From the NCBI RefSeq assembly GCF_900215535.1, contig NZ_OCND01000003.1, positions 255,737 through 319,736 of the forward strand: a stretch of DNA of 64,000 bases, in the 5' to 3' direction. Made by a program: the position numbers and the translations under genes. Within the stretch, counting starts at the first letter, position 1. Each line of letters begins with the position of its first letter. This stretch comes from Pseudoxanthomonas wuyuanensis. Its GTDB lineage: Bacteria; Pseudomonadota; Gammaproteobacteria; Xanthomonadales; Xanthomonadaceae. The notes beneath the pieces are model-generated. The model was not told the DNA's origin. It ran no database searches and saw nothing but the letters and a program-made list of their open reading frames with translations. Below, one piece after another: positions 1-64,000 of this stretch.

Positions 1-1
1 G

Positions 2-94
2 TACATCCTGAGCTGGTCGCAGGTACCGGGCTGGCAGAACTACTGGGCCGGGCGCGGCCGCATGGTTTCCCTCAGCCATACCATCACCTTTTGA
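2..94 (+). CDS. TonB-dependent receptor, C-terminal end (partial)
   Basis: Only the last 30 codons are inside the window, ending at a TGA. The visible peptide is rich in aromatic residues and closes with S-L-S-H-T-I-T-F, the usual form of a last outer-membrane beta-strand with a terminal phenylalanine. This is how TonB-dependent receptors and other outer-membrane barrels end. The gene reads directly into the serine hydrolase gene 44 bases later, so it may supply the uptake function of the sugar-type cluster that follows. The receptor call rests on a short fragment and on family expectations, so another outer-membrane barrel is possible. Confidence 0.5.
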   Translation, partial: YILSWSQVPGWQNYWAGRGRMVSLSHTITF

Positions 95-138
95 TTCCAG
101 ACTCTCCCCCAACTCGGTTGCCGCGTGGAAGGGCGGGC

Positions 139-1425
139 ATGCAGCGGCTTCGGCCGCTGCTGCTCGCCGTCGCGTTGGCGCTGGCTGTGCCGCGGGCCAA
201 TGCGGTTGCCGCGGAAGGGGCGGCTGCGGCTTCTCCCGCGCAGGCAGGCGTTTCCGCACAGCGCCTGCAACGGCTGGACGAGTTCCTGCGCAAAGCGACG
301 GACCAGGATGGCTACCTGGGCGGGGTCAGCCTGGTCATGCGCGATGGCCGGTTGGCCGGGCTCCGCGCCTACGGCCATCGCGATCTCGCGCGTAGCCAGC
401 CGATGCGGGTGGATACCATTTTCCGTCTCTATTCGATGACCAAGCCGATCACCTCGGTGGCGGTGCTGCAACTGATGGAACGCGGCCTGCTGGGCCTGGA
501 CGATCCGGTTTCGCACTACCTGCCCGAATTCGCCGATATGCAGTTGTTTATTGGCGGAACCGCCGATGCACCGCAGCTGCGGGAAGCAAACTCGCCGATC
601 ACCATCCGCCAGCTGCTGACCCATACCGGCGGCTTCGCCACCGGCGGCGAGGGCTACGAGCAGCCGACGCGATTGCTGCAGCGGGCCGATCTGCATGGCT
701 CGGCAACGCTGGAAGAATTTTCGCAACGGTTGGGCCAGGTGCCGTTGGCCGCCGAGCCGGGCAGCCGTTTCAAATACGACGGCACCGGCATCGAGGTGCT
801 GGCGCGGCTGGTCGAAGTGGTCAGCGGCGAATCGTTCGAGGCCTACCTGCAACGGCATATCCTGCAGCCGCTGGGCATGCGCGATACCGGATTCTCGGTG
901 CCGCAGCGCGAGCGCCACCGCATCGCCGATATCACGGTGATGGGAGCCGATGGCAGGCTGCGGCTGGACGACGGCCCCAGCGCACGCGAACCCGGCGCCA
1001 GGCTCAATCCCTACCCAAGCGGCGCCGGCGGGTTGTACTCGACCGCCAGCGACTACGCGCGTTTCTGCCAGATGCTGCTGGACGGCGGCAGGCGGGAAGA
1101 CACCCGGCTGTTGTCGCGCAAGACGGTGGAGCTGATGATGATGAATCATCTGACCCAGTTGGACCCGCCGGTCACCGAGTTCAGCGATGCCGAAGGGTTC
1201 GGCCTGGGCGGTTACGTCGTGCTGGATGTGGCCGGCCGAGGCCGGCCGGGTTCGGTCGGCGCGTTCGGCTGGTCCGGCGCGGCATCGACCACGTTCACCA
1301 TCGACCGCCAGGAGAAACTGGTGGCGATCCTGCTGCTGCAGCATCTTCCCGACGACAGCGACCGCGATCTGCCGCGCGTCGGCACCCGTTTCTACACCCT
1401 TGTCTATCAGGCGCTGGAACCATGA
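139..1425 (+). CDS. Serine hydrolase, beta-lactamase class C / esterase family
   Basis: A 428-residue protein starting at an ATG preceded by a GA-rich ribosome site (GGAAGGGCGGGC). An earlier in-frame TTG at 91 overlaps the previous stop and is less likely. The N-terminus is a signal peptide (hydrophobic LLLAVALALAV, then small residues), so the enzyme should be periplasmic. The active-site pair is Ser99-Met-Thr-Lys102 (SxxK), followed by Tyr213 in a YDG context and Trp378-Ser-Gly near the C-terminus. This is the pattern of family VIII esterases and penicillin-binding-protein-like hydrolases rather than a true AmpC, which would have YxN and KTG. The substrate is unknown. Its stop overlaps the start of the ribokinase gene (ATGA), so the two are translationally coupled, and it may deacylate a glycoside handled by this cluster. 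Confidence 0.85.
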   Translation: MQRLRPLLLAVALALAVPRANAVAAEGAAAASPAQAGVSAQRLQRLDEFLRKATDQDGYLGGVSLVMRDGRLAGLRAYGHRDLARSQPMRVDTIFRLYSMTKPITSVAVLQLMERGLLGLDDPVSHYLPEFADMQLFIGGTADAPQLREANSPITIRQLLTHTGGFATGGEGYEQPTRLLQRADLHGSATLEEFSQRLGQVPLAAEPGSRFKYDGTGIEVLARLVEVVSGESFEAYLQRHILQPLGMRDTGFSVPQRERHRIADITVMGADGRLRLDDGPSAREPGARLNPYPSGAGGLYSTASDYARFCQMLLDGGRREDTRLLSRKTVELMMMNHLTQLDPPVTEFSDAEGFGLGGYVVLDVAGRGRPGSVGAFGWSGAASTTFTIDRQEKLVAILLLQHLPDDSDRDLPRVGTRFYTLVYQALEP

Positions 1426-2375
1426 CTGCAGGCGGCGGAAAACACATCCTGGTGGCCGGTTCGGCCAATCTGGATTTCGTCGTCCGCGCCAGCCATGTGC
1501 CGGCGCCGGGCGAAACCGTGCTGGGACGCGATATGGCCACTTTTCCCGGCGGCAAGGGCGCCAACCAGGCGGTGGCCTGCGCCCGCGCAGGCGGCATGCC
1601 GACCCGGATGCTGCTGGCGCTGGGCGAGGATGCCTTCGCCGACCCTGTGGAAAGTTCGTTGCGCGAAGCGGGCGTGGCATTGACCGTGGTCAGGCGCAAT
1701 GATGCGGCTACCGGCACCGCCTTCATCTGCCTGTCCGATGATGCCGACAACGCCATCACCGTGGCGCCAGGGGCCAACGCCAGCCTGCGCGCGGCCGACC
1801 TTCCGCCGCTGGCCAAGGTCAGCCACCTGCTGCTGCAGCTGGAAACGCCGGTGGAGATCGTCTGCACGTATGCGCTGGCCGCACGCGCGGCCGGCGTGCA
1901 GGTGCTGTTGAACGCGGCGCCTGCACGCGAACTGCCGCGGCAGCTGCTGGATGCGGTGGACGTGCTGGTGGTCAACGAGGGCGAACTGGCGACGCTGGCC
2001 GGACATCCGGGCAGCCTGGTCGCGGCCCTGGCCGGCCTGGAGGTTCCCTGCGTCGTGGTGACGCTGGGCGCGCGCGGCAGCCTGGCGCGCACGAATGGCG
2101 AGGTGCACCTGCAACCGGCGTTTGCGGTCAAGGCCATCGATACCACCGCCGCCGGCGACACATTCTGCGGCGCATTGGCGGCCCGGTTGGGGCAGGGCGA
2201 TGGCATCCGCGATGCACTACGCTACGCCAGCGCGGCCTCCGCCCTGGCCTGCACCCGCCTGGGCGCCCAGGCCAGCATCCCGGCGCGTGCCGAGGTCGAG
2301 GCGCTGCTGCGCAAATCGCCTGCGGCCTGCGCATCCACCTACGAAGCGCTGGCCGCCTATTGCGGCCTGCGCTAG
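1422..2375 (+). CDS. rbsK: Ribokinase (PfkB family sugar kinase)
   Basis: A 317-residue PfkB-fold kinase expected to phosphorylate ribose or a related pentose with ATP in the cytoplasm. The N-terminal G-S-A-N-L-D sugar-binding segment, the G-G-K-G-A-N-Q motif near residue 44, and the C-terminal D-T-T-A-A-G-D-T-F motif with catalytic Asp246 are all present, and the length is normal. The G-G-K-G-A-N-Q form is typical of ribokinases rather than fructokinases. The start codon overlaps the upstream stop (ATGA). No ribose transporter is next to it. It sits with a GH127-type gene, so its real substrate may be a sugar released from a glycoside, not free ribose. The family is certain, the substrate is not. 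Confidence 0.85.
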   Translation: MTAGGGKHILVAGSANLDFVVRASHVPAPGETVLGRDMATFPGGKGANQAVACARAGGMPTRMLLALGEDAFADPVESSLREAGVALTVVRRNDAATGTAFICLSDDADNAITVAPGANASLRAADLPPLAKVSHLLLQLETPVEIVCTYALAARAAGVQVLLNAAPARELPRQLLDAVDVLVVNEGELATLAGHPGSLVAALAGLEVPCVVVTLGARGSLARTNGEVHLQPAFAVKAIDTTAAGDTFCGALAARLGQGDGIRDALRYASAASALACTRLGAQASIPARAEVEALLRKSPAACASTYEALAAYCGLR

Positions 2376-2400
2376 CGACCTCTCCCCCAGCGACGATCCG

Positions 2401-4587
2401 ATGACTTCCGCCACCGACAATCCATTGCCCGAACCTGCAGGCGGCACGCCGCGGCGCTTGCCGAAGACCGAGTACAAGTTCTCGCACGTCACTACCCAGC
2501 GTTACCTGCCCACGCCGGGCAAGGCGCCGGGCTGGCCGTTCGCCGAGATCGGTCACTGGAAGATCGACGTCAACGCCACCTCCGCCGACTGGATCAGCGA
2601 ACTGCGCGACTGGCGCCGCGAGCACCTGACCCGGATCGGCTACGACGACGCCAACTACCGGCGCCCGGAGCTGCAATGGGCGCAGCGCAACTTCGTGCAT
2701 GCGCAGATGATGGTGGAGGACCGCTACTTCTACGACCCGGAGGAAGGCCGCTACACCGTTGACCGCTACCTGGACGATCTGGAGCGGCGCTTCGGCGGCC
2801 TGGACAGCGTGCTGATCTGGTATGTCTACCCCAACATCGGCATCGACGACCGCAACCAGTTCGACATGGCGCGCGATCTGCCCGGCGGCCTCGAAGGCCT
2901 GCGCGGCGCGGTGGCCGATTTCCACCGCCGCGGCGTCAAGGTGTTCCTGCCGACCATGCCGTGGGACAACGGCACCCGCGAGCAGGGCGAGGCCGACTGG
3001 CACGCGGTTGCCAAGCTGGTCAAGGAGGTCGGCGCCGACGGCATCAATGGCGATACCTACAATGGCGTGCCGCGCGCGTTCTTCGATGCCTGCGATGCGC
3101 TGGGCCGGCCGGTGGTGGTGCAGCCGGAGTCGACCATCAGCGCCGAAGAACAGCTGATCTGGAACGTGCAAAGCTGGGGCAAGAAGGCGCCCAACGAGGT
3201 CATCCCGCCGGTGGCCAAGTTCAAGTGGCTGGAACCGCGCCACATGATCAACTACGAAAACCGCTGGGGCCGCGACCGCAACCACGATCTGCAATACATC
3301 TTCTTCAACGGCATCGGCTACAACGCCTGGGAGAACATCTGGGGCATCTGGAACCAGTTCACCCCGCGCGATGCCGAGGCGCTGCGCCGCATCGCCACCA
3401 TCGAGCGCAAATTCGCGCCGCTGCTGGTCAGCATGGACTGGACGCCGTATTTCCCGACCCTGCAGGCCGGCGTTTTCGCCAGCCGCTTTCCCGGTGACGG
3501 GCAGGTGCTGTGGACGCTGGTCAACCGCAACGAATACGACCTGGAAGGCGAGCAGATTGCGGTACCGCACCAGCCGGGCAATCGCTACTTCGACCTCTGG
3601 CAGGGCGCGGAGCTGCGGCCGCAGGTGATCGATGGCCATGCCGTTGTCGCATTCGCGATGGAGGCGCGCGGCTTCGGCGCGCTGCTGGTCGCCGACGCGC
3701 GGCAGGACCTTGCCGATCTGCCGGGCTTCCTTGCGCTGATGGCCGGATTCGCAAAGACGCCGCTGTCGTCGCTGTCGCGGCAATGGCGCGCCATCCCGCA
3801 ACAGCTCACTCCCATCGCGGCCACGCAGCGGCACGCCCGGGCTCCGGAAGGCATGGTGACGGTGCCGGCCGGCGAGTTCGTGTTCGCGGTCGGTGGGGTG
3901 GAGATCGAAGGCCAGACCTGGGAAGGCTTGGACGTGCAGTACCCGTGGGAGAGCAGCCCGCGCCGCCATCATCGCCGGCGGATGGCGATGCAGGCGTTCC
4001 ATATCGACCGCCACCCGGTCACCCACGCGCAGTTCAAACGGTTTGTCGACGACAGCGGCTATGCGCCGCGCGATGCGCACAACTTCCTGCGCGACTGGCA
4101 GGACGGCGCGCCGCGCCCGGGCTGGGAAAACCGACCGGTGACCTGGGTGTCGCTGGAAGACGCGCGCGCCTATGCGCAATGGGCCGGCAAGCGGCTGCCG
4201 CACGAATGGGAATGGCAGTACGCCGCGCAGGGCAACGACGGCCGCCTGTATCCGTGGGGCGATCAGTGGCGCGACGACGCGGTGCCGCCGGTCAACCGCG
4301 GCCGCCGCGTGTTGCCGCCGGCCGAGGTCGGCGCCTATCCGCAGGGCGCCAGTCCGTTCGGGGTCGAAGACCTGGTCGGCGGCATCTGGCAATGGACCGA
4401 CGAATACGCCGACGAACATACCCGCGCGGCGGTACTGCGCGGCGGCAGCGCCTACCAGCCGCAGACCTCGCACTGGTATTTCCCGCAGGCCTACCGGCTG
4501 GACCAGCATGGCAAATACCTGTTGATGGCGCCGTGCAAGGATCGCTCGGCGATGGTCGGTTTCCGTTGCGTCGTCGACGCGGAGTAG
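2401..4587 (+). CDS. TIM-barrel-like protein fused to a formylglycine-generating-enzyme-fold domain
   Basis: A 728-residue protein with two parts. Residues 1 to about 440 resemble a glycoside-hydrolase-type barrel, with repeated strand signatures such as VLIWYVYP, GVKVFLPTMPWDN and GADGINGDTY and many exposed acidic and aromatic residues. I cannot assign a GH family. From about residue 481 the sequence is an FGE-sulfatase/SUMF1 fold: EGMVTVPAGEF, then HPVTHAQFKRFV, NRPVTWVSLEDARAYAQWAGKRLP, LYPWGD, GGIWQWT, LRGGS and a final GFRC. The paired active-site cysteines of a true formylglycine-generating enzyme are not evident; APC and FRC are the only late cysteines. The C-terminal domain is therefore probably a binding or non-heme-iron-type variant. 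No signal peptide is seen. A GH127 gene follows after 4 bases, suggesting joint sugar processing. Confidence 0.7.
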   Translation: MTSATDNPLPEPAGGTPRRLPKTEYKFSHVTTQRYLPTPGKAPGWPFAEIGHWKIDVNATSADWISELRDWRREHLTRIGYDDANYRRPELQWAQRNFVHAQMMVEDRYFYDPEEGRYTVDRYLDDLERRFGGLDSVLIWYVYPNIGIDDRNQFDMARDLPGGLEGLRGAVADFHRRGVKVFLPTMPWDNGTREQGEADWHAVAKLVKEVGADGINGDTYNGVPRAFFDACDALGRPVVVQPESTISAEEQLIWNVQSWGKKAPNEVIPPVAKFKWLEPRHMINYENRWGRDRNHDLQYIFFNGIGYNAWENIWGIWNQFTPRDAEALRRIATIERKFAPLLVSMDWTPYFPTLQAGVFASRFPGDGQVLWTLVNRNEYDLEGEQIAVPHQPGNRYFDLWQGAELRPQVIDGHAVVAFAMEARGFGALLVADARQDLADLPGFLALMAGFAKTPLSSLSRQWRAIPQQLTPIAATQRHARAPEGMVTVPAGEFVFAVGGVEIEGQTWEGLDVQYPWESSPRRHHRRRMAMQAFHIDRHPVTHAQFKRFVDDSGYAPRDAHNFLRDWQDGAPRPGWENRPVTWVSLEDARAYAQWAGKRLPHEWEWQYAAQGNDGRLYPWGDQWRDDAVPPVNRGRRVLPPAEVGAYPQGASPFGVEDLVGGIWQWTDEYADEHTRAAVLRGGSAYQPQTSHWYFPQAYRLDQHGKYLLMAPCKDRSAMVGFRCVVDAE

Positions 4588-4591
4588 GCCA

Positions 4592-6490
4592 ATGCGAGAC
4601 AGGGCCGAGGGACGACAAAGCGTGAAGCCATACCTGCAGTTGGCTTCGCCGCAACAGGTGAAAATGGAAGGGCTGCTGGGCCAAGCGCTGGAAGCCAGCC
4701 GCGGTGGCCGGCTCAGCCATTTCATCGTCGACGAGCACAGCCCGGCCATTGCGGTGTTCCATCCCGAGCACACGCAGCAGAACAGCGAAGGCGACTGGTA
4801 TGGCGAGCATGCCGGCAAGTGGTTGTATGCGGCCGCACGCGCGGCCCTGCGCAGCGATGACCCGCCGCTGCGCGCCAGCGTGCGCCGGGTGGCCGACTAT
4901 CTGATCGCGCGCCAGGACGCCGACGGCTATCTGGGCAACTACGCGCCCGAGCGCCGTTTCATGCGCAAACAGCCGCCCAAGCCGGTTAGCTGGGATGGCG
5001 CGCCGGCGCTGCGCACCTGGGACATCTGGACCCACAGCTACCTGATCCTCGGCCTGCTGGAAGCCCACCGGCTATTGGACGAACCGGGCTATCTGCAGGC
5101 CGCTTGCCGTATCGGCGATCTCTGCTGGCAGACGCTGACCGAGGGCGGTATCGACATCACCACGCTGGGCAACCACCACGGCATGTCGGCCACGGTGCTG
5201 ATGGACCCGGCGACGGAACTTTATTTCGTCACCGGCGAAAGGCGCTATCTGCAACTGGCCGAACGGGTTGCCGAGCAGGCCAATGGCGAACCGATGCTGG
5301 CGCTGCTGGACCGCGCACTCGCCGGAGCCGATGCCTCGGAAATCGCCACCGGCAAGGCCTACCAGCTCTGCTGGAACCTGGTAGGCCTGGCCAAGCTGTA
5401 CCGCGCCACCGGCGATGCCCGCTACCGGCAGGCGGTGGACCATCTATGGCAGAACATCGGCCAGCATCACCTGAGCCTGGGCGGCGGCCCCTGGGGCGGG
5501 GTGGCGCATCGCTCGCGCGAGGTGTTCAATCCCGCCGGCACGTTCCATCCGCAGGCCTATGTGGAAACCTGCTCGGTGCTGGCCTGGATCCAGCTCAACC
5601 GCGAGCTGCTGCGCATCACCGGCCAGGCGCGCTACGCCGACGAAATCGAACGCAGCGCCTACAACGATCTACTGGGCGCGCTGGCGCCCGATGGCCAGGA
5701 CTGGTGCTACTACTCGTTCCCCAATGGCCAGCGCGTGCACACCACCTATTGGCGCTGCTGCAAGTCCAGCGGCGCGATGGCGCTGGAGGAACTGCCGGCC
5801 ATCGCCTACGCGCTGACCGCAGACGGCGGCGTGCAGGTCAATCTCTACGGCGAGAGTTCGGCCACGTTGCCGCTGGCCAGTGCGGGACAGGTGCGCTTGC
5901 GCCAGCGCACGGGCTACCCGTTCGCCGGCAGGATCCATATCGAGGTTGAGCCTGAGCGTCCGGCGCGCTTTCCGCTGCGCCTGCGCATTCCGTCATGGGC
6001 GCATCAGGCGACTATCGCGATCAACGGCGTGGCGATGGAGCCGGCGGCCGGCGAAGACGGATGGGTCCAGTTGACCCGCGACTGGCAGGCGGGCGATGCC
6101 GTCGAGCTGGCGTTGCCGATGCAACCGCAGCTGCATCGCCGCCTCAACCGCAACGTGCAGGAGTCGCGGGCGCCGGACGGTTCGCCGGTCGCGCAGCAGG
6201 TGTTGCGTTACGAATACGCCGCCGTGACCTGCGGTCCGCTGGTCTATTCGACCGGGTTGATAGACGGCTTCAAGTTCGACGAAACGTTGAAGCTTCCCGA
6301 GCGGCCCTTGCAGGACTGGCTGCAGTTGTTGCCGGCGGCGGCGGACGAGCAGGGCGCTGCCATTCGAATGGATCTCGGCTATCGTGCGCCGTTGCTGTTC
6401 AGCCCCTACTATCGGACCGGTGGCCGCCATCATGGCGCCTGGCGCCTGACCTGGCTGTCGCTGGCGCCGGAACCGGCGGCGCAGCCTTGA
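4592..6490 (+). CDS. Glycoside hydrolase family 127 (beta-L-arabinofuranosidase type)
   Basis: A 632-residue protein of the GH127 (former DUF1680) family, whose characterised member HypBA1 cleaves beta-L-arabinofuranosides using a zinc-bound cysteine nucleophile. The metal-site residues are visible: Glu325-Thr-Cys327 and the adjacent pair Cys389-Cys390 in YWRCCKS, which match the Glu/Cys and Cys-Cys ligands of that enzyme. An N-terminal alpha-barrel (ADYLIARQDADGYLG) and a C-terminal beta-sandwich segment (FPLRLRIPSWA) follow family order. No signal peptide is present, so it is cytoplasmic. The chosen ATG has GGAG 8 bases upstream; a GTG at 4622 is an alternative. Exact sugar specificity is inferred only, and GH127 also contains other activities. 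Confidence 0.85.
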   Translation: MRDRAEGRQSVKPYLQLASPQQVKMEGLLGQALEASRGGRLSHFIVDEHSPAIAVFHPEHTQQNSEGDWYGEHAGKWLYAAARAALRSDDPPLRASVRRVADYLIARQDADGYLGNYAPERRFMRKQPPKPVSWDGAPALRTWDIWTHSYLILGLLEAHRLLDEPGYLQAACRIGDLCWQTLTEGGIDITTLGNHHGMSATVLMDPATELYFVTGERRYLQLAERVAEQANGEPMLALLDRALAGADASEIATGKAYQLCWNLVGLAKLYRATGDARYRQAVDHLWQNIGQHHLSLGGGPWGGVAHRSREVFNPAGTFHPQAYVETCSVLAWIQLNRELLRITGQARYADEIERSAYNDLLGALAPDGQDWCYYSFPNGQRVHTTYWRCCKSSGAMALEELPAIAYALTADGGVQVNLYGESSATLPLASAGQVRLRQRTGYPFAGRIHIEVEPERPARFPLRLRIPSWAHQATIAINGVAMEPAAGEDGWVQLTRDWQAGDAVELALPMQPQLHRRLNRNVQESRAPDGSPVAQQVLRYEYAAVTCGPLVYSTGLIDGFKFDETLKLPERPLQDWLQLLPAAADEQGAAIRMDLGYRAPLLFSPYYRTGGRHHGAWRLTWLSLAPEPAAQP

Positions 6491-6625
6491 CCGGCATTGC
6501 GATGACGGCAGGACATTGGCCCATCAAGCAAGAAATTGTGGGCGCAGAAAGTATCAGACCCGGCTGTTTCCCGATTCTGGCGTGGAACAGACTTCCAGCG
6601 CACCCGGCACTTGGACACGACCCGC

Positions 6626-7813
6626 ATGGCTAAACCGTCCCCTTTCGAACTGATGCGCCGCGAGGGACCGCAAGGACCGCTGAGCGGCGTCAAGGTGCTG
6701 GATCTCAGCGCCTATATCGCCGGTCCGTACGGATGCTCGCTGCTGGCCGATCAGGGCGCCGACGTCATCAAGGTGGAGCCGCCCGATGGCGACAACCTGC
6801 GCAAGTACCCGTCCACCTTGCAAGCCGAAAGCCGCGCCTTCATGGGCGTCAACCGCAGCAAGATCGGCATCTGCCTGGACCTGAAGCAGCCGCAGGGGCT
6901 GGCGGCGCTGATGCGGTTGGTGCGCGAGGCCGACGTGCTGGTGCACAACTTCCGTCCGTCGGTGCCCAAGCGGCTGGGCATCGACTACGAACAGCTCAGC
7001 GCGATCAATCCGCGCCTGATCTATTGCGCGGTGACCGGCTACGGCGAGAGCGGGCCGATGAAGGACAAGGCCGGCTACGATCAGGTGCTGCAGACCATGA
7101 CCGGCATGTGCGCATTGCAGGGCAAGCGCGGCGGACCGCCGGAAATCATCTACGGTTCGGTGGTCGATTACTACGCCGCCGCGCTGCTGGCGGGCGGGGT
7201 ATCGTCGGCACTGTACGAGCGCGAGCGCAGCGGCCTGGGCCAGTTCGTCGGCGTGTCGCTGCTGCGCAGCGCGCTGACCATGCAGTCGGCGCGGCTGATC
7301 TGGGCCGAAGGCGAAGCGCTGGATATCGGCCGCGACATGCGCTCGGGCGGCGTTACCGGCATCCACCCGGCCCGCGAGGGCCATCTGTACATTTCGGCCA
7401 ATACGCCGCGCTTCTGGAAAGCGCTGTGCGAAAAGACCGGCCTGGCCGCGCTGGCCGCCGACCCGCGCTACGACAGCGTGCGCAAGCGCGCCGAACACGC
7501 CGCCGAAATCGTGCCGCAACTGCATCGGGCGCTGCTGGCGCACACCGCGATGGAATGGGAAGCGCTGTTCGGCGATGAGGTTCCGTGCGCGGCCGCGCGC
7601 CGGGTCGAGGACATGTTCGATCATCCACAGGTGCTGGCCGAAGGCATCATCGACAGCATCGAACACCCGGTGGTCGGCCGTTACCGCGGCGTCACCCAAC
7701 CGATCAAGTTCGGGCGCACACCGGGGCCGGCATCGTTCGCCGCTCCGGTATTCGATCAGGACACCGATGCGGTATTGGCGGCGGCCGGAGAGACCGGAGC
7801 CATTCGGCGCTGA
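6626..7813 (+). CDS. CaiB/BaiF family (class III) CoA transferase
   Basis: A 395-residue class III CoA transferase, which moves CoA between carboxylic acids in the cytoplasm. It opens with the typical G-V-K-V-L-D-L-S followed by A-G-P-Y and D-V-I-K-V-E-P-P. It carries the S-K-I-G-I-C-L-D-L-K motif and has Asp152 in AGYDQVLQTMTG, which aligns with the aspartate that forms the acyl-CoA anhydride in formyl-CoA transferase and CaiB. I chose the ATG at MAKPSP because the family begins about 20 residues before VKVLDLS; upstream in-frame codons would add an atypical leader. There is a 135-base gap after the GH127 gene, and the kdp promoter region follows. The acid it acts on cannot be told from context. 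Confidence 0.85.
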   Translation: MAKPSPFELMRREGPQGPLSGVKVLDLSAYIAGPYGCSLLADQGADVIKVEPPDGDNLRKYPSTLQAESRAFMGVNRSKIGICLDLKQPQGLAALMRLVREADVLVHNFRPSVPKRLGIDYEQLSAINPRLIYCAVTGYGESGPMKDKAGYDQVLQTMTGMCALQGKRGGPPEIIYGSVVDYYAAALLAGGVSSALYERERSGLGQFVGVSLLRSALTMQSARLIWAEGEALDIGRDMRSGGVTGIHPAREGHLYISANTPRFWKALCEKTGLAALAADPRYDSVRKRAEHAAEIVPQLHRALLAHTAMEWEALFGDEVPCAAARRVEDMFDHPQVLAEGIIDSIEHPVVGRYRGVTQPIKFGRTPGPASFAAPVFDQDTDAVLAAAGETGAIRR

Positions 7814-7814
7814 G

Positions 7815-7868
7815 TTTTTACGCTGAATTTACGCCGTTGCCGGTTCAGGCGGATGGCGGCTTTACGCC
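7815..7868 (+). promoter_or_regulatory. Candidate KdpE-binding region upstream of kdpFABC
   Basis: The 100 bases before kdpF contain three direct copies of TTTACGC, starting at 7817, 7828 and 7861, so 11 and 33 bases apart. This is one and three helical turns. The stretch from 7815 (TTTTTACGCTGAATTTACGC) resembles the T-rich KdpE site of the Escherichia coli kdp promoter, which ends in TTTACACC. OmpR-family regulators bind such tandem half-sites. The regulator assignment is inference from position and resemblance. Confidence 0.5.
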
Positions 7869-7915
7869 GCCCGGGTAGAGACTGAGCACTCGCAAATTGT
7901 CTGGAGTGTTGCGTC

Positions 7916-8008
7916 ATGCCCGACTGGCTGGCCCTGGTCTGCGCGCTGTCGGCGATCCTTGCCGCGGCGTATCTGCTGTACGTGATTCTGCGTCCCGAAG
8001 AATTCTGA
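7916..8008 (+). CDS. kdpF: KdpF, small membrane subunit of the potassium pump
   Basis: A 30-residue single-pass membrane peptide. Residues 4-25 form one hydrophobic helix and the tail is R-P-E-E-F, the typical KdpF ending. KdpF stabilises the KdpABC complex in the inner membrane. The ATG is preceded by a weak GGAG (7903). It ends 10 bases before kdpA, whose own GAGG site lies in the gap. The order F-A-B-C supports the call, although the peptide is too short for sequence alone to be decisive. Confidence 0.85.
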   Translation: MPDWLALVCALSAILAAAYLLYVILRPEEF

Positions 8009-8018
8009 GGACGTACTG

Positions 8019-9806
8019 ATGATCGAATCCTTTCTCGTTTTCGGCGTTGCCATTGCCCTGGCCTGGCCACTGGGCCGCTACCTGGCGGCGGTGATGCGCG
8101 GCGCGCCGATGCGCGTGGACAGCCTGTTCGGCTGGATCGAGCGGCCGATCTACCGCCTGCTCGGCACCGATCCCCGCCGTGGCATGAGCTGGCGCGGCTA
8201 CGCCGGCGCTTTCCTGCTCAGCAACCTGGTGGTAGGTCTGCTGGTGTGGCTGCTGTTGATGACCCAGGCGTGGCTGCCGTTGAATCCAAACGCCGCGCCC
8301 AACATGCGCTGGGACCTGGCGCTGCACACCATGGTGTCGTTTGTCACCAACACCAACCAGCAGCACTATTCCGGTCAGGCGCAACTGTCCTACCTGTCGC
8401 ACATGGTCGGCATCGTCGGCCTGCAGGTGGCCACGCCGATGATGGGGCTGGCCATGGTCGTGGCGACCTTGCGGGCGTTGTTCGGTGGGCGAACGGTCGC
8501 GCGCCAGGCCGATGCGCCATTGGCATCGGCTGCGGCCGCGCTGGACGATCCGCAAGTGGTGATGTCGCGCCAGGGAAAGCAGCCGGATGGCGCCGCGAAG
8601 ACCTCCGGCGAAGCCGACATCGGCAACTACTGGGCCGATGTGACTCGCGCCGGCGTGCGCTTCATGCTGCCGTTGGCGCTGGTCTGGACGCTGCTGCTGA
8701 CCAGCCAGGGCGTACCCGCCACGCTGCAGGGCGGGCCGGTGGCCGCACTGGTCGACGCCAGCGCCGGCATCGCCGAGCAGAAGATCCCATTGGGTCCGGT
8801 GGCGCCGATGGTGGCCATCAAGCAACTCGGCACCAATGGCGGCGGCTGGTACGGGCCCAACAGCTCGGTGCCGCTGGAGAACCCGACGCCGTTCTCCAAT
8901 CTGCTGGAGACCTTGGCGCTGGTCCTTGTCCCGATGGCGCTGATCTTCATGATCGGACCGTTTACCGGGCGCCGCAGACTCTCTGCGCTGGTGTTCGGCA
9001 GCATGCTGCTGATGTCGATGGCATCGTCGGGTCTGGCGATCTGGTCCGAAGGCCATTCGCTCACCGCCGCCGACCCGGCGTTGATGGAAGGCAAGGAAGT
9101 GCGCTTGGGCGCGGATGCTTCGGCGCTGTGGGCCAGCCTGACCACGCAGACCTCCAATGGCTCGGTCAACGCCATGCACGATTCGCTGGCGCCGCTGACC
9201 GGCGCGGTGGCCATCACCGACATGCTGATCAATGCGATCTGGGGCGGCATCGGTTCCGGCCTGCAGCAGTTCATCGTCTATCTGCTGCTGGGCGTGTTCC
9301 TGGCCGGGCTGATGACCGGGCGTACGCCTGAACTGTTCGGCCGCAAGATCGAAGCGCCGGAGGTGCGCCTGCTGGCCTTGCTGGTTCTGCTGCAGCCGCT
9401 GGTATTGCTGGGCTTCACCGCTTTGGCGCTGGCGCTGCCGCAGTTCACCGGCAATTCCAATCCCGGCTTCCATGGCATCAGTCAGGTGTTCTACGAGTAC
9501 ACCTCGGCATTCGCCAACAACGGCTCGGGTTTCGAGGGACTGGGCGACAACAGCTACTGGTGGAACCTGACCTGTGTGCTGCTGCTGGTACTGGGCCGCT
9601 ATCCGGCATTGATCCTGCCGTTGATGGTGGCGGCCAGCCTGGCCCGCAAGCGCCGGTCGCCCGAATCGGCCGGCAGCCTGCAAATCGAAACTCCCACTTT
9701 CGCGCTGACCCTGGTGGCCGTGACCGTCGTCCTGACCGTGCTGCAGTTCTTGCCCGCACTGGTGCTGGGGCCGGTCGCCGAGCACCTGTCGCTGGCCGCG
9801 CACTGA
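8019..9806 (+). CDS. kdpA: KdpA, potassium-binding channel subunit of Kdp ATPase
   Basis: A 595-residue polytopic inner-membrane protein, of normal length for KdpA, which forms the potassium entry and selectivity path of the KdpFABC pump. It shows the family pattern of repeated pore-loop segments: [13 protein letters not shown] near residue 110, the glycine-rich [22 protein letters not shown] region near residue 270, and [20 protein letters not shown] near residue 497. These resemble the selectivity-filter repeats of SKT/HKT transporters. The start ATG has GAGG 9 bases upstream. kdpB begins 10 bases after its stop, so the genes form one operon. Confidence 0.97.
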
Positions 9807-9816
9807 GAACCCCCCA

Positions 9817-11865
9817 ATGAGCTCTGTTCCCTATCAAGAAAAAACGCGCCGCGATCATCCGGCGCTGATCGACGCGGCCGCGCTGCGCGCTGCCGTTCGC
9901 GATGCCTTCCTGAAACTGGCGCCGCAGCATCTGCTCAGAAGCCCGGTGATGGCGGTGGTGATGGTCGGCACGCTGCTGGCGGCGGCGATCGCCCTTGCCG
10001 GCCTCGCGCCGGCCGGTCTGGGCTGGGCGGTGACGATCATCCTGTTGCTGACCGTGCTGTTCGGCAACTTCGCCGAAGCGGTGGCCGAGGCGCGCGGGCG
10101 CGGGCAGGCGGCATCGCTGCGCCGCGCCCGCAAGGATCTGGTCGCGCGCAGGATCGACACTGCGTCGGGTGGCGCGGAAACGCAAATCGCCGCCGCGGAT
10201 CTGCGTCCTGGCGATCTGGTCATCGTTTCCGAAGGCCAGCAGATCCCGGCCGACGGCGAAATCGTCAAGGGCCTGGCGACGATCAACGAATCCGCGGTCA
10301 CCGGCGAATCGGCACCGGTCCTGCGCGAAGCCGGCACCGATCGTTCCGGCGTGATTGGCGGTACCCGGGTGCTGTCGGACGAAATCGTGATCAGGATCAC
10401 CGCCGAGCCAGGCCACAGCTTTCTCGACCGCATGATCGCGCTGGTGGAAGGCGCCAACCGGCAGAAGACCCCCAACGAGATCGCGCTGACCCTGCTGCTG
10501 GCGGCGATGACGCTGACCTTCCTGATCGTCGTCGCCACCTTGCCGGCCATTGCCGGGTTCGTTGGTGTGGCCATCGACCCGCTGCTGCTGATCGCGCTGC
10601 TGGTCTGCCTGATTCCGACCACCATCGGCGGCTTGTTGCCGGCCATCGGCATCGCCGGCATGAACCGCGCGCTGTCGGCCAATGTGCTGGCCAAGTCCGG
10701 CAAGGCGGTGGAAGTGGCCGGCGATGTCGACGTACTGCTGCTGGACAAGACCGGCACGATTACCCATGGCGACCGCCAGGCCACCGCCTTTCATCCGCTG
10801 GCCGGCGTCGACAGGGCCCAGTTGCGCGATGCGGCGCTGCTGGCGTCGCTGGCCGACCCCACCCCGGAAGGCAAGTCCATCGTGCGGCTGGCACGGGAAC
10901 AGGGCAGCACCGCCGCCGAACCGGTGCAGGCGCACTATCTGCAGTTCACCGCGCAGACCCGCATGTCCGGCGTCGACATCGGGGAGCGCGCGATCCGCAA
11001 GGGCGCAGGCGATGCCATCGGCCGGCATGTGCAGTCGCTGGACGGAGTGGCGCCCAACGAACTGGCCGCACGCATCGCGCAGGTGGCCCGCGAAGGCGCG
11101 ACGCCGCTGGTGGTGTCGGAAGGCCGGCATGTGCTGGGGGTGGTGGAGCTGTCGGACGTGGTCAAGCACGGGGTCAAGGAAAAATTCGCCCGGCTGCGCG
11201 CGATGGGCGTCAAGACGGTGATGATTACCGGCGACAATCCGCTGACCGCGGCCGCCATCGCCGCAGAGGCCGGCGTTGACGACTACATCGCCGAGGCGCG
11301 TCCGGAGGACAAGCTGGCCCGCATCCGCCAAGAGCAGGCGGCCGGTCGCCTGGTGGCGATGGTCGGCGATGGCACCAACGATGCGCCGGCGCTGGCGCAG
11401 GCCGACGTGGGCCTGGCGATGAATTCCGGCACCCAGGCCGCCAAGGAGGCCGGCAACATGGTCGATCTCGATTCGGATCCGGCCAAGCTGCTGGCGGTGG
11501 TGGAAGTGGGCAAGCAGCAGCTGATCACCCGCGGCGCGCTGACCACGTTCTCGCTGGCCAACGATGTGTCCAAGTACTTCGCCATCCTGCCGGCGCTGTT
11601 TGCCGCCGCAATTCCGCAGATGGCGGCGTTGAACGTGATGCGGCTGTCCAGCCCTCACAACGCGGTGCTGGCGGCGCTGATCTTCAATGCGCTGATCATC
11701 CCGGCACTGATCCCGCTGGCCTTGCGCGGCGTGCGCTTCAGGCCCGCCTCCGCCACCGCGCTGCTGCGTCGGAACATGCTGGTCTACGGCGTCGGCGGCG
11801 TACTGTTGCCGTTCGCCGCCATCAAGCTGATCGACATGGCGCTGGCCGCGGTTTTCGGCGCCTAG
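9817..11865 (+). CDS. kdpB: KdpB, P-type ATPase subunit of the potassium pump
   Basis: A 682-residue P-type ATPase that hydrolyses ATP to drive potassium import through KdpA. The phosphorylated residue is Asp310 in D-K-T-G-T-I-T. The actuator loop motif T-G-E-S appears earlier ([11 protein letters not shown]) and the hinge motif is [11 protein letters not shown]. Membrane helices flank the cytoplasmic domains, as in type IA ATPases, and the KdpB serine loop (NESAVTGES) is intact. The length matches other KdpB proteins. It is in one operon with kdpF, kdpA and kdpC. Confidence 0.98.
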
Positions 11866-11932
11866 CAGGTTCCCGGCGAATCAACCGCTTGTGCGCTTGC
11901 TTCGTAGACAGCATCCACTGGAGATTCGTTTC

Positions 11933-12517
11933 ATGAACGCTCAAACCACCATCCATGACGGCGGCGCGTTGCGCGCTTCGCTGGTCTTTGCCGTCGTCAT
12001 CCTGCTTGGCATGGGCCTGTCGTATTCGCTTGCCGGCACCGGACTGGGCCGGCTGTTGTTCGCGCAGCAGGCCACCGGCAGCATGATCGAACGCGAGGGC
12101 CGCATCGTCGGTTCGGCGCTGGTTGCGCAGGACTTCGCCGACCCGCGCTATTTCCGCTCCCGCCCTTCGGCGGCCGGCTACGATCCGATGGCAGTGGCCG
12201 GCAGCAACCAGGCGCGCAGCAATCCCGAACTGCGCGCGCGCATCGCTGAAGCGACGGCGGCAGTGGCGCGGCGCGAAGGCATCGCGCCCTCTGCTGTGCC
12301 CGCCGACCTGGTGACGCAGTCCGGCGGCGGCCTGGATCCGCACATCAGCCCGCGCGGGGCGCAGGTTCAGGCCGCGCGCGTGGCCAAGGCACGCGGTGTG
12401 GACGTTGCACAGGTCGAGCGAATGATCGTGCAGCACACGGAAGGCCCCCAGCTTGGCCTGCTGGGCCAGCCGCGCGTCAATGTGCTGGAATTGAATCTGG
12501 CGCTGGATGCGCTCTGA
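11933..12517 (+). CDS. kdpC: KdpC, accessory subunit of the potassium pump
   Basis: A 194-residue protein with one N-terminal membrane helix (residues about 14-34) and a periplasmic domain, the known KdpC layout. Recognisable blocks are G-S-A-L-V-A-Q-D-F near the start of the domain, the Y-F-x-S-R-P-S-A-A-G-Y-D segment, V-T-Q-S-G-G-G-L-D-P-H-I-S-P, and the C-terminal LGLLGQPRVNVLELN. The ATG is preceded by GGAG at 11920; an in-frame TTG/GTG further upstream lacks such a site. KdpC helps ATP use by KdpB. A REP-like palindrome separates it from kdpD. Confidence 0.95.
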   Translation: MNAQTTIHDGGALRASLVFAVVILLGMGLSYSLAGTGLGRLLFAQQATGSMIEREGRIVGSALVAQDFADPRYFRSRPSAAGYDPMAVAGSNQARSNPELRARIAEATAAVARREGIAPSAVPADLVTQSGGGLDPHISPRGAQVQAARVAKARGVDVAQVERMIVQHTEGPQLGLLGQPRVNVLELNLALDAL

Positions 12518-12535
12518 CATACAGGGCTGCCTGAT

Positions 12536-12601
12536 TGTGGGAGCGACGTCAGTCGCGACGAACAGATTGGATGTTCCGTCGCGACTGGCGTCGCTCCCAC
12601 A
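12536..12601. repeat. REP-like palindrome between kdpC and kdpD
   Basis: Two 25-base arms (12536-12560 and 12577-12601) form an inverted repeat with one mismatch and a 16-base loop. Each arm starts TGTGGGAGCGACG and ends GTCGCGACG. The same core recurs at 33847-33934, which marks it as a dispersed repeat rather than a gene-specific site. It lies in the only sizeable gap of the kdp locus and could act as a transcription or mRNA-stability boundary between the pump genes and the sensor genes. Confidence 0.85.
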
Positions 12602-12646
12602 GGATGGATTCCATTCTCTTCCGATGGATACAGGCACAATATTCCC

Positions 12647-15280
12647 ATGACCGACGCGCGTAGCCGCCAAGCCGATGCCCTGATGGAAGGCCTTCAGCGC
12701 GAAGCCGGTGGGCGCCTGACCATCTTTCTGGGCGCTGCGCCGGGTGTCGGCAAGACCTATACGATGCTGTCGCGCGCCCGCGAGCTGGCCAAGCAGGGCG
12801 TGGATGTGGTGGTCGGCATTGTCGAGACGCATGGGCGCAGCGAGACCGCCGTGCTGGCCGAGGGCCTGGAGCGTGTTCCGCGCAAACGCGTGGCTTACCA
12901 GGACCGCTGGCTGGAGGAGATGGATCTGGATGCGCTGCTGGCGCGCAAGCCCAAGGTCGCGTTGGTGGACGAACTGGCCCACCGCAACGCGCCCGGCAGC
13001 CGCCATGAGCGGCGCTGGCAGGACGCGATCGAACTGCTCAATGCCGGCATCGATGTCTACACCACCATCAACATCCAGCATCTGGAGAGCCTCAACGATG
13101 TCGTGCACAGGATCACCGGCGTGCGCGTCAGCGAGACGGTGCCCGATGCCGTGTTCGACCGCCTGCGCGACATCGTGCTGGTGGATTTGCCGCCGCGCGA
13201 ACTGATTGAACGGCTCAACCAGGGCAAGGTCTATGTGCCGGAGCAGGCCGCGCAGGCGCTGCAGGCGTTCTTCTCGCCGTCCAATCTGACCGCCCTGCGC
13301 GAACTGGCCATGCAGACCGCCGCCGACCGCGTCGACAGCGACCTGCGCGAAGTGCAGACCGCGCGCGGTCTGCCCGGGGTATCGCTGCGCCGCGGGGTGC
13401 TGGTGGCCATCGACGGCTACGGCCAATCCGAGTACCTGGTGCGCATGGGCCGGCGGCTGGCCGAACGCCGCGGCGCGCCGTGGAGCGTGGTGACGGTACA
13501 GGCGACCCGCAGTTCCGGCGGCCAGCCGCAGGAACTGGACCGCGCGTTCGCGCTGGCGCGCCGCCTTGGCGGCGATACCGCGGTGCTGCACGGCGACAGC
13601 ATCGTCGATGCGCTGCTGGATCACGCGCAGCGCAGCGGCATTTCCGCCATCGTCATCGGTCGCACCCGCGAACGCCCATTGGCGCGCATGTTCAACCGCA
13701 CCCTGACCCAGCAACTGCTGCAACGCGGCGCCCACTACGAACTGACCATCATCAGCACGCCCGAGGCGAGGGCCCGCTCGCGCCGCGGCCTGCGCGCCAT
13801 TCCCGCGCTCATCAGCCGCAGCGACGCATGGCTGGCGGCGGCGTCGGCAGCCATCGCCACCGGTCTTGGTTCGCTGGCCGAGCGCTGGGCCGGGCTGCAG
13901 GATCTTTCGCTGATCTTCATCGTCGCGGTGGTGCTGGTCGCCGCGCGCGCGCGGACGGCGGCGGCGGTGCTGGCGGCGGTGCTGAGCTTCCTGGCCTACA
14001 ACTTCTTCTTCATCGACCCGCGCTACACGTTCTACATCGGCGCCTGGCAGGGCGTTGCCACCGTGATGCTGTTCCTGGTTGCGGCGCTGGTCGCCGGGCG
14101 GCTGGCGTCCAAGCTGCGCATGCAGGTGGTGGCGCTGCGGGCGGCCAATGCGCACGCCACCGCCATGCAGGGGCTGGGCCGGCGGCTCGCGGTTGCGGCC
14201 GATGAGGGCCAGGTGGTGCGGGCCGGGCAAGAAGCGGCCAAGGCGATGCTGGCGGCCGAAGCGTGGATGCGCATTGGCGACAAGCAATACGCGCATGACG
14301 CGGCGCCCGTGCTGGACGAGCGGGACCTTGCGGCCGCCGACTGGGCGCAGAAGCACGGCGAACCTGCCGGCAGGTATACCGACACGCTGACGCTGTCGAG
14401 CTGGTGGTTCCTGCCCATCAGGGCCGAACGAGGCGCGCTTGGCGTGCTGGGCCTGCGCGTTGCCGACGGCGTGGCCAGTCCCGGTGCGGAACAGCGCCGG
14501 CTGGCCGAGGCCATGGTCGATGACATCGCCCAGGCCATCGTGCGCACGCGGCTGGTGTCGGATCTGGAAACCGCGCGTATCGGCGGCGAAACCGAACGCC
14601 TGCGCTCGGCGCTGCTGTCATCGGTCTCGCACGATCTGCGTTCGCCGCTGGCGGCCATCATCGGCGCGGCCAGCAGCCTGGACAACTACGGCGCGGCCAT
14701 GGGCGAGGACGACCGCCACAGCCTGCTGGAAACGATTCGGCTGGAAGGCGAGCGCCTGGACCGCTACATCCAGAATCTGCTGGACATGACCCGGCTTGGC
14801 CACACCGGCCTGACCTTGAACCGCGACTGGATAGGCGTGGACGAACTGATCGGGTCTGCGGTCGCGCGCTTGCAGCGATACCAGTCCGGGGCCAAGCTGC
14901 GGCTGGCCATCGCCCCGGGACTGGAGCCGATCTGGGTGCATCCGGCGTTGCTGGAGCAAGCCATTTTCAACGTGCTGGAGAACGCGGCGAAGTTTTCCCC
15001 CGCCGGCGAAGCGGTGGAGGTGGAGGCCGGCCTGGTGGATGGGCAGTTGCGCATCGACGTGCGCGATCGCGGCCCGGGCATTCCGGAAGACGAACGCGGC
15101 CGCATCTTCGACATGTTCTACAGCGTCGAGCGCGGCGACCGCGGCCGCCAGGGCACCGGCCTGGGCCTGACCATCTGCCAGGGCATGGTCGGCGCGCACG
15201 GCGGCAGCGTCGAGGCCTTGCCGGGAGGGGATGGCCGCGGCACCACCATCAGGATTACCCTGCCGCTGATCCAACCGTAG
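12647..15280 (+). CDS. kdpD: KdpD, sensor histidine kinase for potassium/osmotic stress
   Basis: An 877-residue sensor kinase. Order of domains: the N-terminal KdpD domain with a Walker A motif (G-A-A-P-G-V-G-K-T) near residue 30, a universal-stress-protein-like segment around 250-370, four closely spaced membrane helices around 400-500, a GAF-like linker, then the HisKA domain with His662 in S-V-S-H-D-L-R-S-P-L and an ATPase domain ending in G-T-G-L-G-L-T-I. All key motifs are intact and the length is normal. It phosphorylates KdpE encoded 16 bases downstream. It has its own start after a 129-base gap from kdpC, unlike Escherichia coli, where the genes overlap. Confidence 0.97.
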   Translation: MTDARSRQADALMEGLQREAGGRLTIFLGAAPGVGKTYTMLSRARELAKQGVDVVVGIVETHGRSETAVLAEGLERVPRKRVAYQDRWLEEMDLDALLARKPKVALVDELAHRNAPGSRHERRWQDAIELLNAGIDVYTTINIQHLESLNDVVHRITGVRVSETVPDAVFDRLRDIVLVDLPPRELIERLNQGKVYVPEQAAQALQAFFSPSNLTALRELAMQTAADRVDSDLREVQTARGLPGVSLRRGVLVAIDGYGQSEYLVRMGRRLAERRGAPWSVVTVQATRSSGGQPQELDRAFALARRLGGDTAVLHGDSIVDALLDHAQRSGISAIVIGRTRERPLARMFNRTLTQQLLQRGAHYELTIISTPEARARSRRGLRAIPALISRSDAWLAAASAAIATGLGSLAERWAGLQDLSLIFIVAVVLVAARARTAAAVLAAVLSFLAYNFFFIDPRYTFYIGAWQGVATVMLFLVAALVAGRLASKLRMQVVALRAANAHATAMQGLGRRLAVAADEGQVVRAGQEAAKAMLAAEAWMRIGDKQYAHDAAPVLDERDLAAADWAQKHGEPAGRYTDTLTLSSWWFLPIRAERGALGVLGLRVADGVASPGAEQRRLAEAMVDDIAQAIVRTRLVSDLETARIGGETERLRSALLSSVSHDLRSPLAAIIGAASSLDNYGAAMGEDDRHSLLETIRLEGERLDRYIQNLLDMTRLGHTGLTLNRDWIGVDELIGSAVARLQRYQSGAKLRLAIAPGLEPIWVHPALLEQAIFNVLENAAKFSPAGEAVEVEAGLVDGQLRIDVRDRGPGIPEDERGRIFDMFYSVERGDRGRQGTGLGLTICQGMVGAHGGSVEALPGGDGRGTTIRITLPLIQP

Positions 15281-15296
15281 GACCGCAAGTGCAATC

Positions 15297-16022
15297 TTGA
15301 ACTCCACCGATCCCTCCACCCCGTCGTCCGTCCCGCCCGCGCGGGTGCTGGTCATCGACGACGAACCGCAGATCCGCAAGTTCCTGGACATCAGCCTGCG
15401 CGCGCAGGGCTACCAGGTGACGCTGGCGGCCGATGGCGAAAGCGGGCTGGTCGCGCTGGCTTCGCAGGGCGCGGATCTGGTCGTGCTGGACATCGGCTTG
15501 CCGGACAAGGACGGGCATGAAGTGCTGCACGAAATCCGGCAGTGGTCGCAGGTGCCGGTGATCATGCTGACCGTGCGCGCCGGCGAGGGCGAAAAGGTCG
15601 CCGCGCTGGATGCAGGCGTCAACGACTACGTCACCAAGCCGTTCGGCGTGCAGGAGCTGATGGCGCGCATCCGCAATCTGTTGCGCAATCATGGCGGCGC
15701 GCCGGAGCAGGCGCTGCCGGCGTTCGACGACGGCCATCTGCGCATCGACCTGGTCCGCCGCGCGGTAATCCGCGACGGCGAACCGCTGGCGTTGAGCCGC
15801 AAGGAATTCGCATTGCTGTCGCTGCTGCTGCGCCATGCCGGGCGCGTGGTCACCCAGCCGCAACTGTTGCGCGAGCTGTGGGGGCCCACCCATCAGCACG
15901 ACACCCATTACCTGCGCATCCTGGTCGGCAAGCTGCGGCAGAAGCTGGGCGACGACGCTACCGCGCCGCGCTATATCGCCACCGAGCCTGGTGTCGGCCT
16001 GAGGTTTATCCCGCAGCCCTGA
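15297..16022 (+). CDS. kdpE: KdpE, OmpR-family response regulator of kdp
   Basis: A 241-residue response regulator with a receiver domain (I-D-D-E at residues 20-23, phosphorylated Asp65 in V-L-D-I-G-L-P-D, conserved lysine in VTKPFG) and an OmpR-type winged helix ending in Y-I-A-T-E-P-G-V-G-L-R-F. The only start that covers the receiver with a reasonable leader is TTG at 15297; a nearby GTG at 15289 runs into a stop. The TTG start gives about 13 extra residues before the usual family start, so a GTG at the VLVIDDE segment remains possible. It follows kdpD directly and should activate the kdpFABC promoter. Confidence 0.93.
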   Translation: MNSTDPSTPSSVPPARVLVIDDEPQIRKFLDISLRAQGYQVTLAADGESGLVALASQGADLVVLDIGLPDKDGHEVLHEIRQWSQVPVIMLTVRAGEGEKVAALDAGVNDYVTKPFGVQELMARIRNLLRNHGGAPEQALPAFDDGHLRIDLVRRAVIRDGEPLALSRKEFALLSLLLRHAGRVVTQPQLLRELWGPTHQHDTHYLRILVGKLRQKLGDDATAPRYIATEPGVGLRFIPQP

Positions 16023-16029
16023 TCCGCCG

Positions 16030-16779
16030 TCACGGCGAACCGGAAGCAACGGGCGGTGTTGCGCCCTGCACCGCGCCCGATGCCGCCGCCAGCCGGCGCG
16101 CGGTCAGATCGCCCTTGCGCTCGCTGTAGCGGTCGGTCAGGTAGTCGCTGCGGTCGCGCACCAGCAGCGTGAACTTGACCAGTTCCTCCATCACGTCGAC
16201 CACGCGGTCGTAGAACGGCGATGGTTTCATCCGGCCGGCGTCGTCGAATTCCTGCCAGGCCTTGGCCACCGAGGACTGGTTGGGGATGGTGATCATGCGC
16301 ATCCAGCGCCCCAGCACGCGCAGCGCGTTGACCACGTTGAACGATTGCGAGCCGCCGCTGACCTGCATCACCGCCAGCGTGCGGCCCTGGGTCGGGCGTA
16401 CGCCGCCGCTTTCCAGCGGCAACCAGTCGATCTGGTTCTTGAACACGCCGGTGAGGGTGCCGTGCCGCTCCGGGCTGACCCAGACCTGGCCTTCGGACCA
16501 CTGCGACCATTCGCGCAACTGCAGCACCTTGGGGTGGTCGGCCGGCACGCTGTCGAGCATCGGCAGATCGTGCGGGTCGAACACGCGGGTCTCGGCGCCG
16601 AAGTGGCGCAGGATGCGTTCGGCCTCCAGGGCCAGTTTGCGGCTGTAGGACTGCGGCCGCAGCGAGCCGTACAGCAGCAGGATGCGCGGCGGATGCGCCG
16701 AGCCCTGCTGCTGCAGCTTGGCGTGATCGGGCCGGTCCAACGCTTCCAGCGTGATGTGATCTGGCAATGAAACTGTCAT
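16030..16779 (-). CDS. arsH: ArsH, NADPH-dependent FMN reductase for organoarsenicals
   Basis: A 249-residue flavodoxin-fold protein of the ArsH family, known to oxidise trivalent organoarsenicals and to act as an NADPH:FMN reductase. Family blocks are visible: [15 protein letters not shown] (FMN phosphate loop), [22 protein letters not shown], and [15 protein letters not shown]. The length is normal. It is transcribed away from arsR, with only 41 bases between the two start codons, so a single ArsR-bound operator could control both. Its 3' end lies 7 bases from the convergent end of kdpE. Confidence 0.95.
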
Positions 16780-16798
16780 CAGGGATTGTTAGCCTTGG

Positions 16799-16811
16799 AT
16801 AGTTCCACTAT
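16799..16811. promoter_or_regulatory. Candidate ArsR operator between arsH and arsR
   Basis: A perfect inverted repeat ATAGT-TCC-ACTAT lies 9 bases before the arsR start and 19 bases from the arsH start. The whole shared promoter region is only 41 bases, so a repressor bound here would block both directions and overlap the arsR translation start region. Assignment to ArsR is inference from location. Confidence 0.5.
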
Positions 16812-16820
16812 TCTAGAAAC

Positions 16821-17150
16821 ATGGAAATATCAAATGCAACCGTTGCCCTGGCCGCGCTCGGCCAGGCCACCCGGCTGGCGGTGTTCCGCCTGCTGGTGGA
16901 AGCCGGCCCTGACGGGCTTATGGCCGGCGAGATCGCCGAGGCGCTGGCATTGCCTGGCGCTACCTTGTCGTTCCATCTGAAGGAACTGTCGGCCGCCGGT
17001 CTGGTGCAGGGCGAACCGCGCGGGCGGCATGTCTGCTACCGCGCCGATTTCGAGGCGATGAACGGGCTGATCGAATTCCTGACCCGCAACTGCTGCGGCG
17101 GCGACAAGACGCAATGCACGCCGCGCGGCCGCCGCAAGGGAGCCGCGTGA
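16821..17150 (+). CDS. arsR: ArsR-family arsenic-responsive repressor
   Basis: A 109-residue winged-helix repressor. The DNA-reading helix region is visible as G-A-T-L-S-F-H-L-K-E-L-S-A-A-G-L-V, the standard ArsR/SmtB signature. The As(III) site of Escherichia coli ArsR (CVC in that helix) is absent. Instead there is a cysteine cluster at the C-terminal end, Cys91-Cys92 and Cys99 (plus Cys72), close to the arrangement described for Acidithiobacillus ferrooxidans ArsR. It is the first gene of the arsenic operon; its stop overlaps the GTG start of the exporter gene by 4 bases. Confidence 0.95.
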   Translation: MEISNATVALAALGQATRLAVFRLLVEAGPDGLMAGEIAEALALPGATLSFHLKELSAAGLVQGEPRGRHVCYRADFEAMNGLIEFLTRNCCGGDKTQCTPRGRRKGAA

Positions 17151-18217
17151 ACGCCACGGCACCGCCGGCCGCTGCACCGCTGTCGCGGCGGATCGGCGGG
17201 TTCGAGCGCCATCTGAGCTGGTGGGTGCTGGCCTGCATCATCGCCGGCACTGCGTTGGGCTATGGATTGCCGGGAGTGTTCGCCGCCTTGGGCGGTGCCG
17301 AGATTGCCCAGGTCAACCTGCCGGTGGCCGGGCTGATCTGGCTGATGATCATTCCGATGCTGCTGAAGATCGACTTCGGTGCGATGGCGCAGGTGCGCCG
17401 GCACTGGCGCGGCATCGGCGTGACCGTGTTCATCAACTGGGCAGTCAAGCCGTTCTCGATGGCGCTGCTGGCCTGGCTGTTCCTGCGCCATGTCTTCGCG
17501 CCGTACCTGCCGGCCGCGCAGATCGATTCCTATGTGGCCGGCCTGATCCTGCTGGCCGCAGCGCCGTGCACGGCAATGGTGTTCGTCTGGAGCCATCTGT
17601 GCGACGGCGATCCGGAGTTCACCCTGACCCAGGTGGCGTTGAACGATGCGATCATGGTGTTCGCGTTCGCGCCGATCGTCGCGCTGCTGCTGGGCATTTC
17701 CTCGATAACGGTGCCGTGGCCGACGCTGCTGCTGTCGGTCGGGTTGTACATCGTGGTACCGGTGCTGATGGCGGCCGCGCTGCGGCGCTGGCTGCTGGCG
17801 CGCGGCGGCCAGCCGGCGTTGCAGGCGGTACTGGCGAAGCTGGGACCGCTGTCGATGGCGGCGCTGCTGCTGACGCTGGTGCTGCTGTTCGGCTTCCAGG
17901 GAAGGCAGATCGTCGCCCAGCCGCTGATTATCGCGATGCTGGCGGTGCCTATCCTGATCCAGGTCTATTTCAACTCCGGCCTGTCCTACCTGATCAACCG
18001 CAAGCTGGGCGTGGCCCATTGCGTGGCCGGGCCATCGGCGCTGATCGGCGCCAGCAACTTCTTCGAACTGGCCGTGGCCACGGCGGTGGGCGTGTTTGGC
18101 GTGCACTCCGGTGCGGCGCTGGCCACGGTGGTCGGCGTGCTGGTGGAAGTGCCGGTGATGCTGTCGGTGGTGCGCATCGTCAATCGCAGCAAGGGCTGGT
18201 ACGAGGCGCGCGGCTAG
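17147..18217 (+). CDS. acr3: ACR3-type arsenite efflux permease
   Basis: A 356-residue inner-membrane transporter with about ten hydrophobic helices, of the ACR3 family (the bile/arsenite/riboflavin transporter superfamily), which exports As(III) using the proton gradient. The conserved cysteine required for transport is visible as Cys141 in A-A-P-C-T-A-M-V-F-V-W-S, and the V-A-L-N-D motif follows. The GTG at 17147 overlaps the arsR stop (GTGA); an ATG at 17114 lies inside arsR and is less likely. It is not of the ArsB type. Arsenite comes from the ArsC reductase encoded next. Confidence 0.95.
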   Translation: MNATAPPAAAPLSRRIGGFERHLSWWVLACIIAGTALGYGLPGVFAALGGAEIAQVNLPVAGLIWLMIIPMLLKIDFGAMAQVRRHWRGIGVTVFINWAVKPFSMALLAWLFLRHVFAPYLPAAQIDSYVAGLILLAAAPCTAMVFVWSHLCDGDPEFTLTQVALNDAIMVFAFAPIVALLLGISSITVPWPTLLLSVGLYIVVPVLMAAALRRWLLARGGQPALQAVLAKLGPLSMAALLLTLVLLFGFQGRQIVAQPLIIAMLAVPILIQVYFNSGLSYLINRKLGVAHCVAGPSALIGASNFFELAVATAVGVFGVHSGAALATVVGVLVEVPVMLSVVRIVNRSKGWYEARG

Positions 18218-18249
18218 TTTTTTTCCTTCTCTCTTTTTTGGGAATCGCC

Positions 18250-18741
18250 ATGAAAGGTCACTACAACGTGTTGTTCCTGTGCACCGGCAATTCGGCGCGC
18301 AGCATCATGGCCGAGGTGCTGGCCAATCAACTGGGCCATGGCCGCTTCACCGCCTACAGCGCCGGCAGCAGTCCGCGCGGACAGGTCAATCCGATGGCGT
18401 TGCAGGTATTGCAGGACGCCGGTTTTTCCACCGAAGGCCTGCGCAGCAAGCCCTGGGACGAGTTCGCCCAGCCCGGCGCGCCGGAGATGGACCTGGTCAT
18501 TACCGTCTGCGACCGCGCCGCCGGCGAATCCTGCCCGGTCTGGCCCGGCCACCCGGTCACTGCGCATTGGGGCGTGCCGGATCCGGCCGCGGCAACCGGC
18601 AGCGCCGAGGAAATCCACAAGGCCTTCACCCAGACCCTGATGGTGCTGCAACAGCGCATCCACCTGCTGGCGGCGCTGAAGATCGAAGCGCTGGACCGGC
18701 TGGTGCTGGAGAGCAAGGTCCGCGAGATCGGCCGCGGCTGA
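18250..18741 (+). CDS. arsC: ArsC, arsenate reductase (low-molecular-weight phosphatase type)
   Basis: A 163-residue arsenate reductase of the protein-tyrosine-phosphatase fold. The nucleophile loop is Cys11-T-G-N-S-A-Arg17-S. Two further cysteines, Cys87 and Cys95 (V-C-D-R-A-A-G-E-S-C-P-V-W-P-G), are placed to relay electrons as in thioredoxin-linked enzymes. It reduces As(V) to As(III) for export by Acr3. The gene is separated from acr3 by 32 bases that include two T-runs but no clear stem. It is followed by the GAPDH gene after 45 bases. The exact electron donor is not shown by sequence. Confidence 0.94.
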   Translation: MKGHYNVLFLCTGNSARSIMAEVLANQLGHGRFTAYSAGSSPRGQVNPMALQVLQDAGFSTEGLRSKPWDEFAQPGAPEMDLVITVCDRAAGESCPVWPGHPVTAHWGVPDPAAATGSAEEIHKAFTQTLMVLQQRIHLLAALKIEALDRLVLESKVREIGRG

Positions 18742-18786
18742 TAGCGGTCTTCATATCATCAACTTCTTCCACCCACCTGAGAATCC

Positions 18787-19794
18787 ATGAGCATTCGTAT
18801 CGGTATCAACGGCTTCGGCCGGATGGGGCGGCTGACCCTGCGCGCGGCCTGGGGCAGTCCCGACTTCTCCTTCGTCCACATCAACGACCCGGCCGGCGAC
18901 CCGGCGACGTTGGCGCATCTGATGCTGTTCGATTCGGTGCATGGGCGCTGGGACCGTGACGTGCGCGCCGAGGACGACGCACTGATCATCGACGGCGTGC
19001 GTATCCCGGTCACCCGCAACCAGGACATCACCGCCACCGACTGGTCCGCTTGCGATGTGGCGATCGAGGCTTCGGGAAAGTTCCGCAAGCCCGATGTGCT
19101 GCAGCCGTATCTGGACCAGGGCGTGAAGCGGGTGGTGGTGACCGCGCCGATCAAGGCGGCCGGCACGCTGGATGTCGTCATGGGCGTCAACCATCACCGC
19201 TTCGATCCGGCGCAGCACCGCATCGTTTCGGCGGCGTCGTGCACGACCAACTGCTTCGCGCCGGTGGTCAAGGTGATTCACGAAGGCATCGGCATCCGCC
19301 ACGGCAGCCTGACCACCATCCACAGCCTGACCAACACCCAGGTCATCGTCGATGCGCCGCACAAGGACCTGCGCCGCGCGCGCGCCTGCGGCAGCAGCCT
19401 GATTCCGACCTCGACCGGATCGGCCACCGCCATCGCCGAAATCTTCCCCGAACTGCGCGGGCGGCTGGACGGCCACGCGGTGCGGGTGCCGCTGACCAAT
19501 GCCTCGCTGACCGACTGCGTGTTCGAGGTCGAGCGCGCCACCACCGCGGAAGAGGTCAACGCGCTTCTCAAGACCGCCGCCGAAGGCGAGCTGGCCGGTG
19601 TTCTGGGTTATGAGGAACGTCCGCTGGTGTCTATCGACTACCAAACCGATCCGCGTTCGAGCATCGTCGATGCGCTTTCCACGCGCGTCATCAACGGCAC
19701 CCAGGTCAAGATCTACGCGTGGTACGACAACGAATGGGGCTATGTAAACCGTACCGCCGGACTGGTGCGGCTGGTCGGCCAGGCGGATCGCTGA
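18787..19794 (+). CDS. ArsJ-associated glyceraldehyde-3-phosphate dehydrogenase
   Basis: A 335-residue GAPDH with the catalytic Cys152 in S-A-A-S-C-T-T-N-C and an N-terminal NAD-binding start [11 protein letters not shown]. In ars operons this enzyme uses arsenate in place of phosphate to make 1-arseno-3-phosphoglycerate, which ArsJ exports and which then falls apart outside the cell. Its position, 3 bases before the arsJ gene, supports that role over glycolysis. The AAGFDMGR-type variation (F-G-R-M-G-R instead of F-G-R-I-G-R) is consistent with a specialised paralogue. It could still take part in glycolysis if it were the only GAPDH in the genome, which the window cannot show. Confidence 0.93.
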
Positions 19795-19797
19795 GAT

Positions 19798-21012
19798 ATG
19801 CTGCAGCGGCTTTCGCCACCGGTGCGTCAGTACCTGCTGATCACCGGCAACTACTGGGCATTCACATTGACCGACGGCGCGCTGCGCATGCTGGTGGTGC
19901 TGCATTTCCACCAGTTGGGCTACAGCCCGCTGCAAGTGGCACTGCTGTTCCTGTTCTACGAAATCTTCGGCGTCGTCACCAATCTGGTTGGCGGCTGGCT
20001 GGGCGCGCGCATCGGCCTGAACCGCACGATGAACATCGGCCTGGGGCTGCAGGTCGTTGCGCTGGCGATGCTGCTGGTGCCGGCGGCGTGGTTGACCGTG
20101 ATCTGGGTGATGGCGGCGCAGGCGCTGTCGGGCATCGCCAAGGATCTGAACAAGATGAGCGCCAAGAGCAGCATCAAGCTGCTGGTGCCGGCCGGCCAGC
20201 AGGGCGCGCTGTTCCGCTGGGTGGCGCTGCTGACCGGATCGAAGAACGCGTTGAAGGGCGTGGGTTTCTTCCTGGGCGGTCTGCTGCTGACGTTGCTCGG
20301 GTTCGCCAATGCGGTGCTGTGCATGGCGGTGGCGCTGGCGCTGGTGTGGTTGCTGAGCCTGTTGCTGCTCAAGCGCGATCTGGGCAAGGCCAAGGCCAAG
20401 CCGAAGTTCCGCGACATATTTTCCAAGAGCCGCGCCATCAATCTGCTGTCGGCGGCGCGGTTGTTCCTGTTCGGCGCGCGCGATGTCTGGTTCGTGGTCG
20501 CGTTGCCGGTGTTCCTTTCCGAGGTGCTGGGCTGGGACTTCTGGCAGGTGGGCGGTTTCCTGGCCGCATGGGTGATCGGTTACGGCATCGTGCAGTCGCT
20601 GGCGCCGTACTTCACCGGCAAGCGTCGCGGCCATGTGCCGGATGGGCGCAGCGCTTTGTTCTGGGCGCTGCCGCTGGCCGGCGTGCCGGCGCTGATGGCC
20701 GCGTTGTTGTACCACGGCCAATCCGCACAGGCGGTCGTCATCGTCGGACTGGCGATTTTCGGCGTTCTGTTTGCGATCAACTCATCGCTGCACAGCTTTC
20801 TGATCGTCAGCTACGCGGCTGAAGACGGCGTATCGCTGGACGTGGGTTTCTACTACATGGCCAACGCGCTGGGCCGGCTGCTGGGCACGGTGCTGTCCGG
20901 CTGGATCTACCAGGTGGCGGGGCTGCAAGCATGCCTGGCGGTTTCGGCGCTGTTGGTGGCGCTGGCCGCGGCGGTATCGGTGGCGCTGCCGCGGCATGCG
21001 GATGCCGCCTGA
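19798..21012 (+). CDS. arsJ: ArsJ, organoarsenical efflux MFS transporter
   Basis: A 404-residue major-facilitator protein with about twelve hydrophobic segments. It follows the GAPDH gene after 3 bases, the diagnostic gapdh-arsJ pairing in which ArsJ exports 1-arseno-3-phosphoglycerate. Blocks typical of the ArsJ family include the N-terminal N-Y-W-A-F-T-L-T-D-G-A-L-R-M-L-V-V-L-H-F and the L-S-G-I-A-K-D-L-N-K-M-S-A-K-S-S segment. It is the last gene of the arsenic operon, and its end is 6 bases from the convergent sensor kinase gene. Confidence 0.95.
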   Translation: MLQRLSPPVRQYLLITGNYWAFTLTDGALRMLVVLHFHQLGYSPLQVALLFLFYEIFGVVTNLVGGWLGARIGLNRTMNIGLGLQVVALAMLLVPAAWLTVIWVMAAQALSGIAKDLNKMSAKSSIKLLVPAGQQGALFRWVALLTGSKNALKGVGFFLGGLLLTLLGFANAVLCMAVALALVWLLSLLLLKRDLGKAKAKPKFRDIFSKSRAINLLSAARLFLFGARDVWFVVALPVFLSEVLGWDFWQVGGFLAAWVIGYGIVQSLAPYFTGKRRGHVPDGRSALFWALPLAGVPALMAALLYHGQSAQAVVIVGLAIFGVLFAINSSLHSFLIVSYAAEDGVSLDVGFYYMANALGRLLGTVLSGWIYQVAGLQACLAVSALLVALAAAVSVALPRHADAA

Positions 21013-21018
21013 CCGCAA

Positions 21019-22290
21019 TCAGGTAGCAAACTTCAGCGTGCTGATGGTGCCGCTGCCCGGAGCGGATCGTATATGCAGTTGCCAGCCCAGGTGTTCGCAT
21101 AGCCGGCCAAGCAGCTCCATGCCGATGCCGCCGCCTTCGCGCCCGCGTCCGCCGCCGCGGGCGATCTGCGCGTAGATGCGGCTGATTTCGTCCGGCGTCA
21201 TGCCGTGGCCGGGATCGGTGATGGTCACGGTGGCGTCGGCGGACAGGCTGATGCGGATTTCGCCCTGGTCGCTGTTTTCGATGGCGTTGCGCAGCAGGTT
21301 GCCGATGGCGGCCTGGACGATGGCCAGTGGCGCCGCGACCACGCAAGGGGGCAGGGCATCGGCGACCAGGGTCAGCTGCTTGCCTTTGGTCAGGTAGCGG
21401 TGGTCTTCGATGATTTCGGGCAGCAGTTCGTCCAGCGCCACGTCATCGGCATTGCGCGACAGCCGGGCGGGATCGCGGGCAAGCACCAGCAGCAACGAAA
21501 TCAGCTGTTCCACGTCGCGGGCGGTGCGGTGGACACGCTGGATCTGGCCGCGCGTGCTGGCAGTCAGATCCGGCTGCTCCAATGCCAGTTCGGCGGCGCC
21601 TGCAATCACCGCGATGGGGGTCCGCAGCTCGTGGCTGGCGCTGTCGATGAAGATGCGTTCGCGTTCGACAAAGCGGTCGTGGCGCGCCAGGTAGTCGTTG
21701 AGTGCGCCGGCGATCACGGTGAGTTCGGAACCGGCTTTTTCTTCGATGGCGATGCGTTGCTGGCCGCGATCGGGCTTCAGTCTTGCGATATCCGTGGCCA
21801 TGGCCGAGAGCGGCTTCAACGCCCGGCCCAATCCCCACGCAGCCACCGCGCCCATCGCGATGACCAGCAGCAGCGTGGATGCAAGGATGAACGCGGACAG
21901 TCGCCGTTCCTCCTGTTCCATTTCGGTGATGTCCAGGCTGAGGACGTATCGTTTGTCGCCGACCTGGCGAACCAGGACCACCTGCTCGCGTCCCTGCACC
22001 ACGATTTCATCGACCAGCCCAGGCGGCAGCGCGGCCAGCTCGGCCGGGATGGCCGGCTCCTCGCCGGGACCGTACAGCTTCAGGTTGTCGGTATCGTTCC
22101 AGCGATAGGAGGGATCCTCTGCGCTGCGCTCCAGCACATGGTCCATTTCGCTGCGCAGCAGCGATTTCCATACCAGGCGTTCGGCGTATTCGTTGACCAG
22201 TAGGCCATGCAGGAATACCGCCCCCGACAACAGCAAGGCATAGCCGCCAAGCCAGTACAGGATTCGGGTGCGCAGGCTAGGGCGTTTCAT
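21019..22290 (-). CDS. Sensor histidine kinase
   Basis: A 423-residue membrane sensor kinase. There is a membrane helix at residues about 10-30, a roughly 110-residue periplasmic domain without a family I recognise, a second helix near 150-170, a HAMP-like linker, HisKA (D-S-A-S-H-E-L-R-T-P-I) and an ATPase domain that is short, with G-G-G-I-G-M-E-L-L in place of the usual G-x-G-L-G-L. The start codon overlaps the stop of the regulator gene by one base (TGATG), so the two are co-translated. The pair is divergent from lipid A modification genes, which makes it a candidate PmrB-type sensor; that link is inferred. Confidence 0.9.
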   Translation of the reverse strand: MKRPSLRTRILYWLGGYALLLSGAVFLHGLLVNEYAERLVWKSLLRSEMDHVLERSAEDPSYRWNDTDNLKLYGPGEEPAIPAELAALPPGLVDEIVVQGREQVVLVRQVGDKRYVLSLDITEMEQEERRLSAFILASTLLLVIAMGAVAAWGLGRALKPLSAMATDIARLKPDRGQQRIAIEEKAGSELTVIAGALNDYLARHDRFVERERIFIDSASHELRTPIAVIAGAAELALEQPDLTASTRGQIQRVHRTARDVEQLISLLLVLARDPARLSRNADDVALDELLPEIIEDHRYLTKGKQLTLVADALPPCVVAAPLAIVQAAIGNLLRNAIENSDQGEIRISLSADATVTITDPGHGMTPDEISRIYAQIARGGGRGREGGGIGMELLGRLCEHLGWQLHIRSAPGSGTISTLKFAT

Positions 22291-22997
22291 CACTGGGCCG
22301 CGACGGCATCGGTTTTCTCGGCGTGGCTGACGCCCAGGCGGTAGCCCACGCGCGGTATGGTCTGGATCAGCTTGACGTCGAAAGGACCGTCGACGCTGCG
22401 CCTGAGTTCGTAGATATGCGAGCGCAGCATGTCGCCGTCTGGCGGGTTGTCGCCCCACAGCGCGCGTTCCAGCTGTTCGCGGGTCACCGCCGCCGGGCTG
22501 GCCTGCATCAGCGTTTCCAGCAGCTTGCGGCAGGCCGGATACAGGTGCAGCGGCTGCCCGCCGCGGCTGGCTTCCAGCGTGTTCAGATCCAGCCGCAGAT
22601 CCAGTACCTCCAGCGTTTTCTTGCGGCTGCGGCCATGCGCCCGCGCCAGCAGCGCTTCCAGCCGGACTTCCAGCTCGGGCAGGGCGAAAGGCTTGGTCAG
22701 GTAGTCGTCGGCGCCGGCACGGAAACCGGCAATCTTGTCGGGCAGTTCGTCGCGCGCGGTCAGCATGATCACCGGGATGCCGGAGTCGTGCTCTTCGCGC
22801 AGTTTGCGCAACACTTCCGGGCCGTCCATCCGCGGCAGCATCCAGTCCAGCACGATGGCATCGTACTGGTGGCTGGTGGCCAGGTGCAGGCCGGTCGCGC
22901 CATCGGGAGCGGCGTCGAGGATGTGCCCCCTGGATTCGAAATAGTCGAACAGGTTGGCGACCAGACTTCGGTTGTCTTCGATGACCAGCAGCCGCAT
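22290..22997 (-). CDS. OmpR-family response regulator
   Basis: A 235-residue regulator with a receiver (M-R-L-L-V-I-E-D-N, phosphorylated aspartate in I-V-L-D-W-M-L-P, lysine in LTKPFA) and a winged-helix DNA-binding domain ending I-P-R-V-G-Y-R-L-G. It is followed by its kinase on the same transcript. The divergent gene on the other side encodes an ArnT-like transferase, and the 184 bases between the start codons probably hold both promoters. Control of the envelope genes 23182-28726 is the natural hypothesis, but the sequence alone does not prove it. Confidence 0.93.
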   Translation of the reverse strand: MRLLVIEDNRSLVANLFDYFESRGHILDAAPDGATGLHLATSHQYDAIVLDWMLPRMDGPEVLRKLREEHDSGIPVIMLTARDELPDKIAGFRAGADDYLTKPFALPELEVRLEALLARAHGRSRKKTLEVLDLRLDLNTLEASRGGQPLHLYPACRKLLETLMQASPAAVTREQLERALWGDNPPDGDMLRSHIYELRRSVDGPFDVKLIQTIPRVGYRLGVSHAEKTDAVAAQ

Positions 22998-23181
22998 GCG
23001 TGTGTCCGGGTAGGTGCTGCCGCCGTGGCATGTCGCAGCTTGCCGGCAAGTGTGGCAGGCCTTTCGTCAAAAAGCTGTCGGAGGCCGGGCGTCCCGAGCC
23101 CCGCCTCCCGAGCCCACCCCGACAATTCTCCAACGCCAGCCACAGCAATATGTCTGCCTCTCCACGTTGCGGTGCGCCGGC

Positions 23182-24900
23182 TTGTCGCAGCTTCCATTCC
23201 GTACTCCGGGCCGGCAGAGGGCCGGATTCCTGTTGCTGATGCTGCTGGCCGCGCTGGCGCTGCTGGCCGGGCTGGGCATGCGCGAACCGGTGCCGCCGGA
23301 TGAGCCACGCTTCGTGCTGGCGGCGCGGCAGATGGTCGAATCCGGACAATGGCTGTTCCCGCACCGCGGCAGCGAACTCTATGCCGAGAAGCCGCCGATG
23401 TTCATGTGGCTGCAGGCGCTTGCGTACCAGGCAGTCGGCGATTGGAAGGCGGCGTTCCTGCTGCCGTCGCTGCTGGCTGCGTTGCTGACGCTGTGGCTGA
23501 CCCACGATCTGGCCCGGCGGCTGTGGGGGCGGCGGGCCGCGCGCCATGCGGCGCTGGCGTTGTTCGTCTGTCTGCAGTTCGGCCTGCAGGCCAAGCGCGG
23601 CCAGATCGACGTGGTGCTGGTGGCGATGACCACCGCCTCGCTGTGGGCGCTGTTGCGCTATCTGCTGGAGAAGCCGGATTGGCGTCTGCTGGCCACCGGG
23701 GCGTTCATGGCCGGGCTGGGTACGGTGACCAAGGGGGTGGGGTTTTTGCCGTTGCTGGTGCTGGTGCCGGCGCTGGCGTTGCGGTTCGCATATCGTGCCG
23801 GTCCGCCGCCCACGGTGCGCTCGGGCTGGCATGCGCTGGCGGCATTGGCCGGGTTTGCGGCCGGGGCCGGCGTATGGCTGGCACCGATGCTGTGGGCGGT
23901 GCAGGCCAGCCAGGATCCGGCGCTGCAAGCCTACGCCGGCGAAATGCTGTGGAAACAGACAGGCACCCGCTATGCCAACGCCTGGCATCACGTAAAGCCG
24001 GCCTGGTACTACCTGCAGGTCATCGCGACGTTATGGCTGCCCGGCGCGCTGTTGTTGCCCTGGCTGCTGCCGGCGTGGTGGCGGCGCCTGCGCCGCGGCG
24101 ACAGCCGGATCATCCTGCTGCTGGGCTGGAGTGCGCTGGTGCTGCTGTTCTTCAGCGCCAGCCCGGGCAAGCGCGAGGTCTATATCTTCCCGATGCTGCC
24201 GGCCCTGTGCGTCGCCGCTGCGCCGCTGCTGCCGGGTTTGCTGCGGCGGTCGGCGGTCCGGTGGGCGCTGGCGACGTACCTGGCCGTGCTGGCGGCGGTT
24301 GCCGTGCTGGTCGCTGCGCTGTTGCTGCTGGATGGTTCCGGCGCCCTGCAACGGCAGGCGTTGCAGCGGGGCATGGATGCGGCTTCGATGCGGCATTTTT
24401 CCGTGTGGCTGCTGGGTTTCGGTGCGCTGGCGTTGGCGTTGCTGGGCTGGGCCCGCTTGCGCCGCGTTGGCATTGCCGTCGTGCTGGCCACGGCTGCGCT
24501 GTGGGCCAGTTATGGACTGGGCCTGGCGCCGGCCATCAATGCCGACAGTTCCGGCCAGGCGCTGATGCGGCGGGTGGGGCAGCGGATCGGCCCGGATGCG
24601 CAACTGGGCCTGTTGGGCTGGCGCGAGCAACTGCTGTTGCAGGCGGACCGGCCGGCGCTGGATTTCGGTTTCAAGCGCGGCTGGCAGCAGCAATGGCAAC
24701 AGGCCGGTCCATGGCTGCAGGCCGAGCCGCAGCGGCGTTGGCTGCTGGTGCTTGAGCAGGCCATGGCGCCGTGCGTGGAGCAGCGGCTGGCGATAGCGAT
24801 GGGCACTTCCAGCCGACGCCAGTGGTGGCTGGTACCGGGTACTGCGGTGAGCGGCGATTGCGCGGTCGGGCTTTCGCCTGGCGAGTCCGAAAACGACTGA
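23182..24900 (+). CDS. ArnT/PMT-family membrane glycosyltransferase
   Basis: A large inner-membrane protein (572 residues from the TTG at 23182) of the ArnT/GT83-PMT family, which moves a sugar from an undecaprenyl-phosphate carrier to lipid A or another acceptor in the periplasm. After the first helix it has P-P-D-E-P-R-F, the acidic motif of the family, then E-K-P-P-M-F-M-W and about ten more hydrophobic helices; the C-terminal region is soluble. The start is uncertain. No ATG is in frame before the first helix; a GTG at 23014 would add about 55 low-complexity residues, and TTG at 23167 or 23182 fits the family better. It heads the set of envelope genes. Confidence 0.85.
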   Translation: MSQLPFRTPGRQRAGFLLLMLLAALALLAGLGMREPVPPDEPRFVLAARQMVESGQWLFPHRGSELYAEKPPMFMWLQALAYQAVGDWKAAFLLPSLLAALLTLWLTHDLARRLWGRRAARHAALALFVCLQFGLQAKRGQIDVVLVAMTTASLWALLRYLLEKPDWRLLATGAFMAGLGTVTKGVGFLPLLVLVPALALRFAYRAGPPPTVRSGWHALAALAGFAAGAGVWLAPMLWAVQASQDPALQAYAGEMLWKQTGTRYANAWHHVKPAWYYLQVIATLWLPGALLLPWLLPAWWRRLRRGDSRIILLLGWSALVLLFFSASPGKREVYIFPMLPALCVAAAPLLPGLLRRSAVRWALATYLAVLAAVAVLVAALLLLDGSGALQRQALQRGMDAASMRHFSVWLLGFGALALALLGWARLRRVGIAVVLATAALWASYGLGLAPAINADSSGQALMRRVGQRIGPDAQLGLLGWREQLLLQADRPALDFGFKRGWQQQWQQAGPWLQAEPQRRWLLVLEQAMAPCVEQRLAIAMGTSSRRQWWLVPGTAVSGDCAVGLSPGESEND

Positions 24901-24913
24901 ATGCCGACAAACC

Positions 24914-24935
24914 GGCATGCCCGCGCGGGCATGCC
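24914..24935. repeat. Perfect 22-base palindrome in the arnT-like/PAP2 gap
   Basis: GGCATGCCCGC followed at once by GCGGGCATGCC makes a perfect 11+11 palindrome 14 bases after the ArnT-like stop codon. It has no T-run, so it is not a classic terminator. It could be an mRNA-processing hairpin or a protein site lowering expression of the downstream genes. Confidence 0.7.
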
Positions 24936-25030
24936 ATGGCGGGTTCTTAACGGCTTTCCGACAGCGCTCCGACCGCTCTACGACAGCGCCGGCACGACGA
25001 TGCACGGGTCCCGGACACACAAACCGCTGC

Positions 25031-25855
25031 ATGCAATCCGCCGAACCCAATCTCTCCCCGGCTGCATCCAACCTGCCATGCAACCCTGCACCGACTGCGC
25101 TTGCAACGCACGTCGGCCGCGTATCGGTGCCCGGCTGCCCGGCAATGGTTTCTCGGCCGGCTCATGGCTCCCTGCGCCTTCTGCTGCTGCCGATGCTGGG
25201 CTTTGCGCTGGCCTGGGTCGTGCTGGTACCGATGCGCGGCGATCAGTGGTGGGCCGACCGCTTGCTGGCATGGGAAGGAGGACAGTGGAAGCTCGGCCAC
25301 TCGCTGCTGCTGGAGACGGTAATCCACCGCGGCGGCAAGCGCCTGAGCGTACTGACGTGGTTGGCCGCGGTGGGCATAACCGTGTGGATGTGGCAGCGCC
25401 CTGACCTGCGTCATTGGCGGCGCCCCGCGGTGGCGCTGCTGTTGTCGGTGCTGCTGTCCACGTTGACGGTATCGATGCTCAAGTCGATCACCCATATGGA
25501 TTGTCCGTGGGATCTGCTGGGCTATGGCGGGCAGCGGCCGTTCATCGATCTGTTCGCCGCGCGTCCGGCGGAATTGCCGGCGGCCGCGTGCTTTCCGGCT
25601 GGCCATGCCAGCGCCGGGTACGCGTGGGTGGCGCTGTATTTTTTTGCCGGCGCGGTGCGCCCGCAGTGGCGCGGCGCCGGGCTGTGGACCGGTCTGGCGG
25701 CCGGCCTGGTGTTCGGCCTGGCCCAGCAACTGCGCGGGGCGCATTTCCTTTCGCACGATCTGGCCAGCCTGATGGTGTGCTGGCTGGTGGCGCTGGCCGT
25801 CTACCGGCTCGTGGCCGCTGATGGCCGGTCCGTTGCGCAGGGAGCGGCGGCATGA
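25031..25855 (+). CDS. PAP2-family membrane phosphatase (LpxE-like)
   Basis: A 274-residue inner-membrane phosphatase with six hydrophobic helices. The three PAP2 motifs are visible: K-S-I-T-H-M-D-C-P-W-D (a variant of KxxxxxxRP with C for R), F-P-A-G-H-A-S-A-G-Y, and R-G-A-H-F-L-S-H-D with the catalytic histidine and its aspartate partner. In this gene set it may remove a lipid A phosphate (LpxE type) or undecaprenyl pyrophosphate phosphate; the sequence does not decide. The start is uncertain, since ATG at 25031 has no good ribosome site and ATG at 25145 would remove 38 hydrophilic residues. It overlaps eptA by 4 bases. Confidence 0.85.
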   Translation: MQSAEPNLSPAASNLPCNPAPTALATHVGRVSVPGCPAMVSRPAHGSLRLLLLPMLGFALAWVVLVPMRGDQWWADRLLAWEGGQWKLGHSLLLETVIHRGGKRLSVLTWLAAVGITVWMWQRPDLRHWRRPAVALLLSVLLSTLTVSMLKSITHMDCPWDLLGYGGQRPFIDLFAARPAELPAAACFPAGHASAGYAWVALYFFAGAVRPQWRGAGLWTGLAAGLVFGLAQQLRGAHFLSHDLASLMVCWLVALAVYRLVAADGRSVAQGAAA

Positions 25856-27552
25856 ACGCGAAGGTGCTGCCGGCCCGTACGCCATGGTTCTGGCTGCAAC
25901 GCTGGCCCGCCTGGATGCGGCTGCGCCCGGAAATCAGCAGCGAGGCGCTGATTCTTTCCTGCAGCATGTTCTTCACCCTGTTCTACAACGCCGCGTTCTG
26001 GCATGGCGCGGTGTCGCAGCCGCTGCAGCAATGGAAATGGGTGCTGTCGCTGGGTTTGATCGTCACTGCGGCGCATTCGCTGCTGCTCGGGTTGATGGTC
26101 TGGCGCTGGTCGGCCAAGCCGCTGCTGTCGGTGCTGCTGTTGCTGTCGGCGCTGGCCGGCCACTACATGAATGCCTATGGCGTGTACCTGGATGCGGACA
26201 TGGTCCGCAACGTGCTGCATACCGACCTGAAGGAATCGCGCGAAATCCTGTCCTTCGACCTGCTGCCCCCCGTGCTGTGGGCGCTGGTGCCGGTGACGCT
26301 GCTGTGGCGCGTGCGGCTGCGCGCAAGGACGCTATCGCGCGCGTTGCTGGTCCGTACCGGATTTCTGGCTGTCGTGGTCCTGACCGGTCTGGCAGGCGTG
26401 TTGCTGTCGACCCAGGAACTGTCTTCGTTCCTGCGCAACCACCGCGAAGTGCGCTATCTGGTCACCCCGGCCAATGTGCTGGTATCGCTGACCAAGGTGA
26501 TGACCGAGCAGCCGCCGGGAACCAGGACGGCGCTGCTGCCGGTGGGGTTGGACGCAACCGGCCGGACGCTGCCGGCCGGCACCAAGCCCCGGCTGCTGGT
26601 CATGGTGATCGGCGAAACCGCGCGCGCGCAGAACTGGGGTTTGAACGGTTATGCGCGGCAGACCACGCCGGAGCTGTCGCAGCTGCCGGTGGTCAACTTT
26701 CCGCAGGTTGCCGCCTGCGGCAGCAGCACCGAAGTTTCGTTGCCATGCATGTTCTCCTCGCTGGGCCGCGAGAACTACGACGAGAAGCGCATCCGCAGCC
26801 AGCAATCCTTGCTGCACGTGCTCGATCATGCCGGCGTGGCCACGCTGTGGCGCGACAACCAGTCCGGCTGCAAGGGCGTCTGCGACGGCCTGGCCTACGA
26901 GGCGATGGACGACAGCGGCGATCCGCAGCTCTGCAAAGGCGGCCGCTGCCTGGACGAGGTGCTGTTGCGCGGGTTGCCGTCGCGGCTGGTGGCGGCCAGC
27001 GGCGATACCGTGGTGGTGCTGCACCAACTGGGTAATCACGGCCCCAACTACTTCGAGCGCTATCCGCCGGCGTTCCGGCGCTTTGCGCCGGTCTGCGAAA
27101 CCGCCGAGCTCGGCAAGTGCCAATCGCCGCAGATCGTCAACGCCTACGACAACGCGCTGCTGTACACCGATCACTTCCTGGCCCGCACCATCGCCGCGCT
27201 CAAAGAACAGCAATCCTTTGATGCCGCGCTGATCTACGTTTCCGACCATGGCGAATCGCTGGGCGAGAAAGGCCTTTATCTGCACGGTATGCCGTACAGC
27301 ATCGCGCCGCGGGAGCAGACCAGGGTGCCGATGACGATGTGGTTCTCGCCGGGTTTCCAGCGCCAGACCGGGCTGGACACCCGCTGCCTGCGGCAACACG
27401 CCGATGCCGAGGTCAGCCACGATTACCTGTTCCATTCGGTGCTGGGCGCGATGGACGTAGCCACGGCGCTGTACCGGCCCGAACGGGATCTGTTCGCACC
27501 GTGCCGCGGGCCTGGCGCGAAGTTGTCCATGACGGCAGGAGCGGCGCCATGA
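25852..27552 (+). CDS. eptA: EptA, lipid A phosphoethanolamine transferase
   Basis: A 566-residue enzyme with five N-terminal membrane helices and a periplasmic alkaline-phosphatase-fold domain. It moves phosphoethanolamine from phosphatidylethanolamine to lipid A, which lowers the surface charge. Zinc ligands and nucleophile are visible: Glu255 in V-I-G-E-T-A-R-A, catalytic Thr293 in A-C-G-S-S-T-E-V-S-L-P-C-M-F (the residue matching Thr285 of MCR-1, with its disulfide cysteines at the same spacing), His in N-H-G-P-N-Y, and D-H in Y-V-S-D-H-G-E-S-L-G. The start overlaps the upstream PAP2 gene and the stop overlaps the next gene (ATGA). This family includes polymyxin-resistance enzymes, but here it appears chromosomal and part of a native cassette. 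Confidence 0.96.
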   Translation: MNAKVLPARTPWFWLQRWPAWMRLRPEISSEALILSCSMFFTLFYNAAFWHGAVSQPLQQWKWVLSLGLIVTAAHSLLLGLMVWRWSAKPLLSVLLLLSALAGHYMNAYGVYLDADMVRNVLHTDLKESREILSFDLLPPVLWALVPVTLLWRVRLRARTLSRALLVRTGFLAVVVLTGLAGVLLSTQELSSFLRNHREVRYLVTPANVLVSLTKVMTEQPPGTRTALLPVGLDATGRTLPAGTKPRLLVMVIGETARAQNWGLNGYARQTTPELSQLPVVNFPQVAACGSSTEVSLPCMFSSLGRENYDEKRIRSQQSLLHVLDHAGVATLWRDNQSGCKGVCDGLAYEAMDDSGDPQLCKGGRCLDEVLLRGLPSRLVAASGDTVVVLHQLGNHGPNYFERYPPAFRRFAPVCETAELGKCQSPQIVNAYDNALLYTDHFLARTIAALKEQQSFDAALIYVSDHGESLGEKGLYLHGMPYSIAPREQTRVPMTMWFSPGFQRQTGLDTRCLRQHADAEVSHDYLFHSVLGAMDVATALYRPERDLFAPCRGPGAKLSMTAGAAP

Positions 27553-28373
27553 AGACGCTGTCGGTGGTGATTCCAGTGTTCAACGAGAGCGGCAACATAG
27601 GCCCGCTGCTGGAAGAGGTGAGCGCACAGTTGCGCGGGAAAATCGCCTTCGAGGCGATCTGCGTCGATGACTGCTCGCAGGACGACACCGTGGCCGCTTT
27701 GTGCGCGCTGCAAGCGGCCATGCCGGAGCTGCGGATACTGCGGCACCGGACCCGCAGCGGCCAGAGCGCGGCCATCCGCAACGGCGTCAAGGCGGCCTGC
27801 GCGCCGTGGATAGCGACGCTGGACGGCGACGGCCAGAACGATCCGGCCGATATCCCGCGGCTGCTGGCCGCACGCGATTCGGCGGGCGAAGGCGTCCGGC
27901 TGCTGGCCGGCTGGCGCGTGCAGCGGCAGGACTCGGGCAGCAAGCGCTGGGCCTCGCGCTGGGCCAACCGCATCCGCAGCCGATTGCTGCACGACGACAC
28001 CCCCGACACCGGCTGCGGCATCAAGCTGTTCCAGCGCGAGGCCTTCCTGGACCTTCCCTATTTCGATCACATGCACCGCTACCTGCCGGCGCTGATGCAG
28101 CGTGCCGGCTGGAAGACGCTCAGCGTGCCGGTCCATCACCGGCCCCGGCGCGCCGGGCAGTCCAAGTACAACAACCTGCAGCGTGCGCTGGTCGGCATCC
28201 GCGACCTGTTCGGCGTGATTTGGCTGATACGCCGCAGTAGCGTCACCCGGGTCGACGAGATAAGGCGGCATGCGGCCATTGCCGGGGCCGATGCCGCGTT
28301 GCCGGCGCCGGTGAGCGGCGCAGACCGGTCCGATATCGCTATCGAAATGGAGGCAGGCCCATGTCGCCGATGA
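27549..28373 (+). CDS. GT2 glycosyltransferase (ArnC/DPM1-like)
   Basis: A 274-residue family 2 glycosyltransferase with the GT-A fold. The N-terminal V-V-I-P-V-F-N-E-S and V-D-D-C-S-Q-D-D-T motifs bind the nucleotide sugar, and D-G-D-G-Q-N-D-P carries the metal-binding acid. Members closest in layout transfer a sugar to undecaprenyl or dolichyl phosphate. Unlike full-length ArnC, no clear C-terminal membrane pair is seen. It would make the lipid-linked donor for the ArnT-like enzyme encoded upstream, an inference from pairing. It overlaps eptA by 4 bases and overlaps the next gene by 13 bases. Confidence 0.85.
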   Translation: MKTLSVVIPVFNESGNIGPLLEEVSAQLRGKIAFEAICVDDCSQDDTVAALCALQAAMPELRILRHRTRSGQSAAIRNGVKAACAPWIATLDGDGQNDPADIPRLLAARDSAGEGVRLLAGWRVQRQDSGSKRWASRWANRIRSRLLHDDTPDTGCGIKLFQREAFLDLPYFDHMHRYLPALMQRAGWKTLSVPVHHRPRRAGQSKYNNLQRALVGIRDLFGVIWLIRRSSVTRVDEIRRHAAIAGADAALPAPVSGADRSDIAIEMEAGPCRR

Positions 28374-28726
28374 ATCAGGAAATCCTGTGGCTGGGCTGGA
28401 CCGGCCTGCATCTGACCCCGTGGAAACTGATCGGCCTGACCGGTGCCTCGATGTTCGCCGGCCGCTGGCTGGTCCAGTTCCTGGCCTCGCGCAAGGCCAG
28501 GCGGCCGGTGATTCCGCGATTGTTCTGGTACATGAGCCTGGCCGGCAGCGCGATGGCGCTGAGCTACTTCCTGTTCTCGTCCAAGCAGGACGCGGTCGGC
28601 GTGCTGCAGAACCTGTTTCCGGCGTTCACCGCCGCCTACAGCCTGTATCTGGATATCCGCAACGGCGATGGCCAGCGCCAGCGCATCCGGCGGGGTTCTG
28701 TGTCTCCGCTTCGTTCCTCCCGCTGA
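28361..28726 (+). CDS. Small LAB_N-domain membrane protein
   Basis: A 121-residue protein with about three hydrophobic segments (near residues 22-42, 50-68 and 75-95) matching the lipid-A-biosynthesis N-terminal (LAB_N) domain, seen free-standing next to polyprenyl-phosphate glycosyltransferases. The P-x-x-F-W-x-x-S-L-x-G-S segment is the family signature. It is thought to help lipid-linked sugar transfer, but no reaction is established. It overlaps the glycosyltransferase gene by 13 bases in another frame and is the last gene of the cassette. Confidence 0.8.
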   Translation: MSPMNQEILWLGWTGLHLTPWKLIGLTGASMFAGRWLVQFLASRKARRPVIPRLFWYMSLAGSAMALSYFLFSSKQDAVGVLQNLFPAFTAAYSLYLDIRNGDGQRQRIRRGSVSPLRSSR

Positions 28727-28757
28727 AAAAAGGATGCCCCTGCGGTGAGGGGCATCC
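28726..28757 (-). terminator. Rho-independent terminator of the phytase gene
   Basis: On the minus strand, a 10-base perfect stem (GGATGCCCCT/AGGGGCATCC, 6-base loop) is followed by six T residues. It lies 27 bases beyond the phytase stop codon and so ends the phytase transcript. On the plus strand it directly follows the LAB_N gene but lacks a T-run there. Confidence 0.9.
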
Positions 28758-28783
28758 GATGCAACACACGATGCCTGCGAGGC

Positions 28784-30856
28784 TCAATCGCCGCGCATCT
28801 CCAGATTCAGCGCACGGGCAATGGCTTCCCACGGCACGTACTTGTAGTTCTGGTTCTCCACCGGCATCACGTTGCGCCCGTCCTGCGCAATCATGGCGCC
28901 GTGCTCGAAACCAGGCCCGAGGTTGCGGCTGGTGACGTCAAGGCCGTCGGTCTCGGAGATGCCGTCGATGCCGCGCACCGGGTCGGCGACCACCGAGAAG
29001 GAACCCAGGTATTCCTGCTTGCCTTCGCGCCGGTACACCGCGTAGCTGTCGTTGCCCTGGCTGGAGACCACAAGGTAGCCGCGGCCATCGCCCAGGTCGT
29101 AGAGGCCCATGCCTTCCAGATCGTCCTTGATGGCGGTATTGGCGTCGACGCGGTCGACCGTCTCCTTCAGATCGCCGCCGCCGGGTTCGGCGGACAGCCG
29201 CCACAGCGCGACATCTTCCTCGCCCACATACAGCGCCGCGGTCTCGTCGTCGGCCACGCAACCTTCGGTCTGCGAGTCGAATGTCATGTCGCGTACCAGT
29301 TCCGCGCGCACGCGGCCGTTGCCGGCATCGACCAGTTCCCATTGCCGCTTGCGGGTGTCGTCGCCGTTGATGAAGACGTAGGTGCGCCCGCCGTCCTTGT
29401 GGCGGTACATGCAAAGGCCATAAGGGTCGCCAAGGCCTGTGGGCTGCGGGCCGTCGGCCACGTTCACCAGCAGACGCTTGCCGATGTCCAGGCGGTAGAT
29501 GGCGATGGTTTGGTCGGTACGGTTACTGGCGGTCACCAGGGTGACTTTTTCGCCGCCGAGCATGAAGTCATCGCGCAGGTCGACGTTGTTCATCTTGCCA
29601 TCGGCGAGGAACTGCACGACCTTGCCCTGCATGTCGTAGACGTAAAGCCCGGCCTTCTTGTCGGTGGCGATCACCAGGCTCTTGGCGGGATCGGAAGGAT
29701 GGGCCCAAATCGCCGGATCGTCCGCGGCATCGCCATAGCTTCCGACCGGCGTGGTTTCCACCAGCGCCGTCACCGCGGCGGGCCGGTCGGCCGCCGCGCC
29801 GGAAGCGGCCGGGCCGGGTCCGGCCGCCAGCTTCAACTGCTTTGCGATGTCGGCGAACGACAGCATCTTGTAGTTGGCGCCGTCTTCATCCGTCACCAGC
29901 AGCAATCCGGAAGGGAAGGCTCCGCCTAGCGCCGCGCCGGCGGCGAACAAGGGCCCCGGTTCGCCGATGGCCTGCTTTTGTGCGGGGGCGGCGACCCGGA
30001 AAGCACCGATGAAGGCGTCTTCGCGGTTGCGGTCGTAGACGTTCACGCGGCCGGCCGACACGTCCGAGGCGAGCAGCCAGCGCGCTCCATCGGTGCCGTC
30101 GTACAGCGCCAGGCCGCCGACTTCCTCATCGATGTGACCAAGCCGCGGCGCATCGACCAGCGTGGCGGCGACATCGGCTTCCGGATCGGCGCTGAAGCGC
30201 CAGATGCCCACGGTTTCCTCCGACGCATAGACGTTGCCGAGCGCGTCGGCGACGCATTGCTTCAACGGCGAGGGCAGGTTGATGCGGCGTACCTGGCGGG
30301 CATCCAGCTTTCCGTCCGCGGTGGCATAGATGATCTGCTGATCGATCTCGCCGCCGTCGCCCACCACGAAGGCATACAGCGCGCTGTCCAGCGGGTTGCG
30401 GAACAGGCAGACGCCTTCGGCGGCGAATCCTAGCGGCAACGGCCGCGCACCGGCTTCCATCAGCGAAGCGTCATCGACCGTGAACAGGCGCAGGTGATTA
30501 TGAGTGGTGTCGATGGCCGCGACGACGTCGACCTGGCCACCGGCCAGCGCGATGCCATAGCTGATATCCAATGCCGCCACTTCGCCGGCCGGGACCGAAC
30601 CGATCCGCTTGCCGGCCAGGTCGTACAACTCCAATCCACCCAGCGCCGCGGTGGCGACGATGCGGCTGCGTGCGGCGTCGGAAGGGTGGCGCACGACGAC
30701 CGCCGCATTGGCCTCGCCGGTGGCGGTGGCGTCGGTCTGGGCTACGGCTGCGATCAGCGGCGCGTCGTCTGGATCGCCATTGCCGGCATTCGATGCGCAA
30801 CCGGCAGTTGCGAGCGCTGCCGATACCAGCAGATTGAATAAGAGCCAGGATTTCAT
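28784..30856 (-). CDS. Two-domain beta-propeller phytase lipoprotein
   Basis: A 690-residue lipoprotein: the signal peptide ends in L-A-T-A-G-C, so the protein is lipid-anchored. Two beta-propeller phytase domains follow. The C-terminal one is complete, with D379-D-P-A-I-W at its first blade and N-N-V-D-L-R, the calcium-site motif of the family; it should remove phosphates from phytate (myo-inositol hexakisphosphate). The N-terminal one (about residues 40-330) keeps the blade rhythm and H-P-S-D-A-A-R-S but has lost the D-D-P-A-x-W motif. Such incomplete domains occur in known dual-domain phytases. It is divergent from a TonB receptor, with a shared operator region, and beyond that receptor lie the inositol genes. 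Confidence 0.93.
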   Translation of the reverse strand: MKSWLLFNLLVSAALATAGCASNAGNGDPDDAPLIAAVAQTDATATGEANAAVVVRHPSDAARSRIVATAALGGLELYDLAGKRIGSVPAGEVAALDISYGIALAGGQVDVVAAIDTTHNHLRLFTVDDASLMEAGARPLPLGFAAEGVCLFRNPLDSALYAFVVGDGGEIDQQIIYATADGKLDARQVRRINLPSPLKQCVADALGNVYASEETVGIWRFSADPEADVAATLVDAPRLGHIDEEVGGLALYDGTDGARWLLASDVSAGRVNVYDRNREDAFIGAFRVAAPAQKQAIGEPGPLFAAGAALGGAFPSGLLLVTDEDGANYKMLSFADIAKQLKLAAGPGPAASGAAADRPAAVTALVETTPVGSYGDAADDPAIWAHPSDPAKSLVIATDKKAGLYVYDMQGKVVQFLADGKMNNVDLRDDFMLGGEKVTLVTASNRTDQTIAIYRLDIGKRLLVNVADGPQPTGLGDPYGLCMYRHKDGGRTYVFINGDDTRKRQWELVDAGNGRVRAELVRDMTFDSQTEGCVADDETAALYVGEEDVALWRLSAEPGGGDLKETVDRVDANTAIKDDLEGMGLYDLGDGRGYLVVSSQGNDSYAVYRREGKQEYLGSFSVVADPVRGIDGISETDGLDVTSRNLGPGFEHGAMIAQDGRNVMPVENQNYKYVPWEAIARALNLEMRGD

Positions 30857-30953
30857 TTTTCCTCCCTAATGCATTGGCGGTTGCACCTGCCGTATGGCGA
30901 CGCTTCGGTCCGCGGCGCCAAGATCACACAGCGAAACCCGCTTTGCAAGAGAA

Positions 30954-30979
30954 ATTCCAAATGTGTTGCAATTTGGAAT
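30954..30979. promoter_or_regulatory. Perfect inverted repeat between phytase and TonB receptor genes
   Basis: ATTCCAAAT and ATTTGGAAT are perfect 9-base arms with an 8-base spacer, in the 208-base gap between the divergent phytase and receptor genes. A possible promoter for the receptor (TTGCAA at 30967 and TAATCT at 30989, 16 bases apart) overlaps the right arm, so a repressor bound here would block it. The protein that binds is unknown; the RpiR regulator of the inositol genes is one candidate. Confidence 0.7.
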
Positions 30980-31064
30980 GTTTGTTCGTAATCTCCCGAT
31001 CGAGCCACCCACGGCAGGCAGGACTGCCTGCCCGGCGGCCTACGTCCTCGGGAGGGACTAGACA

Positions 31065-33638
31065 ATGCGGAAGATCCACAGAAATGCGCTGACGGCAGTC
31101 ATTTTGAGCAACCTTGCGATCGTTCCTGGCTATGCGTTGGCCCAGGACGCCACCGTTCCGCCGGTCGAGAGCGGCGATATCACCCAGTTGGAAACCGTGG
31201 AAGTGACTGGACGCCGCGCCGCCGAACGTGCGGCGGTGGACGACAAGCGCTACGCGGACGGTCAGGTGGACGCGATCCGATCCGACGATGTCGGCCGGCT
31301 ACCTGACCAGAACGTGGCCGAAGCCGTCCGCCGCCTGCCCGGCGTCACCAGCGTCAACGACCAGGGCGAAGGCCGCTACCTGACCGTGCGCGGCATTTCC
31401 CCGGAACTGTTGAACGTGACCTTGAACGGGCAGACTGCCGCGGCGCCGGAGCCCGATGGCCGTCAGGTCAAGCTGGACGATATTCCTTCCTCGCTGATCG
31501 GCGCGGTGACGGTATCTAAGACGCTGACCCCCGACATGGACGCCAATGCCATCGCCGGCCAGGTCAACATCGAGACACTGAGCGCCTTCGATCGCAAACG
31601 GACTTTCGGCACGGCACGGGCCGCCTACGGCTACAACGACATCAACAGCGAGCATCCGTTCGAATACGACGGTTCGTTCGGTACCCTGTTCGGCACCGAC
31701 AAGCAGTTCGGCATGGTACTGGCGATCAATCACTCGGACCGCAAGCTCGGCACCCAGAACGTGCAGAATACCGGCGACTGGATCGAGGTCGACGGGCAGA
31801 TGGTTCCCGAAGGCATCGATCTGCGCCAGTACAACACCCATCGGCAGCGCAGCGGTGCGGTGGCCAACTTCGAATGGCGTCCGAACGACCACACCAAGGC
31901 GTTCCTGCGGCTGCTGTACTCGAAATACGAGGATTCGGAAACCCGCGATCGCTTCGGCATCGAGTTCGACGAGGACGGCATCTCGCCGGAGTCGGCCACC
32001 GCCGGCACCTTCACCGACGGTGAAGCGTTCCGCGCCCTGCGCACCCGTGCCGAGAACACCAGCACGTTCACCGCTTCCACCGGAGCCGAGTTCCGTTTCG
32101 ACGACAGCAAGCTGACCCTGGAAGCGACCTACTCGCGAGCCGACAAGCGCGATCCTCACCGCGATGAGTGGGGTTTCGTGCAGGAGGACATTTCCGGCAG
32201 CTACCTGCTGGGCGGTGATCTATACACGGTGACGCCGGACGGGGAGGCGGCGTACGACGCCTCCCTGTACGAACCGGACTTCTACGAGCCCGAATCGCGC
32301 AAGGCGGTGGAGGACCTGTTCCAGCTGCGTGCCGACTATCTGCTGCCGCTGGAGATTGGCGATGGCTCGGACCTGCAGTTCGGCATGAAATATACGCACC
32401 GCAAGAAGACCAACGATGCCAACGGAGAGGTGTGGGAATACGACGATGGCGACCTGGTGCTGGCCGATGTAAGCGGTTCGCCGCTGCGCAGCATATTCGG
32501 CGGACGCTATCGCTTCGGACCCACCATCGACGGCGGTGCCGCGAACGCCTACTTCAACGCCAACACCGGAGAGTTCGAGGAAGATGAGGACGGCACGCTA
32601 AGCACTTCTCTGGCCGCCGATTATTTGATCAAGGAGAAAATCACCGCCGCTTACGTGATGGGAAGACTCCGCTTCGGCGATCTGACCATCATCCCAGGCG
32701 TGCGCGTGGAGCGGACCGAGGGCGACTACGCGGCCAACAGCTTCGAACTTGGCGAGGCTTCGCTGGACCAGGATTTCAATACCTTCGGCAAGCGCAGTTA
32801 TACCGACTGGTTCCCGGGAGTGAATTTCCGCTACGACGTCGGCGAAAACCTGGTCTTCCGCGCCGCCGCCACGCGCGCCATCGGCCGACCCAACTACGAG
32901 TCGCTGGCGCCGTTCGTGGAGATCGAAGACGCGCAGGGCAGCGAACCGGAAGTCACGATGGGCAACCCGGCGCTGGAGCCGCTATATTCGACCAATCTGG
33001 ACATGTCGGCCGAATACTATGTCGGCAACCGCGGCGTGCTGGCGGCGGCGGTCTTCTACAAGAAGATCAAGAACCCGATCTACGAAGTGACCCTCAGCGG
33101 CCAGGACGGCAACTTCGGCGGCGTGGACCTGATCAATGCGGAAGTGGGGACCTGGACCAATGCCGACGAGGCCACGGTCAAAGGCCTGGAGCTCAATGCG
33201 CAGTACGAGCTGAGTTTCCTGCCTTCGCCGTTCGACGGTTTCAACATAAGCGGCAACATCACCTTCGTCGATTCCGAGGCCAGCGGGCTGCCCAGCCGTA
33301 CCGACGCGGTGCCCTTGATCAACCAGGCCGATCGGGTGGCTTCGGCGCAGCTGAGCTATGAGAAGTACGGTTTCTCGGCGCGGCTTGCCTATACCTACCG
33401 TTCCTCGGCACTGGACGAAGCCAACGAAGAGGATCCGGAGGGCGATATCTACCTAGACGATTTCAAGCAATGGGATCTTAAGTTCAGCTACGCCTTCAGC
33501 CCAAGATTCACCGTTTTCCTGGAGGGCTCTAACCTCAACGATGCGGCGATGCGCACCTATGTCGGACATCGCAATCGCCTGGGAGAGAAAGAGATCTACG
33601 GCTGGTCCGCACGGATGGGCGTGCAGCTCACGTTCTGA
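31065..33638 (+). CDS. TonB-dependent receptor next to phytase
   Basis: An 857-residue outer-membrane receptor. The signal peptide ends A-L-A at residue 26, followed by a possible TonB box (L-E-T-V-E-V-T-G-R) and a plug with D-V-G-R-L-P-D-Q-N-V-A-E-A-V-R-R-L-P-G-V, L-T-V-R-G and L-N-G-Q-T. A 22-strand-type barrel follows, ending in V-Q-L-T-F. The plug matches the large Xanthomonas/Caulobacter TonB receptor subfamily. It is divergent from the phytase gene and upstream of the inositol catabolism genes, so it may take up phytate breakdown products. The substrate is inferred from position. A ribosome site (GGGAGGGA) lies 10 bases before the ATG. Confidence 0.92.
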   Translation: MRKIHRNALTAVILSNLAIVPGYALAQDATVPPVESGDITQLETVEVTGRRAAERAAVDDKRYADGQVDAIRSDDVGRLPDQNVAEAVRRLPGVTSVNDQGEGRYLTVRGISPELLNVTLNGQTAAAPEPDGRQVKLDDIPSSLIGAVTVSKTLTPDMDANAIAGQVNIETLSAFDRKRTFGTARAAYGYNDINSEHPFEYDGSFGTLFGTDKQFGMVLAINHSDRKLGTQNVQNTGDWIEVDGQMVPEGIDLRQYNTHRQRSGAVANFEWRPNDHTKAFLRLLYSKYEDSETRDRFGIEFDEDGISPESATAGTFTDGEAFRALRTRAENTSTFTASTGAEFRFDDSKLTLEATYSRADKRDPHRDEWGFVQEDISGSYLLGGDLYTVTPDGEAAYDASLYEPDFYEPESRKAVEDLFQLRADYLLPLEIGDGSDLQFGMKYTHRKKTNDANGEVWEYDDGDLVLADVSGSPLRSIFGGRYRFGPTIDGGAANAYFNANTGEFEEDEDGTLSTSLAADYLIKEKITAAYVMGRLRFGDLTIIPGVRVERTEGDYAANSFELGEASLDQDFNTFGKRSYTDWFPGVNFRYDVGENLVFRAAATRAIGRPNYESLAPFVEIEDAQGSEPEVTMGNPALEPLYSTNLDMSAEYYVGNRGVLAAAVFYKKIKNPIYEVTLSGQDGNFGGVDLINAEVGTWTNADEATVKGLELNAQYELSFLPSPFDGFNISGNITFVDSEASGLPSRTDAVPLINQADRVASAQLSYEKYGFSARLAYTYRSSALDEANEEDPEGDIYLDDFKQWDLKFSYAFSPRFTVFLEGSNLNDAAMRTYVGHRNRLGEKEIYGWSARMGVQLTF

Positions 33639-33692
33639 GAGCGAAGCGGTTCTGATTGCGCTGAGCCGAGACTGAAGGCGTCATCACTGGAG

Positions 33693-33724
33693 AAGCGGCG
33701 ATCCTGGCAGATCGCCGCTTTTCC
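33693..33724 (+). terminator. Rho-independent terminator after the TonB receptor gene
   Basis: A perfect 10-base stem AAGCGGCGAT/ATCGCCGCTT with an 8-base loop is followed by TTCC and more T-rich sequence, 55 bases after the receptor stop. It should end the receptor transcript before the convergent dehydrogenase genes. Confidence 0.8.
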
Positions 33725-33846
33725 GGTTCTTTTCCCAAGCGAGGGAACGTCTGTGCGGAAGCCGGCGGCCATGGTGTTGCAGGACAGGCCGTACTTGCAC
33801 GCTCGCTTTGGCGGCATTCGGGAAAACATCCGAAGTCGCGAGTTTC

Positions 33847-33934
33847 TGTAGGAGAAGCGCTGGCGTGCCGGCACCGGTAAGTCGCGATGAAGCTCTACCG
33901 GTAAAGCTTCATCGCGACTTACGTCGCTCCTACA
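33847..33934. repeat. REP-like palindrome, second copy, arm interrupted
   Basis: The right arm (33905-33934) reads as the reverse complement of TGTAGGAGCGACGTAAGTCG plus CGATGAAGCT. The left arm starts TGTAGGAG at 33847 and resumes AAGTCGCGATGAAGCT, but its middle CGACGT is replaced by 24 other bases. The core matches the kdpC-kdpD element. The site lies in the 414-base gap between convergent genes, which has no gene; the rest of the gap holds the terminator above and the hairpin below. Confidence 0.75.
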
Positions 33935-33980
33935 CGGGAAAGGTCTACTCCCCCGGACGCTCGCCAAAGGCGGCGACCGG

Positions 33981-34004
33981 CCGCTCCCGCCTGCGCGGGA
34001 GCGG
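33981..34004 (-). terminator. GC-rich hairpin at the end of the inositol dehydrogenase transcript
   Basis: CCGCTCCCGC and GCGGGAGCGG form a perfect 10-base stem with a 4-base loop, about 50 bases beyond the stop of the minus-strand dehydrogenase gene. There is no T-run, so termination by this hairpin alone is doubtful; it may stabilise the mRNA end. Confidence 0.45.
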
Positions 34005-34052
34005 TCGATAGCAGTGGCCTGTGAGAACCTGACTTGACAATGCCGCAGGGCC

Positions 34053-35030
34053 TCACAGCCTTACCGGTTGTCCGCTGAGCACCGATTCGGCCGCGGCTTC
34101 GGCCAATGCCAGTGCGGCTACGCCGTCGGCATAGCCGACCGAAGCCGCCGCGCCCTCCAGCATGTCGGCGAAATGATCCATCTCGCGCCGGTAGGCCTCC
34201 GCGTAGCGGTCCAGGAAGAAGTTCTGGAACCGGTCGGCGGTGGCGCCGGCTTCGCTCCAGACCTGCACGGTGCTTTCGGTGACGTTGTCGGCACGGACCA
34301 TGCCGGCCGACGCATAGGCTTCGATGCGCTGGTCGTAGCCGAAGCCGGAGCGGCGGCTGTTGGCGATCACGCAGATTCGGCCCGATGCGGTCTTCAGCAC
34401 GGTGCGCGCGGTATCGATGTCGCCCAATTTGCCGATTTCCGCATCCACCAGGCAACTGCCGACCGCATAGACCTGTTCCGGTTCCTCGCCCAGCAGCCAG
34501 CGCGCCATGTCGAAATCATGGATGGCCATGTCCTTGAACAGGCCGCCGGATATGGCGATGTAGGCGGGCGGCGGCGGGCCGGGGTCGTTGGAGGTGATCT
34601 GCAGGCTTTCCAGTACGCCGATGGCGCCGCTGTCCAGCCGCGCCTTCAGTGCCTGGAAATTGGGATCGAAGCGGCGGTTGAAGGCGAGCAGCAGCCTGGC
34701 GCCGGCGAGTTGGCCGGCGGCCGCGCGCGCGCGCGCCAGATCCTGGTCGATGGGCTTCTCGCAGAACACGGCCTTGCCAGCGGCGGCTGCGCGCAGGCTG
34801 TAGTCCAGGTGGGTGTCGGTGGAACTGGCGATGATGATCCCCGCGATGGTGTCATCGCCGAGCGCCTGCTCCAGGCTGAGCACGGGGACCTGCCATTCCT
34901 GCGCCAGCGTGCGCGCCGAGGCTTCGACCGCATCGACGACGCCGGCCAGTTCGATGCGCGGGTGCAGTGCGGCGTTCCTGGCGTGGATGCGGCCGATGCG
35001 GCCCGCGCCGATAAGGGCGACTTTATGCAT
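34053..35030 (-). CDS. iolG: Gfo/Idh/MocA dehydrogenase, inositol 2-dehydrogenase type (copy 1)
   Basis: A 325-residue NAD-dependent dehydrogenase. The Rossmann start is A-L-I-G-A-G-R-I-G, followed by C-E-K-P-I-D with the lysine used in catalysis, and a segment G-G-L-F-K-D-M-A-I-H-D-F-D-M with the conserved aspartate and histidine. This set is typical of myo-inositol 2-dehydrogenase, the first step of inositol catabolism (inositol to scyllo-inosose). It is the distal gene of a two-gene minus-strand unit, with 64 bases to its paralogue. The paralogue is a clear relative along the full length. One of the two may act on scyllo- or D-chiro-inositol; the sequence cannot say which. Confidence 0.9.
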   Translation of the reverse strand: MHKVALIGAGRIGRIHARNAALHPRIELAGVVDAVEASARTLAQEWQVPVLSLEQALGDDTIAGIIIASSTDTHLDYSLRAAAAGKAVFCEKPIDQDLARARAAAGQLAGARLLLAFNRRFDPNFQALKARLDSGAIGVLESLQITSNDPGPPPPAYIAISGGLFKDMAIHDFDMARWLLGEEPEQVYAVGSCLVDAEIGKLGDIDTARTVLKTASGRICVIANSRRSGFGYDQRIEAYASAGMVRADNVTESTVQVWSEAGATADRFQNFFLDRYAEAYRREMDHFADMLEGAAASVGYADGVAALALAEAAAESVLSGQPVRL

Positions 35031-35094
35031 ATGTCTTCTCTCGTGGAATGGCGCTCGAACGATTCGGGCACCTTCATGTTGCCGTTGTTTCCGA

Positions 35095-36084
35095 TCAGTG
35101 CAGCCCGATGGCGGTGCCGGCATCCAGCGAAGCCTGGCACGCCTCGGCCAGGACCAGTGCCGCGATGCCATCGTCATAGCCGATCAGCGGAGTGGCATGC
35201 CGGCCGACGACATCGGCGAAATGATCGATCTGAGCGCGATAGGCTTCGCCGTAGCGCTCAGCGAAGCCGGGGTGGATGGGAGCGGCGAAGGTGCCGCCTT
35301 CGGTCAGCGTCTGCACGGTATCCGGCCGCGCGTTGGCGGCGGTGAGCATGCCGGTCGAGCCGAAGGCTTCGATGCGTTGGTCGTAGCCGTAGCCGCTGCG
35401 CCGGGTGTTGGAAATGACGCACAGGCGGCCGGACGCGGTCTTGAGCACGGTACGCGCGGTGTCGACGTCGCCTTGGCGGCCGATGTCAGGATCCACCAGA
35501 CAGCTGGCGGAAGTGAACACCTGCACCGGTTCCTCGCCCAGCAGCCAGCGCGCCAGGTCCAGGTCATGGATGGTGAAGTCCTTGAACAGGCCGCCGCTGG
35601 TCGGCACGAAACCCGCAGGTGGCGCGGCCGGATCGTGGTTGATCAGGTGCAGCGTTTCCAGCCGCCCGATCTCGCCCGCATCCAGGCGCCGTTTCAACGT
35701 CAGGAAGTGCGGGTCGAAGCGGCGATTGAAGCCCAGCAGGAAGGGGGCACCCGCCAGGCGCGGGCGCGCTTGCCGCGCCTTGCGCAGATCCAGGTCGATG
35801 GGCTTCTCGCAGAACACCGCCTTGCCTGCCGCCGCCGCGGCCAGCGTGTGCCCCAGATGCTGGTCGGTGGAACTGCAGATCAGCACGCCGGCGACCGCGG
35901 GATCGGCCAGCGCCTGTTCCAGTGGGGCGGTTTCGGCAGCCAGGCGGCAGGCCAATGCCTGCGCCGCATCCGGTCGCGGGTCGACCACGTATTTCAGCCG
36001 CAGCGCAGGGTGCCCGGCGGCGTTGGGGCCATGGATCTGGCCCATCCGTCCGGCACCGATCAGGGCCACGCAGATTCGTTCCAC
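35095..36084 (-). CDS. iolG: Gfo/Idh/MocA dehydrogenase, inositol 2-dehydrogenase type (copy 2)
   Basis: A 329-residue paralogue of the neighbouring dehydrogenase, with A-L-I-G-A-G-R-M-G, C-E-K-P-I-D-L and G-G-L-F-K-D-F-T-I-H-D-L-D-L. Many blocks are identical between the two (W-L-L-G-E-E-P, D-T-A-R-T-V-L-K-T-A-S-G-R), pointing to a tandem duplication followed by divergence. It is the first gene of the minus-strand unit and is divergent from the rpiR-type regulator gene. The 144-base gap between them contains a candidate operator. It should oxidise myo-inositol or a close isomer with NAD in the cytoplasm. Confidence 0.9.
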   Translation of the reverse strand: MERICVALIGAGRMGQIHGPNAAGHPALRLKYVVDPRPDAAQALACRLAAETAPLEQALADPAVAGVLICSSTDQHLGHTLAAAAAGKAVFCEKPIDLDLRKARQARPRLAGAPFLLGFNRRFDPHFLTLKRRLDAGEIGRLETLHLINHDPAAPPAGFVPTSGGLFKDFTIHDLDLARWLLGEEPVQVFTSASCLVDPDIGRQGDVDTARTVLKTASGRLCVISNTRRSGYGYDQRIEAFGSTGMLTAANARPDTVQTLTEGGTFAAPIHPGFAERYGEAYRAQIDHFADVVGRHATPLIGYDDGIAALVLAEACQASLDAGTAIGLH

Positions 36085-36146
36085 AATAGGCTCCGATGGC
36101 AGGGTAGGCTGCCAGATTGGAATTTATGTTCTTTTTTATATTGCAA

Positions 36147-36157
36147 TAGAATTTCTA
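36147..36157. promoter_or_regulatory. Candidate operator TAGAATTTCTA upstream of iolG/iolR
   Basis: A perfect 5-1-5 inverted repeat in an AT-rich stretch between the divergent dehydrogenase and regulator genes. Related AGAATAT/TTCT elements occur before iolC (37119) and before the transporter (44189), which points to one regulator. The RpiR protein encoded here is the likely binder, by analogy with IolR of other proteobacteria. Confidence 0.5.
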
Positions 36158-36228
36158 AAGCAATACCTTCCCATTCCATCGACCCGAACGCCGGCCCCGC
36201 CGGCCGGGCACAACCAAGGAGCGGCTGC

Positions 36229-37098
36229 ATGGCCGAATCGAGTACTCCCCCCGCCTCCGCAGAGGAACTGCGGGCGGCGATCCTCCAGCGCTACGAATCG
36301 CTGAGCAAACGCCTGCAGCAGATCGCGCGCTACGTGCTGGACGAGCCCAACGCGGTGGCGCTGGAAACGCTGGCCGTGCTGTCCGAACGCACCGGCGTAC
36401 AGCCTTCGGCGATCGTGCGGTTCGCCAAGTCGTTCGGTTTCGACGGTGCTACCCAGATGCAGCGCCTGTTCCGCGACGGTCTGCTCTCCGGCAATGCCTC
36501 GCTGGCCTACGGCGAGCGGGTGCGCGAATTCAGCGAAGCCGTCGACGGCAAGGCGGTGGGCGATCCGGGCCAGGTGCTGGCCGAGTTCGTCGAGGGCAAT
36601 GTGCTGGCGCTGCAGAACCTGGGCAAGATCGTGGCCAGGGACGATCTGGCCCGCGCGGTGAAGCTGATCGCACGGGCCGATACGGTCTATGTGGCCGGCG
36701 TCCGCCGTTCGTTCCCGGTGGCGGCATACCTGGCGTACTCGCTGCAGCAGGTCGACAAGAAAACCGTGTTCATAGACAGCGTCGGCGGGATGTCGTTGCA
36801 GCAGGCGCACGCGATCACTGCCGATGACCTGCTGATCGCGGTCAGCTACCACCCCTATGCCGCGGAAACGGTGCAACTGGTCGACGCCGCGGTGGAACGG
36901 CGCTGCAAGGTGCTGTCGATCAGCGACAGCCTGGTCAGTCCGGTCGCCAAGCCGGCCACGCAGGTGCTGCAGGTACGCGAGGCCGAGATCCGCAAGTTCC
37001 GGTCGCTGTCCGCGTCGATGTGCCTGGCCCAGGTGCTGGTGATCGCCTACGCGTTCGCGGTGACCCCGGTGGCGGCCACGAAGCGCAGAAAAAAATGA
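36229..37098 (+). CDS. iolR: RpiR-family transcriptional regulator of inositol genes
   Basis: A 289-residue regulator with an N-terminal helix-turn-helix of the RpiR type (L-S-K-R-L-Q-Q-I-A-R-Y-V-L-D, then E-R-T-G-V-Q-P-S-A-I-V-R-F-A-K-S-F-G-F) and a C-terminal SIS sugar-phosphate-binding domain (residues about 120-270; D-T-V-Y-V-A-G-V-R-R-S, then A-V-S-Y-H-P-Y-A-A-E-T-V). The ATG at MAESST has a strong AAGGAG 9 bases upstream. Proteins of this kind repress iol genes and release on binding an inositol catabolite phosphate. Its place between iolG and iolC supports that role. Confidence 0.9.
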   Translation: MAESSTPPASAEELRAAILQRYESLSKRLQQIARYVLDEPNAVALETLAVLSERTGVQPSAIVRFAKSFGFDGATQMQRLFRDGLLSGNASLAYGERVREFSEAVDGKAVGDPGQVLAEFVEGNVLALQNLGKIVARDDLARAVKLIARADTVYVAGVRRSFPVAAYLAYSLQQVDKKTVFIDSVGGMSLQQAHAITADDLLIAVSYHPYAAETVQLVDAAVERRCKVLSISDSLVSPVAKPATQVLQVREAEIRKFRSLSASMCLAQVLVIAYAFAVTPVAATKRRKK

Positions 37099-37118
37099 AA
37101 TGAATGTTGCTTTTATGA

Positions 37119-37132
37119 AGAATATAGAATAT
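37119..37132. promoter_or_regulatory. Candidate operator upstream of iolC
   Basis: Two direct copies of AGAATAT lie in the 88-base AT-rich gap between the regulator and iolC. The same half-site forms a palindrome at 44189. This is probably the control site for iolCDEBA, by inference only. Confidence 0.4.
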
Positions 37133-37186
37133 ATGTTACATCAATAGAGGACGATAGGCGTCCGCGAAAGGTGAAGGACGGCCTGA

Positions 37187-39121
37187 ATGGCGGCAACGGC
37201 ATACCCACTCGATCTGATCACCATCGGCCGCTCCTGCATCGACCTGTACGGCGAGCAGATCGGCGGTCGGCTGGAGGACATGGCCTCCTTCGCCAAGTAC
37301 ATCGGCGGCAGTCCGACCAACACCGCAGTCGGCGGCGCCAGGCTGGGCCTGCGCACCGGCCTGCTGACCCGGGTGGGGGCGGATCATTTCGGCCGCTTCA
37401 TCCGTGAGCAGTTGAACCGCGAAGGCGTGTCGACGATCGGCGTCAAGGAGGACCCGGAGCGGCTGACCGCGCTGGTGTTCCTGGGCATCCGCGATCCCGA
37501 CACCTTTCCGCTGATCTTCTATCGCGAGAACTGCGCGGACATGGCGCTGGAGGCGACCGACGTCGATCCGGCCTTCATCCGTTCGGCCGCAGCCGTGCTG
37601 ATCAACGGCACCCATCTTTCGCAGGACAATGTGTTCGATGCGTCCGTCGGCGCCTGCCGCATCGCGCGCGCGGCGGGGGCGCGGGTGATCTTCGACATCG
37701 ACTACCGGCCGGTGCTGTGGGGATTGACCGGCAAGGATGCGGGCGAGAACCGTTTTGTCGCCCACGACGGCGTGACCGCGCGGTTGCAGCAAGTGCTGCC
37801 GCTGTGCGATCTGATCGTCGGCACTGAAGAGGAAGTGCATATCCTCGGCGGCAGCACCGACACCATTGCCGCGCTGCGCGTCATCCGCGAAAGGACGACG
37901 GCACTGCTGGTCTGCAAGCGCGGTGCGCAGGGATGTTCGGCGTTTCCAGGGGCAATCCCCGACAGTCTCGATGAGGGCGTGGTCGGGCAGGGTTTCAGCG
38001 TCGAGGTCTTCAATGTACTGGGAGCGGGCGATGCGTTCATGGCCGGTTTCCTGCGTGGCTGGCTGCGTGACGAGCCGCTGGAAACGGCCTGCGGATACGC
38101 CAACGCCTGCGGCGCCATTGTGGTATCGCGGCACGGTTGCTCGCCGGCCATGCCGACCTGGGAGGAACTGCAGGAGTTTCTGGACGGCAGCGCGCGGCCG
38201 TTCCGCCTGCGCGACGATGCCGGCCTGGAGCACCTGCACTGGGCTAGCACGCGCGATGGCCAGTGGGACGAGCTGACCGTGCTGGCGATGGACCACCGCA
38301 GCCAGTTCGAAGCGCTGTGCCAACAGGTCGGCGCCGACCCCGCGCGCATTCCGGCATTCAAGGCGCTGGCGCTGAAGGCGGTGGACCGGCTGGCGCAGGG
38401 CGATTCCCGTTTTGGCGTGCTGCTGGACGGCCGCTTCGGCATGCGCGGGTTGGAGGCGGCGGCGGATCATCCCTATTGGATCGGGCGGCCGATCGAACTG
38501 CCGGGCTCCTGTCCGCTGGCATTCGAGAGCGCCGCCGACGTGGCCACCGAGTTGGCGACCTGGCCGGCCAATCATGTGGTCAAGTGTCTGGTCTTCTACC
38601 ATCCGGACGATGCGCAGGACCTGCGCGAGCGCCAGGAACGCCAACTGCTTCGATTGCAGGATGCCGCCCGCAAGACCCGCCACGAACTGCTGGTTGAAAT
38701 CATCGCATCGCGCAACGGGGCCGTGACCGATACCACCGTGGCCCGGGCCATCCAGCGCCTGTACGACCTGGGCATGAAACCGGACTGGTGGAAGCTGGAA
38801 CCCAGCGACAGCGCGGCTGCATGGGCCAACATCGAACGCAGCATTACCGACAACGATCCGCATTGCCGGGGCGTGGTGCTGCTGGGATTGTCGGCACCGG
38901 AGGACGAGCTGATCGCTTCGTTCCAGGTCGTGGCCGCGAATCCCATCGTCAAGGGATTCGCAGTGGGGCGTACCATCTTTGCCGATGCCGCCGAGCAATG
39001 GCTGGCCGGGCGCATCGATGACGAGGCCGCCATTGCCGACCTGTCGAGCCGCTTCGCGGTGCTGGTGCAAGCGTGGCGGGCCGCCAAGGCCGGCACGGCC
39101 GCAACCAGCGAGGCGCTCTGA
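37187..39121 (+). CDS. iolC: IolC 5-dehydro-2-deoxygluconokinase fused to an aldolase-like (DUF2090) domain
   Basis: A 644-residue fusion. Residues 1 to about 330 are a PfkB-family kinase with the start T-I-G-R-S-C-I-D-L-Y-G, Y-I-G-G-S-P-T-N-T-A and the catalytic N-V-L-G-A-G-D282-A-F. It phosphorylates 5-dehydro-2-deoxygluconate. Residues about 345 to 640 are a DUF2090 domain (L-A-M-D-H-R-S-Q-F, then P-L-A-F-E-S), related to class I aldolases, which probably replaces IolJ by cleaving the product into malonate semialdehyde and dihydroxyacetone phosphate. This fusion occurs in many proteobacterial iol operons. It is the first gene of the iolCDEBA unit, and its stop touches the iolD start. Confidence 0.94.
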   Translation: MAATAYPLDLITIGRSCIDLYGEQIGGRLEDMASFAKYIGGSPTNTAVGGARLGLRTGLLTRVGADHFGRFIREQLNREGVSTIGVKEDPERLTALVFLGIRDPDTFPLIFYRENCADMALEATDVDPAFIRSAAAVLINGTHLSQDNVFDASVGACRIARAAGARVIFDIDYRPVLWGLTGKDAGENRFVAHDGVTARLQQVLPLCDLIVGTEEEVHILGGSTDTIAALRVIRERTTALLVCKRGAQGCSAFPGAIPDSLDEGVVGQGFSVEVFNVLGAGDAFMAGFLRGWLRDEPLETACGYANACGAIVVSRHGCSPAMPTWEELQEFLDGSARPFRLRDDAGLEHLHWASTRDGQWDELTVLAMDHRSQFEALCQQVGADPARIPAFKALALKAVDRLAQGDSRFGVLLDGRFGMRGLEAAADHPYWIGRPIELPGSCPLAFESAADVATELATWPANHVVKCLVFYHPDDAQDLRERQERQLLRLQDAARKTRHELLVEIIASRNGAVTDTTVARAIQRLYDLGMKPDWWKLEPSDSAAAWANIERSITDNDPHCRGVVLLGLSAPEDELIASFQVVAANPIVKGFAVGRTIFADAAEQWLAGRIDDEAAIADLSSRFAVLVQAWRAAKAGTAATSEAL

Positions 39122-40966
39122 ATGGCAACGATTCGACTGACCGCCGCCCAGGCCATGGTGCGCTGGCTATGCCGGCAGCACGTGCTTGTGGATGAGCGGG
39201 AAGTGCCGTATTTCGCCGGCGTATGGGCGATCTTCGGCCATGGCAACGTGGCCGGGCTGGGCGAGGCGCTGCATGCCGCGCGCGAAGTATTGCCGACCTG
39301 GCGCGCGCACAACGAGCAGGGCATGGCGCATGCCGCCATCGCCTACGCCAAGCAGATGCGCCGGCAGCGCGCCATGGTCTGCACCACATCGATAGGCCCG
39401 GGCGCGACCAACATGGTCACCGCCGCGGCGTTGGCGCACGTCAACCGCTTGCCGGTGCTGCTGGTGCCCGGCGACATCTACGCCAGCCACCGCCCGGACC
39501 CGGTGCTGCAGCAGATCGAGGATTTTGGCGACGCCACCGTTTCGGCCAACGACTGCTTCCGTCCGGTGTCGCGCTATTTCGACCGCATTGCCCGTCCGGA
39601 ACAGCTTATCGATGCGTTGCCGAAGGCATTGGCGACGATGCTGGACCCCGCCAGCTGCGGACCGGCGACGCTGGCGTTCTGCCAGGACGTGCAGGCGGAA
39701 GCCTTCGACTACCCGGAAACTTTTTTCGCACACAGGGTGTGGCATCAACGTCGCCAGCCCGCCGATGCGCAGGAACTGGCCGCGCTGGCGGAGGCGATCA
39801 AGGCATCGCGGCGTCCGCTGATCGTCGCCGGCGGCGGCGTGCGCTACAGCCTGGCTGAAGCGGCGCTCGGCGCGCTGGCCGAAGCCACCGGCATCCCGGT
39901 TGCTGAAACCCAGGCCGGCAAGGGCTCGCTATCGTGGCAGCACCCGCGTGCGCTGGGTTCCATCGGCGTCACCGGCTCGGCCGCCGCCAACGCGGCCGCG
40001 CAGGAAGCCGACCTCATCATCGGCATCGGCACGCGGCTGCAGGATTTCACCACCGGCTCGCGCAGCCTGTTCCCCGACCGCAAGCTGTTCCAGGTCAACG
40101 TGCAGGCCTTCGACGCGCACAAGCATGGCGCGCAGCCGGTACTGGGCGATGCGCGCGCGGTAATCGAAACGCTGCATGCGCAACTGCAGGACTGGCGCGT
40201 GCCCGACGACGGCATGCTGCGCCACCGCACCGTCATCGCCGATTGGAACAGGGTGGTCGATGCGGCGACCGCGGGCGAAGCGGGCCAGGCCTTGCCCAGC
40301 GATGCGCAAGTCATCGGCGCGGTACAGCGGGGTGTTTCCGAAGACGCCGTGGTGGTCTGCGCGGCGGGCGGGCTGCCCGGTGAGTTGCACAAGCTATGGC
40401 GCACGTCCCGGCCGGGCGGTTACCACGTCGAGTACGGCTACTCGTGCATGGGCTACGAAATCGCCGGCGGCCTGGGCGTGAAGATGGCCGAACCGCAGCG
40501 CGAGGTCGTGGTGATGGTCGGCGACGGCAGCTACCTGATGATGAATTCCGAACTGGCCACCTCGGTGATGCTGGACCGCAAGCTGATCGTGGTGCTGTTG
40601 GACAACCGCGGCTTCGGCTGCATCGACCGCCTGCAGCGGGCCACCGGCGGCGCGGGCTTCAACAACCTGTTGGCCGACGCGCGCCATGAAGTGCTGCCCG
40701 ATATCGATTTCGCTGCGCATGCGCGCAGCCTGGGTGCGCTGTCCGAGCATGTCGCCACCTTGGGCCAGCTGGCCGACGCGCTGGGCCGTGCGCGCGCTGC
40801 CGATCGCAGCTATGTGGTGGTCATCGATACCGATCCATCCAGAACCACCGAAGCCGGCGGCTGGTGGTGGGACGTTGCCGTACCCGAAGTTTCCGACCGC
40901 ACCGAAGTCAACGCCGCACGCCGCGCCTACGAGGCCGGCGTGCGCATGAAACGAGACCTGTCATGA
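39122..40966 (+). CDS. iolD: IolD, trihydroxycyclohexane-1,2-dione hydrolase
   Basis: A 614-residue thiamine-diphosphate enzyme that opens the inositol ring to give 5-deoxyglucuronate. The N-terminal domain has the activating glutamate in H-N-E-Q-G-M-A-H-A-A; the C-terminal domain has the cofactor-binding motif M-V-G-D-G-S-Y-L-M-M-N-S-E-L followed by a second acid/asparagine segment (L-L-D-N-R-G-F-G). The length is typical. It begins right after the iolC stop, and its last bases overlap iolE (ATGA). Confidence 0.96.
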   Translation: MATIRLTAAQAMVRWLCRQHVLVDEREVPYFAGVWAIFGHGNVAGLGEALHAAREVLPTWRAHNEQGMAHAAIAYAKQMRRQRAMVCTTSIGPGATNMVTAAALAHVNRLPVLLVPGDIYASHRPDPVLQQIEDFGDATVSANDCFRPVSRYFDRIARPEQLIDALPKALATMLDPASCGPATLAFCQDVQAEAFDYPETFFAHRVWHQRRQPADAQELAALAEAIKASRRPLIVAGGGVRYSLAEAALGALAEATGIPVAETQAGKGSLSWQHPRALGSIGVTGSAAANAAAQEADLIIGIGTRLQDFTTGSRSLFPDRKLFQVNVQAFDAHKHGAQPVLGDARAVIETLHAQLQDWRVPDDGMLRHRTVIADWNRVVDAATAGEAGQALPSDAQVIGAVQRGVSEDAVVVCAAGGLPGELHKLWRTSRPGGYHVEYGYSCMGYEIAGGLGVKMAEPQREVVVMVGDGSYLMMNSELATSVMLDRKLIVVLLDNRGFGCIDRLQRATGGAGFNNLLADARHEVLPDIDFAAHARSLGALSEHVATLGQLADALGRARAADRSYVVVIDTDPSRTTEAGGWWWDVAVPEVSDRTEVNAARRAYEAGVRMKRDLS

Positions 40967-41856
40967 CCACTATCAGATTCGGCGTCAGCCCGATCGCCTG
41001 GGCCAACGACGACATGCCCGAACTGGGCGGGGACACCCCGCTGGACAGCATCCTGCGCGATATCCAGGTGCTGGGATTCGAAGGCGTCGAACTGGGCGGC
41101 AAGTTCCCGCGCGATGCGGCCACGCTCAAGCCGCTGCTGGAAGGCTATGGCCTTGACCTGATCGGCGGCTGGTACAGCGGATCGCTGCTGTCGCAGGACG
41201 CCGATGCCGAAATCGCCGCGTTGCAGCCGCACCTGGCCTTGCTGAAAGCGATGGGCAGCCAGGTATTCGTGTTCGCCGAAACCAGCAATGCCGTGCATGG
41301 CGACCGCGCCGTTGCGCTGACCGCCACGCCGCGCCTGTCCGCCAGCGACTGGGTGCTATTCGGCGCGCGCATGACCGCCGTGGCCGACTACATCCAGTCG
41401 CAGGGTCTGAAATTCGCCTACCACCACCATCTGGGCACGGTGGTGGAACGTGCCCATGATCTGCAGGCATTCATCGACAACACCGGCGCTTCGGTAGGAC
41501 TGACGCTGGACACTGGACATGCGGCGCTCGGCGGCATCGATCCGCTGGACGTCATCGGCCATCATCCTGCGCGGGTGGCGCACGTGCACTGCAAGGACGT
41601 GCGCTGGCAAACCTTCGCCAGCGCCAGGGATGGCGGATCCAGTTTCCTCGACGGCGTGCTGGCCGGCATGTTCACCGTGCCCGGCGACGGCGGCCTGGAC
41701 TATGCCCGGATCATGCGCGCATTGAAGGCGATCGATTACTCGGGCTGGATCGTGATCGAGGCCGAGCAGGATCCCAAGCTGGCCGACCCACGGACCTATG
41801 CCGCGCTCGGGCTGAAGACGCTGAAAGACGAAGCGGCGAAGGCGGGATTGCAGTAA
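40963..41856 (+). CDS. iolE: IolE, inosose dehydratase
   Basis: A 297-residue TIM-barrel protein of the xylose-isomerase-like family, which dehydrates scyllo-inosose to the cyclohexanedione used by IolD. Diagnostic blocks are G-V-S-P-I-A-W-A-N-D-D-M-P-E-L-G near the start, Y-H-H-H-L-G, and the metal-site run L-D-T-G-H-A followed by H-V-H-C-K-D-V-R and E-A-E-Q-D-P. It overlaps iolD by 4 bases and iolB by 1 base, so the four genes are translated together. Confidence 0.96.
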   Translation: MTTIRFGVSPIAWANDDMPELGGDTPLDSILRDIQVLGFEGVELGGKFPRDAATLKPLLEGYGLDLIGGWYSGSLLSQDADAEIAALQPHLALLKAMGSQVFVFAETSNAVHGDRAVALTATPRLSASDWVLFGARMTAVADYIQSQGLKFAYHHHLGTVVERAHDLQAFIDNTGASVGLTLDTGHAALGGIDPLDVIGHHPARVAHVHCKDVRWQTFASARDGGSSFLDGVLAGMFTVPGDGGLDYARIMRALKAIDYSGWIVIEAEQDPKLADPRTYAALGLKTLKDEAAKAGLQ

Positions 41857-42665
41857 TGCCGCAGCTACGCGTTCGCCCGCATGCGCCGGACCATACCGGT
41901 ACCGTACTGGAAGTGACGCCGGCCAGCGCGGGCTGGCGGCACGTCGGTTTCAAGGTGCTGCGCCTGCAACCCGGCGAAAGCCACGCGGACACGCTCGCAG
42001 GCCGCGAAGCCTGCCTGGTGCTGGTTGCCGGCACCGCGGACATCAAGGTGGGCGAGGATACGTTCGCCGGTCTGGGCGGGCGCGCCACGCCGTTCGAAGA
42101 TCGGGCGCCGGGCGCGGTCTATGTGCCGGCCGGAGTCGCTTTCGAAGTCACCGCCAGGACCGCGCTTGAGCTGGCCGTGTGCAGCGCGCCTGGCACGGGC
42201 GCGGGACACGCACGCGCGATCGACGCCGCGCGGATGTCGCGCGAAGTGCGCGGCAGCGATACCAATACCCGCTACGTGCGCAACATCCTGCCGGAGACCG
42301 AACCGGCCGAAGGCCTGTTGGTGGTGGAAGTCATCACGCCCGGCGGCCACTGGTCCAGCTATCCGCCGCACAAGCACGACACCGCCACGGCCGGGCAGGA
42401 AACGCTGCTGGAGGAAACCTACTACCACCGCATCCAGCCGCCGCAGGGCTTCGCCATCCAACGCGTCTATACCGACGACCGCTCGCTGGACGAAACCATC
42501 GCGGTGGAGGATGGCGACGTGGTGATGGTGCCGTGCGGCTACCACCCGGTCGGCGCGCCGCACGGCTACGACCTGTACTACCTCAACGTGATGGCCGGGC
42601 CCGAGCGGCGCTGGATCTTCCGCAACGATCCGGCCCACGACTGGATCGTGCGCCAGCAGCGCTGA
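41856..42665 (+). CDS. iolB: IolB, 5-deoxy-glucuronate isomerase
   Basis: A 269-residue protein of the bicupin IolB family, which isomerises 5-deoxy-D-glucuronate to 5-dehydro-2-deoxygluconate. The metal-binding segment is clear: S-Y-P-P-H-K-H-D followed by L-L-E-E-T-Y-Y-H-R and later M-V-P-C-G-Y-H-P-V-G-A-P-H-G. The length is normal. The start overlaps the iolE stop by one base, and iolA follows 21 bases later. Confidence 0.96.
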   Translation: MPQLRVRPHAPDHTGTVLEVTPASAGWRHVGFKVLRLQPGESHADTLAGREACLVLVAGTADIKVGEDTFAGLGGRATPFEDRAPGAVYVPAGVAFEVTARTALELAVCSAPGTGAGHARAIDAARMSREVRGSDTNTRYVRNILPETEPAEGLLVVEVITPGGHWSSYPPHKHDTATAGQETLLEETYYHRIQPPQGFAIQRVYTDDRSLDETIAVEDGDVVMVPCGYHPVGAPHGYDLYYLNVMAGPERRWIFRNDPAHDWIVRQQR

Positions 42666-42686
42666 CCCATCTTCAGGAAACTATCC

Positions 42687-44186
42687 ATGCGCACTATCGA
42701 ACATTTCATCGGCGGCCAAGCGGTGGCCGGGACTTCCGGCCGTCACGGCGAGGTTTTCGACCCCAACATCGGCCAGGTGCAGGCGCGCGTTGCGCTGGCC
42801 TGCTGCGAAGAACTCGAACGCGCCGTCGCCAATGCGGCCGAAGCGCAGCAAGCCTGGGCGCAGACCAATCCGCAGCGCCGTGCGCGGGTCATGTTCGAGT
42901 TCAAGCGCCTGCTGGAAGCGCATATGGACGAACTGGCCCGGTTGCTGTCCAGCGAGCACGGCAAGGTCATCGCCGATTCCAGGGGCGACATCCAGCGCGG
43001 CCTGGAAGTCATCGAATTTTCCTGCGGCATTCCGCACCTGCTCAAGGGCGAATACACCCAGGGCGCCGGTCCCGGCATCGACGTGTATTCGGCGCGCCAG
43101 CCGCTGGGCGTGGTCGCCGGCGTCACTCCGTTCAATTTCCCGGCGATGATTCCGATGTGGATGTTCGGCCCTGCGATCGCCTGCGGCAATGCGTTCATCC
43201 TCAAGCCTTCCGAACGCGATCCATCGGTGCCGGTGCGGCTGGCCGAACTGATGATCGAAGCCGGCCTGCCGCCGGGCGTGCTCAACGTCGTGCATGGCGA
43301 CAAGGACATCGTCGAAGCCATCCTGAGGCATCCGGGTATCAAGGCGGTCAGTTTCGTCGGGTCCTCGGACATCGCGCAGTCGGTGTATGCGCTGGGCGCG
43401 CAGCACGGCAAGCGCGTGCAGGCGATGGGTGGGGCGAAGAACCACGGCATCGTGCTGCCCGATGCGGATCTGGACCAGACCGTCGCCGATCTGATCGGCG
43501 CCGCCTACGGCTCGGCGGGCGAACGCTGCATGGCGTTGCCGGTGGTCGTCCCGGTCGGCGAGGAAATCGCCGATGCGTTGCGGGAAAAGCTGGTCGCGGC
43601 GGTGAAAGGCCTGCGCATAGGCGTTTCCACCGATGCGCAGGCGCACTACGGACCGGTGGTCACCGCGGCGCACCGTTCGAAGATCGAGTCCTACCTGCAG
43701 ATGGGCGTCGACGAGGGCGCCGAACTGGTCGTCGACGGGCGTGGATTTTCGCTGCCCGGGCACGAAGGCGGCTTCTTCCTCGGTCCCAGCCTGTTCGACC
43801 GCGTCACTGCGGATATGAAGACCTATCGCGAGGAGATCTTCGGTCCGGTGCTGCAGATCGTGCGTGCGGCCACCTTCGAGGAAGCGCTGGCGCTTGCGTC
43901 CAGGCACCAGTACGGCAACGGCGTGGCCATCTTCACCCGCAACGGCGACGCCGCGCGCGAATTCGCCGACCGCGTCGAGGTCGGCATGGTCGGCATCAAC
44001 GTGCCGATCCCGGTGCCGGTGGCCTACCACAGCTTCGGCGGCTGGAAGCGTTCGGGCTTCGGCGACCTCAACCAGTATGGGCAGGACGGCGTCCGCTTCT
44101 TCACTCGCACCAAGACCGTCACCCAGCGCTGGCCGAAAGGCGGGGCGGTCACCGATCAGAGCTTCGTCATTCCGACCATGCGGTAA
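42687..44186 (+). CDS. iolA: IolA/MmsA, malonate-semialdehyde dehydrogenase (acylating)
   Basis: A 499-residue CoA-acylating aldehyde dehydrogenase that turns malonate semialdehyde into acetyl-CoA, or methylmalonate semialdehyde into propionyl-CoA. The catalytic Cys281 sits in G-S-A-G-E-R-C-M-A-L-P, the motif specific for this subfamily. N-terminal F-I-G-G and the F-N-F-P-A-M-I-P-M-W cofactor loop are present. It is the last step of the pathway encoded by iolC, iolD, iolE and iolB before it. It is followed by an AT-rich gap carrying a candidate operator for the transporter gene. Confidence 0.95.
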   Translation: MRTIEHFIGGQAVAGTSGRHGEVFDPNIGQVQARVALACCEELERAVANAAEAQQAWAQTNPQRRARVMFEFKRLLEAHMDELARLLSSEHGKVIADSRGDIQRGLEVIEFSCGIPHLLKGEYTQGAGPGIDVYSARQPLGVVAGVTPFNFPAMIPMWMFGPAIACGNAFILKPSERDPSVPVRLAELMIEAGLPPGVLNVVHGDKDIVEAILRHPGIKAVSFVGSSDIAQSVYALGAQHGKRVQAMGGAKNHGIVLPDADLDQTVADLIGAAYGSAGERCMALPVVVPVGEEIADALREKLVAAVKGLRIGVSTDAQAHYGPVVTAAHRSKIESYLQMGVDEGAELVVDGRGFSLPGHEGGFFLGPSLFDRVTADMKTYREEIFGPVLQIVRAATFEEALALASRHQYGNGVAIFTRNGDAAREFADRVEVGMVGINVPIPVPVAYHSFGGWKRSGFGDLNQYGQDGVRFFTRTKTVTQRWPKGGAVTDQSFVIPTMR

Positions 44187-44188
44187 AT

Positions 44189-44199
44189 AGAATATTTCT
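44189..44199. promoter_or_regulatory. Candidate operator AGAATATTTCT before the transporter gene
   Basis: A perfect 4-3-4 inverted repeat (AGAA-TAT-TTCT) just after the iolA stop, close to a second palindrome, TTTC-TATG-GAAA, at 44205-44216. These share the half-site of the elements before iolR and iolC, so the transporter may have its own promoter under the same regulator. Confidence 0.5.
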
Positions 44200-44290
44200 T
44201 CCATTTTCTATGGAAATGAAATAGGCTGTCCGGGCAGGCAGGCCAGCGGCAAATGGGTCGGCCGGATCCAAGCATTCCTGGGAGGGAATC

Positions 44291-45637
44291 GTGACGGGTG
44301 GAATCCTGAAGTTCTTCGCAACGGGCACCAATGTTCCGCCGCTGGGCGATCGCGCGCAGATCGACATCCTGTTCAAGAAATACCGTTTGCGGGTGATGCT
44401 GGCCATCACCCTGGGTTACGGGTTGATCTACACCTGCCGGCTGGCGCTGGGGGTGGTCAAGAAGCCGTTGATCGACTCGGGCGTGTATTCGCCCAGCGAT
44501 CTTGGCCTGATCGGTTCGGCGCTGTTTTACACCTACGCCATCGGCAAGCTGACCAACGGCTTCCTGGCCGATCACGCCAACATGAAGCGCTTTCTGGCCT
44601 TCGCGTTTCTGGCCACGGCGTTGTGCAACCTGGCGATGGGCTTCACCACCGCGTTGTGGGCGGCGGTGCTGTTATGGGGCTTGAACGGCTGGTTCCAGAG
44701 TTTCGGCGCGCCGGGGGGCGTGGTGGCGATGACCGCGTGGTTCTCCAACAAGGAGCGCGGCCGTGCCTATGGCATCTGGAGCACCGCGCATTCGATAGGC
44801 GAGGGCCTGACGTTCCTGGTGGTGGGGGCGGCGGTGGCGGCATGGGGCTGGCGGATTGGGTTCTGGGGGCCGGGGCTGATCGGCATGGTTACCGCAGCCG
44901 GCGTGTGGATGTTGCTGCAGGATCGTCCGCAGACCCTGGGTCTGCCCAATGTCAACGACTGGAAACACGACCGCTATCAGGAAGCGGAGAAGCCGCATCT
45001 GAAATCGGTGCTGGCGTTGCAGCTTTCCATCCTGAAGATTCCGGCGATCTGGGTGCTGTGCCTGGCCAGCGCCAGCACCTATGTCACCCGCTACGCCATC
45101 AACTCCTGGGGCATCCTGTACCTGCAGGAAGAACGCGGATTCAGCCTGCCGATGGCCGGCACGCTGCTGATGACCAGCACGCTGGCCGGCATCGTCGGAG
45201 CGGTGGCGTTCGGTTTCATTTCCGACAAGCTGTTCGATGCGCGCCGCCCGCCGGCCAACCTGCTGTTCGGGATACTCGAGCTGATCGGCCTGCTGCTGAT
45301 CTTCTTCGGGCCCACCAGCATGCCGGCGCTGATCGCGGGCATGCTGCTGTTCGGCATGGGGCTGACCGGCCTGGTCACCTCGTTGGGCGGACTGTTCGCG
45401 GTCGACATCGCGCCCAACCGGGTGGCCGGCGCAGCGATGGGCGTGATAGGCATCTTCAGCTACATCGGCGCGGGCATCCAGGAGCAAATCTCCGGCGCGT
45501 TGATCCAGAAGGGCATGATCGTGGCCGGCGATGTCCGCACGTATGATTTCGGGCCGGCGATCTGGTTCTGGATCGGTTCGTCGGTGCTTTCCATCCTGCT
45601 TGCCACCAGTCTGTGGCGCACGCGTCGCCGGGATTGA
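44291..45637 (+). CDS. MFS transporter, organophosphate:phosphate antiporter (OPA) type
   Basis: A 448-residue inner-membrane transporter with about twelve helices. It has the OPA-family layout: an N-terminal F-K-K-Y-R-L-R-V segment before helix 1, Y-T-C-R-L-A-L-G-V-V-K-K (the GlpT/UhpT-type basic motif), and G-L-N-G-W-F-Q-S-F-G-A-P with the family W-F-Q-S/G motif. Known members exchange sugar phosphates or glycerol phosphate for phosphate. In this locus it takes the place where iol operons usually carry an inositol permease, so it may import inositol monophosphate; that is inference. The GTG start is supported by GGAGGG 8 bases upstream. Confidence 0.88.
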   Translation: MTGGILKFFATGTNVPPLGDRAQIDILFKKYRLRVMLAITLGYGLIYTCRLALGVVKKPLIDSGVYSPSDLGLIGSALFYTYAIGKLTNGFLADHANMKRFLAFAFLATALCNLAMGFTTALWAAVLLWGLNGWFQSFGAPGGVVAMTAWFSNKERGRAYGIWSTAHSIGEGLTFLVVGAAVAAWGWRIGFWGPGLIGMVTAAGVWMLLQDRPQTLGLPNVNDWKHDRYQEAEKPHLKSVLALQLSILKIPAIWVLCLASASTYVTRYAINSWGILYLQEERGFSLPMAGTLLMTSTLAGIVGAVAFGFISDKLFDARRPPANLLFGILELIGLLLIFFGPTSMPALIAGMLLFGMGLTGLVTSLGGLFAVDIAPNRVAGAAMGVIGIFSYIGAGIQEQISGALIQKGMIVAGDVRTYDFGPAIWFWIGSSVLSILLATSLWRTRRRD

Positions 45638-45734
45638 CGGTGGGGATGGCGACATCCGTGTCCTCGCTCCTTTCTGCCGTGCGGGCAACCGGGCCCGGCG
45701 CGGCCCATCCACGTGGCGTCAACAGGCCCTAGAC

Positions 45735-46547
45735 ATGCTCGTACCTTCATCCGATCTGCAGGCGATGATCGAGGCCGCGCAAGCGGCCGGCGCCGGCCTG
45801 CAGCGACACTTCGGCCAGCTGGCCGAACTGGCCATCCGCTCCAAGAGCGGTCCTGCCGACCTAGTTTCCATTGCCGACGAAGAAGCCGAGCGAACCTGTC
45901 GCGCGCTGTTGGCCAAGGCGCAGCCGGCCTATGGCTTCCTGGGCGAAGAAGGCGGCGCGTTCGGCGGCAGCGACGATGCGCAGACCTGGATCGTCGATCC
46001 GCTCGACGGCACCACCAACTTCCTGTTCGCCTGCCCGCTGTGGGGCGTCAACATCGCGTTGGCGCGCGAAGGGGAGGTCGTCGCCGGCGTCACCTACCTG
46101 CCGGCCGTCGACGAAATGTACGTGGCCGAACAAGGCAAGGGCGCCTGGCTCAACGGGCAGCGCATCCGGGTATCGCAGCGCGGTGCGTTGATCGACGCAG
46201 TACTGGCCTGCGGCATTCCCTTCGCCGGCAAGCCGGATCACCCGCTGTTCGCGCGCGAGATGGCGCTGCTCAGCGCGCAGGTGGCCGGCATCCGCCGCAC
46301 CGGCGCCTGCGCGGTCGACATGGCGTGGGTGGCGGCCGGACGCTGGGATGCGTACTGGGAACGTGCGCTCAACGTCTGGGACATGGCGCCGGGGGTGATC
46401 CTGGTGAAGGAGGCCGGCGGCGTGGCGACCTCGGCCACCGGCAGCGTGCTCGATCTGCACGGCCAAAACGTCTGCGTGTCGAACGGCGCGGTGCACGCCG
46501 CGCTGATCGAAACACTAAATGCCGCATTGGAGAATCCCGCCGCATGA
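45735..46547 (+). CDS. Inositol monophosphatase family phosphatase
   Basis: A 270-residue cytoplasmic phosphatase of the inositol monophosphatase (SuhB/histidinol-phosphatase) family. The metal-site residues are visible: G-E-E-G-G, D88-P-L-D91-G-T-T-N-F, and W-D-M-A-P-G near residue 216. There is no signal peptide, so it works inside the cell. The OPA transporter is 97 bases upstream and PhoD overlaps downstream by 4 bases. In this setting the simplest role is freeing inositol from inositol monophosphate that has been imported. Other family members act on fructose bisphosphate or histidinol phosphate. Confidence 0.9.
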   Translation: MLVPSSDLQAMIEAAQAAGAGLQRHFGQLAELAIRSKSGPADLVSIADEEAERTCRALLAKAQPAYGFLGEEGGAFGGSDDAQTWIVDPLDGTTNFLFACPLWGVNIALAREGEVVAGVTYLPAVDEMYVAEQGKGAWLNGQRIRVSQRGALIDAVLACGIPFAGKPDHPLFAREMALLSAQVAGIRRTGACAVDMAWVAAGRWDAYWERALNVWDMAPGVILVKEAGGVATSATGSVLDLHGQNVCVSNGAVHAALIETLNAALENPAA

Positions 46548-48007
46548 AGACGCCCCGCCGCACCTTCCTGAAAAGCACCGGCCTGGCCGCGCTGTTCTCA
46601 TTCGTTCCGCGTAGCTGGGCCGGTGTGCTGGGCTATCCGCGCGCGCTGCAAGGGCCGATGATCGGCGCACCGGGTCCGCATCATTTCACCGTATGGGTCC
46701 GCGCCAGCGGCGCGTTCGAGGTGACGCTGGAATATTCCACAGACCGCGAGTTCAAGACGGTGCTGCAGGGAGCCCGCGCGACCGCGAAGACGGAAAGCGA
46801 CTGCTGTGTGGTGCTGCGTGCCGAGGGCCTGCAGCCGGATACGACCTACTGGTACCGGCTGAAATACGCGGGCGAAACCGACCGACACCAGTTCCTGCCG
46901 CAGCGGACACGGACCGCACCGGCCGGCGCGGCCGATTTCCGCGTTGCCTTCGGCTCCTGCTGCCGCATCCAGTTCGACCCGGATCAGCGCATCTGGAACG
47001 CGGTGCGCGGACTGGAGCCGGACATGTTCTTCTGGCTGGGCGACAACATCTACGCCGACAGCGATCAGCGTGCCGCGCTGGTGGACCTGTACGGCCGCGG
47101 CCGCACGGTCGAGCGGCTGGAGCCGCTGTTGCGTTCCACGCCGCAACTGGCGACCTGGGACGACCACGATTTCGGCTACAACGATTCCGACGGCCACAGC
47201 CCATACAAGGCCGAATCGCTGCAGGTGTTCAAGAATTTCTGGGCCAATCCCGGCTATGGCGAAGCCGGCAATCCTGGCGTCTATTTCAAGCAGCACTACG
47301 GTGGCGTGGACTTTTTCGTGCTCGATGGCCGTTACCACCGCGACCGCACCGACAAGACCGACGACGCCGGCAAGACCATGCTTGGCGCTGTGCAGAAGGC
47401 CTGGCTGAAGCGCGAGCTGAAGGCCAGCCGCACGCCGTTCAAGGTGTTGGCCATCGGTGGCGGCTGGTCGACGGCGGAGAACGAGAAGGGCGGCGATTCC
47501 TGGGGCGTCTACCTGACCGAACGCGATGAGATCTTCGATTTCATTCGCGACAACGGCATCGGCGGCGTGGTCTGCATCTCCGGCGATTCGCACATGGGCG
47601 AACTCAACTGCATCCCGCGCTCGCAACAGGGCGGCTACGACATCTACGATTTCTGCTCTTCGCCGCTGGCGCAGATGCCGGCCAACAAGAACACCCGGCA
47701 GGCGCCGGAAGTGCGCGTGCGCGACACCTGGACACGCAGCGTCAATGTCGGCCTGATGCGCTTCGACATGACCGGCGACAAGCCAACGCTGACCTATACA
47801 CTGCACGATGTGCTGGGCGAGTCGGTGTGGGAACCGCTGGTGCTGACTCCGGAGGATCTACGCAATGGTGTCAGTACCTGGGAGAGCAAGAGCGATCCGG
47901 TGGAACTGCAGCGGCTGGAACGGTTCAAGCGCGGCGGCGGCTACTACGGCCAAGACGTGCCCGAAGGCTGGCCTAGCCGCCCGTACTACGACGGAAGCTC
48001 AGACTGA
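46544..48007 (+). CDS. phoD: PhoD-family alkaline phosphatase, Tat-exported
   Basis: A 487-residue metallophosphatase exported by the Tat system: the N-terminus has K-T-P-R-R-T-F-L-K-S-T followed by a hydrophobic stretch. An N-terminal PhoD-type Ig-like domain precedes the catalytic fold, which shows F-G-S-C-C, W-L-G-D-N-I-Y-A-D, T-W-D-D-H-D-F-G-Y-N-D and S-G-D-S-H-M-G-E. Phosphatases of this kind remove phosphate from mono- or diesters in the periplasm. It overlaps the phosphatase gene before it by 4 bases, and its 3' end overlaps the convergent TonB receptor gene by 35 bases. Confidence 0.92.
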   Translation: MKTPRRTFLKSTGLAALFSFVPRSWAGVLGYPRALQGPMIGAPGPHHFTVWVRASGAFEVTLEYSTDREFKTVLQGARATAKTESDCCVVLRAEGLQPDTTYWYRLKYAGETDRHQFLPQRTRTAPAGAADFRVAFGSCCRIQFDPDQRIWNAVRGLEPDMFFWLGDNIYADSDQRAALVDLYGRGRTVERLEPLLRSTPQLATWDDHDFGYNDSDGHSPYKAESLQVFKNFWANPGYGEAGNPGVYFKQHYGGVDFFVLDGRYHRDRTDKTDDAGKTMLGAVQKAWLKRELKASRTPFKVLAIGGGWSTAENEKGGDSWGVYLTERDEIFDFIRDNGIGGVVCISGDSHMGELNCIPRSQQGGYDIYDFCSSPLAQMPANKNTRQAPEVRVRDTWTRSVNVGLMRFDMTGDKPTLTYTLHDVLGESVWEPLVLTPEDLRNGVSTWESKSDPVELQRLERFKRGGGYYGQDVPEGWPSRPYYDGSSD

Positions 48008-50033
48008 AATAGCCGGGACTGTTGCGATCGCGCCGCTCGACTTCCTCTATCGGGGAACTCGAACGCGGGCCGTCGTACTTCTGGCGGATCTCGCGGAAAT
48101 CGCGCCCGCCGATATCGGTCGCTTCCGCACGCACACGCCAGCGCTGGCCGATGCGGCGCTCGATGAAGACTGTCCAGCCGCTGTCTTCCGACTCGCGCGA
48201 GATCTCGTCGAAGCGGTACTTGCTTTCGCGCTCGGCAATGTGATCGAAGCCGATGCCCCAGTGCATACGCAATGCCGGCAAATCCTGGGTCAGCGACACG
48301 CTGGCCTCCACCGGCTTCTCCTTCGAAATGGAACGCCGCTGCCCGGTCGTCGGATCGGTCACGCGGCTCCTGCGCCACAGCATCGACGAGCGCAGATGCG
48401 CGCCGTTGAATCCGAACCGATCCAGCGGAGCGGACAGATCGAACGCCAGCGTGTCGCGCTGCCCGTCGCCGATATTGCCGGGCGCATCGAAAACCTCGCC
48501 GTCGGCCGCGGTCACCAGCACCCGATCGACCGCGTCGGAAATGGCGTCGTGGGTCCAGCGCAGGGTGATGGCCGCGTCGGTCGGGAAGCGATGCTCCCAC
48601 GCCGCCGCCAGGCGCCAGCTCTTGTCCGGCGCAAGTTCCGCGTTGCCGGCGGTCACCACGCCGCTGTCCAGCGAGGCGGAGGCGACGAAATCCTCGAAAT
48701 CCAGTTGCCCCACTTCGCGCGACAGCGACAGCCGCAACTGGTTGCGGGCGTCGGCTTCCCAGCGCAGCGCAACGCGCGGCTTGGGGTAGGTGAAGCGGCG
48801 CTTCAGCGGACTGTCGCCGGTTTGCGAGATGGCCGAATCCTCGACCCGCAAGCCGGCCTCGGCCATCCACCGCTCGGCAAAACGCCAGCTCGCGCCGGCC
48901 GCCGCTTCGAAGCGTCTTTCCTCGATGCGTACGTCCGAACCGGGAAGGAACACTGGCATGCCGTCCTCCTCGAGCCGGGTATCGCTTTCCAGGAAATTGA
49001 ATGCGCCTTCCAGCGAGGCGCTGAGCGACCAGGTTTCCGACCATTCGTGGGTCAGGTCGATGCGGCCGATGCTTTCGCCGGTGTCGGTGCGCTGGGCGAA
49101 GTTCTCCGAATCGCCGCCTTCGCGCGATCGCTCTTCCGCATCCAGCCACCCCAGGCGCTGGCTGGCCACCGCTTCCAGCGTAGTGCGCTTGCCGATCTGA
49201 CGCACGTAACGGGCACCGACCTCCGCCTCGAGCAGGTCTTCGCCCTCGTCGATGATTTCGTCTGGATCCCCGGAATCGGCGGCACCGATTCGGGTATCGG
49301 TCCTTGCGCGCTCGCTGCGTACCGCACCGGTCAGGGTCAGTCGCCCGCCGGCCACGGGCTGCCGCCAGCTCGCGCTGATTTCGCCTTCGTCCTTGAGCGC
49401 ACGCGTGTCGGTCCGACGCTTGTCGATGAGTGCGCCGTCCGGCAAGAACGTGCATATGCGCCCGCGGCCGCTGTCATCGTCCAGCGCGGGCGCGAATGCC
49501 AGCGCGAGATCCAGCGCACGGCCTTCCCAGCGCCGGCCGTACTCCAACTGCGCGGAAGGGGCGATCCAGCCATCGGGGGAAGCGACGAAGCCGGCTTCAA
49601 GCGCCGCTTCGGTGACGGCATCGCGGCGCCGGATCACGTTGGCCAGGACCGGGTGCCCCGCCATGTCGATGCCGCTGGCGCCGCTGCGTATCAGTTCGAT
49701 GCGTTCGACCGAAGCTGCCGGTATGCGCTTGAGCAACTGGCCGGTGTCTTCGCGTTTGCTCGCCGGATGCGCGCCATCGATAAGCACATTGCCCTGAGCG
49801 GCCGAGTAGCCGCGAACGTCGGCAACGGCTTCGATGATGGCAAAACCCGGCAGGCGCAGGACCATGTCGTAGGCGTTCGCGGGCGCTACACCCGCAAAGA
49901 ACTCCTTGCCGTATGCGCTGATGGCCGGTTCGCCAACGGAGCCGGGCGCCTGCGCCCGGACCGGCATTGCCAGCGCAGCGCAGGCCAGCGCCACCAGGCT
50001 GATTCGCAACGTTCCCACCGCGTTCTGCATCAT
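47973..50033 (-). CDS. TonB-dependent receptor (outer membrane, compact plug)
   Basis: A 686-residue outer-membrane receptor. The signal peptide ends V-R-A at about residue 27, a short plug has L-P-G-F, V-R-G-Y, V-L-I-D-G and I-E-L-I-R-S-G (TonB receptor plug blocks), and the barrel ends Y-F-S-L-S-F-R-R-S-T-G-G, with extra residues beyond the usual terminal F. No clear TonB box is seen. It converges on phoD with 35 shared bases and has a divergent PepSY/two-component set on the other side. The substrate is unknown; the phosphatase context hints at a phosphorylated compound. Confidence 0.88.
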   Translation of the reverse strand: MMQNAVGTLRISLVALACAALAMPVRAQAPGSVGEPAISAYGKEFFAGVAPANAYDMVLRLPGFAIIEAVADVRGYSAAQGNVLIDGAHPASKREDTGQLLKRIPAASVERIELIRSGASGIDMAGHPVLANVIRRRDAVTEAALEAGFVASPDGWIAPSAQLEYGRRWEGRALDLALAFAPALDDDSGRGRICTFLPDGALIDKRRTDTRALKDEGEISASWRQPVAGGRLTLTGAVRSERARTDTRIGAADSGDPDEIIDEGEDLLEAEVGARYVRQIGKRTTLEAVASQRLGWLDAEERSREGGDSENFAQRTDTGESIGRIDLTHEWSETWSLSASLEGAFNFLESDTRLEEDGMPVFLPGSDVRIEERRFEAAAGASWRFAERWMAEAGLRVEDSAISQTGDSPLKRRFTYPKPRVALRWEADARNQLRLSLSREVGQLDFEDFVASASLDSGVVTAGNAELAPDKSWRLAAAWEHRFPTDAAITLRWTHDAISDAVDRVLVTAADGEVFDAPGNIGDGQRDTLAFDLSAPLDRFGFNGAHLRSSMLWRRSRVTDPTTGQRRSISKEKPVEASVSLTQDLPALRMHWGIGFDHIAERESKYRFDEISRESEDSGWTVFIERRIGQRWRVRAEATDIGGRDFREIRQKYDGPRSSSPIEEVERRDRNSPGYFSLSFRRSTGG

Positions 50034-50103
50034 GCGTTGCCCGATTCCCCAGGTAGAGGCGCACAGGCTAGACTGCGTCGGCTGACGCTATGGCCGCCGT
50101 TGT

Positions 50104-50120
50104 TGTCAGCAGAATGTCAG
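50104..50120 (+). promoter_or_regulatory. Tandem TGTCAG half-sites upstream of the PepSY gene
   Basis: Two copies of TGTCAG start 11 bases apart (50104, 50115), 24 bases before the PepSY start. This is the spacing expected for an OmpR/PhoP-family dimer and fits autoregulation by the regulator encoded two genes later. Inference from spacing only. Confidence 0.45.
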
Positions 50121-50143
50121 GAGCGTTGCCGCATGCTCGCCCC

Positions 50144-50470
50144 ATGAAAACCATCTCCCGTCTCAGCACCATCGCTGCGTCCATTGCCCTCGGCACGGCG
50201 ACTGCCCTGTTGCCTGCCGCCAGCGTTCTGGCAGGCAAGGACGATCACCTGGAAGCGCGCGAGCTGCTGAAGCGCGGCGAGATCCTTCCGCTTGCCCACA
50301 TTCTGGACGTGGTGCAGGCGCGGGTCCCCGGCGATGTGATCGAAGTCGAGCTCGATCGCGATGACGATGGCTGGGAATACAAGGTCAAGGTGCTCACCCC
50401 CACCGGGCTGGTGCGCAAGATCACGTTGAATGCACGCAACGGCGCGGTCATCAAGATCAAGGACGACTGA
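50144..50470 (+). CDS. PepSY-domain periplasmic protein
   Basis: A 108-residue exported protein: a signal peptide ending V-L-A at residue 30, then one PepSY domain (I-L-D-V-V-Q-A-R-V-P-G-D-V-I-E-V-E-L, W-E-Y-K-V-K-V, G-A-V-I-K-I-K). PepSY proteins often sit with two-component systems and are thought to modulate peptidases or the sensor. The ATG at MKTISR fits the signal peptide; an upstream in-frame codon would add a leader without function. The stop overlaps the next start by one base (TGATG). Confidence 0.85.
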   Translation: MKTISRLSTIAASIALGTATALLPAASVLAGKDDHLEARELLKRGEILPLAHILDVVQARVPGDVIEVELDRDDDGWEYKVKVLTPTGLVRKITLNARNGAVIKIKDD

Positions 50471-51132
50471 TGCGTTGTCTCGTCGTCGAGGACGATCCGG
50501 ATATCCGCGCCGATCTGCAGCGCGCGCTGTGCGCAGCGGGATTCTCGGTCGACGCGGTGGCCGATGGCGACAGCGCCTGGTACCAGGGCGATGTCGAGGA
50601 CTATGACGCGGCGATCCTGGACCTTGGCTTGCCCCGGCTGGACGGGCTGTCGGTGCTGCGCCGCTGGCGTTCGGCGGGCCGCTCGTTCCCGGTGATCGTG
50701 CTGTCCGCGCGCAGCGACTGGACCGAGAAGGTGGAAGGCATCGAGGCCGGTGCCGACGATTATCTTTCCAAGCCTTTTCAGATGGGCGAACTGGTGGCGC
50801 GGGTACGCGGCCTGATGCGGCGCGGCGCGGGCCGGTTGTCCAGCATTGTGGCGATCGGCGGGTTGCGCCTGGACACCACGCGGATGAGCGCCACGTTCGA
50901 CGGCGCGCCGGCCAGGCTGTCGCCACTGGAATTCCGCCTGCTGGACTATCTGGCCCACCAGCCCGGGCGTGCGGTGTCCGCCAACGAATTGGCCGAGCAT
51001 CTGTACGGTGCTGCCGAGAACGGCGACGCCAACGCCATCGAGGCCATCGTCGCGCGGCTGCGGCGCAAGTTCGGCGCCGGCATCATCGCCACCCGGCGGG
51101 GGTTCGGCTACCTGCTGGAATCGGGGGGATGA
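50470..51132 (+). CDS. OmpR-family response regulator (PhoP/QseB type)
   Basis: A 220-residue regulator. The receiver begins M-R-C-L-V-V-E-D-D, the phosphorylated aspartate is in A-I-L-D-L-G-L-P-R, and the lysine is in SKPFQM; the winged-helix domain ends I-I-A-T-R-R-G-F-G-Y-L-L. Sequence style and the PepSY-RR-HK order match PhoP/QseB-like systems. It overlaps the kinase gene by 4 bases (ATGA), so regulator and sensor are translated together. Confidence 0.93.
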   Translation: MRCLVVEDDPDIRADLQRALCAAGFSVDAVADGDSAWYQGDVEDYDAAILDLGLPRLDGLSVLRRWRSAGRSFPVIVLSARSDWTEKVEGIEAGADDYLSKPFQMGELVARVRGLMRRGAGRLSSIVAIGGLRLDTTRMSATFDGAPARLSPLEFRLLDYLAHQPGRAVSANELAEHLYGAAENGDANAIEAIVARLRRKFGAGIIATRRGFGYLLESGG

Positions 51133-52490
51133 TCGCCCGTTCGCTGCGTTGGCGCCTGCTGCTGGGGGCGATGGCGGCCATCCTGGCCGCGTTGGCGGCG
51201 GCATGGTTCTTCATGACGTTGCTGTTCGAACGCCATCTGGAGCGGCGGCTGCAGGCCGAAATGACGCGCGATGCGCTCGGCTTGGTGGCCGCGCTCTCGC
51301 TTGCCGCTGACGGCCGGCCGCTGCTGGACGCCGAGCCGGGCGATCCGCGCCTGCAGCAGCCGGCCGGCGGCTACTATTGGCAAGTGACCGCACCGGTGGC
51401 GGCGCTGCAATCGCGTTCGTTGTGGGACGCGGCGCTGCCGGTGCCGGCCGATGTTCCGGCCGGCAGCTGGCGCATGCGCAATGCCACAGGGCCGTTCCGG
51501 CAACCGGTTTCGATACTCGAGCGCAGTCTACTGGTGGAAGCCGATCATGCGCCGGTGATGGTGCAATTGGCGCAGGACACCCGGCCGCTGGCCACGGCGC
51601 GCGCCGAATTCGGCCGCGAACTGGCGGTGTTCCTGGCGGTGCTGTGGGTGGTGCTGTCGCTTGCGGCGTGGTTGCAGGTATCGCTGGGGCTGCGACCGCT
51701 GCGCAAGATTCGCGGCGACCTGGCCAGGCTGCAGCAGAGCGCCAGCACCCGCCTTCCCACGGCCAGCCTGCGCGAGATCCAGCCATTGTCCGACGCCATC
51801 AATGCCTTGGCCGATGCGCGCGAACGCGATCTGGAAATCGCCCGCCGGCGCGCCGCGGATCTCGCCCACGGATTGAAGACGCCGTTGGCGGCGATGGCGG
51901 CGCAAAGCCGTCGTGCGCGCGAATCCGGCGCGGAGCCGGCCGCCGATGGCATCGACCGCGCCATCGCCGCCATTGGCGCGACCATCGATGCGGAATTGGC
52001 GCGCGCACGCATCGCTGCGGCCGGCCATGCCGGTGGCGCGTCGGCCCGCGTGCGCCCGGTAGTGGAACAACTAGTGCTGGTGCTTGAGCACACCGAGAAG
52101 GGCGGCGGCATCGCGTTCACGGTGGATGTCCCGGCCAACCTCGAACTGGCTGTGCCGCCGGAAACCTTGTCGGAGCTACTCGGCGCGCTGTTGGAGAACG
52201 CGGTGAAGTACGCGCGCCGGCAGGTCCGCGTCGCTGGCGCGGCCGGGCCCGGATGGACACGCCTGTGCGTGGAGGACGACGGCCCCGGCATCGCCAGCGA
52301 CCATGCGCGCCGTGCGCTGATGCGTGGTGGCCGCCTTGACGAGGCAGGCGAGGGCACCGGACTGGGCTTGGCCATTGCCCGCGAATTGGCCGACGCCACC
52401 CGCGGCAGCCTGACGCTGGGCGAAGCCAGCCTGGGCGGGTTGCAAGTCGGCCTTGCCTGGTCCGGAACGCCGGATTGCCGCCGCGACTGA
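51129..52490 (+). CDS. Sensor histidine kinase (PhoQ/QseC type)
   Basis: A 453-residue kinase with an N-terminal helix (residues about 10-30), a periplasmic segment of about 130 residues, a second helix near residue 165-185, then the HisKA site D-L-A-H-G-L-K-T-P-L-A-A and an ATPase domain with D-D-G-P-G-I and G-T-G-L-G-L-A-I-A. The D-L-A-H-G-L-K-T-P-L form is typical of the PhoQ-related group. It phosphorylates the regulator encoded just before. The 295 bases after it hold no gene I can support, only a 9-base inverted repeat (GATGCGATG at 52642 and CATCGCATC at 52684). Confidence 0.92.
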   Translation: MIARSLRWRLLLGAMAAILAALAAAWFFMTLLFERHLERRLQAEMTRDALGLVAALSLAADGRPLLDAEPGDPRLQQPAGGYYWQVTAPVAALQSRSLWDAALPVPADVPAGSWRMRNATGPFRQPVSILERSLLVEADHAPVMVQLAQDTRPLATARAEFGRELAVFLAVLWVVLSLAAWLQVSLGLRPLRKIRGDLARLQQSASTRLPTASLREIQPLSDAINALADARERDLEIARRRAADLAHGLKTPLAAMAAQSRRARESGAEPAADGIDRAIAAIGATIDAELARARIAAAGHAGGASARVRPVVEQLVLVLEHTEKGGGIAFTVDVPANLELAVPPETLSELLGALLENAVKYARRQVRVAGAAGPGWTRLCVEDDGPGIASDHARRALMRGGRLDEAGEGTGLGLAIARELADATRGSLTLGEASLGGLQVGLAWSGTPDCRRD

Positions 52491-52785
52491 AGTCGACCGG
52501 AAAGAGGAAGCGGCCGTCTTGCGTGCCGCGTTCCCGTGCGAAGGCTTTGACGCGAACCAGAGCCGGACTCAGTATGGGCAGAGATGACGGGAAGAAGATC
52601 CAAGGCCGTGCCGATGGATCTGTCCTGGCTGTCGCCAGCCTGATGCGATGCCGGCCCAGTAAGATCGCCCTCTGCGGCTGGCCCATCGCATCCGCGGGCG
52701 AACCGGGCTGCGTGGTCGAGACAATGCTTTGACCGGAGCTAAAGCCCGTAAAAGACGAAAGATCAACGAATAGCGGCGACGCCTT

Positions 52786-53139
52786 ATGACCCCAAATCAC
52801 CGCAAACTCGAGGATCTGCGCCGGCGCATCCCGTCGTTCACCTGCATCGTCGGCTGCCACGACTGCTGCGGCCCGGTTACCGCCTCATCCGAGGAAGTTG
52901 CCCGGTTGCCGGTCAAGACCGAGGCCGAGCACGAAGCCGCACTGGCCGAACTCAGTTGCCCCTACCTGGGCCAGCACGGCTGCGAGGTCTATGCCGAACG
53001 CCCGCTCATCTGCCGCCTGTTCGGGACCACGCCCCGCCTGCTTTGCCCCAACGGAAAACGGCCGGTGTACATGATCGATACCCGCACCGAGAGCGAGATC
53101 CACCAGTTCCTGGCCACGACCCGGCAGGTGCTGCTGTGA
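52786..53139 (+). CDS. YkgJ-family cysteine-cluster protein
   Basis: A 117-residue cytoplasmic protein with eight cysteines (20, 24, 27, 28, 58, 66, 76 and 87) in the arrangement of the YkgJ/CxxCxxCC family, thought to bind zinc or an iron-sulfur cluster. Typical phrases are C-I-V-G-C-H-D-C-C-G-P, then G-C-E-V-Y-A-E-R-P-L-I-C-R-L-F-G. Its biological role is not established. It is alone in its orientation; a 234-base gap without a recognised gene follows before the convergent hydrolase. Confidence 0.82.
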   Translation: MTPNHRKLEDLRRRIPSFTCIVGCHDCCGPVTASSEEVARLPVKTEAEHEAALAELSCPYLGQHGCEVYAERPLICRLFGTTPRLLCPNGKRPVYMIDTRTESEIHQFLATTRQVLL

Positions 53140-53373
53140 GCTGCCGGGGAATGTCAGCTCGGTTCGGCCTCATCCCGCACCGAGGCGGAGCGGTTACCGC
53201 AACTTTCGAGCGCGCGGGACCCAAGGTGACCAACAGACGAGCCCTGCTTCGCCCCACCACAGCCAGTGCGTTCTCATAAGGTGGGATGGCTCGCAGCAAG
53301 GAGTGGCCAATCCGGATGGCGACACGCCAAGCTCCATGTCGCGATCCGTTCGGCAATTGGCGACTGATGCCTC

Positions 53374-54690
53374 TCATTCCTTCATGTAGATTGCGCCCAG
53401 TTTGTCGATTTCGTCACCGGCGCGTCCGTTGAATCCAGCGATGTGCCAACCCGCAGGTGCCGTCAGCGTATAAGAGTCAGCGGTAGGCGAACCTGCCTGT
53501 AGCCGGCGGCCTTGGTTGGTGTGAACTTCCAGCGAGAAAACACGAGTGCGATCGTGGCGCTTGCCCAAGGTAAAGGTCATCGAGACCAGTTTTTCGCCCG
53601 CCCGCAACGACAGGCTTTTCTCGGTGCCACCGGTGCCGCCATGGCCCAGGGTGACGCCGTTGCCGAGAGTGAGGGCCACGGCATCGAGGCGGGAGCCGCC
53701 GCGAAGAGTCAGTACATGGATCGGCCGCCCGGCATGGGGCGAGGCCAAATCATTGAACGGCGTGCCGTGCGGGCCACCAAAGGTATCGCTGGTGCGGACG
53801 TCCTCACCCGCAGCCCAACCGAAGCGGGTGAAGAGCGGATAATGATCGGACAGCGGCTGGCCCTGCTCGTTGTAGAACCGTGCGTCGTCGTTGCTGTAAC
53901 TGTCGGCGACCAGAAGCAGGTTCGGGGCGTCGCGGTACAGGATCTTGTCCACTACTTCGCAGTCATTGCTTGGCGGCGTGCCGCATAGCAGCGCATCGGT
54001 GCCGGTGGCCGGAGCGGTGCCCTTGACCAGTTCGATCCACGGATCGCGCAGGTTGTTGGCCTGGATCAGTTCGCGGATGTTGTCTTCGCTGCGGGTGTAG
54101 CGGGTGTTGGAATCCATCATCACCAGTACCGGGTTGCCGGCTGACCAGTTCTGGATGAACTGCGACATCTGGCTGATGTTGTTGCGGCGTGCGGCCAGAT
54201 CGGCGCTTCCGACGCCCGCGTTGGGATGGGCGTTGTACACGTCCAGCCACTGGCCTTCGGCCAGGCGCAAGCGCATGAAGGTGAAGCCCTTCGGCGTCAG
54301 GCAATCGGTGCCGTTGCACTGGTTCCATTTGACCCGGGTGAACTCGCTGAAGGGGTAGCTGCTCAATGTGTTCAGGCCATCGCCGAAGGCCGCGCCACCG
54401 CTGGTCGGCGTGCGGTAGGGATGGGTGTCGCCAGCGTACAGCGCGGCGTGATAGTTGAAGTCTTCCTGTACGTGGACCAGATCGAAGGCGGCGAGCTTGG
54501 GCGCCAGCAACGGCGTGTTGGTTTCGGGATTACCGCTGGAAAGGCCTTCCGGCAGGCCGGCAATGTTGTAGCTGAGCACGTCAAGCACGCCGATTTCGGA
54601 CTGGGTCTGTGCTGCAGCCTGGCTTGCCAGACCGAAGGCGAGGGCAAGCGACAGGCTGCAGGCGCGGATGATGCGGAATTGCCTGGTCAT
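53374..54690 (-). CDS. Endonuclease/exonuclease/phosphatase-fold protein with C-terminal jacalin-like domain
   Basis: A 438-residue exported protein. After a signal peptide ending A-A-A-Q it has an EEP domain: L-S-Y-N-I-A-G-L-P, H-V-Q-E-D-F, Y-N-A-H-P-N, V-M-M-D-S-N-T-R-Y, V-D-K-I-L-Y-R and S-D-H-Y-P-L, the metal and histidine motifs shared by DNase I, sphingomyelinases and inositol-polyphosphate phosphatases. Residues about 305-438 resemble a jacalin-like lectin, with T-F-G-G-P-H-G, I-H-V-L-T-L-R-G-G-S-R-L-D-A, G-H-G-G-T-G-G-T-E and the H-T-N-Q-G-R segment. The substrate is open. It is the last gene of a minus-strand set with a histidine acid phosphatase. Confidence 0.8.
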   Translation of the reverse strand: MTRQFRIIRACSLSLALAFGLASQAAAQTQSEIGVLDVLSYNIAGLPEGLSSGNPETNTPLLAPKLAAFDLVHVQEDFNYHAALYAGDTHPYRTPTSGGAAFGDGLNTLSSYPFSEFTRVKWNQCNGTDCLTPKGFTFMRLRLAEGQWLDVYNAHPNAGVGSADLAARRNNISQMSQFIQNWSAGNPVLVMMDSNTRYTRSEDNIRELIQANNLRDPWIELVKGTAPATGTDALLCGTPPSNDCEVVDKILYRDAPNLLLVADSYSNDDARFYNEQGQPLSDHYPLFTRFGWAAGEDVRTSDTFGGPHGTPFNDLASPHAGRPIHVLTLRGGSRLDAVALTLGNGVTLGHGGTGGTEKSLSLRAGEKLVSMTFTLGKRHDRTRVFSLEVHTNQGRRLQAGSPTADSYTLTAPAGWHIAGFNGRAGDEIDKLGAIYMKE

Positions 54691-54782
54691 GAGCGGGACT
54701 CCTGGATAGAAAAGCCGGGAAACGCCCGGCACGTCGGTTGCGCGCTCGCGTTGCCGCAGGTGCGGAAGCGGAAGAAGGCGAT

Positions 54783-56096
54783 TCAGTTGCCGTCCGTGAC
54801 GATGAAACCGGGGTCGATTGCGGTGTTCATCGCTTGCGCCAGTACGTCCAGCGGGCAGTCATAGGCCGGCGTAGCCGTGCTGCAGCCGGGAATGAAAACC
54901 TGCGCGGTCAGCGGCGGGGTATCCAGGCTGAGTGGACGCCGTTCGCGCAGTTGCGACAGGCTCTGCGCGACGTAGCGGGTGCGGATCACGCGATTGCCAT
55001 CGGCGCGAAGCCAGCGTTCGAACACCAGTGCGCCGCCAGGCGGAGTCTGGTCGGGCTGGTAGCCGGGCAGCTGCCAGTGCAGGTCGAGCAGGCCGGCCAG
55101 CAGGGTCAGGGTCCCGTCGTGGCCGGAGACCACCACCAGCGGTTCGCCGTTGCCGATCGGCGCCTGGTGCATGGAGGCATCGGTGCCCTGCAACAGCGTG
55201 GCAAGCAGGCGCGAGGCCAGCTGCGAACTGGCCATCCGCGCCACGTCCGGCGCGCGCAGGCGCAGCGCGAACTCGGCCTGGTGCGGGGCGAACGCGCGCA
55301 GCAACGTAGCTTCGTCCAGCCCTCGCCAGCCCAATGCAGCGAAGTCTTGGCCGTCGGCCCAGCCCATCAGCAGGCTTTCGGTGAGCCCGGAAGCGGTCGC
55401 TGCCGGGCCTTCGATGCCGGGGATGCCTCGCGGCGGGGTGGGCAGTGCCGCCGGCACCGCATCGAGGCGGCGTTGGCTGGGCACGGCGTCAGCCGGGCAG
55501 GGGCGTTGCGCGCATTGCAACAGCAGCGCCTGCAAGCTGTCGATGGCATCCTGCTGTGCCGCATTCCAAGCCTGCGCATCGGCGCCGATGCGGCCGGCAA
55601 GTGCGGCTTGCATGCGGGCGCCGGCGATTTCGGCGTGCAACGCCGGCGGGCCATCGAACATCGGGTCGGATCGACCCTCGGCGACGTGATGCACTTCGGC
55701 ATCGCAGCCGGGCGTGAGGGTTTTCGCCAGCGCCTGCGCGGTGGCGATGGTGCGCTGGGTGCGATTGGCCCAGTAGTAGGCGCGGCTGCAGTCGCGGCGA
55801 TCGCCGCGCAGCAGTCCGGCCTGACGGTAGTAGGCGTGATAGTAGTTGCCGAGCAGGCTTTCCAGTTCGACGCCATTCGTGGTCAGGTGACCGGCGGGCA
55901 CGGAGAAGCTCGGCCACGGCCTCAGTGAGAACTCGCCCAGCTTTTCTGGCGAGGACATGGCCGCGCGCACACCATGACGCTTGAGGATGACGACTTTTTC
56001 CAGCATGTCCTGCGCTGCACGGGCGTCGGCAAGCGGGAAGGCCAGGGCAAGGGCGAACAACACGTGGACATGCAGGTTGCGTGGGAAGAATGGCAT
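54783..56096 (-). CDS. Histidine acid phosphatase (phytase/AppA-like)
   Basis: A 437-residue exported phosphatase. After a signal peptide it has the nucleophile motif R40-H41-G-V-R44-A-A (usual form RHGxRxP; the last position is Ala here) and the proton-donor motif S-G-H326-D327-G-T-L. Family members include AppA phytase and glucose-1-phosphatase, which act in the periplasm. Placed after a TonB receptor under an ECF sigma/FecR pair, it is a good candidate for removing phosphate from phytate or sugar phosphates. The substrate is inferred, not shown. The downstream gene starts 92 bases further on. Confidence 0.88.
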   Translation of the reverse strand: MPFFPRNLHVHVLFALALAFPLADARAAQDMLEKVVILKRHGVRAAMSSPEKLGEFSLRPWPSFSVPAGHLTTNGVELESLLGNYYHAYYRQAGLLRGDRRDCSRAYYWANRTQRTIATAQALAKTLTPGCDAEVHHVAEGRSDPMFDGPPALHAEIAGARMQAALAGRIGADAQAWNAAQQDAIDSLQALLLQCAQRPCPADAVPSQRRLDAVPAALPTPPRGIPGIEGPAATASGLTESLLMGWADGQDFAALGWRGLDEATLLRAFAPHQAEFALRLRAPDVARMASSQLASRLLATLLQGTDASMHQAPIGNGEPLVVVSGHDGTLTLLAGLLDLHWQLPGYQPDQTPPGGALVFERWLRADGNRVIRTRYVAQSLSQLRERRPLSLDTPPLTAQVFIPGCSTATPAYDCPLDVLAQAMNTAIDPGFIVTDGN

Positions 56097-56169
56097 AGGG
56101 GCGAGCGGGGAAGTTGGAAAGGGCTGCGGGAGTGGCCGATGCCGCTCCCGCAGAACACGCCGCGACGGT

Positions 56170-59013
56170 TCAGAACCGCGCGCGCAGGCCGAGCGACCAG
56201 GTGCGACCGTAGTCGGTGTAACCGCCGAACAGGTGGTTGCCGACGTACTGGCGCTGCACTTCGCCGGTCAGGTTGATCGCGTTGGCGAACACGCTCAATT
56301 GGTCGCTGACCTTCCACGACACGCTGGCGTCGAGGCTGCCGAAGTCGTCGCTGTTGAGCGTGGCCAGACCGGCATTGCCGACCGAGTTGACCACGTCGTC
56401 GAGCCAGCTGTAGCTGACGCGTGCGGCGAACGGACCCTTCTCGTAGAACAGGGTGGCGTTGTAGCTGTTCTTGGCCACGCCTTCCAGCGCGTCGGTGAAG
56501 GTCTCATCGCCGTCGTGGTACTCGGCCTCGCTGTCGGTCCAGGTGTAGTTGAGCTGCATGCCCAGGCCGTCCAGCGGCGCCGGAAGGCCGGCGAATACTT
56601 GCTGCCAGGCCAATTCCGCACCCTTGACGCTGGCCTGGCTGCCGTTGGTCTTGGCCGAGAGCAGGTAGGTCTGGCCCTGGTAGTCGAAATACGACTTCTG
56701 GGTCTGGATGAAGCTGGAGATGTCCTTGTAGAACAGTCCGGCGGTCAGCGCCGAGGTCTTGTCGATGTACCACTCCCAGCTCAGGTCGTACTGCCAGGCT
56801 TCGTACGGGTCCAGGTTCGGGTTGCCGCCGCTGGCGGTCAGGGTGGTGCCGGAGTTGAAGGTCAGCTTTGGCGACATGTCGGTCAGGTCGGGGCGGGTGA
56901 TGACCTTGGCCGCGGCGCCGCGCAGGACCATGTCGTCGCGCAGGTCCCAGGCCGCGTTCAGCGAGGGCAGCACGTTGGTGTAGTCCTTCTCGAAATGCAC
57001 CGGAGTGGTGGCACCGTCGACGACGGAGTGGCCGTCGGAGGCCGACCTGGTACGCGACAGGCGCACGCCGACGTTGCCGCGCAGCGGGCGCCCTGCCAGG
57101 TCATGGTCGAAGTCGGTCATCAGGTAGCCGGAGGTGATTTCCTCGTCGATCGTGTACGAGTTCTGCAGGTCGCCGGCCTTGGGCATCGCGTCGAAGTCGG
57201 CATCGGTCGGCCAACCGGCCCAGAACGGGTCCTCGATCGGCGCCAGCCACGAGTTCGGCAGGCTGCCGTTGGCGCCGGACAGGAAATCGCTCACCGGCAG
57301 CGAGGTGAAGTGGCTGTCATCGAAGTAGACGCCGGCGATGCCGGAGGTCTTGTTGCTCGGATCGCGGCGCTGGTAGTCGCGCGAACGCTCGCGATACTTC
57401 ACGCCGGCCTTCAGGTTGCGGAAGAAGCTGCTGTCGAGCGCGCGGTCGGCGTCGAACTGCAACGCCGACTCCTTGTCGACCACGTCGATCGTGCGGAATT
57501 CCAGGCGGCGGCCGGGGGTGCCGCCGGCATCGGTCGGGTCGTAGCTGGCGAAGCTCAGGCTGGGCACGTTGTCGCCGGAGGCGATGGGGACGACCACGCT
57601 GATGCTGGTGTCCTTGCCGGTGATGAAGCGGGTGCGGCGGATCGGGTCGGAGTCCCAGCTATCGGCGGTGGAGCGGAAGGCTGTGCCGGAGAACGTCCAC
57701 AAGTCGCCGATCCACTTGCCGTTGAGGTTGGCGGCCTTGTTCTCGTCGGTGATGCCGGAGGTCTCGCGGCCGATCTGGATTTCCGCTACGTCGGTGCTGA
57801 ACGAGGTGACCGCGCCGTTGCTGGTCTGGACGTCGTTCATGGTCGCGTAGCCCAGGTTGCTGATGCCCAGCGCGTATTCGTCGTAGTTGACCTTCTGCCG
57901 GGCGTAGAACAGGTCCAGGTTGAGGTCGAAGCGGTCGGTCGGGCGCCACTGGAACGCGGCGCTCACGCCGGTGCGTTCGCGCTTCTCCAGTTCCAGGGTC
58001 GGGCGGAAGGAAGTCATCACGTAGTAAGGCACGCTGTCCGTGGGCGCGTTCCAGCCGACCTCGTTAACGCGGTCCTGGCGGGTGTGGCGGATCGAATGCG
58101 CCGCCGAGACCAGGAAACCGAAGGTGTTGTCGGCGCTGACCCAGTTGAACAGCCCTGACACGCGCGGATCGTTCTCGTCGGCCAGTTCGGGGTGGCTGTT
58201 CTCCAACGAGCCGCTGAACATGGTCTTGCCCAGTTGCAGAGGCTTGAACGTGCGTACGTTGACGATGCCGCCGATCGCGCCTTCGTCGAGGTTCGCGCTC
58301 GGGCTCTTGATCACTTCCAGGCCCGACACCAGCTCGGCAGGCAGCGTGTCGTAACGGAACTGGCGACCGGTCTGGCCGGAGGTGCGCACATTCTCGTTGA
58401 CCGCCATGGTCTGGCCGTTGAGCGTGGTGATCTGGAAGTTGGGGCCGAGGCCGCGCACGCGCACGTACACGCCTTCGCCGCGGTCGCGGGTGATGGCCAC
58501 GCCGGTCACGCGCTGCAGCGCTTCGGCGACGTTCTGCGCCGGCAGCTTGCCAATGTCCTCGGCGGCGATCACATCGACCACGTTGTCGGCGTAGCGCTTG
58601 AACCGCGATTGCTCGCTCAGGCTGCCGGCGTAGCTGCCAGTCACTTCGATGGTCTCCAGGTCGATGGCCTGCGCGGCTGGCGCCGCCGCGGTCGCGGTCC
58701 GGGTGGCGGATTTGTCGCGCAAGGTAATGATGTTGCCGTCATCGGACTGGATTTCCAGCGTGGTGCCCTCCAGGAGTTTCTTCAGGGCTTCACGCACATC
58801 CATTTCGCCGCTGACCGCCGGCGTGTCGACGCCCTGCAGTGAACCGGCGGGCGCGACTATCTGTACGCCGGCCTGGCGTGCAAATTCGGGGATCGCGTTC
58901 ACCGCCGGCTGAGCCGGCACGTCGAAGCTGCGCTGTTGCGCCATGGCCTGCGGCGCGGAAACCAATGCGAGCATCACGGCGCTGGCCAGGAGGAGTTTCT
59001 TCGGTCGTATCAT
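56170..59013 (-). CDS. TonB-dependent receptor with N-terminal STN signalling domain
   Basis: A 947-residue outer-membrane receptor. The signal peptide ends A-M-A at residue 25. An STN (secretin/TonB short N-terminal) domain fills residues about 28-100 (F-D-V-P-A-Q-P-A-V-N-A-I-P-E-F-A-R-Q-A-G-V-Q-I). Then come a TonB-box-like E-T-I-E-V-T-G-S-Y, a plug of the Xanthomonas/Caulobacter type (L-P-A-Q-N-V-A-E-A-L-Q-R-V-T-G-V, L-N-G-Q-T-M), and a barrel ending G-L-R-A-R-F. STN receptors signal ligand binding through FecR to an ECF sigma factor; both are encoded just upstream on the same strand. Confidence 0.94.
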   Translation of the reverse strand: MIRPKKLLLASAVMLALVSAPQAMAQQRSFDVPAQPAVNAIPEFARQAGVQIVAPAGSLQGVDTPAVSGEMDVREALKKLLEGTTLEIQSDDGNIITLRDKSATRTATAAAPAAQAIDLETIEVTGSYAGSLSEQSRFKRYADNVVDVIAAEDIGKLPAQNVAEALQRVTGVAITRDRGEGVYVRVRGLGPNFQITTLNGQTMAVNENVRTSGQTGRQFRYDTLPAELVSGLEVIKSPSANLDEGAIGGIVNVRTFKPLQLGKTMFSGSLENSHPELADENDPRVSGLFNWVSADNTFGFLVSAAHSIRHTRQDRVNEVGWNAPTDSVPYYVMTSFRPTLELEKRERTGVSAAFQWRPTDRFDLNLDLFYARQKVNYDEYALGISNLGYATMNDVQTSNGAVTSFSTDVAEIQIGRETSGITDENKAANLNGKWIGDLWTFSGTAFRSTADSWDSDPIRRTRFITGKDTSISVVVPIASGDNVPSLSFASYDPTDAGGTPGRRLEFRTIDVVDKESALQFDADRALDSSFFRNLKAGVKYRERSRDYQRRDPSNKTSGIAGVYFDDSHFTSLPVSDFLSGANGSLPNSWLAPIEDPFWAGWPTDADFDAMPKAGDLQNSYTIDEEITSGYLMTDFDHDLAGRPLRGNVGVRLSRTRSASDGHSVVDGATTPVHFEKDYTNVLPSLNAAWDLRDDMVLRGAAAKVITRPDLTDMSPKLTFNSGTTLTASGGNPNLDPYEAWQYDLSWEWYIDKTSALTAGLFYKDISSFIQTQKSYFDYQGQTYLLSAKTNGSQASVKGAELAWQQVFAGLPAPLDGLGMQLNYTWTDSEAEYHDGDETFTDALEGVAKNSYNATLFYEKGPFAARVSYSWLDDVVNSVGNAGLATLNSDDFGSLDASVSWKVSDQLSVFANAINLTGEVQRQYVGNHLFGGYTDYGRTWSLGLRARF

Positions 59014-59143
59014 TTCGCTGCTCTTGGGTAGTTCCCCGAAAATGGGGCGTCATCCCAATAGAGCAGCGGCGCGTACCGTTTCCGCCACTTGTCACGAAAA
59101 ATTCATGGGCGTAGCGGACCGACGACGAGGCAGCGTCAACTGC

Positions 59144-59177
59144 CTAGGGCGGATCCCCAATGGATGACACGCCCTAG
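59144..59177 (-). promoter_or_regulatory. Hairpin between fecR-type gene and the TonB receptor gene
   Basis: CTAGGGCG and CGCCCTAG are perfect 8-base arms with an 18-base loop, directly after the FecR stop codon on the minus strand. There is no T-run. Together with the 164-base gap it may reduce read-through into the receptor gene or separate two promoters. Function unproved. Confidence 0.45.
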
Positions 59178-60167
59178 TCACTCCCGACTGATGATCACCT
59201 CGTTGTCCTGCTGCCTTACTTGCGCATCAAACGCGGCGGCAACGGCGCGGGCGAAGCCGGCGGGGTTGCTGGTGGCGAACAGGCCCGCCACCGGTTCATT
59301 GGCCAGTTTCGTGTCGGCAATGATCAGGCGAGTGTCGCTGTACCGGGAGAAACTGCGCGCGGCATCGGCCAAGGTCTCGCCCTGAAATGCGATCTTGCCC
59401 TCGCGCCAAGCCAGTTCACGTCGCAAGTCGTCCGCGGACAGCGGTACGGTCGCGACTTCTCCGGGTTTCCCCTGCACCAACAAGCGTGTGTTGGGCGTCA
59501 AGTTAGTAGCCGCGTTGCCGCCGGGGATTTCAACGTTGCCATCCTGAACCACCACTTGCGCTGGCTGATCATCGAGTTTCCGGACGACGAAAGCTGCTGC
59601 GTGTGCGTCAAGGTGCCGCCCATCGATCTCGATCATCAACGGTTCGTCGCCGGCCGCTGCCTCGATGAACACTTCGCCGCGCACCACTTTTACCCGAAGG
59701 CGGCCGCGCTCGTCATAGACCTTAACCTTGCTCTCGGTGTTCAGCGTGAGTGTGGAGCCATCGGCCAACGGCACCCGGCGCATTTCGCCTTTGGCCGTCG
59801 CATAGGCCGTCGGCGCTGGAATGCTGACGAACAGGAATGCTACCAGCAGCGCAGAGGCTGCAACTGCGCCACTCCACCGCAATACTTCATGCCTACGCGC
59901 ATTCCGGCGCGATGACCTTGCGGGCGGCCGCACTGCCACGCGACATACCGATACGGGCAACTCGTGCAACTGGCCGTGACCGCGCAACGTTTCCGCCCGC
60001 ATCCACAGCGCTTTGGCCCGAACCCATGCACCGCGACGGCGTGCATCGCCAGCCAGCCAGCATTCCAGATCCGCGGATTCTTCCGCCGACAGAGGCGCAC
60101 GATCCACCCGCGCCAACCACTCTGCCGCCGCCTGCTCAATATCCTTGCTAGTTTCTCGTTCGCTCAT
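59178..60167 (-). CDS. FecR-family anti-sigma / sigma regulator
   Basis: A 329-residue inner-membrane protein. The cytoplasmic N-terminus has the FecR W-L-A-R-V-D-R-A-P-L-S and D-L-E-C-W-L segments that bind the sigma factor. A membrane helix (residues about 95-112) follows. The periplasmic FecR domain has G-E-M-R-R-V-P-L-A-D-G-S-T-L-T-L-N-T-E-S-K. The last 70 residues form a DUF4974/STN-like domain (F-S-R-Y-S-D-T-R-L-I-I-A-D). It transmits the receptor signal to the sigma factor, whose gene overlaps its start by 20 bases. The ATG at MSERET fits this layout. Confidence 0.92.
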   Translation of the reverse strand: MSERETSKDIEQAAAEWLARVDRAPLSAEESADLECWLAGDARRRGAWVRAKALWMRAETLRGHGQLHELPVSVCRVAVRPPARSSRRNARRHEVLRWSGAVAASALLVAFLFVSIPAPTAYATAKGEMRRVPLADGSTLTLNTESKVKVYDERGRLRVKVVRGEVFIEAAAGDEPLMIEIDGRHLDAHAAAFVVRKLDDQPAQVVVQDGNVEIPGGNAATNLTPNTRLLVQGKPGEVATVPLSADDLRRELAWREGKIAFQGETLADAARSFSRYSDTRLIIADTKLANEPVAGLFATSNPAGFARAVAAAFDAQVRQQDNEVIISRE

Positions 60168-60732
60168 CGGCCCGCTGTTTTTCCCGTTCCATTCCCCTAG
60201 AGGTTTGGACGGGCAGGCTTCCGCCACTGGCCATCCATTCTCCCAGCCAGCGTATGCCGCGGGCAATGTGCTTCTCGACAGTACTCTCGGCCAAGCCCAT
60301 GCGCTCGGCGATCTCACGCTGCGGCAGGTCATGGACGCGGCGGAGAACGAAGGCTTCCCGAGCCTGTCCAGGCATGGCGGAGATCAACGAGGCCAACCGC
60401 CGCAGCTCATCTCGATCCAAGGCAGCTCGTTCCGGCGTCGCGCCTTCGTCAGCGAACTCGACTTGACCCAGGTCTTCGATCGAATGGATCGAAACCACCT
60501 GTGCACGGCGGATATTCCTCACCACCAGCGATTGCGCGACCTGGAACAGATAGGCGCGCGGATTGAGGATGTCGTCCAGATCTTCGCGCTCAGCAAGGAT
60601 GGCGTAGCTTTCTTGGATGAGATCATCTACATCAAAGGCTGGAGCGTGGCGGCGCCCCAGCCATGCGCGCAACGCAGGCTCGTGCGGCAGGACGCGCTGC
60701 ATGAACCATCGGGTGCGGGCAAGATCATCCAT
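60148..60732 (-). CDS. ECF RNA polymerase sigma factor (FecI type)
   Basis: A sigma-70 family ECF factor (194 residues from the ATG at 60732; an upstream ATG at 60789 would add 19). Region 2 is visible as D-D-L-I-Q-E-S-Y-A-I-L and region 4 as L-P-Q-R-E-I-A-E-R-M-G-L-A-E-S-T-V-E-K-H-I. I chose the start at MDDLAR because AAGG lies 8 bases upstream and the extra residues are low-complexity. It should direct transcription of the receptor, the phosphatase and perhaps itself when the receptor is occupied. It overlaps the FecR gene. Confidence 0.9.
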   Translation of the reverse strand: MDDLARTRWFMQRVLPHEPALRAWLGRRHAPAFDVDDLIQESYAILAEREDLDDILNPRAYLFQVAQSLVVRNIRRAQVVSIHSIEDLGQVEFADEGATPERAALDRDELRRLASLISAMPGQAREAFVLRRVHDLPQREIAERMGLAESTVEKHIARGIRWLGEWMASGGSLPVQTSRGMEREKQRADERTRN

Positions 60733-60823
60733 CGCGCTGCCTTCAGACCCCGATTCTCCGCCGGATGGTCCCTGCCTGTCGAAAATCATCTGTATCGCTT
60801 CCGGCCCCCATCCCCGAACTGGA

Positions 60824-60922
60824 AGACGCTAAAGCTTCCATATGACAATTCGGTTTCGATGCCGCGTTGCAGCGTCTTTTTCCTCCTGCCCACCGTTCAC
60901 AGCCGGCTTTGCGGCTTTTTTT
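60824..60922 (+). terminator. Two T-run hairpins on the plus strand in a gene-free stretch
   Basis: Plus-strand hairpins with T-runs: AGACGCT (60824) pairs with AGCGTCT (60871) before TTTTT, and AGCCG/CGGCT (60901-60916, 6-base loop) before six Ts. No plus-strand gene lies upstream, so they may end a small RNA or be leftovers. The 519-base gap between the sigma gene and dusA otherwise holds only the decayed transposase below. Confidence 0.45.
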
Positions 60923-60961
60923 GAACGGCATGGTCTTCTCTTTTCGGCCGCGGCTCTGTCG

Positions 60962-61115
60962 TCACAAGATCCTGGGCCAAAGGACCAAACTGCGAATCTG
61001 CGCGGCGGTGAGGAAAGAGGCAGGTTCTTGGCGTGGCTGTCATTGCCTTTATCGGCAATCAAGTGCTCGGTACCCAGGCCTTGGATTAGGGTAGAAGCTT
61101 CCGCACAATCCGCTC
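60962..61115 (-). pseudogene. Decayed IS5-family transposase fragment
   Basis: On the minus strand, R-A-D-C-A-E-A-S-T-L-I-Q-G-L-G-T-E-H-L-I-A-D-K-G-N-D-S matches the central catalytic segment of IS5-family DDE transposases (H-L-I-A-D-K-G-Y-D-S-D). A few bases later, in a different frame, F-L-T-A-A-Q-I-R-S-L-V-L-W-P-R-I-L followed by a stop matches the C-terminus of the same family. The middle, about 60 codons in intact copies, is missing and the frames do not join, so it cannot work. No terminal inverted repeats were found. Confidence 0.65.
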
Positions 61116-61308
61116 GGGTAGCGACGGCCCGCTGCCACAGGAACGATTGTTTGCGTCGGGCCCGGGCCACCAGCGGTTACCCGAAGCTGCGGAACCGTCG
61201 CCATTCAGGCGTGCTGCATGCGTGCGCTGATTCCGTCGTGGGGGGCCAAGCCGGGCGAACCCAGTGCGCACACCACTCTGCTTGATGCACTATCATGCGA
61301 TTGCTTTA

Positions 61309-62322
61309 ATGGATAAACAATTGAAATACAACGAAAACACCTTATCCGTCGCGCCGATGATGGATTGGACCGATTCGCACTGCCGGGTCTTCCATCGACT
61401 GTTGTCGCGGCATGCACGGCTGTACACCGAGATGGTGCATGCGCAGGCGGTGATCCACGGCGATCGCGACCGGTTGCTGGGTTTCGACGGCAGCGAGCAT
61501 CCGGTCGCCCTGCAACTGGGCGGCAGCGAACCGGCGTTGCTGGCGCAGGCGGCGCGCATTGGCCAGGAGTGGGGTTATGACGAGATCAATCTCAATGTCG
61601 GCTGTCCGTCCGACCGGGTGCAGGCCGGGCGTTTCGGTGCCTGCCTGATGAAGGAGCCGGCGCTGGTGGCCGACAATGTGGCGGCGATGATCGCTGCGGT
61701 TGCCGGTTCCGGGCGGCCTGTCCCGGTGACGATCAAGTGCCGCCTGGGCGTGGACGAGGAAAACGACTACGAGCGCTTCCGCGCCTTTGTCGATACCGTC
61801 GCGGCGGCGGGCTGCCGCACGTTCTTCGTGCATGCGCGCAACGCCTGGCTGCAGGGACTGTCGCCGAAGGAAAACCGCGAGGTGCCGCCGCTGCGCTACG
61901 ACTGGGCCTACCGGCTCAAGCGCGAGTGCCCGCAGCTGACCGTGGCCATTAACGGCGGCATCGCCACCCTTGCCGATGTACACGTCCATCTGCAGCACAC
62001 CGATGGCGTGATGCTGGGCCGCGCGGCCTATCACGACCCGTACCTGCTGCATCAGCTGGAACATGCGCTGTGGGACACCGCGCTGCGCTCGCGCAGCGAG
62101 CTGCTGCGCAGCTTCCGGCCCTATGCCGAAAACCGCCTTGCCGCCGGGGTGGCGCTCAAGCACATCACCAAGCATGTGCTGGGCCTGTTCCATGGGCAGC
62201 CGGGTGGCAGGATGTTCCGGCAGATTCTCAGCGAAGGCGCGCACAAACCCGGCGCCGACTGGGCGCTGGTGGAGCAGGCGCTGGCGGCTACCGGGTCGCA
62301 GTCGCGGCCGGCAGCGGCCTGA
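61309..62322 (+). CDS. dusA: tRNA-dihydrouridine(20/20a) synthase DusA
   Basis: A 337-residue flavin enzyme that reduces uridine in the D-loop of tRNA. Diagnostic blocks are L-S-V-A-P-M-M-D-W-T-D, L-Q-L-G-G, N-L-N-V-G-C-P-S-D-R-V-Q-A-G-R-F-G-A-C-L-M with the catalytic cysteine in G-A-C-L-M, and V-M-L-G-R-A-A-Y-H-D-P-Y. These fit DusA rather than DusB or DusC. The ATG at MDKQLK agrees with family starts; an upstream ATG in frame lacks support. It is probably co-transcribed with the hydrolase gene 7 bases downstream. Confidence 0.95.
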   Translation: MDKQLKYNENTLSVAPMMDWTDSHCRVFHRLLSRHARLYTEMVHAQAVIHGDRDRLLGFDGSEHPVALQLGGSEPALLAQAARIGQEWGYDEINLNVGCPSDRVQAGRFGACLMKEPALVADNVAAMIAAVAGSGRPVPVTIKCRLGVDEENDYERFRAFVDTVAAAGCRTFFVHARNAWLQGLSPKENREVPPLRYDWAYRLKRECPQLTVAINGGIATLADVHVHLQHTDGVMLGRAAYHDPYLLHQLEHALWDTALRSRSELLRSFRPYAENRLAAGVALKHITKHVLGLFHGQPGGRMFRQILSEGAHKPGADWALVEQALAATGSQSRPAAA

Positions 62323-62329
62323 GTCCGGC

Positions 62330-63241
62330 ATGTTGACCCGCGACATCGAGGCCTTCATGCGGTTCGCGCGGGAGGTCGGCGCGGATTTCGGGCCGGCGAC
62401 CGCGCGTGCGGCGTTCCTGGTGACGCCGGAAGGGTTCGCCCGCGCCGAGCAATCGGCCCAGGACAATCGTTACATGCAGGCGCAACAGCACTTCGACGCC
62501 GAAGCCGCGCTGCGCCAGCACCGCCAGTTGCATGCGGCGCTGGCGACGGAGTTGCCGGTGTTCTGTTTTCCGGGACGCGCCGAAACGCCCGACGCGGTGT
62601 TTCCGAACAATGTCTTCGCCACCGCGCCGGGGCGGTTGATCGTCGGCCGCATGCGCCATGAGGTGCGCCAGCGCGAAGCGCAGCGCAGCGATATCCGCGG
62701 CTTCTTTCACAATCTGTTGGGCTATCGGGAAATCGATCTGTCCACGCAGCCGCACCCGTGCGAGTTGACCGGCGCGCTGGTGATCGACCGCGCGCGCGGG
62801 CTGGGTTATTGTGGGCTGTCGGAGCGCTGCGACCAGGCCGGCGCGCAGCGCATGCACGAAGCCTTCGGCCTGCGCGCCACGCTGATGTTCGATCTGGCCG
62901 CCGGCGAATACCACAGCAACGTGCTGCTGGCGGTGCTGGCCGGACGCGCCGCGCTGATCTGCGCGGCGGGTTTCGCCGACCCGGCCGTCCCCGTGGCAAT
63001 CGCCGGGCTGTACGCGCCGCATGCGCTGATGCTTTCCGATGGAGAACAGGCCGCCTTCGCCGGCAATGCCATCGCGTTGCGCGAAGATTCGCTATGGATG
63101 AGCGCCCACGCGGCGCACGCCCTGACCGCAGCCAGCCGGCAGCAGCTGGCCGCGGCGGGACTCTGCGTCCGCGAGGTCCGGCTGGATGCCATCGAGGCCG
63201 GCGGAGGCTCGCTAAGGTGTTGTGTGGCCGAGGTTTTCTGA
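62330..63241 (+). CDS. ctlX: CtlX-type arginine-deiminase-fold hydrolase
   Basis: A 303-residue amidinotransferase/arginine-deiminase-fold protein of the citrulline-utilisation hydrolase (CtlX) group. The N-terminal D-A-V-F-P-N-N-V-F motif, the central histidine segment (E-Y-H-S-N-V-L-L-A) and the C-terminal G-G-G-S-L-R-C297-C-V-A-E-V with the cysteine nucleophile are present. No signal peptide. It is 7 bases from dusA. The exact guanidino or ureido substrate cannot be fixed from sequence. Confidence 0.85.
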   Translation: MLTRDIEAFMRFAREVGADFGPATARAAFLVTPEGFARAEQSAQDNRYMQAQQHFDAEAALRQHRQLHAALATELPVFCFPGRAETPDAVFPNNVFATAPGRLIVGRMRHEVRQREAQRSDIRGFFHNLLGYREIDLSTQPHPCELTGALVIDRARGLGYCGLSERCDQAGAQRMHEAFGLRATLMFDLAAGEYHSNVLLAVLAGRAALICAAGFADPAVPVAIAGLYAPHALMLSDGEQAAFAGNAIALREDSLWMSAHAAHALTAASRQQLAAAGLCVREVRLDAIEAGGGSLRCCVAEVF

Positions 63242-63370
63242 GTAGTCATCTATCTGAACAAGCCGCATCGAGTTGTGGATAAGTTCAGACCGGATTCACT
63301 GCCCCAAGCCAAGACTTTGGGTCCATCTTCAGAGGGCGTTTCGGCTCCCGTTCAGTTTGGGACACCGATA

Positions 63371-63388
63371 TCCGTTACGATTCCGTTA
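63371..63388 (+). promoter_or_regulatory. Tandem TCCGTTA half-sites at the PepSY-like gene start
   Basis: TCCGTTA occurs at 63371 and again at 63382, 11 bases apart, the second running into the ATG of the next gene. The shape resembles a PhoP-type direct repeat. No ribosome-binding site fits between it and the ATG, which hints at a leaderless or unusual start. Inference. Confidence 0.4.
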
Positions 63389-63768
63389 TGCGCTGTATCC
63401 ATTTCTCAATTGGGTTTGCCCTGCTGGCCTCGCTTGCCGCAGGCGCTGCCTTTGCGCAGCAGGCTGACCAGCCGCCACCGCCGCCGCAGAGCGCCCGCCC
63501 GATGATTCCGGAGTCGCGCGCCAGCCGGCATAACTCGTTGTCCGATTCGGTGCGCCGGGTCAGAAACGAGACCGGTGGACAGGTGCTGAGCGCCGAGCGC
63601 ATGCAGTTCGACGGTCGCGACATCAACCGGGTCAAGTACTACGACGATCGCGGCCGCGTGCGTTACCGGGAAGAGGCGGACCAGTCGCGCCGGCAGGCGC
63701 CGTCGCGTCCGCGCCGGGATATTCCCAGTGAGCCGCCTGCACGCGGCGATAACCCTTCCAACCCGTAG
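63388..63768 (+). CDS. Small exported protein, PepSY-like
   Basis: A 126-residue protein with a clear signal peptide (M-R-C-I-H-F-S-I-G-F-A-L-L-A, cut after A-F-A at residue 23). A proline-rich stretch (P-P-P-P-P) follows, then a short segment (R-R-V-R-N-E-T-G-G-Q-V-L-S-A-E-R, then R-V-K-Y-Y-D-D-R-G-R-V-R) that resembles half of a PepSY domain, and an Arg/Pro-rich tail. The gene precedes a PhoP-like regulator, as the PepSY gene at 50144 does. The role is unknown; sensor modulation is a guess from context. Confidence 0.7.
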   Translation: MRCIHFSIGFALLASLAAGAAFAQQADQPPPPPQSARPMIPESRASRHNSLSDSVRRVRNETGGQVLSAERMQFDGRDINRVKYYDDRGRVRYREEADQSRRQAPSRPRRDIPSEPPARGDNPSNP

Positions 63769-63832
63769 TCTTACGTAGAATCGGTTCGTAAGCACTCGCG
63801 GCCACGGCCGCCCGCATTTCCAAGGAGAGTCC

Positions 63833-64000
63833 ATGCGTATCTTGCTGGTCGAAGACGAAGCCCCCCTGCGCGAAACCCTGGCCGCACGCCTCAAGCGCGA
63901 AGGTTTCGCGGTCGACGCCGCCCAGGACGGCGAAGAAGGTTTGTACATGGGCCGGGAGGTGCCGTTCGATGTCGGCATCATCGACCTGGGCCTGCCCAAG
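63833..64000 (+). CDS. PhoP-like response regulator, N-terminal part (window edge)
   Basis: The first 56 residues of a regulator running off the window: M-R-I-L-L-V-E-D-E with the acidic pocket, then D-V-G-I-I-D-L-G-L-P with the phosphorylated aspartate. The wording of both blocks is that of PhoP/QseB receivers. A strong site, AAGGAGA, lies 7 bases before the ATG. A CTTACG/CGTAAG inverted repeat with an 11-base spacer is in the 64-base gap before it. Its kinase would be beyond the window. Confidence 0.9.
   Translation, partial: MRILLVEDEAPLRETLAARLKREGFAVDAAQDGEEGLYMGREVPFDVGIIDLGLPK

Follow-up and report, generated by a model that had tools for sequence, protein, structure and literature searches.

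Gene content and extent of the locus

Positions given here are those of the window, the whole 64-kb stretch of Pseudoxanthomonas wuyuanensis DNA that was analyzed. Its central part opens with a dual-domain beta-propeller phytase on the reverse strand (28784 to 30856; PF02333, 476 bits in two stretches), probably a lipoprotein, with a leader that ends in ATAGC. The C-terminal domain is intact: the Bacillus 3-phytase 1poo matches residues 361 to 683 at 280 bits, and the alignment contains the conserved motifs DDPAIW, NN.D.R, EED.A.W, SSQGN, and TDG. The N-terminal domain is degenerate and lacks most motifs of the Bacillus enzyme, with DDPAIW and NN.D.R found in the C domain only. The original prediction of a beta-propeller phytase is thus correct as to family but needs amending, since the protein has two domains and keeps catalytic motifs in just one. 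Divergent from the phytase is a TonB-dependent receptor on the forward strand (31065 to 33638; TIGR01782, 622 bits against a cut-off of 310).

A complete set of inositol catabolic enzymes follows. Two copies of inositol 2-dehydrogenase (iolG/idhA) lie on the reverse strand at 34053 to 35030 and 35095 to 36084 (TIGR04380, 400 and 366 bits, cut-off 355). The remaining genes are on the forward strand, starting with an IolR-like regulator of the RpiR family (36229 to 37098), which carries HTH_6 and SIS domains and adjoins iolC. The iolC kinase is fused to a DUF2090 aldolase (37187 to 39121; NF047869, 775 bits, cut-off 600), and is followed by iolD (39122 to 40966; TIGR04377, 931 bits, cut-off 715), iolE (40963 to 41856; TIGR04379, 375 bits, cut-off 290), iolB (41856 to 42665; TIGR04378, 331 bits, cut-off 205), and a CoA-acylating iolA/MMSDH (42687 to 44186; TIGR01722, 664 bits, cut-off 448.5). 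The aldolase step assigned to iolJ is probably carried out by the DUF2090 half of the fusion, such that no gene would be missing. No inositol ABC or IolT-type carrier was found beside the iol enzymes, and the island genes in the window include just one carrier, a major facilitator superfamily transporter of the OPA family (44291 to 45637, forward strand).

This transporter, our candidate inositol-phosphate:phosphate antiporter, matches GlpT (1pw4) at 162 bits, and its structure model (pLDDT 84.6) has GlpT as its best fold match (TM 0.82). It retains GlpT residues Y38, Y42, R45, K80, H165, and R269, which we take to form the phosphate site and which are invariant in 20 orthologs. Immediately downstream on the forward strand are an IMPase-family phosphatase (45735 to 46547; PF00459, 206 bits; up to 227 bits against SuhB/IMPase structures), on which no leader was seen, and a PhoD-type phosphatase with the twin-arginine leader RRTFLK (46544 to 48007; PF09423 and PF16655). 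A short TonB-receptor-like protein on the reverse strand (47973 to 50033) has weak Pfam barrel and plug matches. Its structure model (pLDDT 81.9) resembles TonB receptors such as PhuR, FecA, and OprC at TM 0.5 to 0.6, with many TonB receptors matching about equally. Start codons of the first idhA copy, rpiR, iolE, and the IMPase and PhoD genes were chosen within longer reading frames.

Profile searches confirmed in its predicted place every gene named in the original prediction, from the phytase through the second TonB receptor, with iolC, iolD, iolE, iolB, and iolA each above cut-off. The predicted extent, 28784 to 50033, proved too short, as the conserved block continues to 52490. Three further forward-strand genes, part of the block in many relatives, encode a PepSY-domain protein (50090 to 50470; PF03413, 41.5 bits), which adjoins the response regulator in relatives too; an OmpR-type response regulator (50470 to 51132), 68 to 89% identical to its counterparts in the 10 island loci that yielded one; and a sensor histidine kinase (51129 to 52490; HATPase_c, 50 bits).

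A second phosphatase/receptor module (53374 to 60789), entirely on the reverse strand, adjoins the island. It begins with an exported endonuclease/exonuclease/phosphatase-family protein bearing a jacalin-like lectin domain (53374 to 54732; PF22669, 52 bits; PF01419, 67 bits), for which the relatives' fetched stretches contained no match. Next is an exported, AppA-phytase-like histidine acid phosphatase (54783 to 56096; PF00328), whose closest solved structures are those of histidine acid phosphatases and phytases (4aro, 195 bits; AppA 1dkl, 163 bits) and which scores below the NCBIfam AppA equivalog cut-off (236 versus 585 bits). The module is completed by a TonB receptor with an STN signaling domain (56170 to 59013; PF07660; TIGR01782, 755 bits), a FecR-type protein of uncertain start (59178 to 60332; PF04773), and a FecI-type ECF sigma factor (60148 to 60789; Sigma70 r4_2 and r2).

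Predicted operators in the island promoters

We trained an operator profile on inositol promoters of other loci and scored it across the 64-kb window. The seven best matches, listed without strand, all fall inside the island, at four promoters. The strongest lies upstream of iolC (37123 to 37142, 26.0 bits), accompanied by a weaker site that ranks seventh (37094 to 37113, 14.9 bits), and the second strongest lies upstream of the transporter (44186 to 44205, 24.2 bits). The idhA/rpiR promoter holds the third and fourth (36116 to 36135, 22.8 bits; 36140 to 36159, 18.8 bits). The divergent phytase/receptor promoter holds the fifth (30942 to 30961, 18.3 bits), with similar sites in relatives, and the sixth (30972 to 30991, 16.5 bits), with near-identical sites in loci L003, L005, and L090/G185. 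A degenerate form of the pattern has two exact matches genome-wide, the sites at 37123 and 44186. The Caulobacter crescentus operator GGAA-N6-TTCC has no exact match in the window, while with one mismatch it occurs at 30945, 30975, 36119, and 44189; the palindrome of this module is thus a related one.

Among relatives, 17 of 20 testable loci had a predicted operator in the phytase promoter at p ≤ 0.05 against AT-matched windows. Sites above 12 bits were present for 19 of 25 iol-linked phytases versus none of 19 unlinked phytases, the latter being a hand-picked set. These predicted operators support coregulation of the island. No Pho box was found upstream of the P. wuyuanensis phytase using the E. 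coli consensus (best site with 6 of 14 mismatches; p = 0.997 against shuffles). With the same consensus, Pho-box-like sites preceded 5 of 19 unlinked and 2 of 25 iol-linked phytases, a weak contrast (p = 0.21). Since this phytase has no Pho-box-like site, the regulatory evidence, as predicted from promoter sequences, points to carbon more than phosphorus.

Distribution among relatives

The block is conserved, a point on which the original prediction had been staked beforehand. Across two order-wide samples of 250 and 249 genomes, a full phytase lies near iolD in 18 of 42 iolD-bearing genomes: within 28.5 kb in 9 of 26 in the first sample and within about 9 kb in 9 of 16 in the second. The probability of such co-location by chance is below 1e-16 in each sample, calculated from position alone and ignoring kinship. 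A core set of phytase, iolG, rpiR, iolCDE, transporter, and IMPase recurs in Pseudoxanthomonas, Caulobacter, Sphingomonas, and Sphingopyxis.

The transporter follows this distribution. At a threshold of at least 55% identity, it was present in 10 of the 250 genomes of the first sample. Nine of these are all nine genomes with a full phytase and an above-cut-off iolD, always within 29 kb, and the tenth (G055) has a phytase together with only a piece of iolD, located at the end of a contig. In the second sample, six of the nine genomes whose phytase is near iolD have it (the exceptions are G256, G372, and G488), compared with none of the seven other iolD genomes. For the pooled samples, Fisher's p is 8e-9, ignoring kinship. 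Three of the nine transporter-bearing genomes of the second sample had neither phytase nor iolD; the two solitary copies placed in a tree nested within the linked clade. All 20 islands have an IMPase-family gene no more than about 3 kb from the transporter.

Other carriers also occur at iol loci. A sugar-ABC binding-protein family was found near iolD at 35 of 98 loci, none of which had the OPA transporter. A sodium:solute symporter stands alongside the transporter in three genomes (G007, G035, and G181), and locus L021 has the symporter with the transporter absent from its fetched stretch. An RbsC-like permease is nearby in G457/G303. Gene content varies elsewhere: the G388, G353, and G317 stretches showed no homolog of iolA, and one locus without phytase or transporter (L026) still falls inside the main clade of the IolC+IolD tree. 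One family of loci, f7, has the same content in a different gene order and a divergent iolB.

A candidate route from phytate to central metabolism

Phytate is a main organic phosphorus store of plants and soils, and phytases have mostly been studied as phosphorus tools. The conserved gene set described here probably strips phosphate from phytate and takes in and consumes the remaining inositol phosphate, under one inositol-type switch. Specifically, we propose that the island breaks down phytate chiefly to meet a need for carbon, with inositol phosphate imported by phosphate antiport, a reading to which we assign a probability of roughly 0.65 from sequence evidence. The surface phytase and TonB receptor would capture phytate and pass partly dephosphorylated inositol phosphates to the periplasm, where exported phosphatases (the phytase, PhoD, and a histidine acid phosphatase, here or in relatives) may trim them toward inositol monophosphate. 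Given its GlpT-like phosphate-site residues, the OPA transporter could then bring in inositol monophosphate in exchange for phosphate, and the IMPase-family enzyme, judging by its family, would release inositol in the cytoplasm. Conversion to dihydroxyacetone phosphate and acetyl-CoA would follow the established pathway of IolG, E, D, B, C-DUF2090, and A. A single palindromic operator is predicted to let the RpiR/IolR-type regulator act on the phytase and its receptor, on the catabolic operon, and on the transporter. Carbon use is well served by an antiporter: with one phosphate for every carbon, phytate far exceeds the cell's phosphate need, and exchange would admit the ring with no net gain of phosphate.

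More tentatively, one OPA clade may be a dedicated inositol-phosphate:phosphate antiporter, serving as the inner-membrane step of carbon-source phytate islands under an inositol repressor rather than phosphate control. The island could have been assembled at least twice, in the main clade and in family f7, and have moved as a unit between classes.

It is unlikely that the island chiefly scavenges phosphorus, with phosphatases and receptors supplying phosphate and the inositol pathway merely consuming the leftover ring. Five phosphatase-family genes within 28 kb would suit such a role, as would reports that the C. crescentus phytase belongs to the PhoB regulon (PMC11208175) and that a Flavobacterium phytase and its TonB receptor are induced by phosphate depletion (PMC8115612). 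However, a phosphate antiporter would yield no net phosphate, and the P. wuyuanensis phytase has two predicted inositol-type operators, of a kind absent from all 19 unlinked phytases examined, in place of a Pho-box-like site. Also rather doubtful, in our view, is an alternative role for the OPA protein, either as the importer of a different organophosphate (hexose phosphate, glycerol phosphate, or products of glycerophosphoinositol) or as a sensor like UhpC, with inositol itself entering by another carrier. The protein's best NCBIfam score is to UhpC, but at 266 bits it falls well below the cut-off of 564. Copies outside islands exist, and the P. wuyuanensis genome encodes, off the island, one strong Sugar_tr protein and one ABC sugar-binding protein that might import free inositol. 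Against this stand a distribution tied to phytase and iol genes, the constant proximity of an IMPase gene, the nesting of both solitary copies tested within the linked clade, and the predicted inositol operator upstream of the transporter itself.

A metal-linked system, with metal-phytate complexes handled by the receptors together with the PepSY/two-component module and nutrition of secondary importance, appears improbable. A similar two-component system lies beside the island of Caulobacter sp. Root343 (L007), and UrpRS of C. crescentus (CCNA_01362/01363) is reported to sense uranium and activate phytase CCNA_01353 (PMC8963506, PMC10133563). The modeled likeness of the short receptor to PhuR, FecA, and OprC might point the same way, yet that model fits many TonB receptors, and a metal role leaves the inositol pathway and operators unexplained. 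The reordered genes of family f7 and the 28.5-kb separation of phytase and iolD in G185 could suggest unrelated modules that merely happen to be neighbors. We regard this as very improbable given the recurrent co-location in both samples, the preservation of content in f7 despite its different order, and the predicted operator common to the island promoters.

If some phytases are indeed tied to inositol control and a phosphate-exporting importer, such bacteria would free phosphate while seeking carbon, with bearing on soil phosphorus release and strain choice for agriculture. The island offers a concrete, cheap test case for an inner-membrane inositol-phosphate carrier, and the combination of phytase, OPA transporter, IMPase, and iol genes a genomic signature with which to predict growth on phytate.

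Comparison with known systems

The individual parts are of known kinds; what looks new is the way they are coupled, together with the proposed importer. The original prediction had called such systems little described, which agrees with our literature search of open-access papers. One close counterpart is the inositol module of C. crescentus (CC1296-CC1302; PMC2597717), which shares with the island its enzymes, the order idhA, iolR, iolCDEBA, and a regulator adjoining iolC, and whose palindromic operator is the GGAA-N6-TTCC to which the island's sites are related. Unlike the island, C. crescentus imports free inositol through an ABC system encoded at another locus, ibpA-iatA-iatP, reported as its sole inner-membrane inositol transporter; the available text of that paper names phytase once, in a reference (PMC2597717). 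Its locus number suggests that the phytase CCNA_01353 (PMC8963506) is encoded close to this module.

Phytase genes adjoin TonB receptor genes in Citromicrobium (PMC3400609) and Flavobacterium (Fjoh_1367/1368; PMC8115612), as in the island, but the available portions of these papers say nothing of an operon for inositol catabolism, an OPA transporter, or an inositol operator. Phosphate regulates the Flavobacterium pair (PMC8115612), whereas the island has predicted inositol operators. Complete iol gene sets like that of the island are found in the IolCatGC survey clusters (PMC9430895), whose accessible text does not contain the term TonB and names phytase twice without linking it to the clusters. 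Phytase genes of pig-gut isolates are described, in the part of the report available, as having no conserved neighborhood (PMC12838507). Among the GlpT and SLC37 organophosphate:phosphate antiporters, GlpT shares its fold and the six residues with the island transporter, but the latter is 25% identical to GlpT, has Leu for K46 and Thr for E299, and stands in an inositol context instead of a glycerol or hexose one. Finally, UrpRS is, by locus number, close to the C. crescentus phytase (PMC8963506), much as the two-component module is in the island, although the latter stands with a short receptor and a PepSY protein.

Gene content of the island and its phytase

All of the genes named in the original prediction were found in the window, each supported by profile searches. 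A beta-propeller phytase (28784 to 30856, minus strand) is followed by a TonB receptor (31065 to 33638, plus strand) and by two copies of an inositol 2-dehydrogenase gene, which lie on the minus strand between the receptor and an RpiR regulator. The plus strand then carries, in order, the RpiR regulator, an iolC-DUF2090 fusion, iolD, iolE, iolB, iolA, an OPA transporter (44291 to 45637), an IMPase and PhoD, and a short TonB receptor occupies 47973 to 50033 on the minus strand. By window coordinates, the genes from iolC to iolA are tightly packed, with a gap of 0, two overlaps, and 21 bases between successive genes, and the IMPase and PhoD genes overlap each other. The phytase consists of two propeller domains with 28% identity between them. 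Its C-terminal domain aligns to Bacillus 3-phytase (280 bits) with motifs retained, while its N-terminal domain has lost most of the motifs of that enzyme. Several phytase reading frames in our sample of the Caulobacter order were listed with one in-frame stop, which may reflect either a pseudogene or read-through beyond the end of the gene.

The island is a form of the known inositol catabolic cluster, and its individual parts are of known kinds. We found no description of a phytase-OPA-IMPase-iol island in the open-access papers searched, nor of this combination of parts, its operator wiring, or its predicted importer. Some bacteria are reported to grow on phytate as their sole phosphorus and carbon source (PMC4070688). 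Gene content, conservation, predicted operators, and the transporter's fold and residues are direct results of the analysis. We infer that carbon would be the main purpose of the island, and likewise infer the substrate of the receptor and the order of dephosphorylation.

Conservation across two orders

We surveyed 250 genomes of the window's own order (sample 1), defining a full phytase as a PF02333 match above 200 bits, a line that we set ourselves. iolD was over cut-off in 26 genomes and a full phytase was present in 19 (any PF02333 match, 34); the nine genomes with both carried them 0.9 to 28.5 kb apart in every case. In one further genome, G055, the phytase and an iolD fragment are on separate contigs, the fragment lying at a contig edge. 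An OPA transporter at ≥55% identity was found in all nine phytase-plus-iolD genomes and in G055 but in none of the 240 others, and five further genomes encode a distant OPA protein at 31 to 33% identity. Sample 2 covered the order to which Caulobacter sp. Root343 belongs (249 genomes), with a phytase threshold of E ≤ 1e-20. Here, iolD was present in 16 genomes, phytase in 139, and both in 13, of which nine (G250, G303, G317, G353, G388, G457, G372, G488, and G256) have the two genes within ~9 kb. The transporter occurs in six of these nine; the remaining seven iolD genomes all lack it. Among the 42 pooled iolD genomes, the transporter was present in 15/18 with a phytase nearby versus 0/24 without (Fisher 8e-9, a guide only, since the genomes are related).

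Counting against exclusivity, three sample 2 genomes (G309, G373, and G438; transporter-only loci L134, L135, and L146 to L151) have the transporter without phytase or iolD. In a midpoint-rooted tree, two such solitary transporters group with those of G388 and G353 (support of 1.0) inside the linked clade, and thus look like remnants or later relocations. By eye, the transporter in G309 and G373 sits beside an NADH-dehydrogenase-like gene and an ABC-F-like gene. Loci L001 and L002 are from the window's own genome. Locus L006 (filed under Phenylobacterium sp. SCN 69-14) differs from L005 (Rhodanobacter sp. 67-28) by five mismatches over 13,025 bases, and one bin therefore probably contains DNA of the other; L006 was excluded from counts for this near-identity, yet it is listed among the transporter loci in the importer comparison below.

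A predicted importer

A sugar-ABC binding-protein family was present in 35 of 98 loci with iolD or phytase, and none of the 35 has the OPA transporter. Conversely, an IMPase-family gene lies within ~3 kb of the transporter in 20/20 transporter islands, although at only 33 to 37% identity in the island family f7. Other carriers also occur: locus L021 has a sodium:solute symporter and no OPA gene within the sequence fetched; G007, G035, and G181 carry symporter and OPA transporter together; and an RbsC-like permease lies nearby in G457 and G303. In family f7, three of the four islands contain a sodium:solute symporter.

The OPA transporter is GlpT-like (162 bits), and its structural model, predicted with confidence (pLDDT of 84.6), has GlpT as its best structural match (TM of 0.82). 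Residues Y38, Y42, R45, K80, H165, and R269 of GlpT are retained and are invariant in 20 orthologs, including two solitary ones; K46 and E299 are not retained. The GlpT fold and the retained residues support phosphate-coupled organophosphate transport, and the genomic context suggests that the substrate would be inositol monophosphate.

Predicted operators in the island

In Caulobacter crescentus, iol genes have a GGAA-N6-TTCC operator and are under IolR control (PMC2597717). Exact GGAA-N6-TTCC has no match across the window; sites were visible only by one-mismatch and profile scans. One-mismatch sites cluster in island promoters, but their number over the whole window (22, versus 15.5 expected, with 7 of 100 shuffles reaching 22) is not clearly enriched alone; the signal is one of position in island promoters. 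Our operator profile was built from 48 sites, all of them in the rpiR, iolC, and idhA promoters of loci other than the window's. Its top seven scores across the window all fall in four island promoters: two each in rpiR-iolC, idhA-rpiR, and phytase-receptor and one in iolA-OPA. The best score outside island promoters was 12.5, compared with 14.9 for the seventh-ranked site. Across the window's own genome, a degenerate pattern gave two exact matches, both inside the island, a partly circular result since the pattern was built from the window's own sites; 13 rows matched in total, versus 4 for the reversed control. A one-mismatch operator-like site outside the island (locus L174, contig C10:171905-171920 of G000, the window's own genome) lies upstream of a GntR-like regulator gene, and no tie to inositol was found for it.

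We asked whether phytase promoters of relatives carry the same predicted operator. With each locus left out of its own profile, 17 of the 20 loci that could be tested had a phytase promoter reaching p ≤ 0.05 when compared with AT-matched windows. Twenty-three were tried, and G185, G055, and G035 have no p value because matched control windows were lacking. The promoters of L007 (Caulobacter sp. Root343), L010, and L021 fell short of 0.05; for L007, the alignment-set start was wrong, and another start, used in the scoring below, gave 17.2. Transporter upstreams reached p ≤ 0.05 in 11/20 loci, compared with 1/13 each for upstreams of phoD, a soft control since these are mostly coding, and of the short receptor, both genes being assigned by tblastn.

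Phytases near iol genes (linked) also differed from those in genomes without an over-cut-off iolD (unlinked): 19/25 linked promoters scored above 12 bits versus 0/19 unlinked ones (Mann-Whitney 3e-5, Fisher 2e-7), with a profile that was not leave-one-out, a 12-bit line that we set, a top unlinked score of 11.6, and unlinked phytases that were hand-picked and mostly high scorers (6/9 from sample 1 and 13/126 from sample 2). The six linked promoters below 12 bits belong to L005, L083, L087, L010, L100, and L162. The AT-matched test did detect sites for L005, L083 (genome G001), and L087 (G170); the gene starts used for these three in the linked/unlinked scoring were probably wrong.

A search with the E. 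coli consensus showed no Pho-box-like site upstream of the window phytase. By contrast, the phytase of C. crescentus is a member of the PhoB regulon (PMC11208175) and is also placed under UrpRS (PMC8963506). Linked and unlinked phytases did not differ significantly in Pho-box-like sites (2/25 versus 5/19, p of 0.21), and we did not rely on this comparison as proof.

Evolutionary history

A tree built from IolC plus IolD places G457 and G303 of the Caulobacter order with the main gammaproteobacterial islands and separate from every other locus, with a bipartition support of 1.0. This placement suggests a transfer between classes. The f7 islands (L084, L085, L086, and L088) branch far from these, close to loci that lack phytase, and differ in gene order, which suggests separate assembly. 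They hold the same content reordered, plus an exported metallophosphatase, and neither the histidine acid phosphatase nor PhoD found a match in any of the four. L026, with neither phytase nor transporter at its locus, falls inside the main clade, suggesting that the link of phytase and transporter to iol genes may be lost or gained.

Extension of the block and flanking genes

Directly left of the phytase, at 24917 to 28373, are genes for a PAP2 phosphatase, an EptA-type phosphoethanolamine transferase, and a glycosyltransferase, which look like envelope genes without relation to the island. At the other end, the block continues to the right of the short receptor with genes for a PepSY protein, a response regulator of the OmpR type, and a histidine kinase (50090 to 52490). 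Fold comparison of the short receptor did not point to a particular ligand. Short receptor, PepSY, and two-component genes also occur in the islands of G001, G185, G170, G457, G303, and L007; in G242 the distance to the IMPase is ~16 kb, in L008 the genes are at the opposite island end, and L009 lacks the short receptor but has the PepSY and two-component genes. The fetched stretch of L004 ends after the regulator. The sequences fetched for G388, G353, G317, L010, and the four f7 islands showed none of these genes, the sole exception being 36% receptor matches in G388 and G353.

Adjoining the island at 53374 to 60789 is a second phosphate-ester module, which we class as a neighbor. It encodes an exported phosphatase-family protein with a lectin tag, a histidine acid phosphatase resembling AppA (the closest solved structure being 4aro, at 195 bits), a signaling TonB receptor, FecR, and FecI. 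In the relatives' fetched islands, the lectin-tagged protein has zero matches and the histidine acid phosphatase has no close relative (at most 33% identity). In nine relatives (L003, L004, L005, L007, L009, L010, G001, G185, and G242), the island or its margin holds a histidine acid phosphatase distinct from this one, which is missing from the corresponding place in the window. Receptors weakly similar to the signaling TonB receptor were found in the fetched islands at ≤40% identity, with that maximum in L021, and in G185 the interval from idhA to the phytase contains two receptor-FecR-FecI sets of weak similarity.
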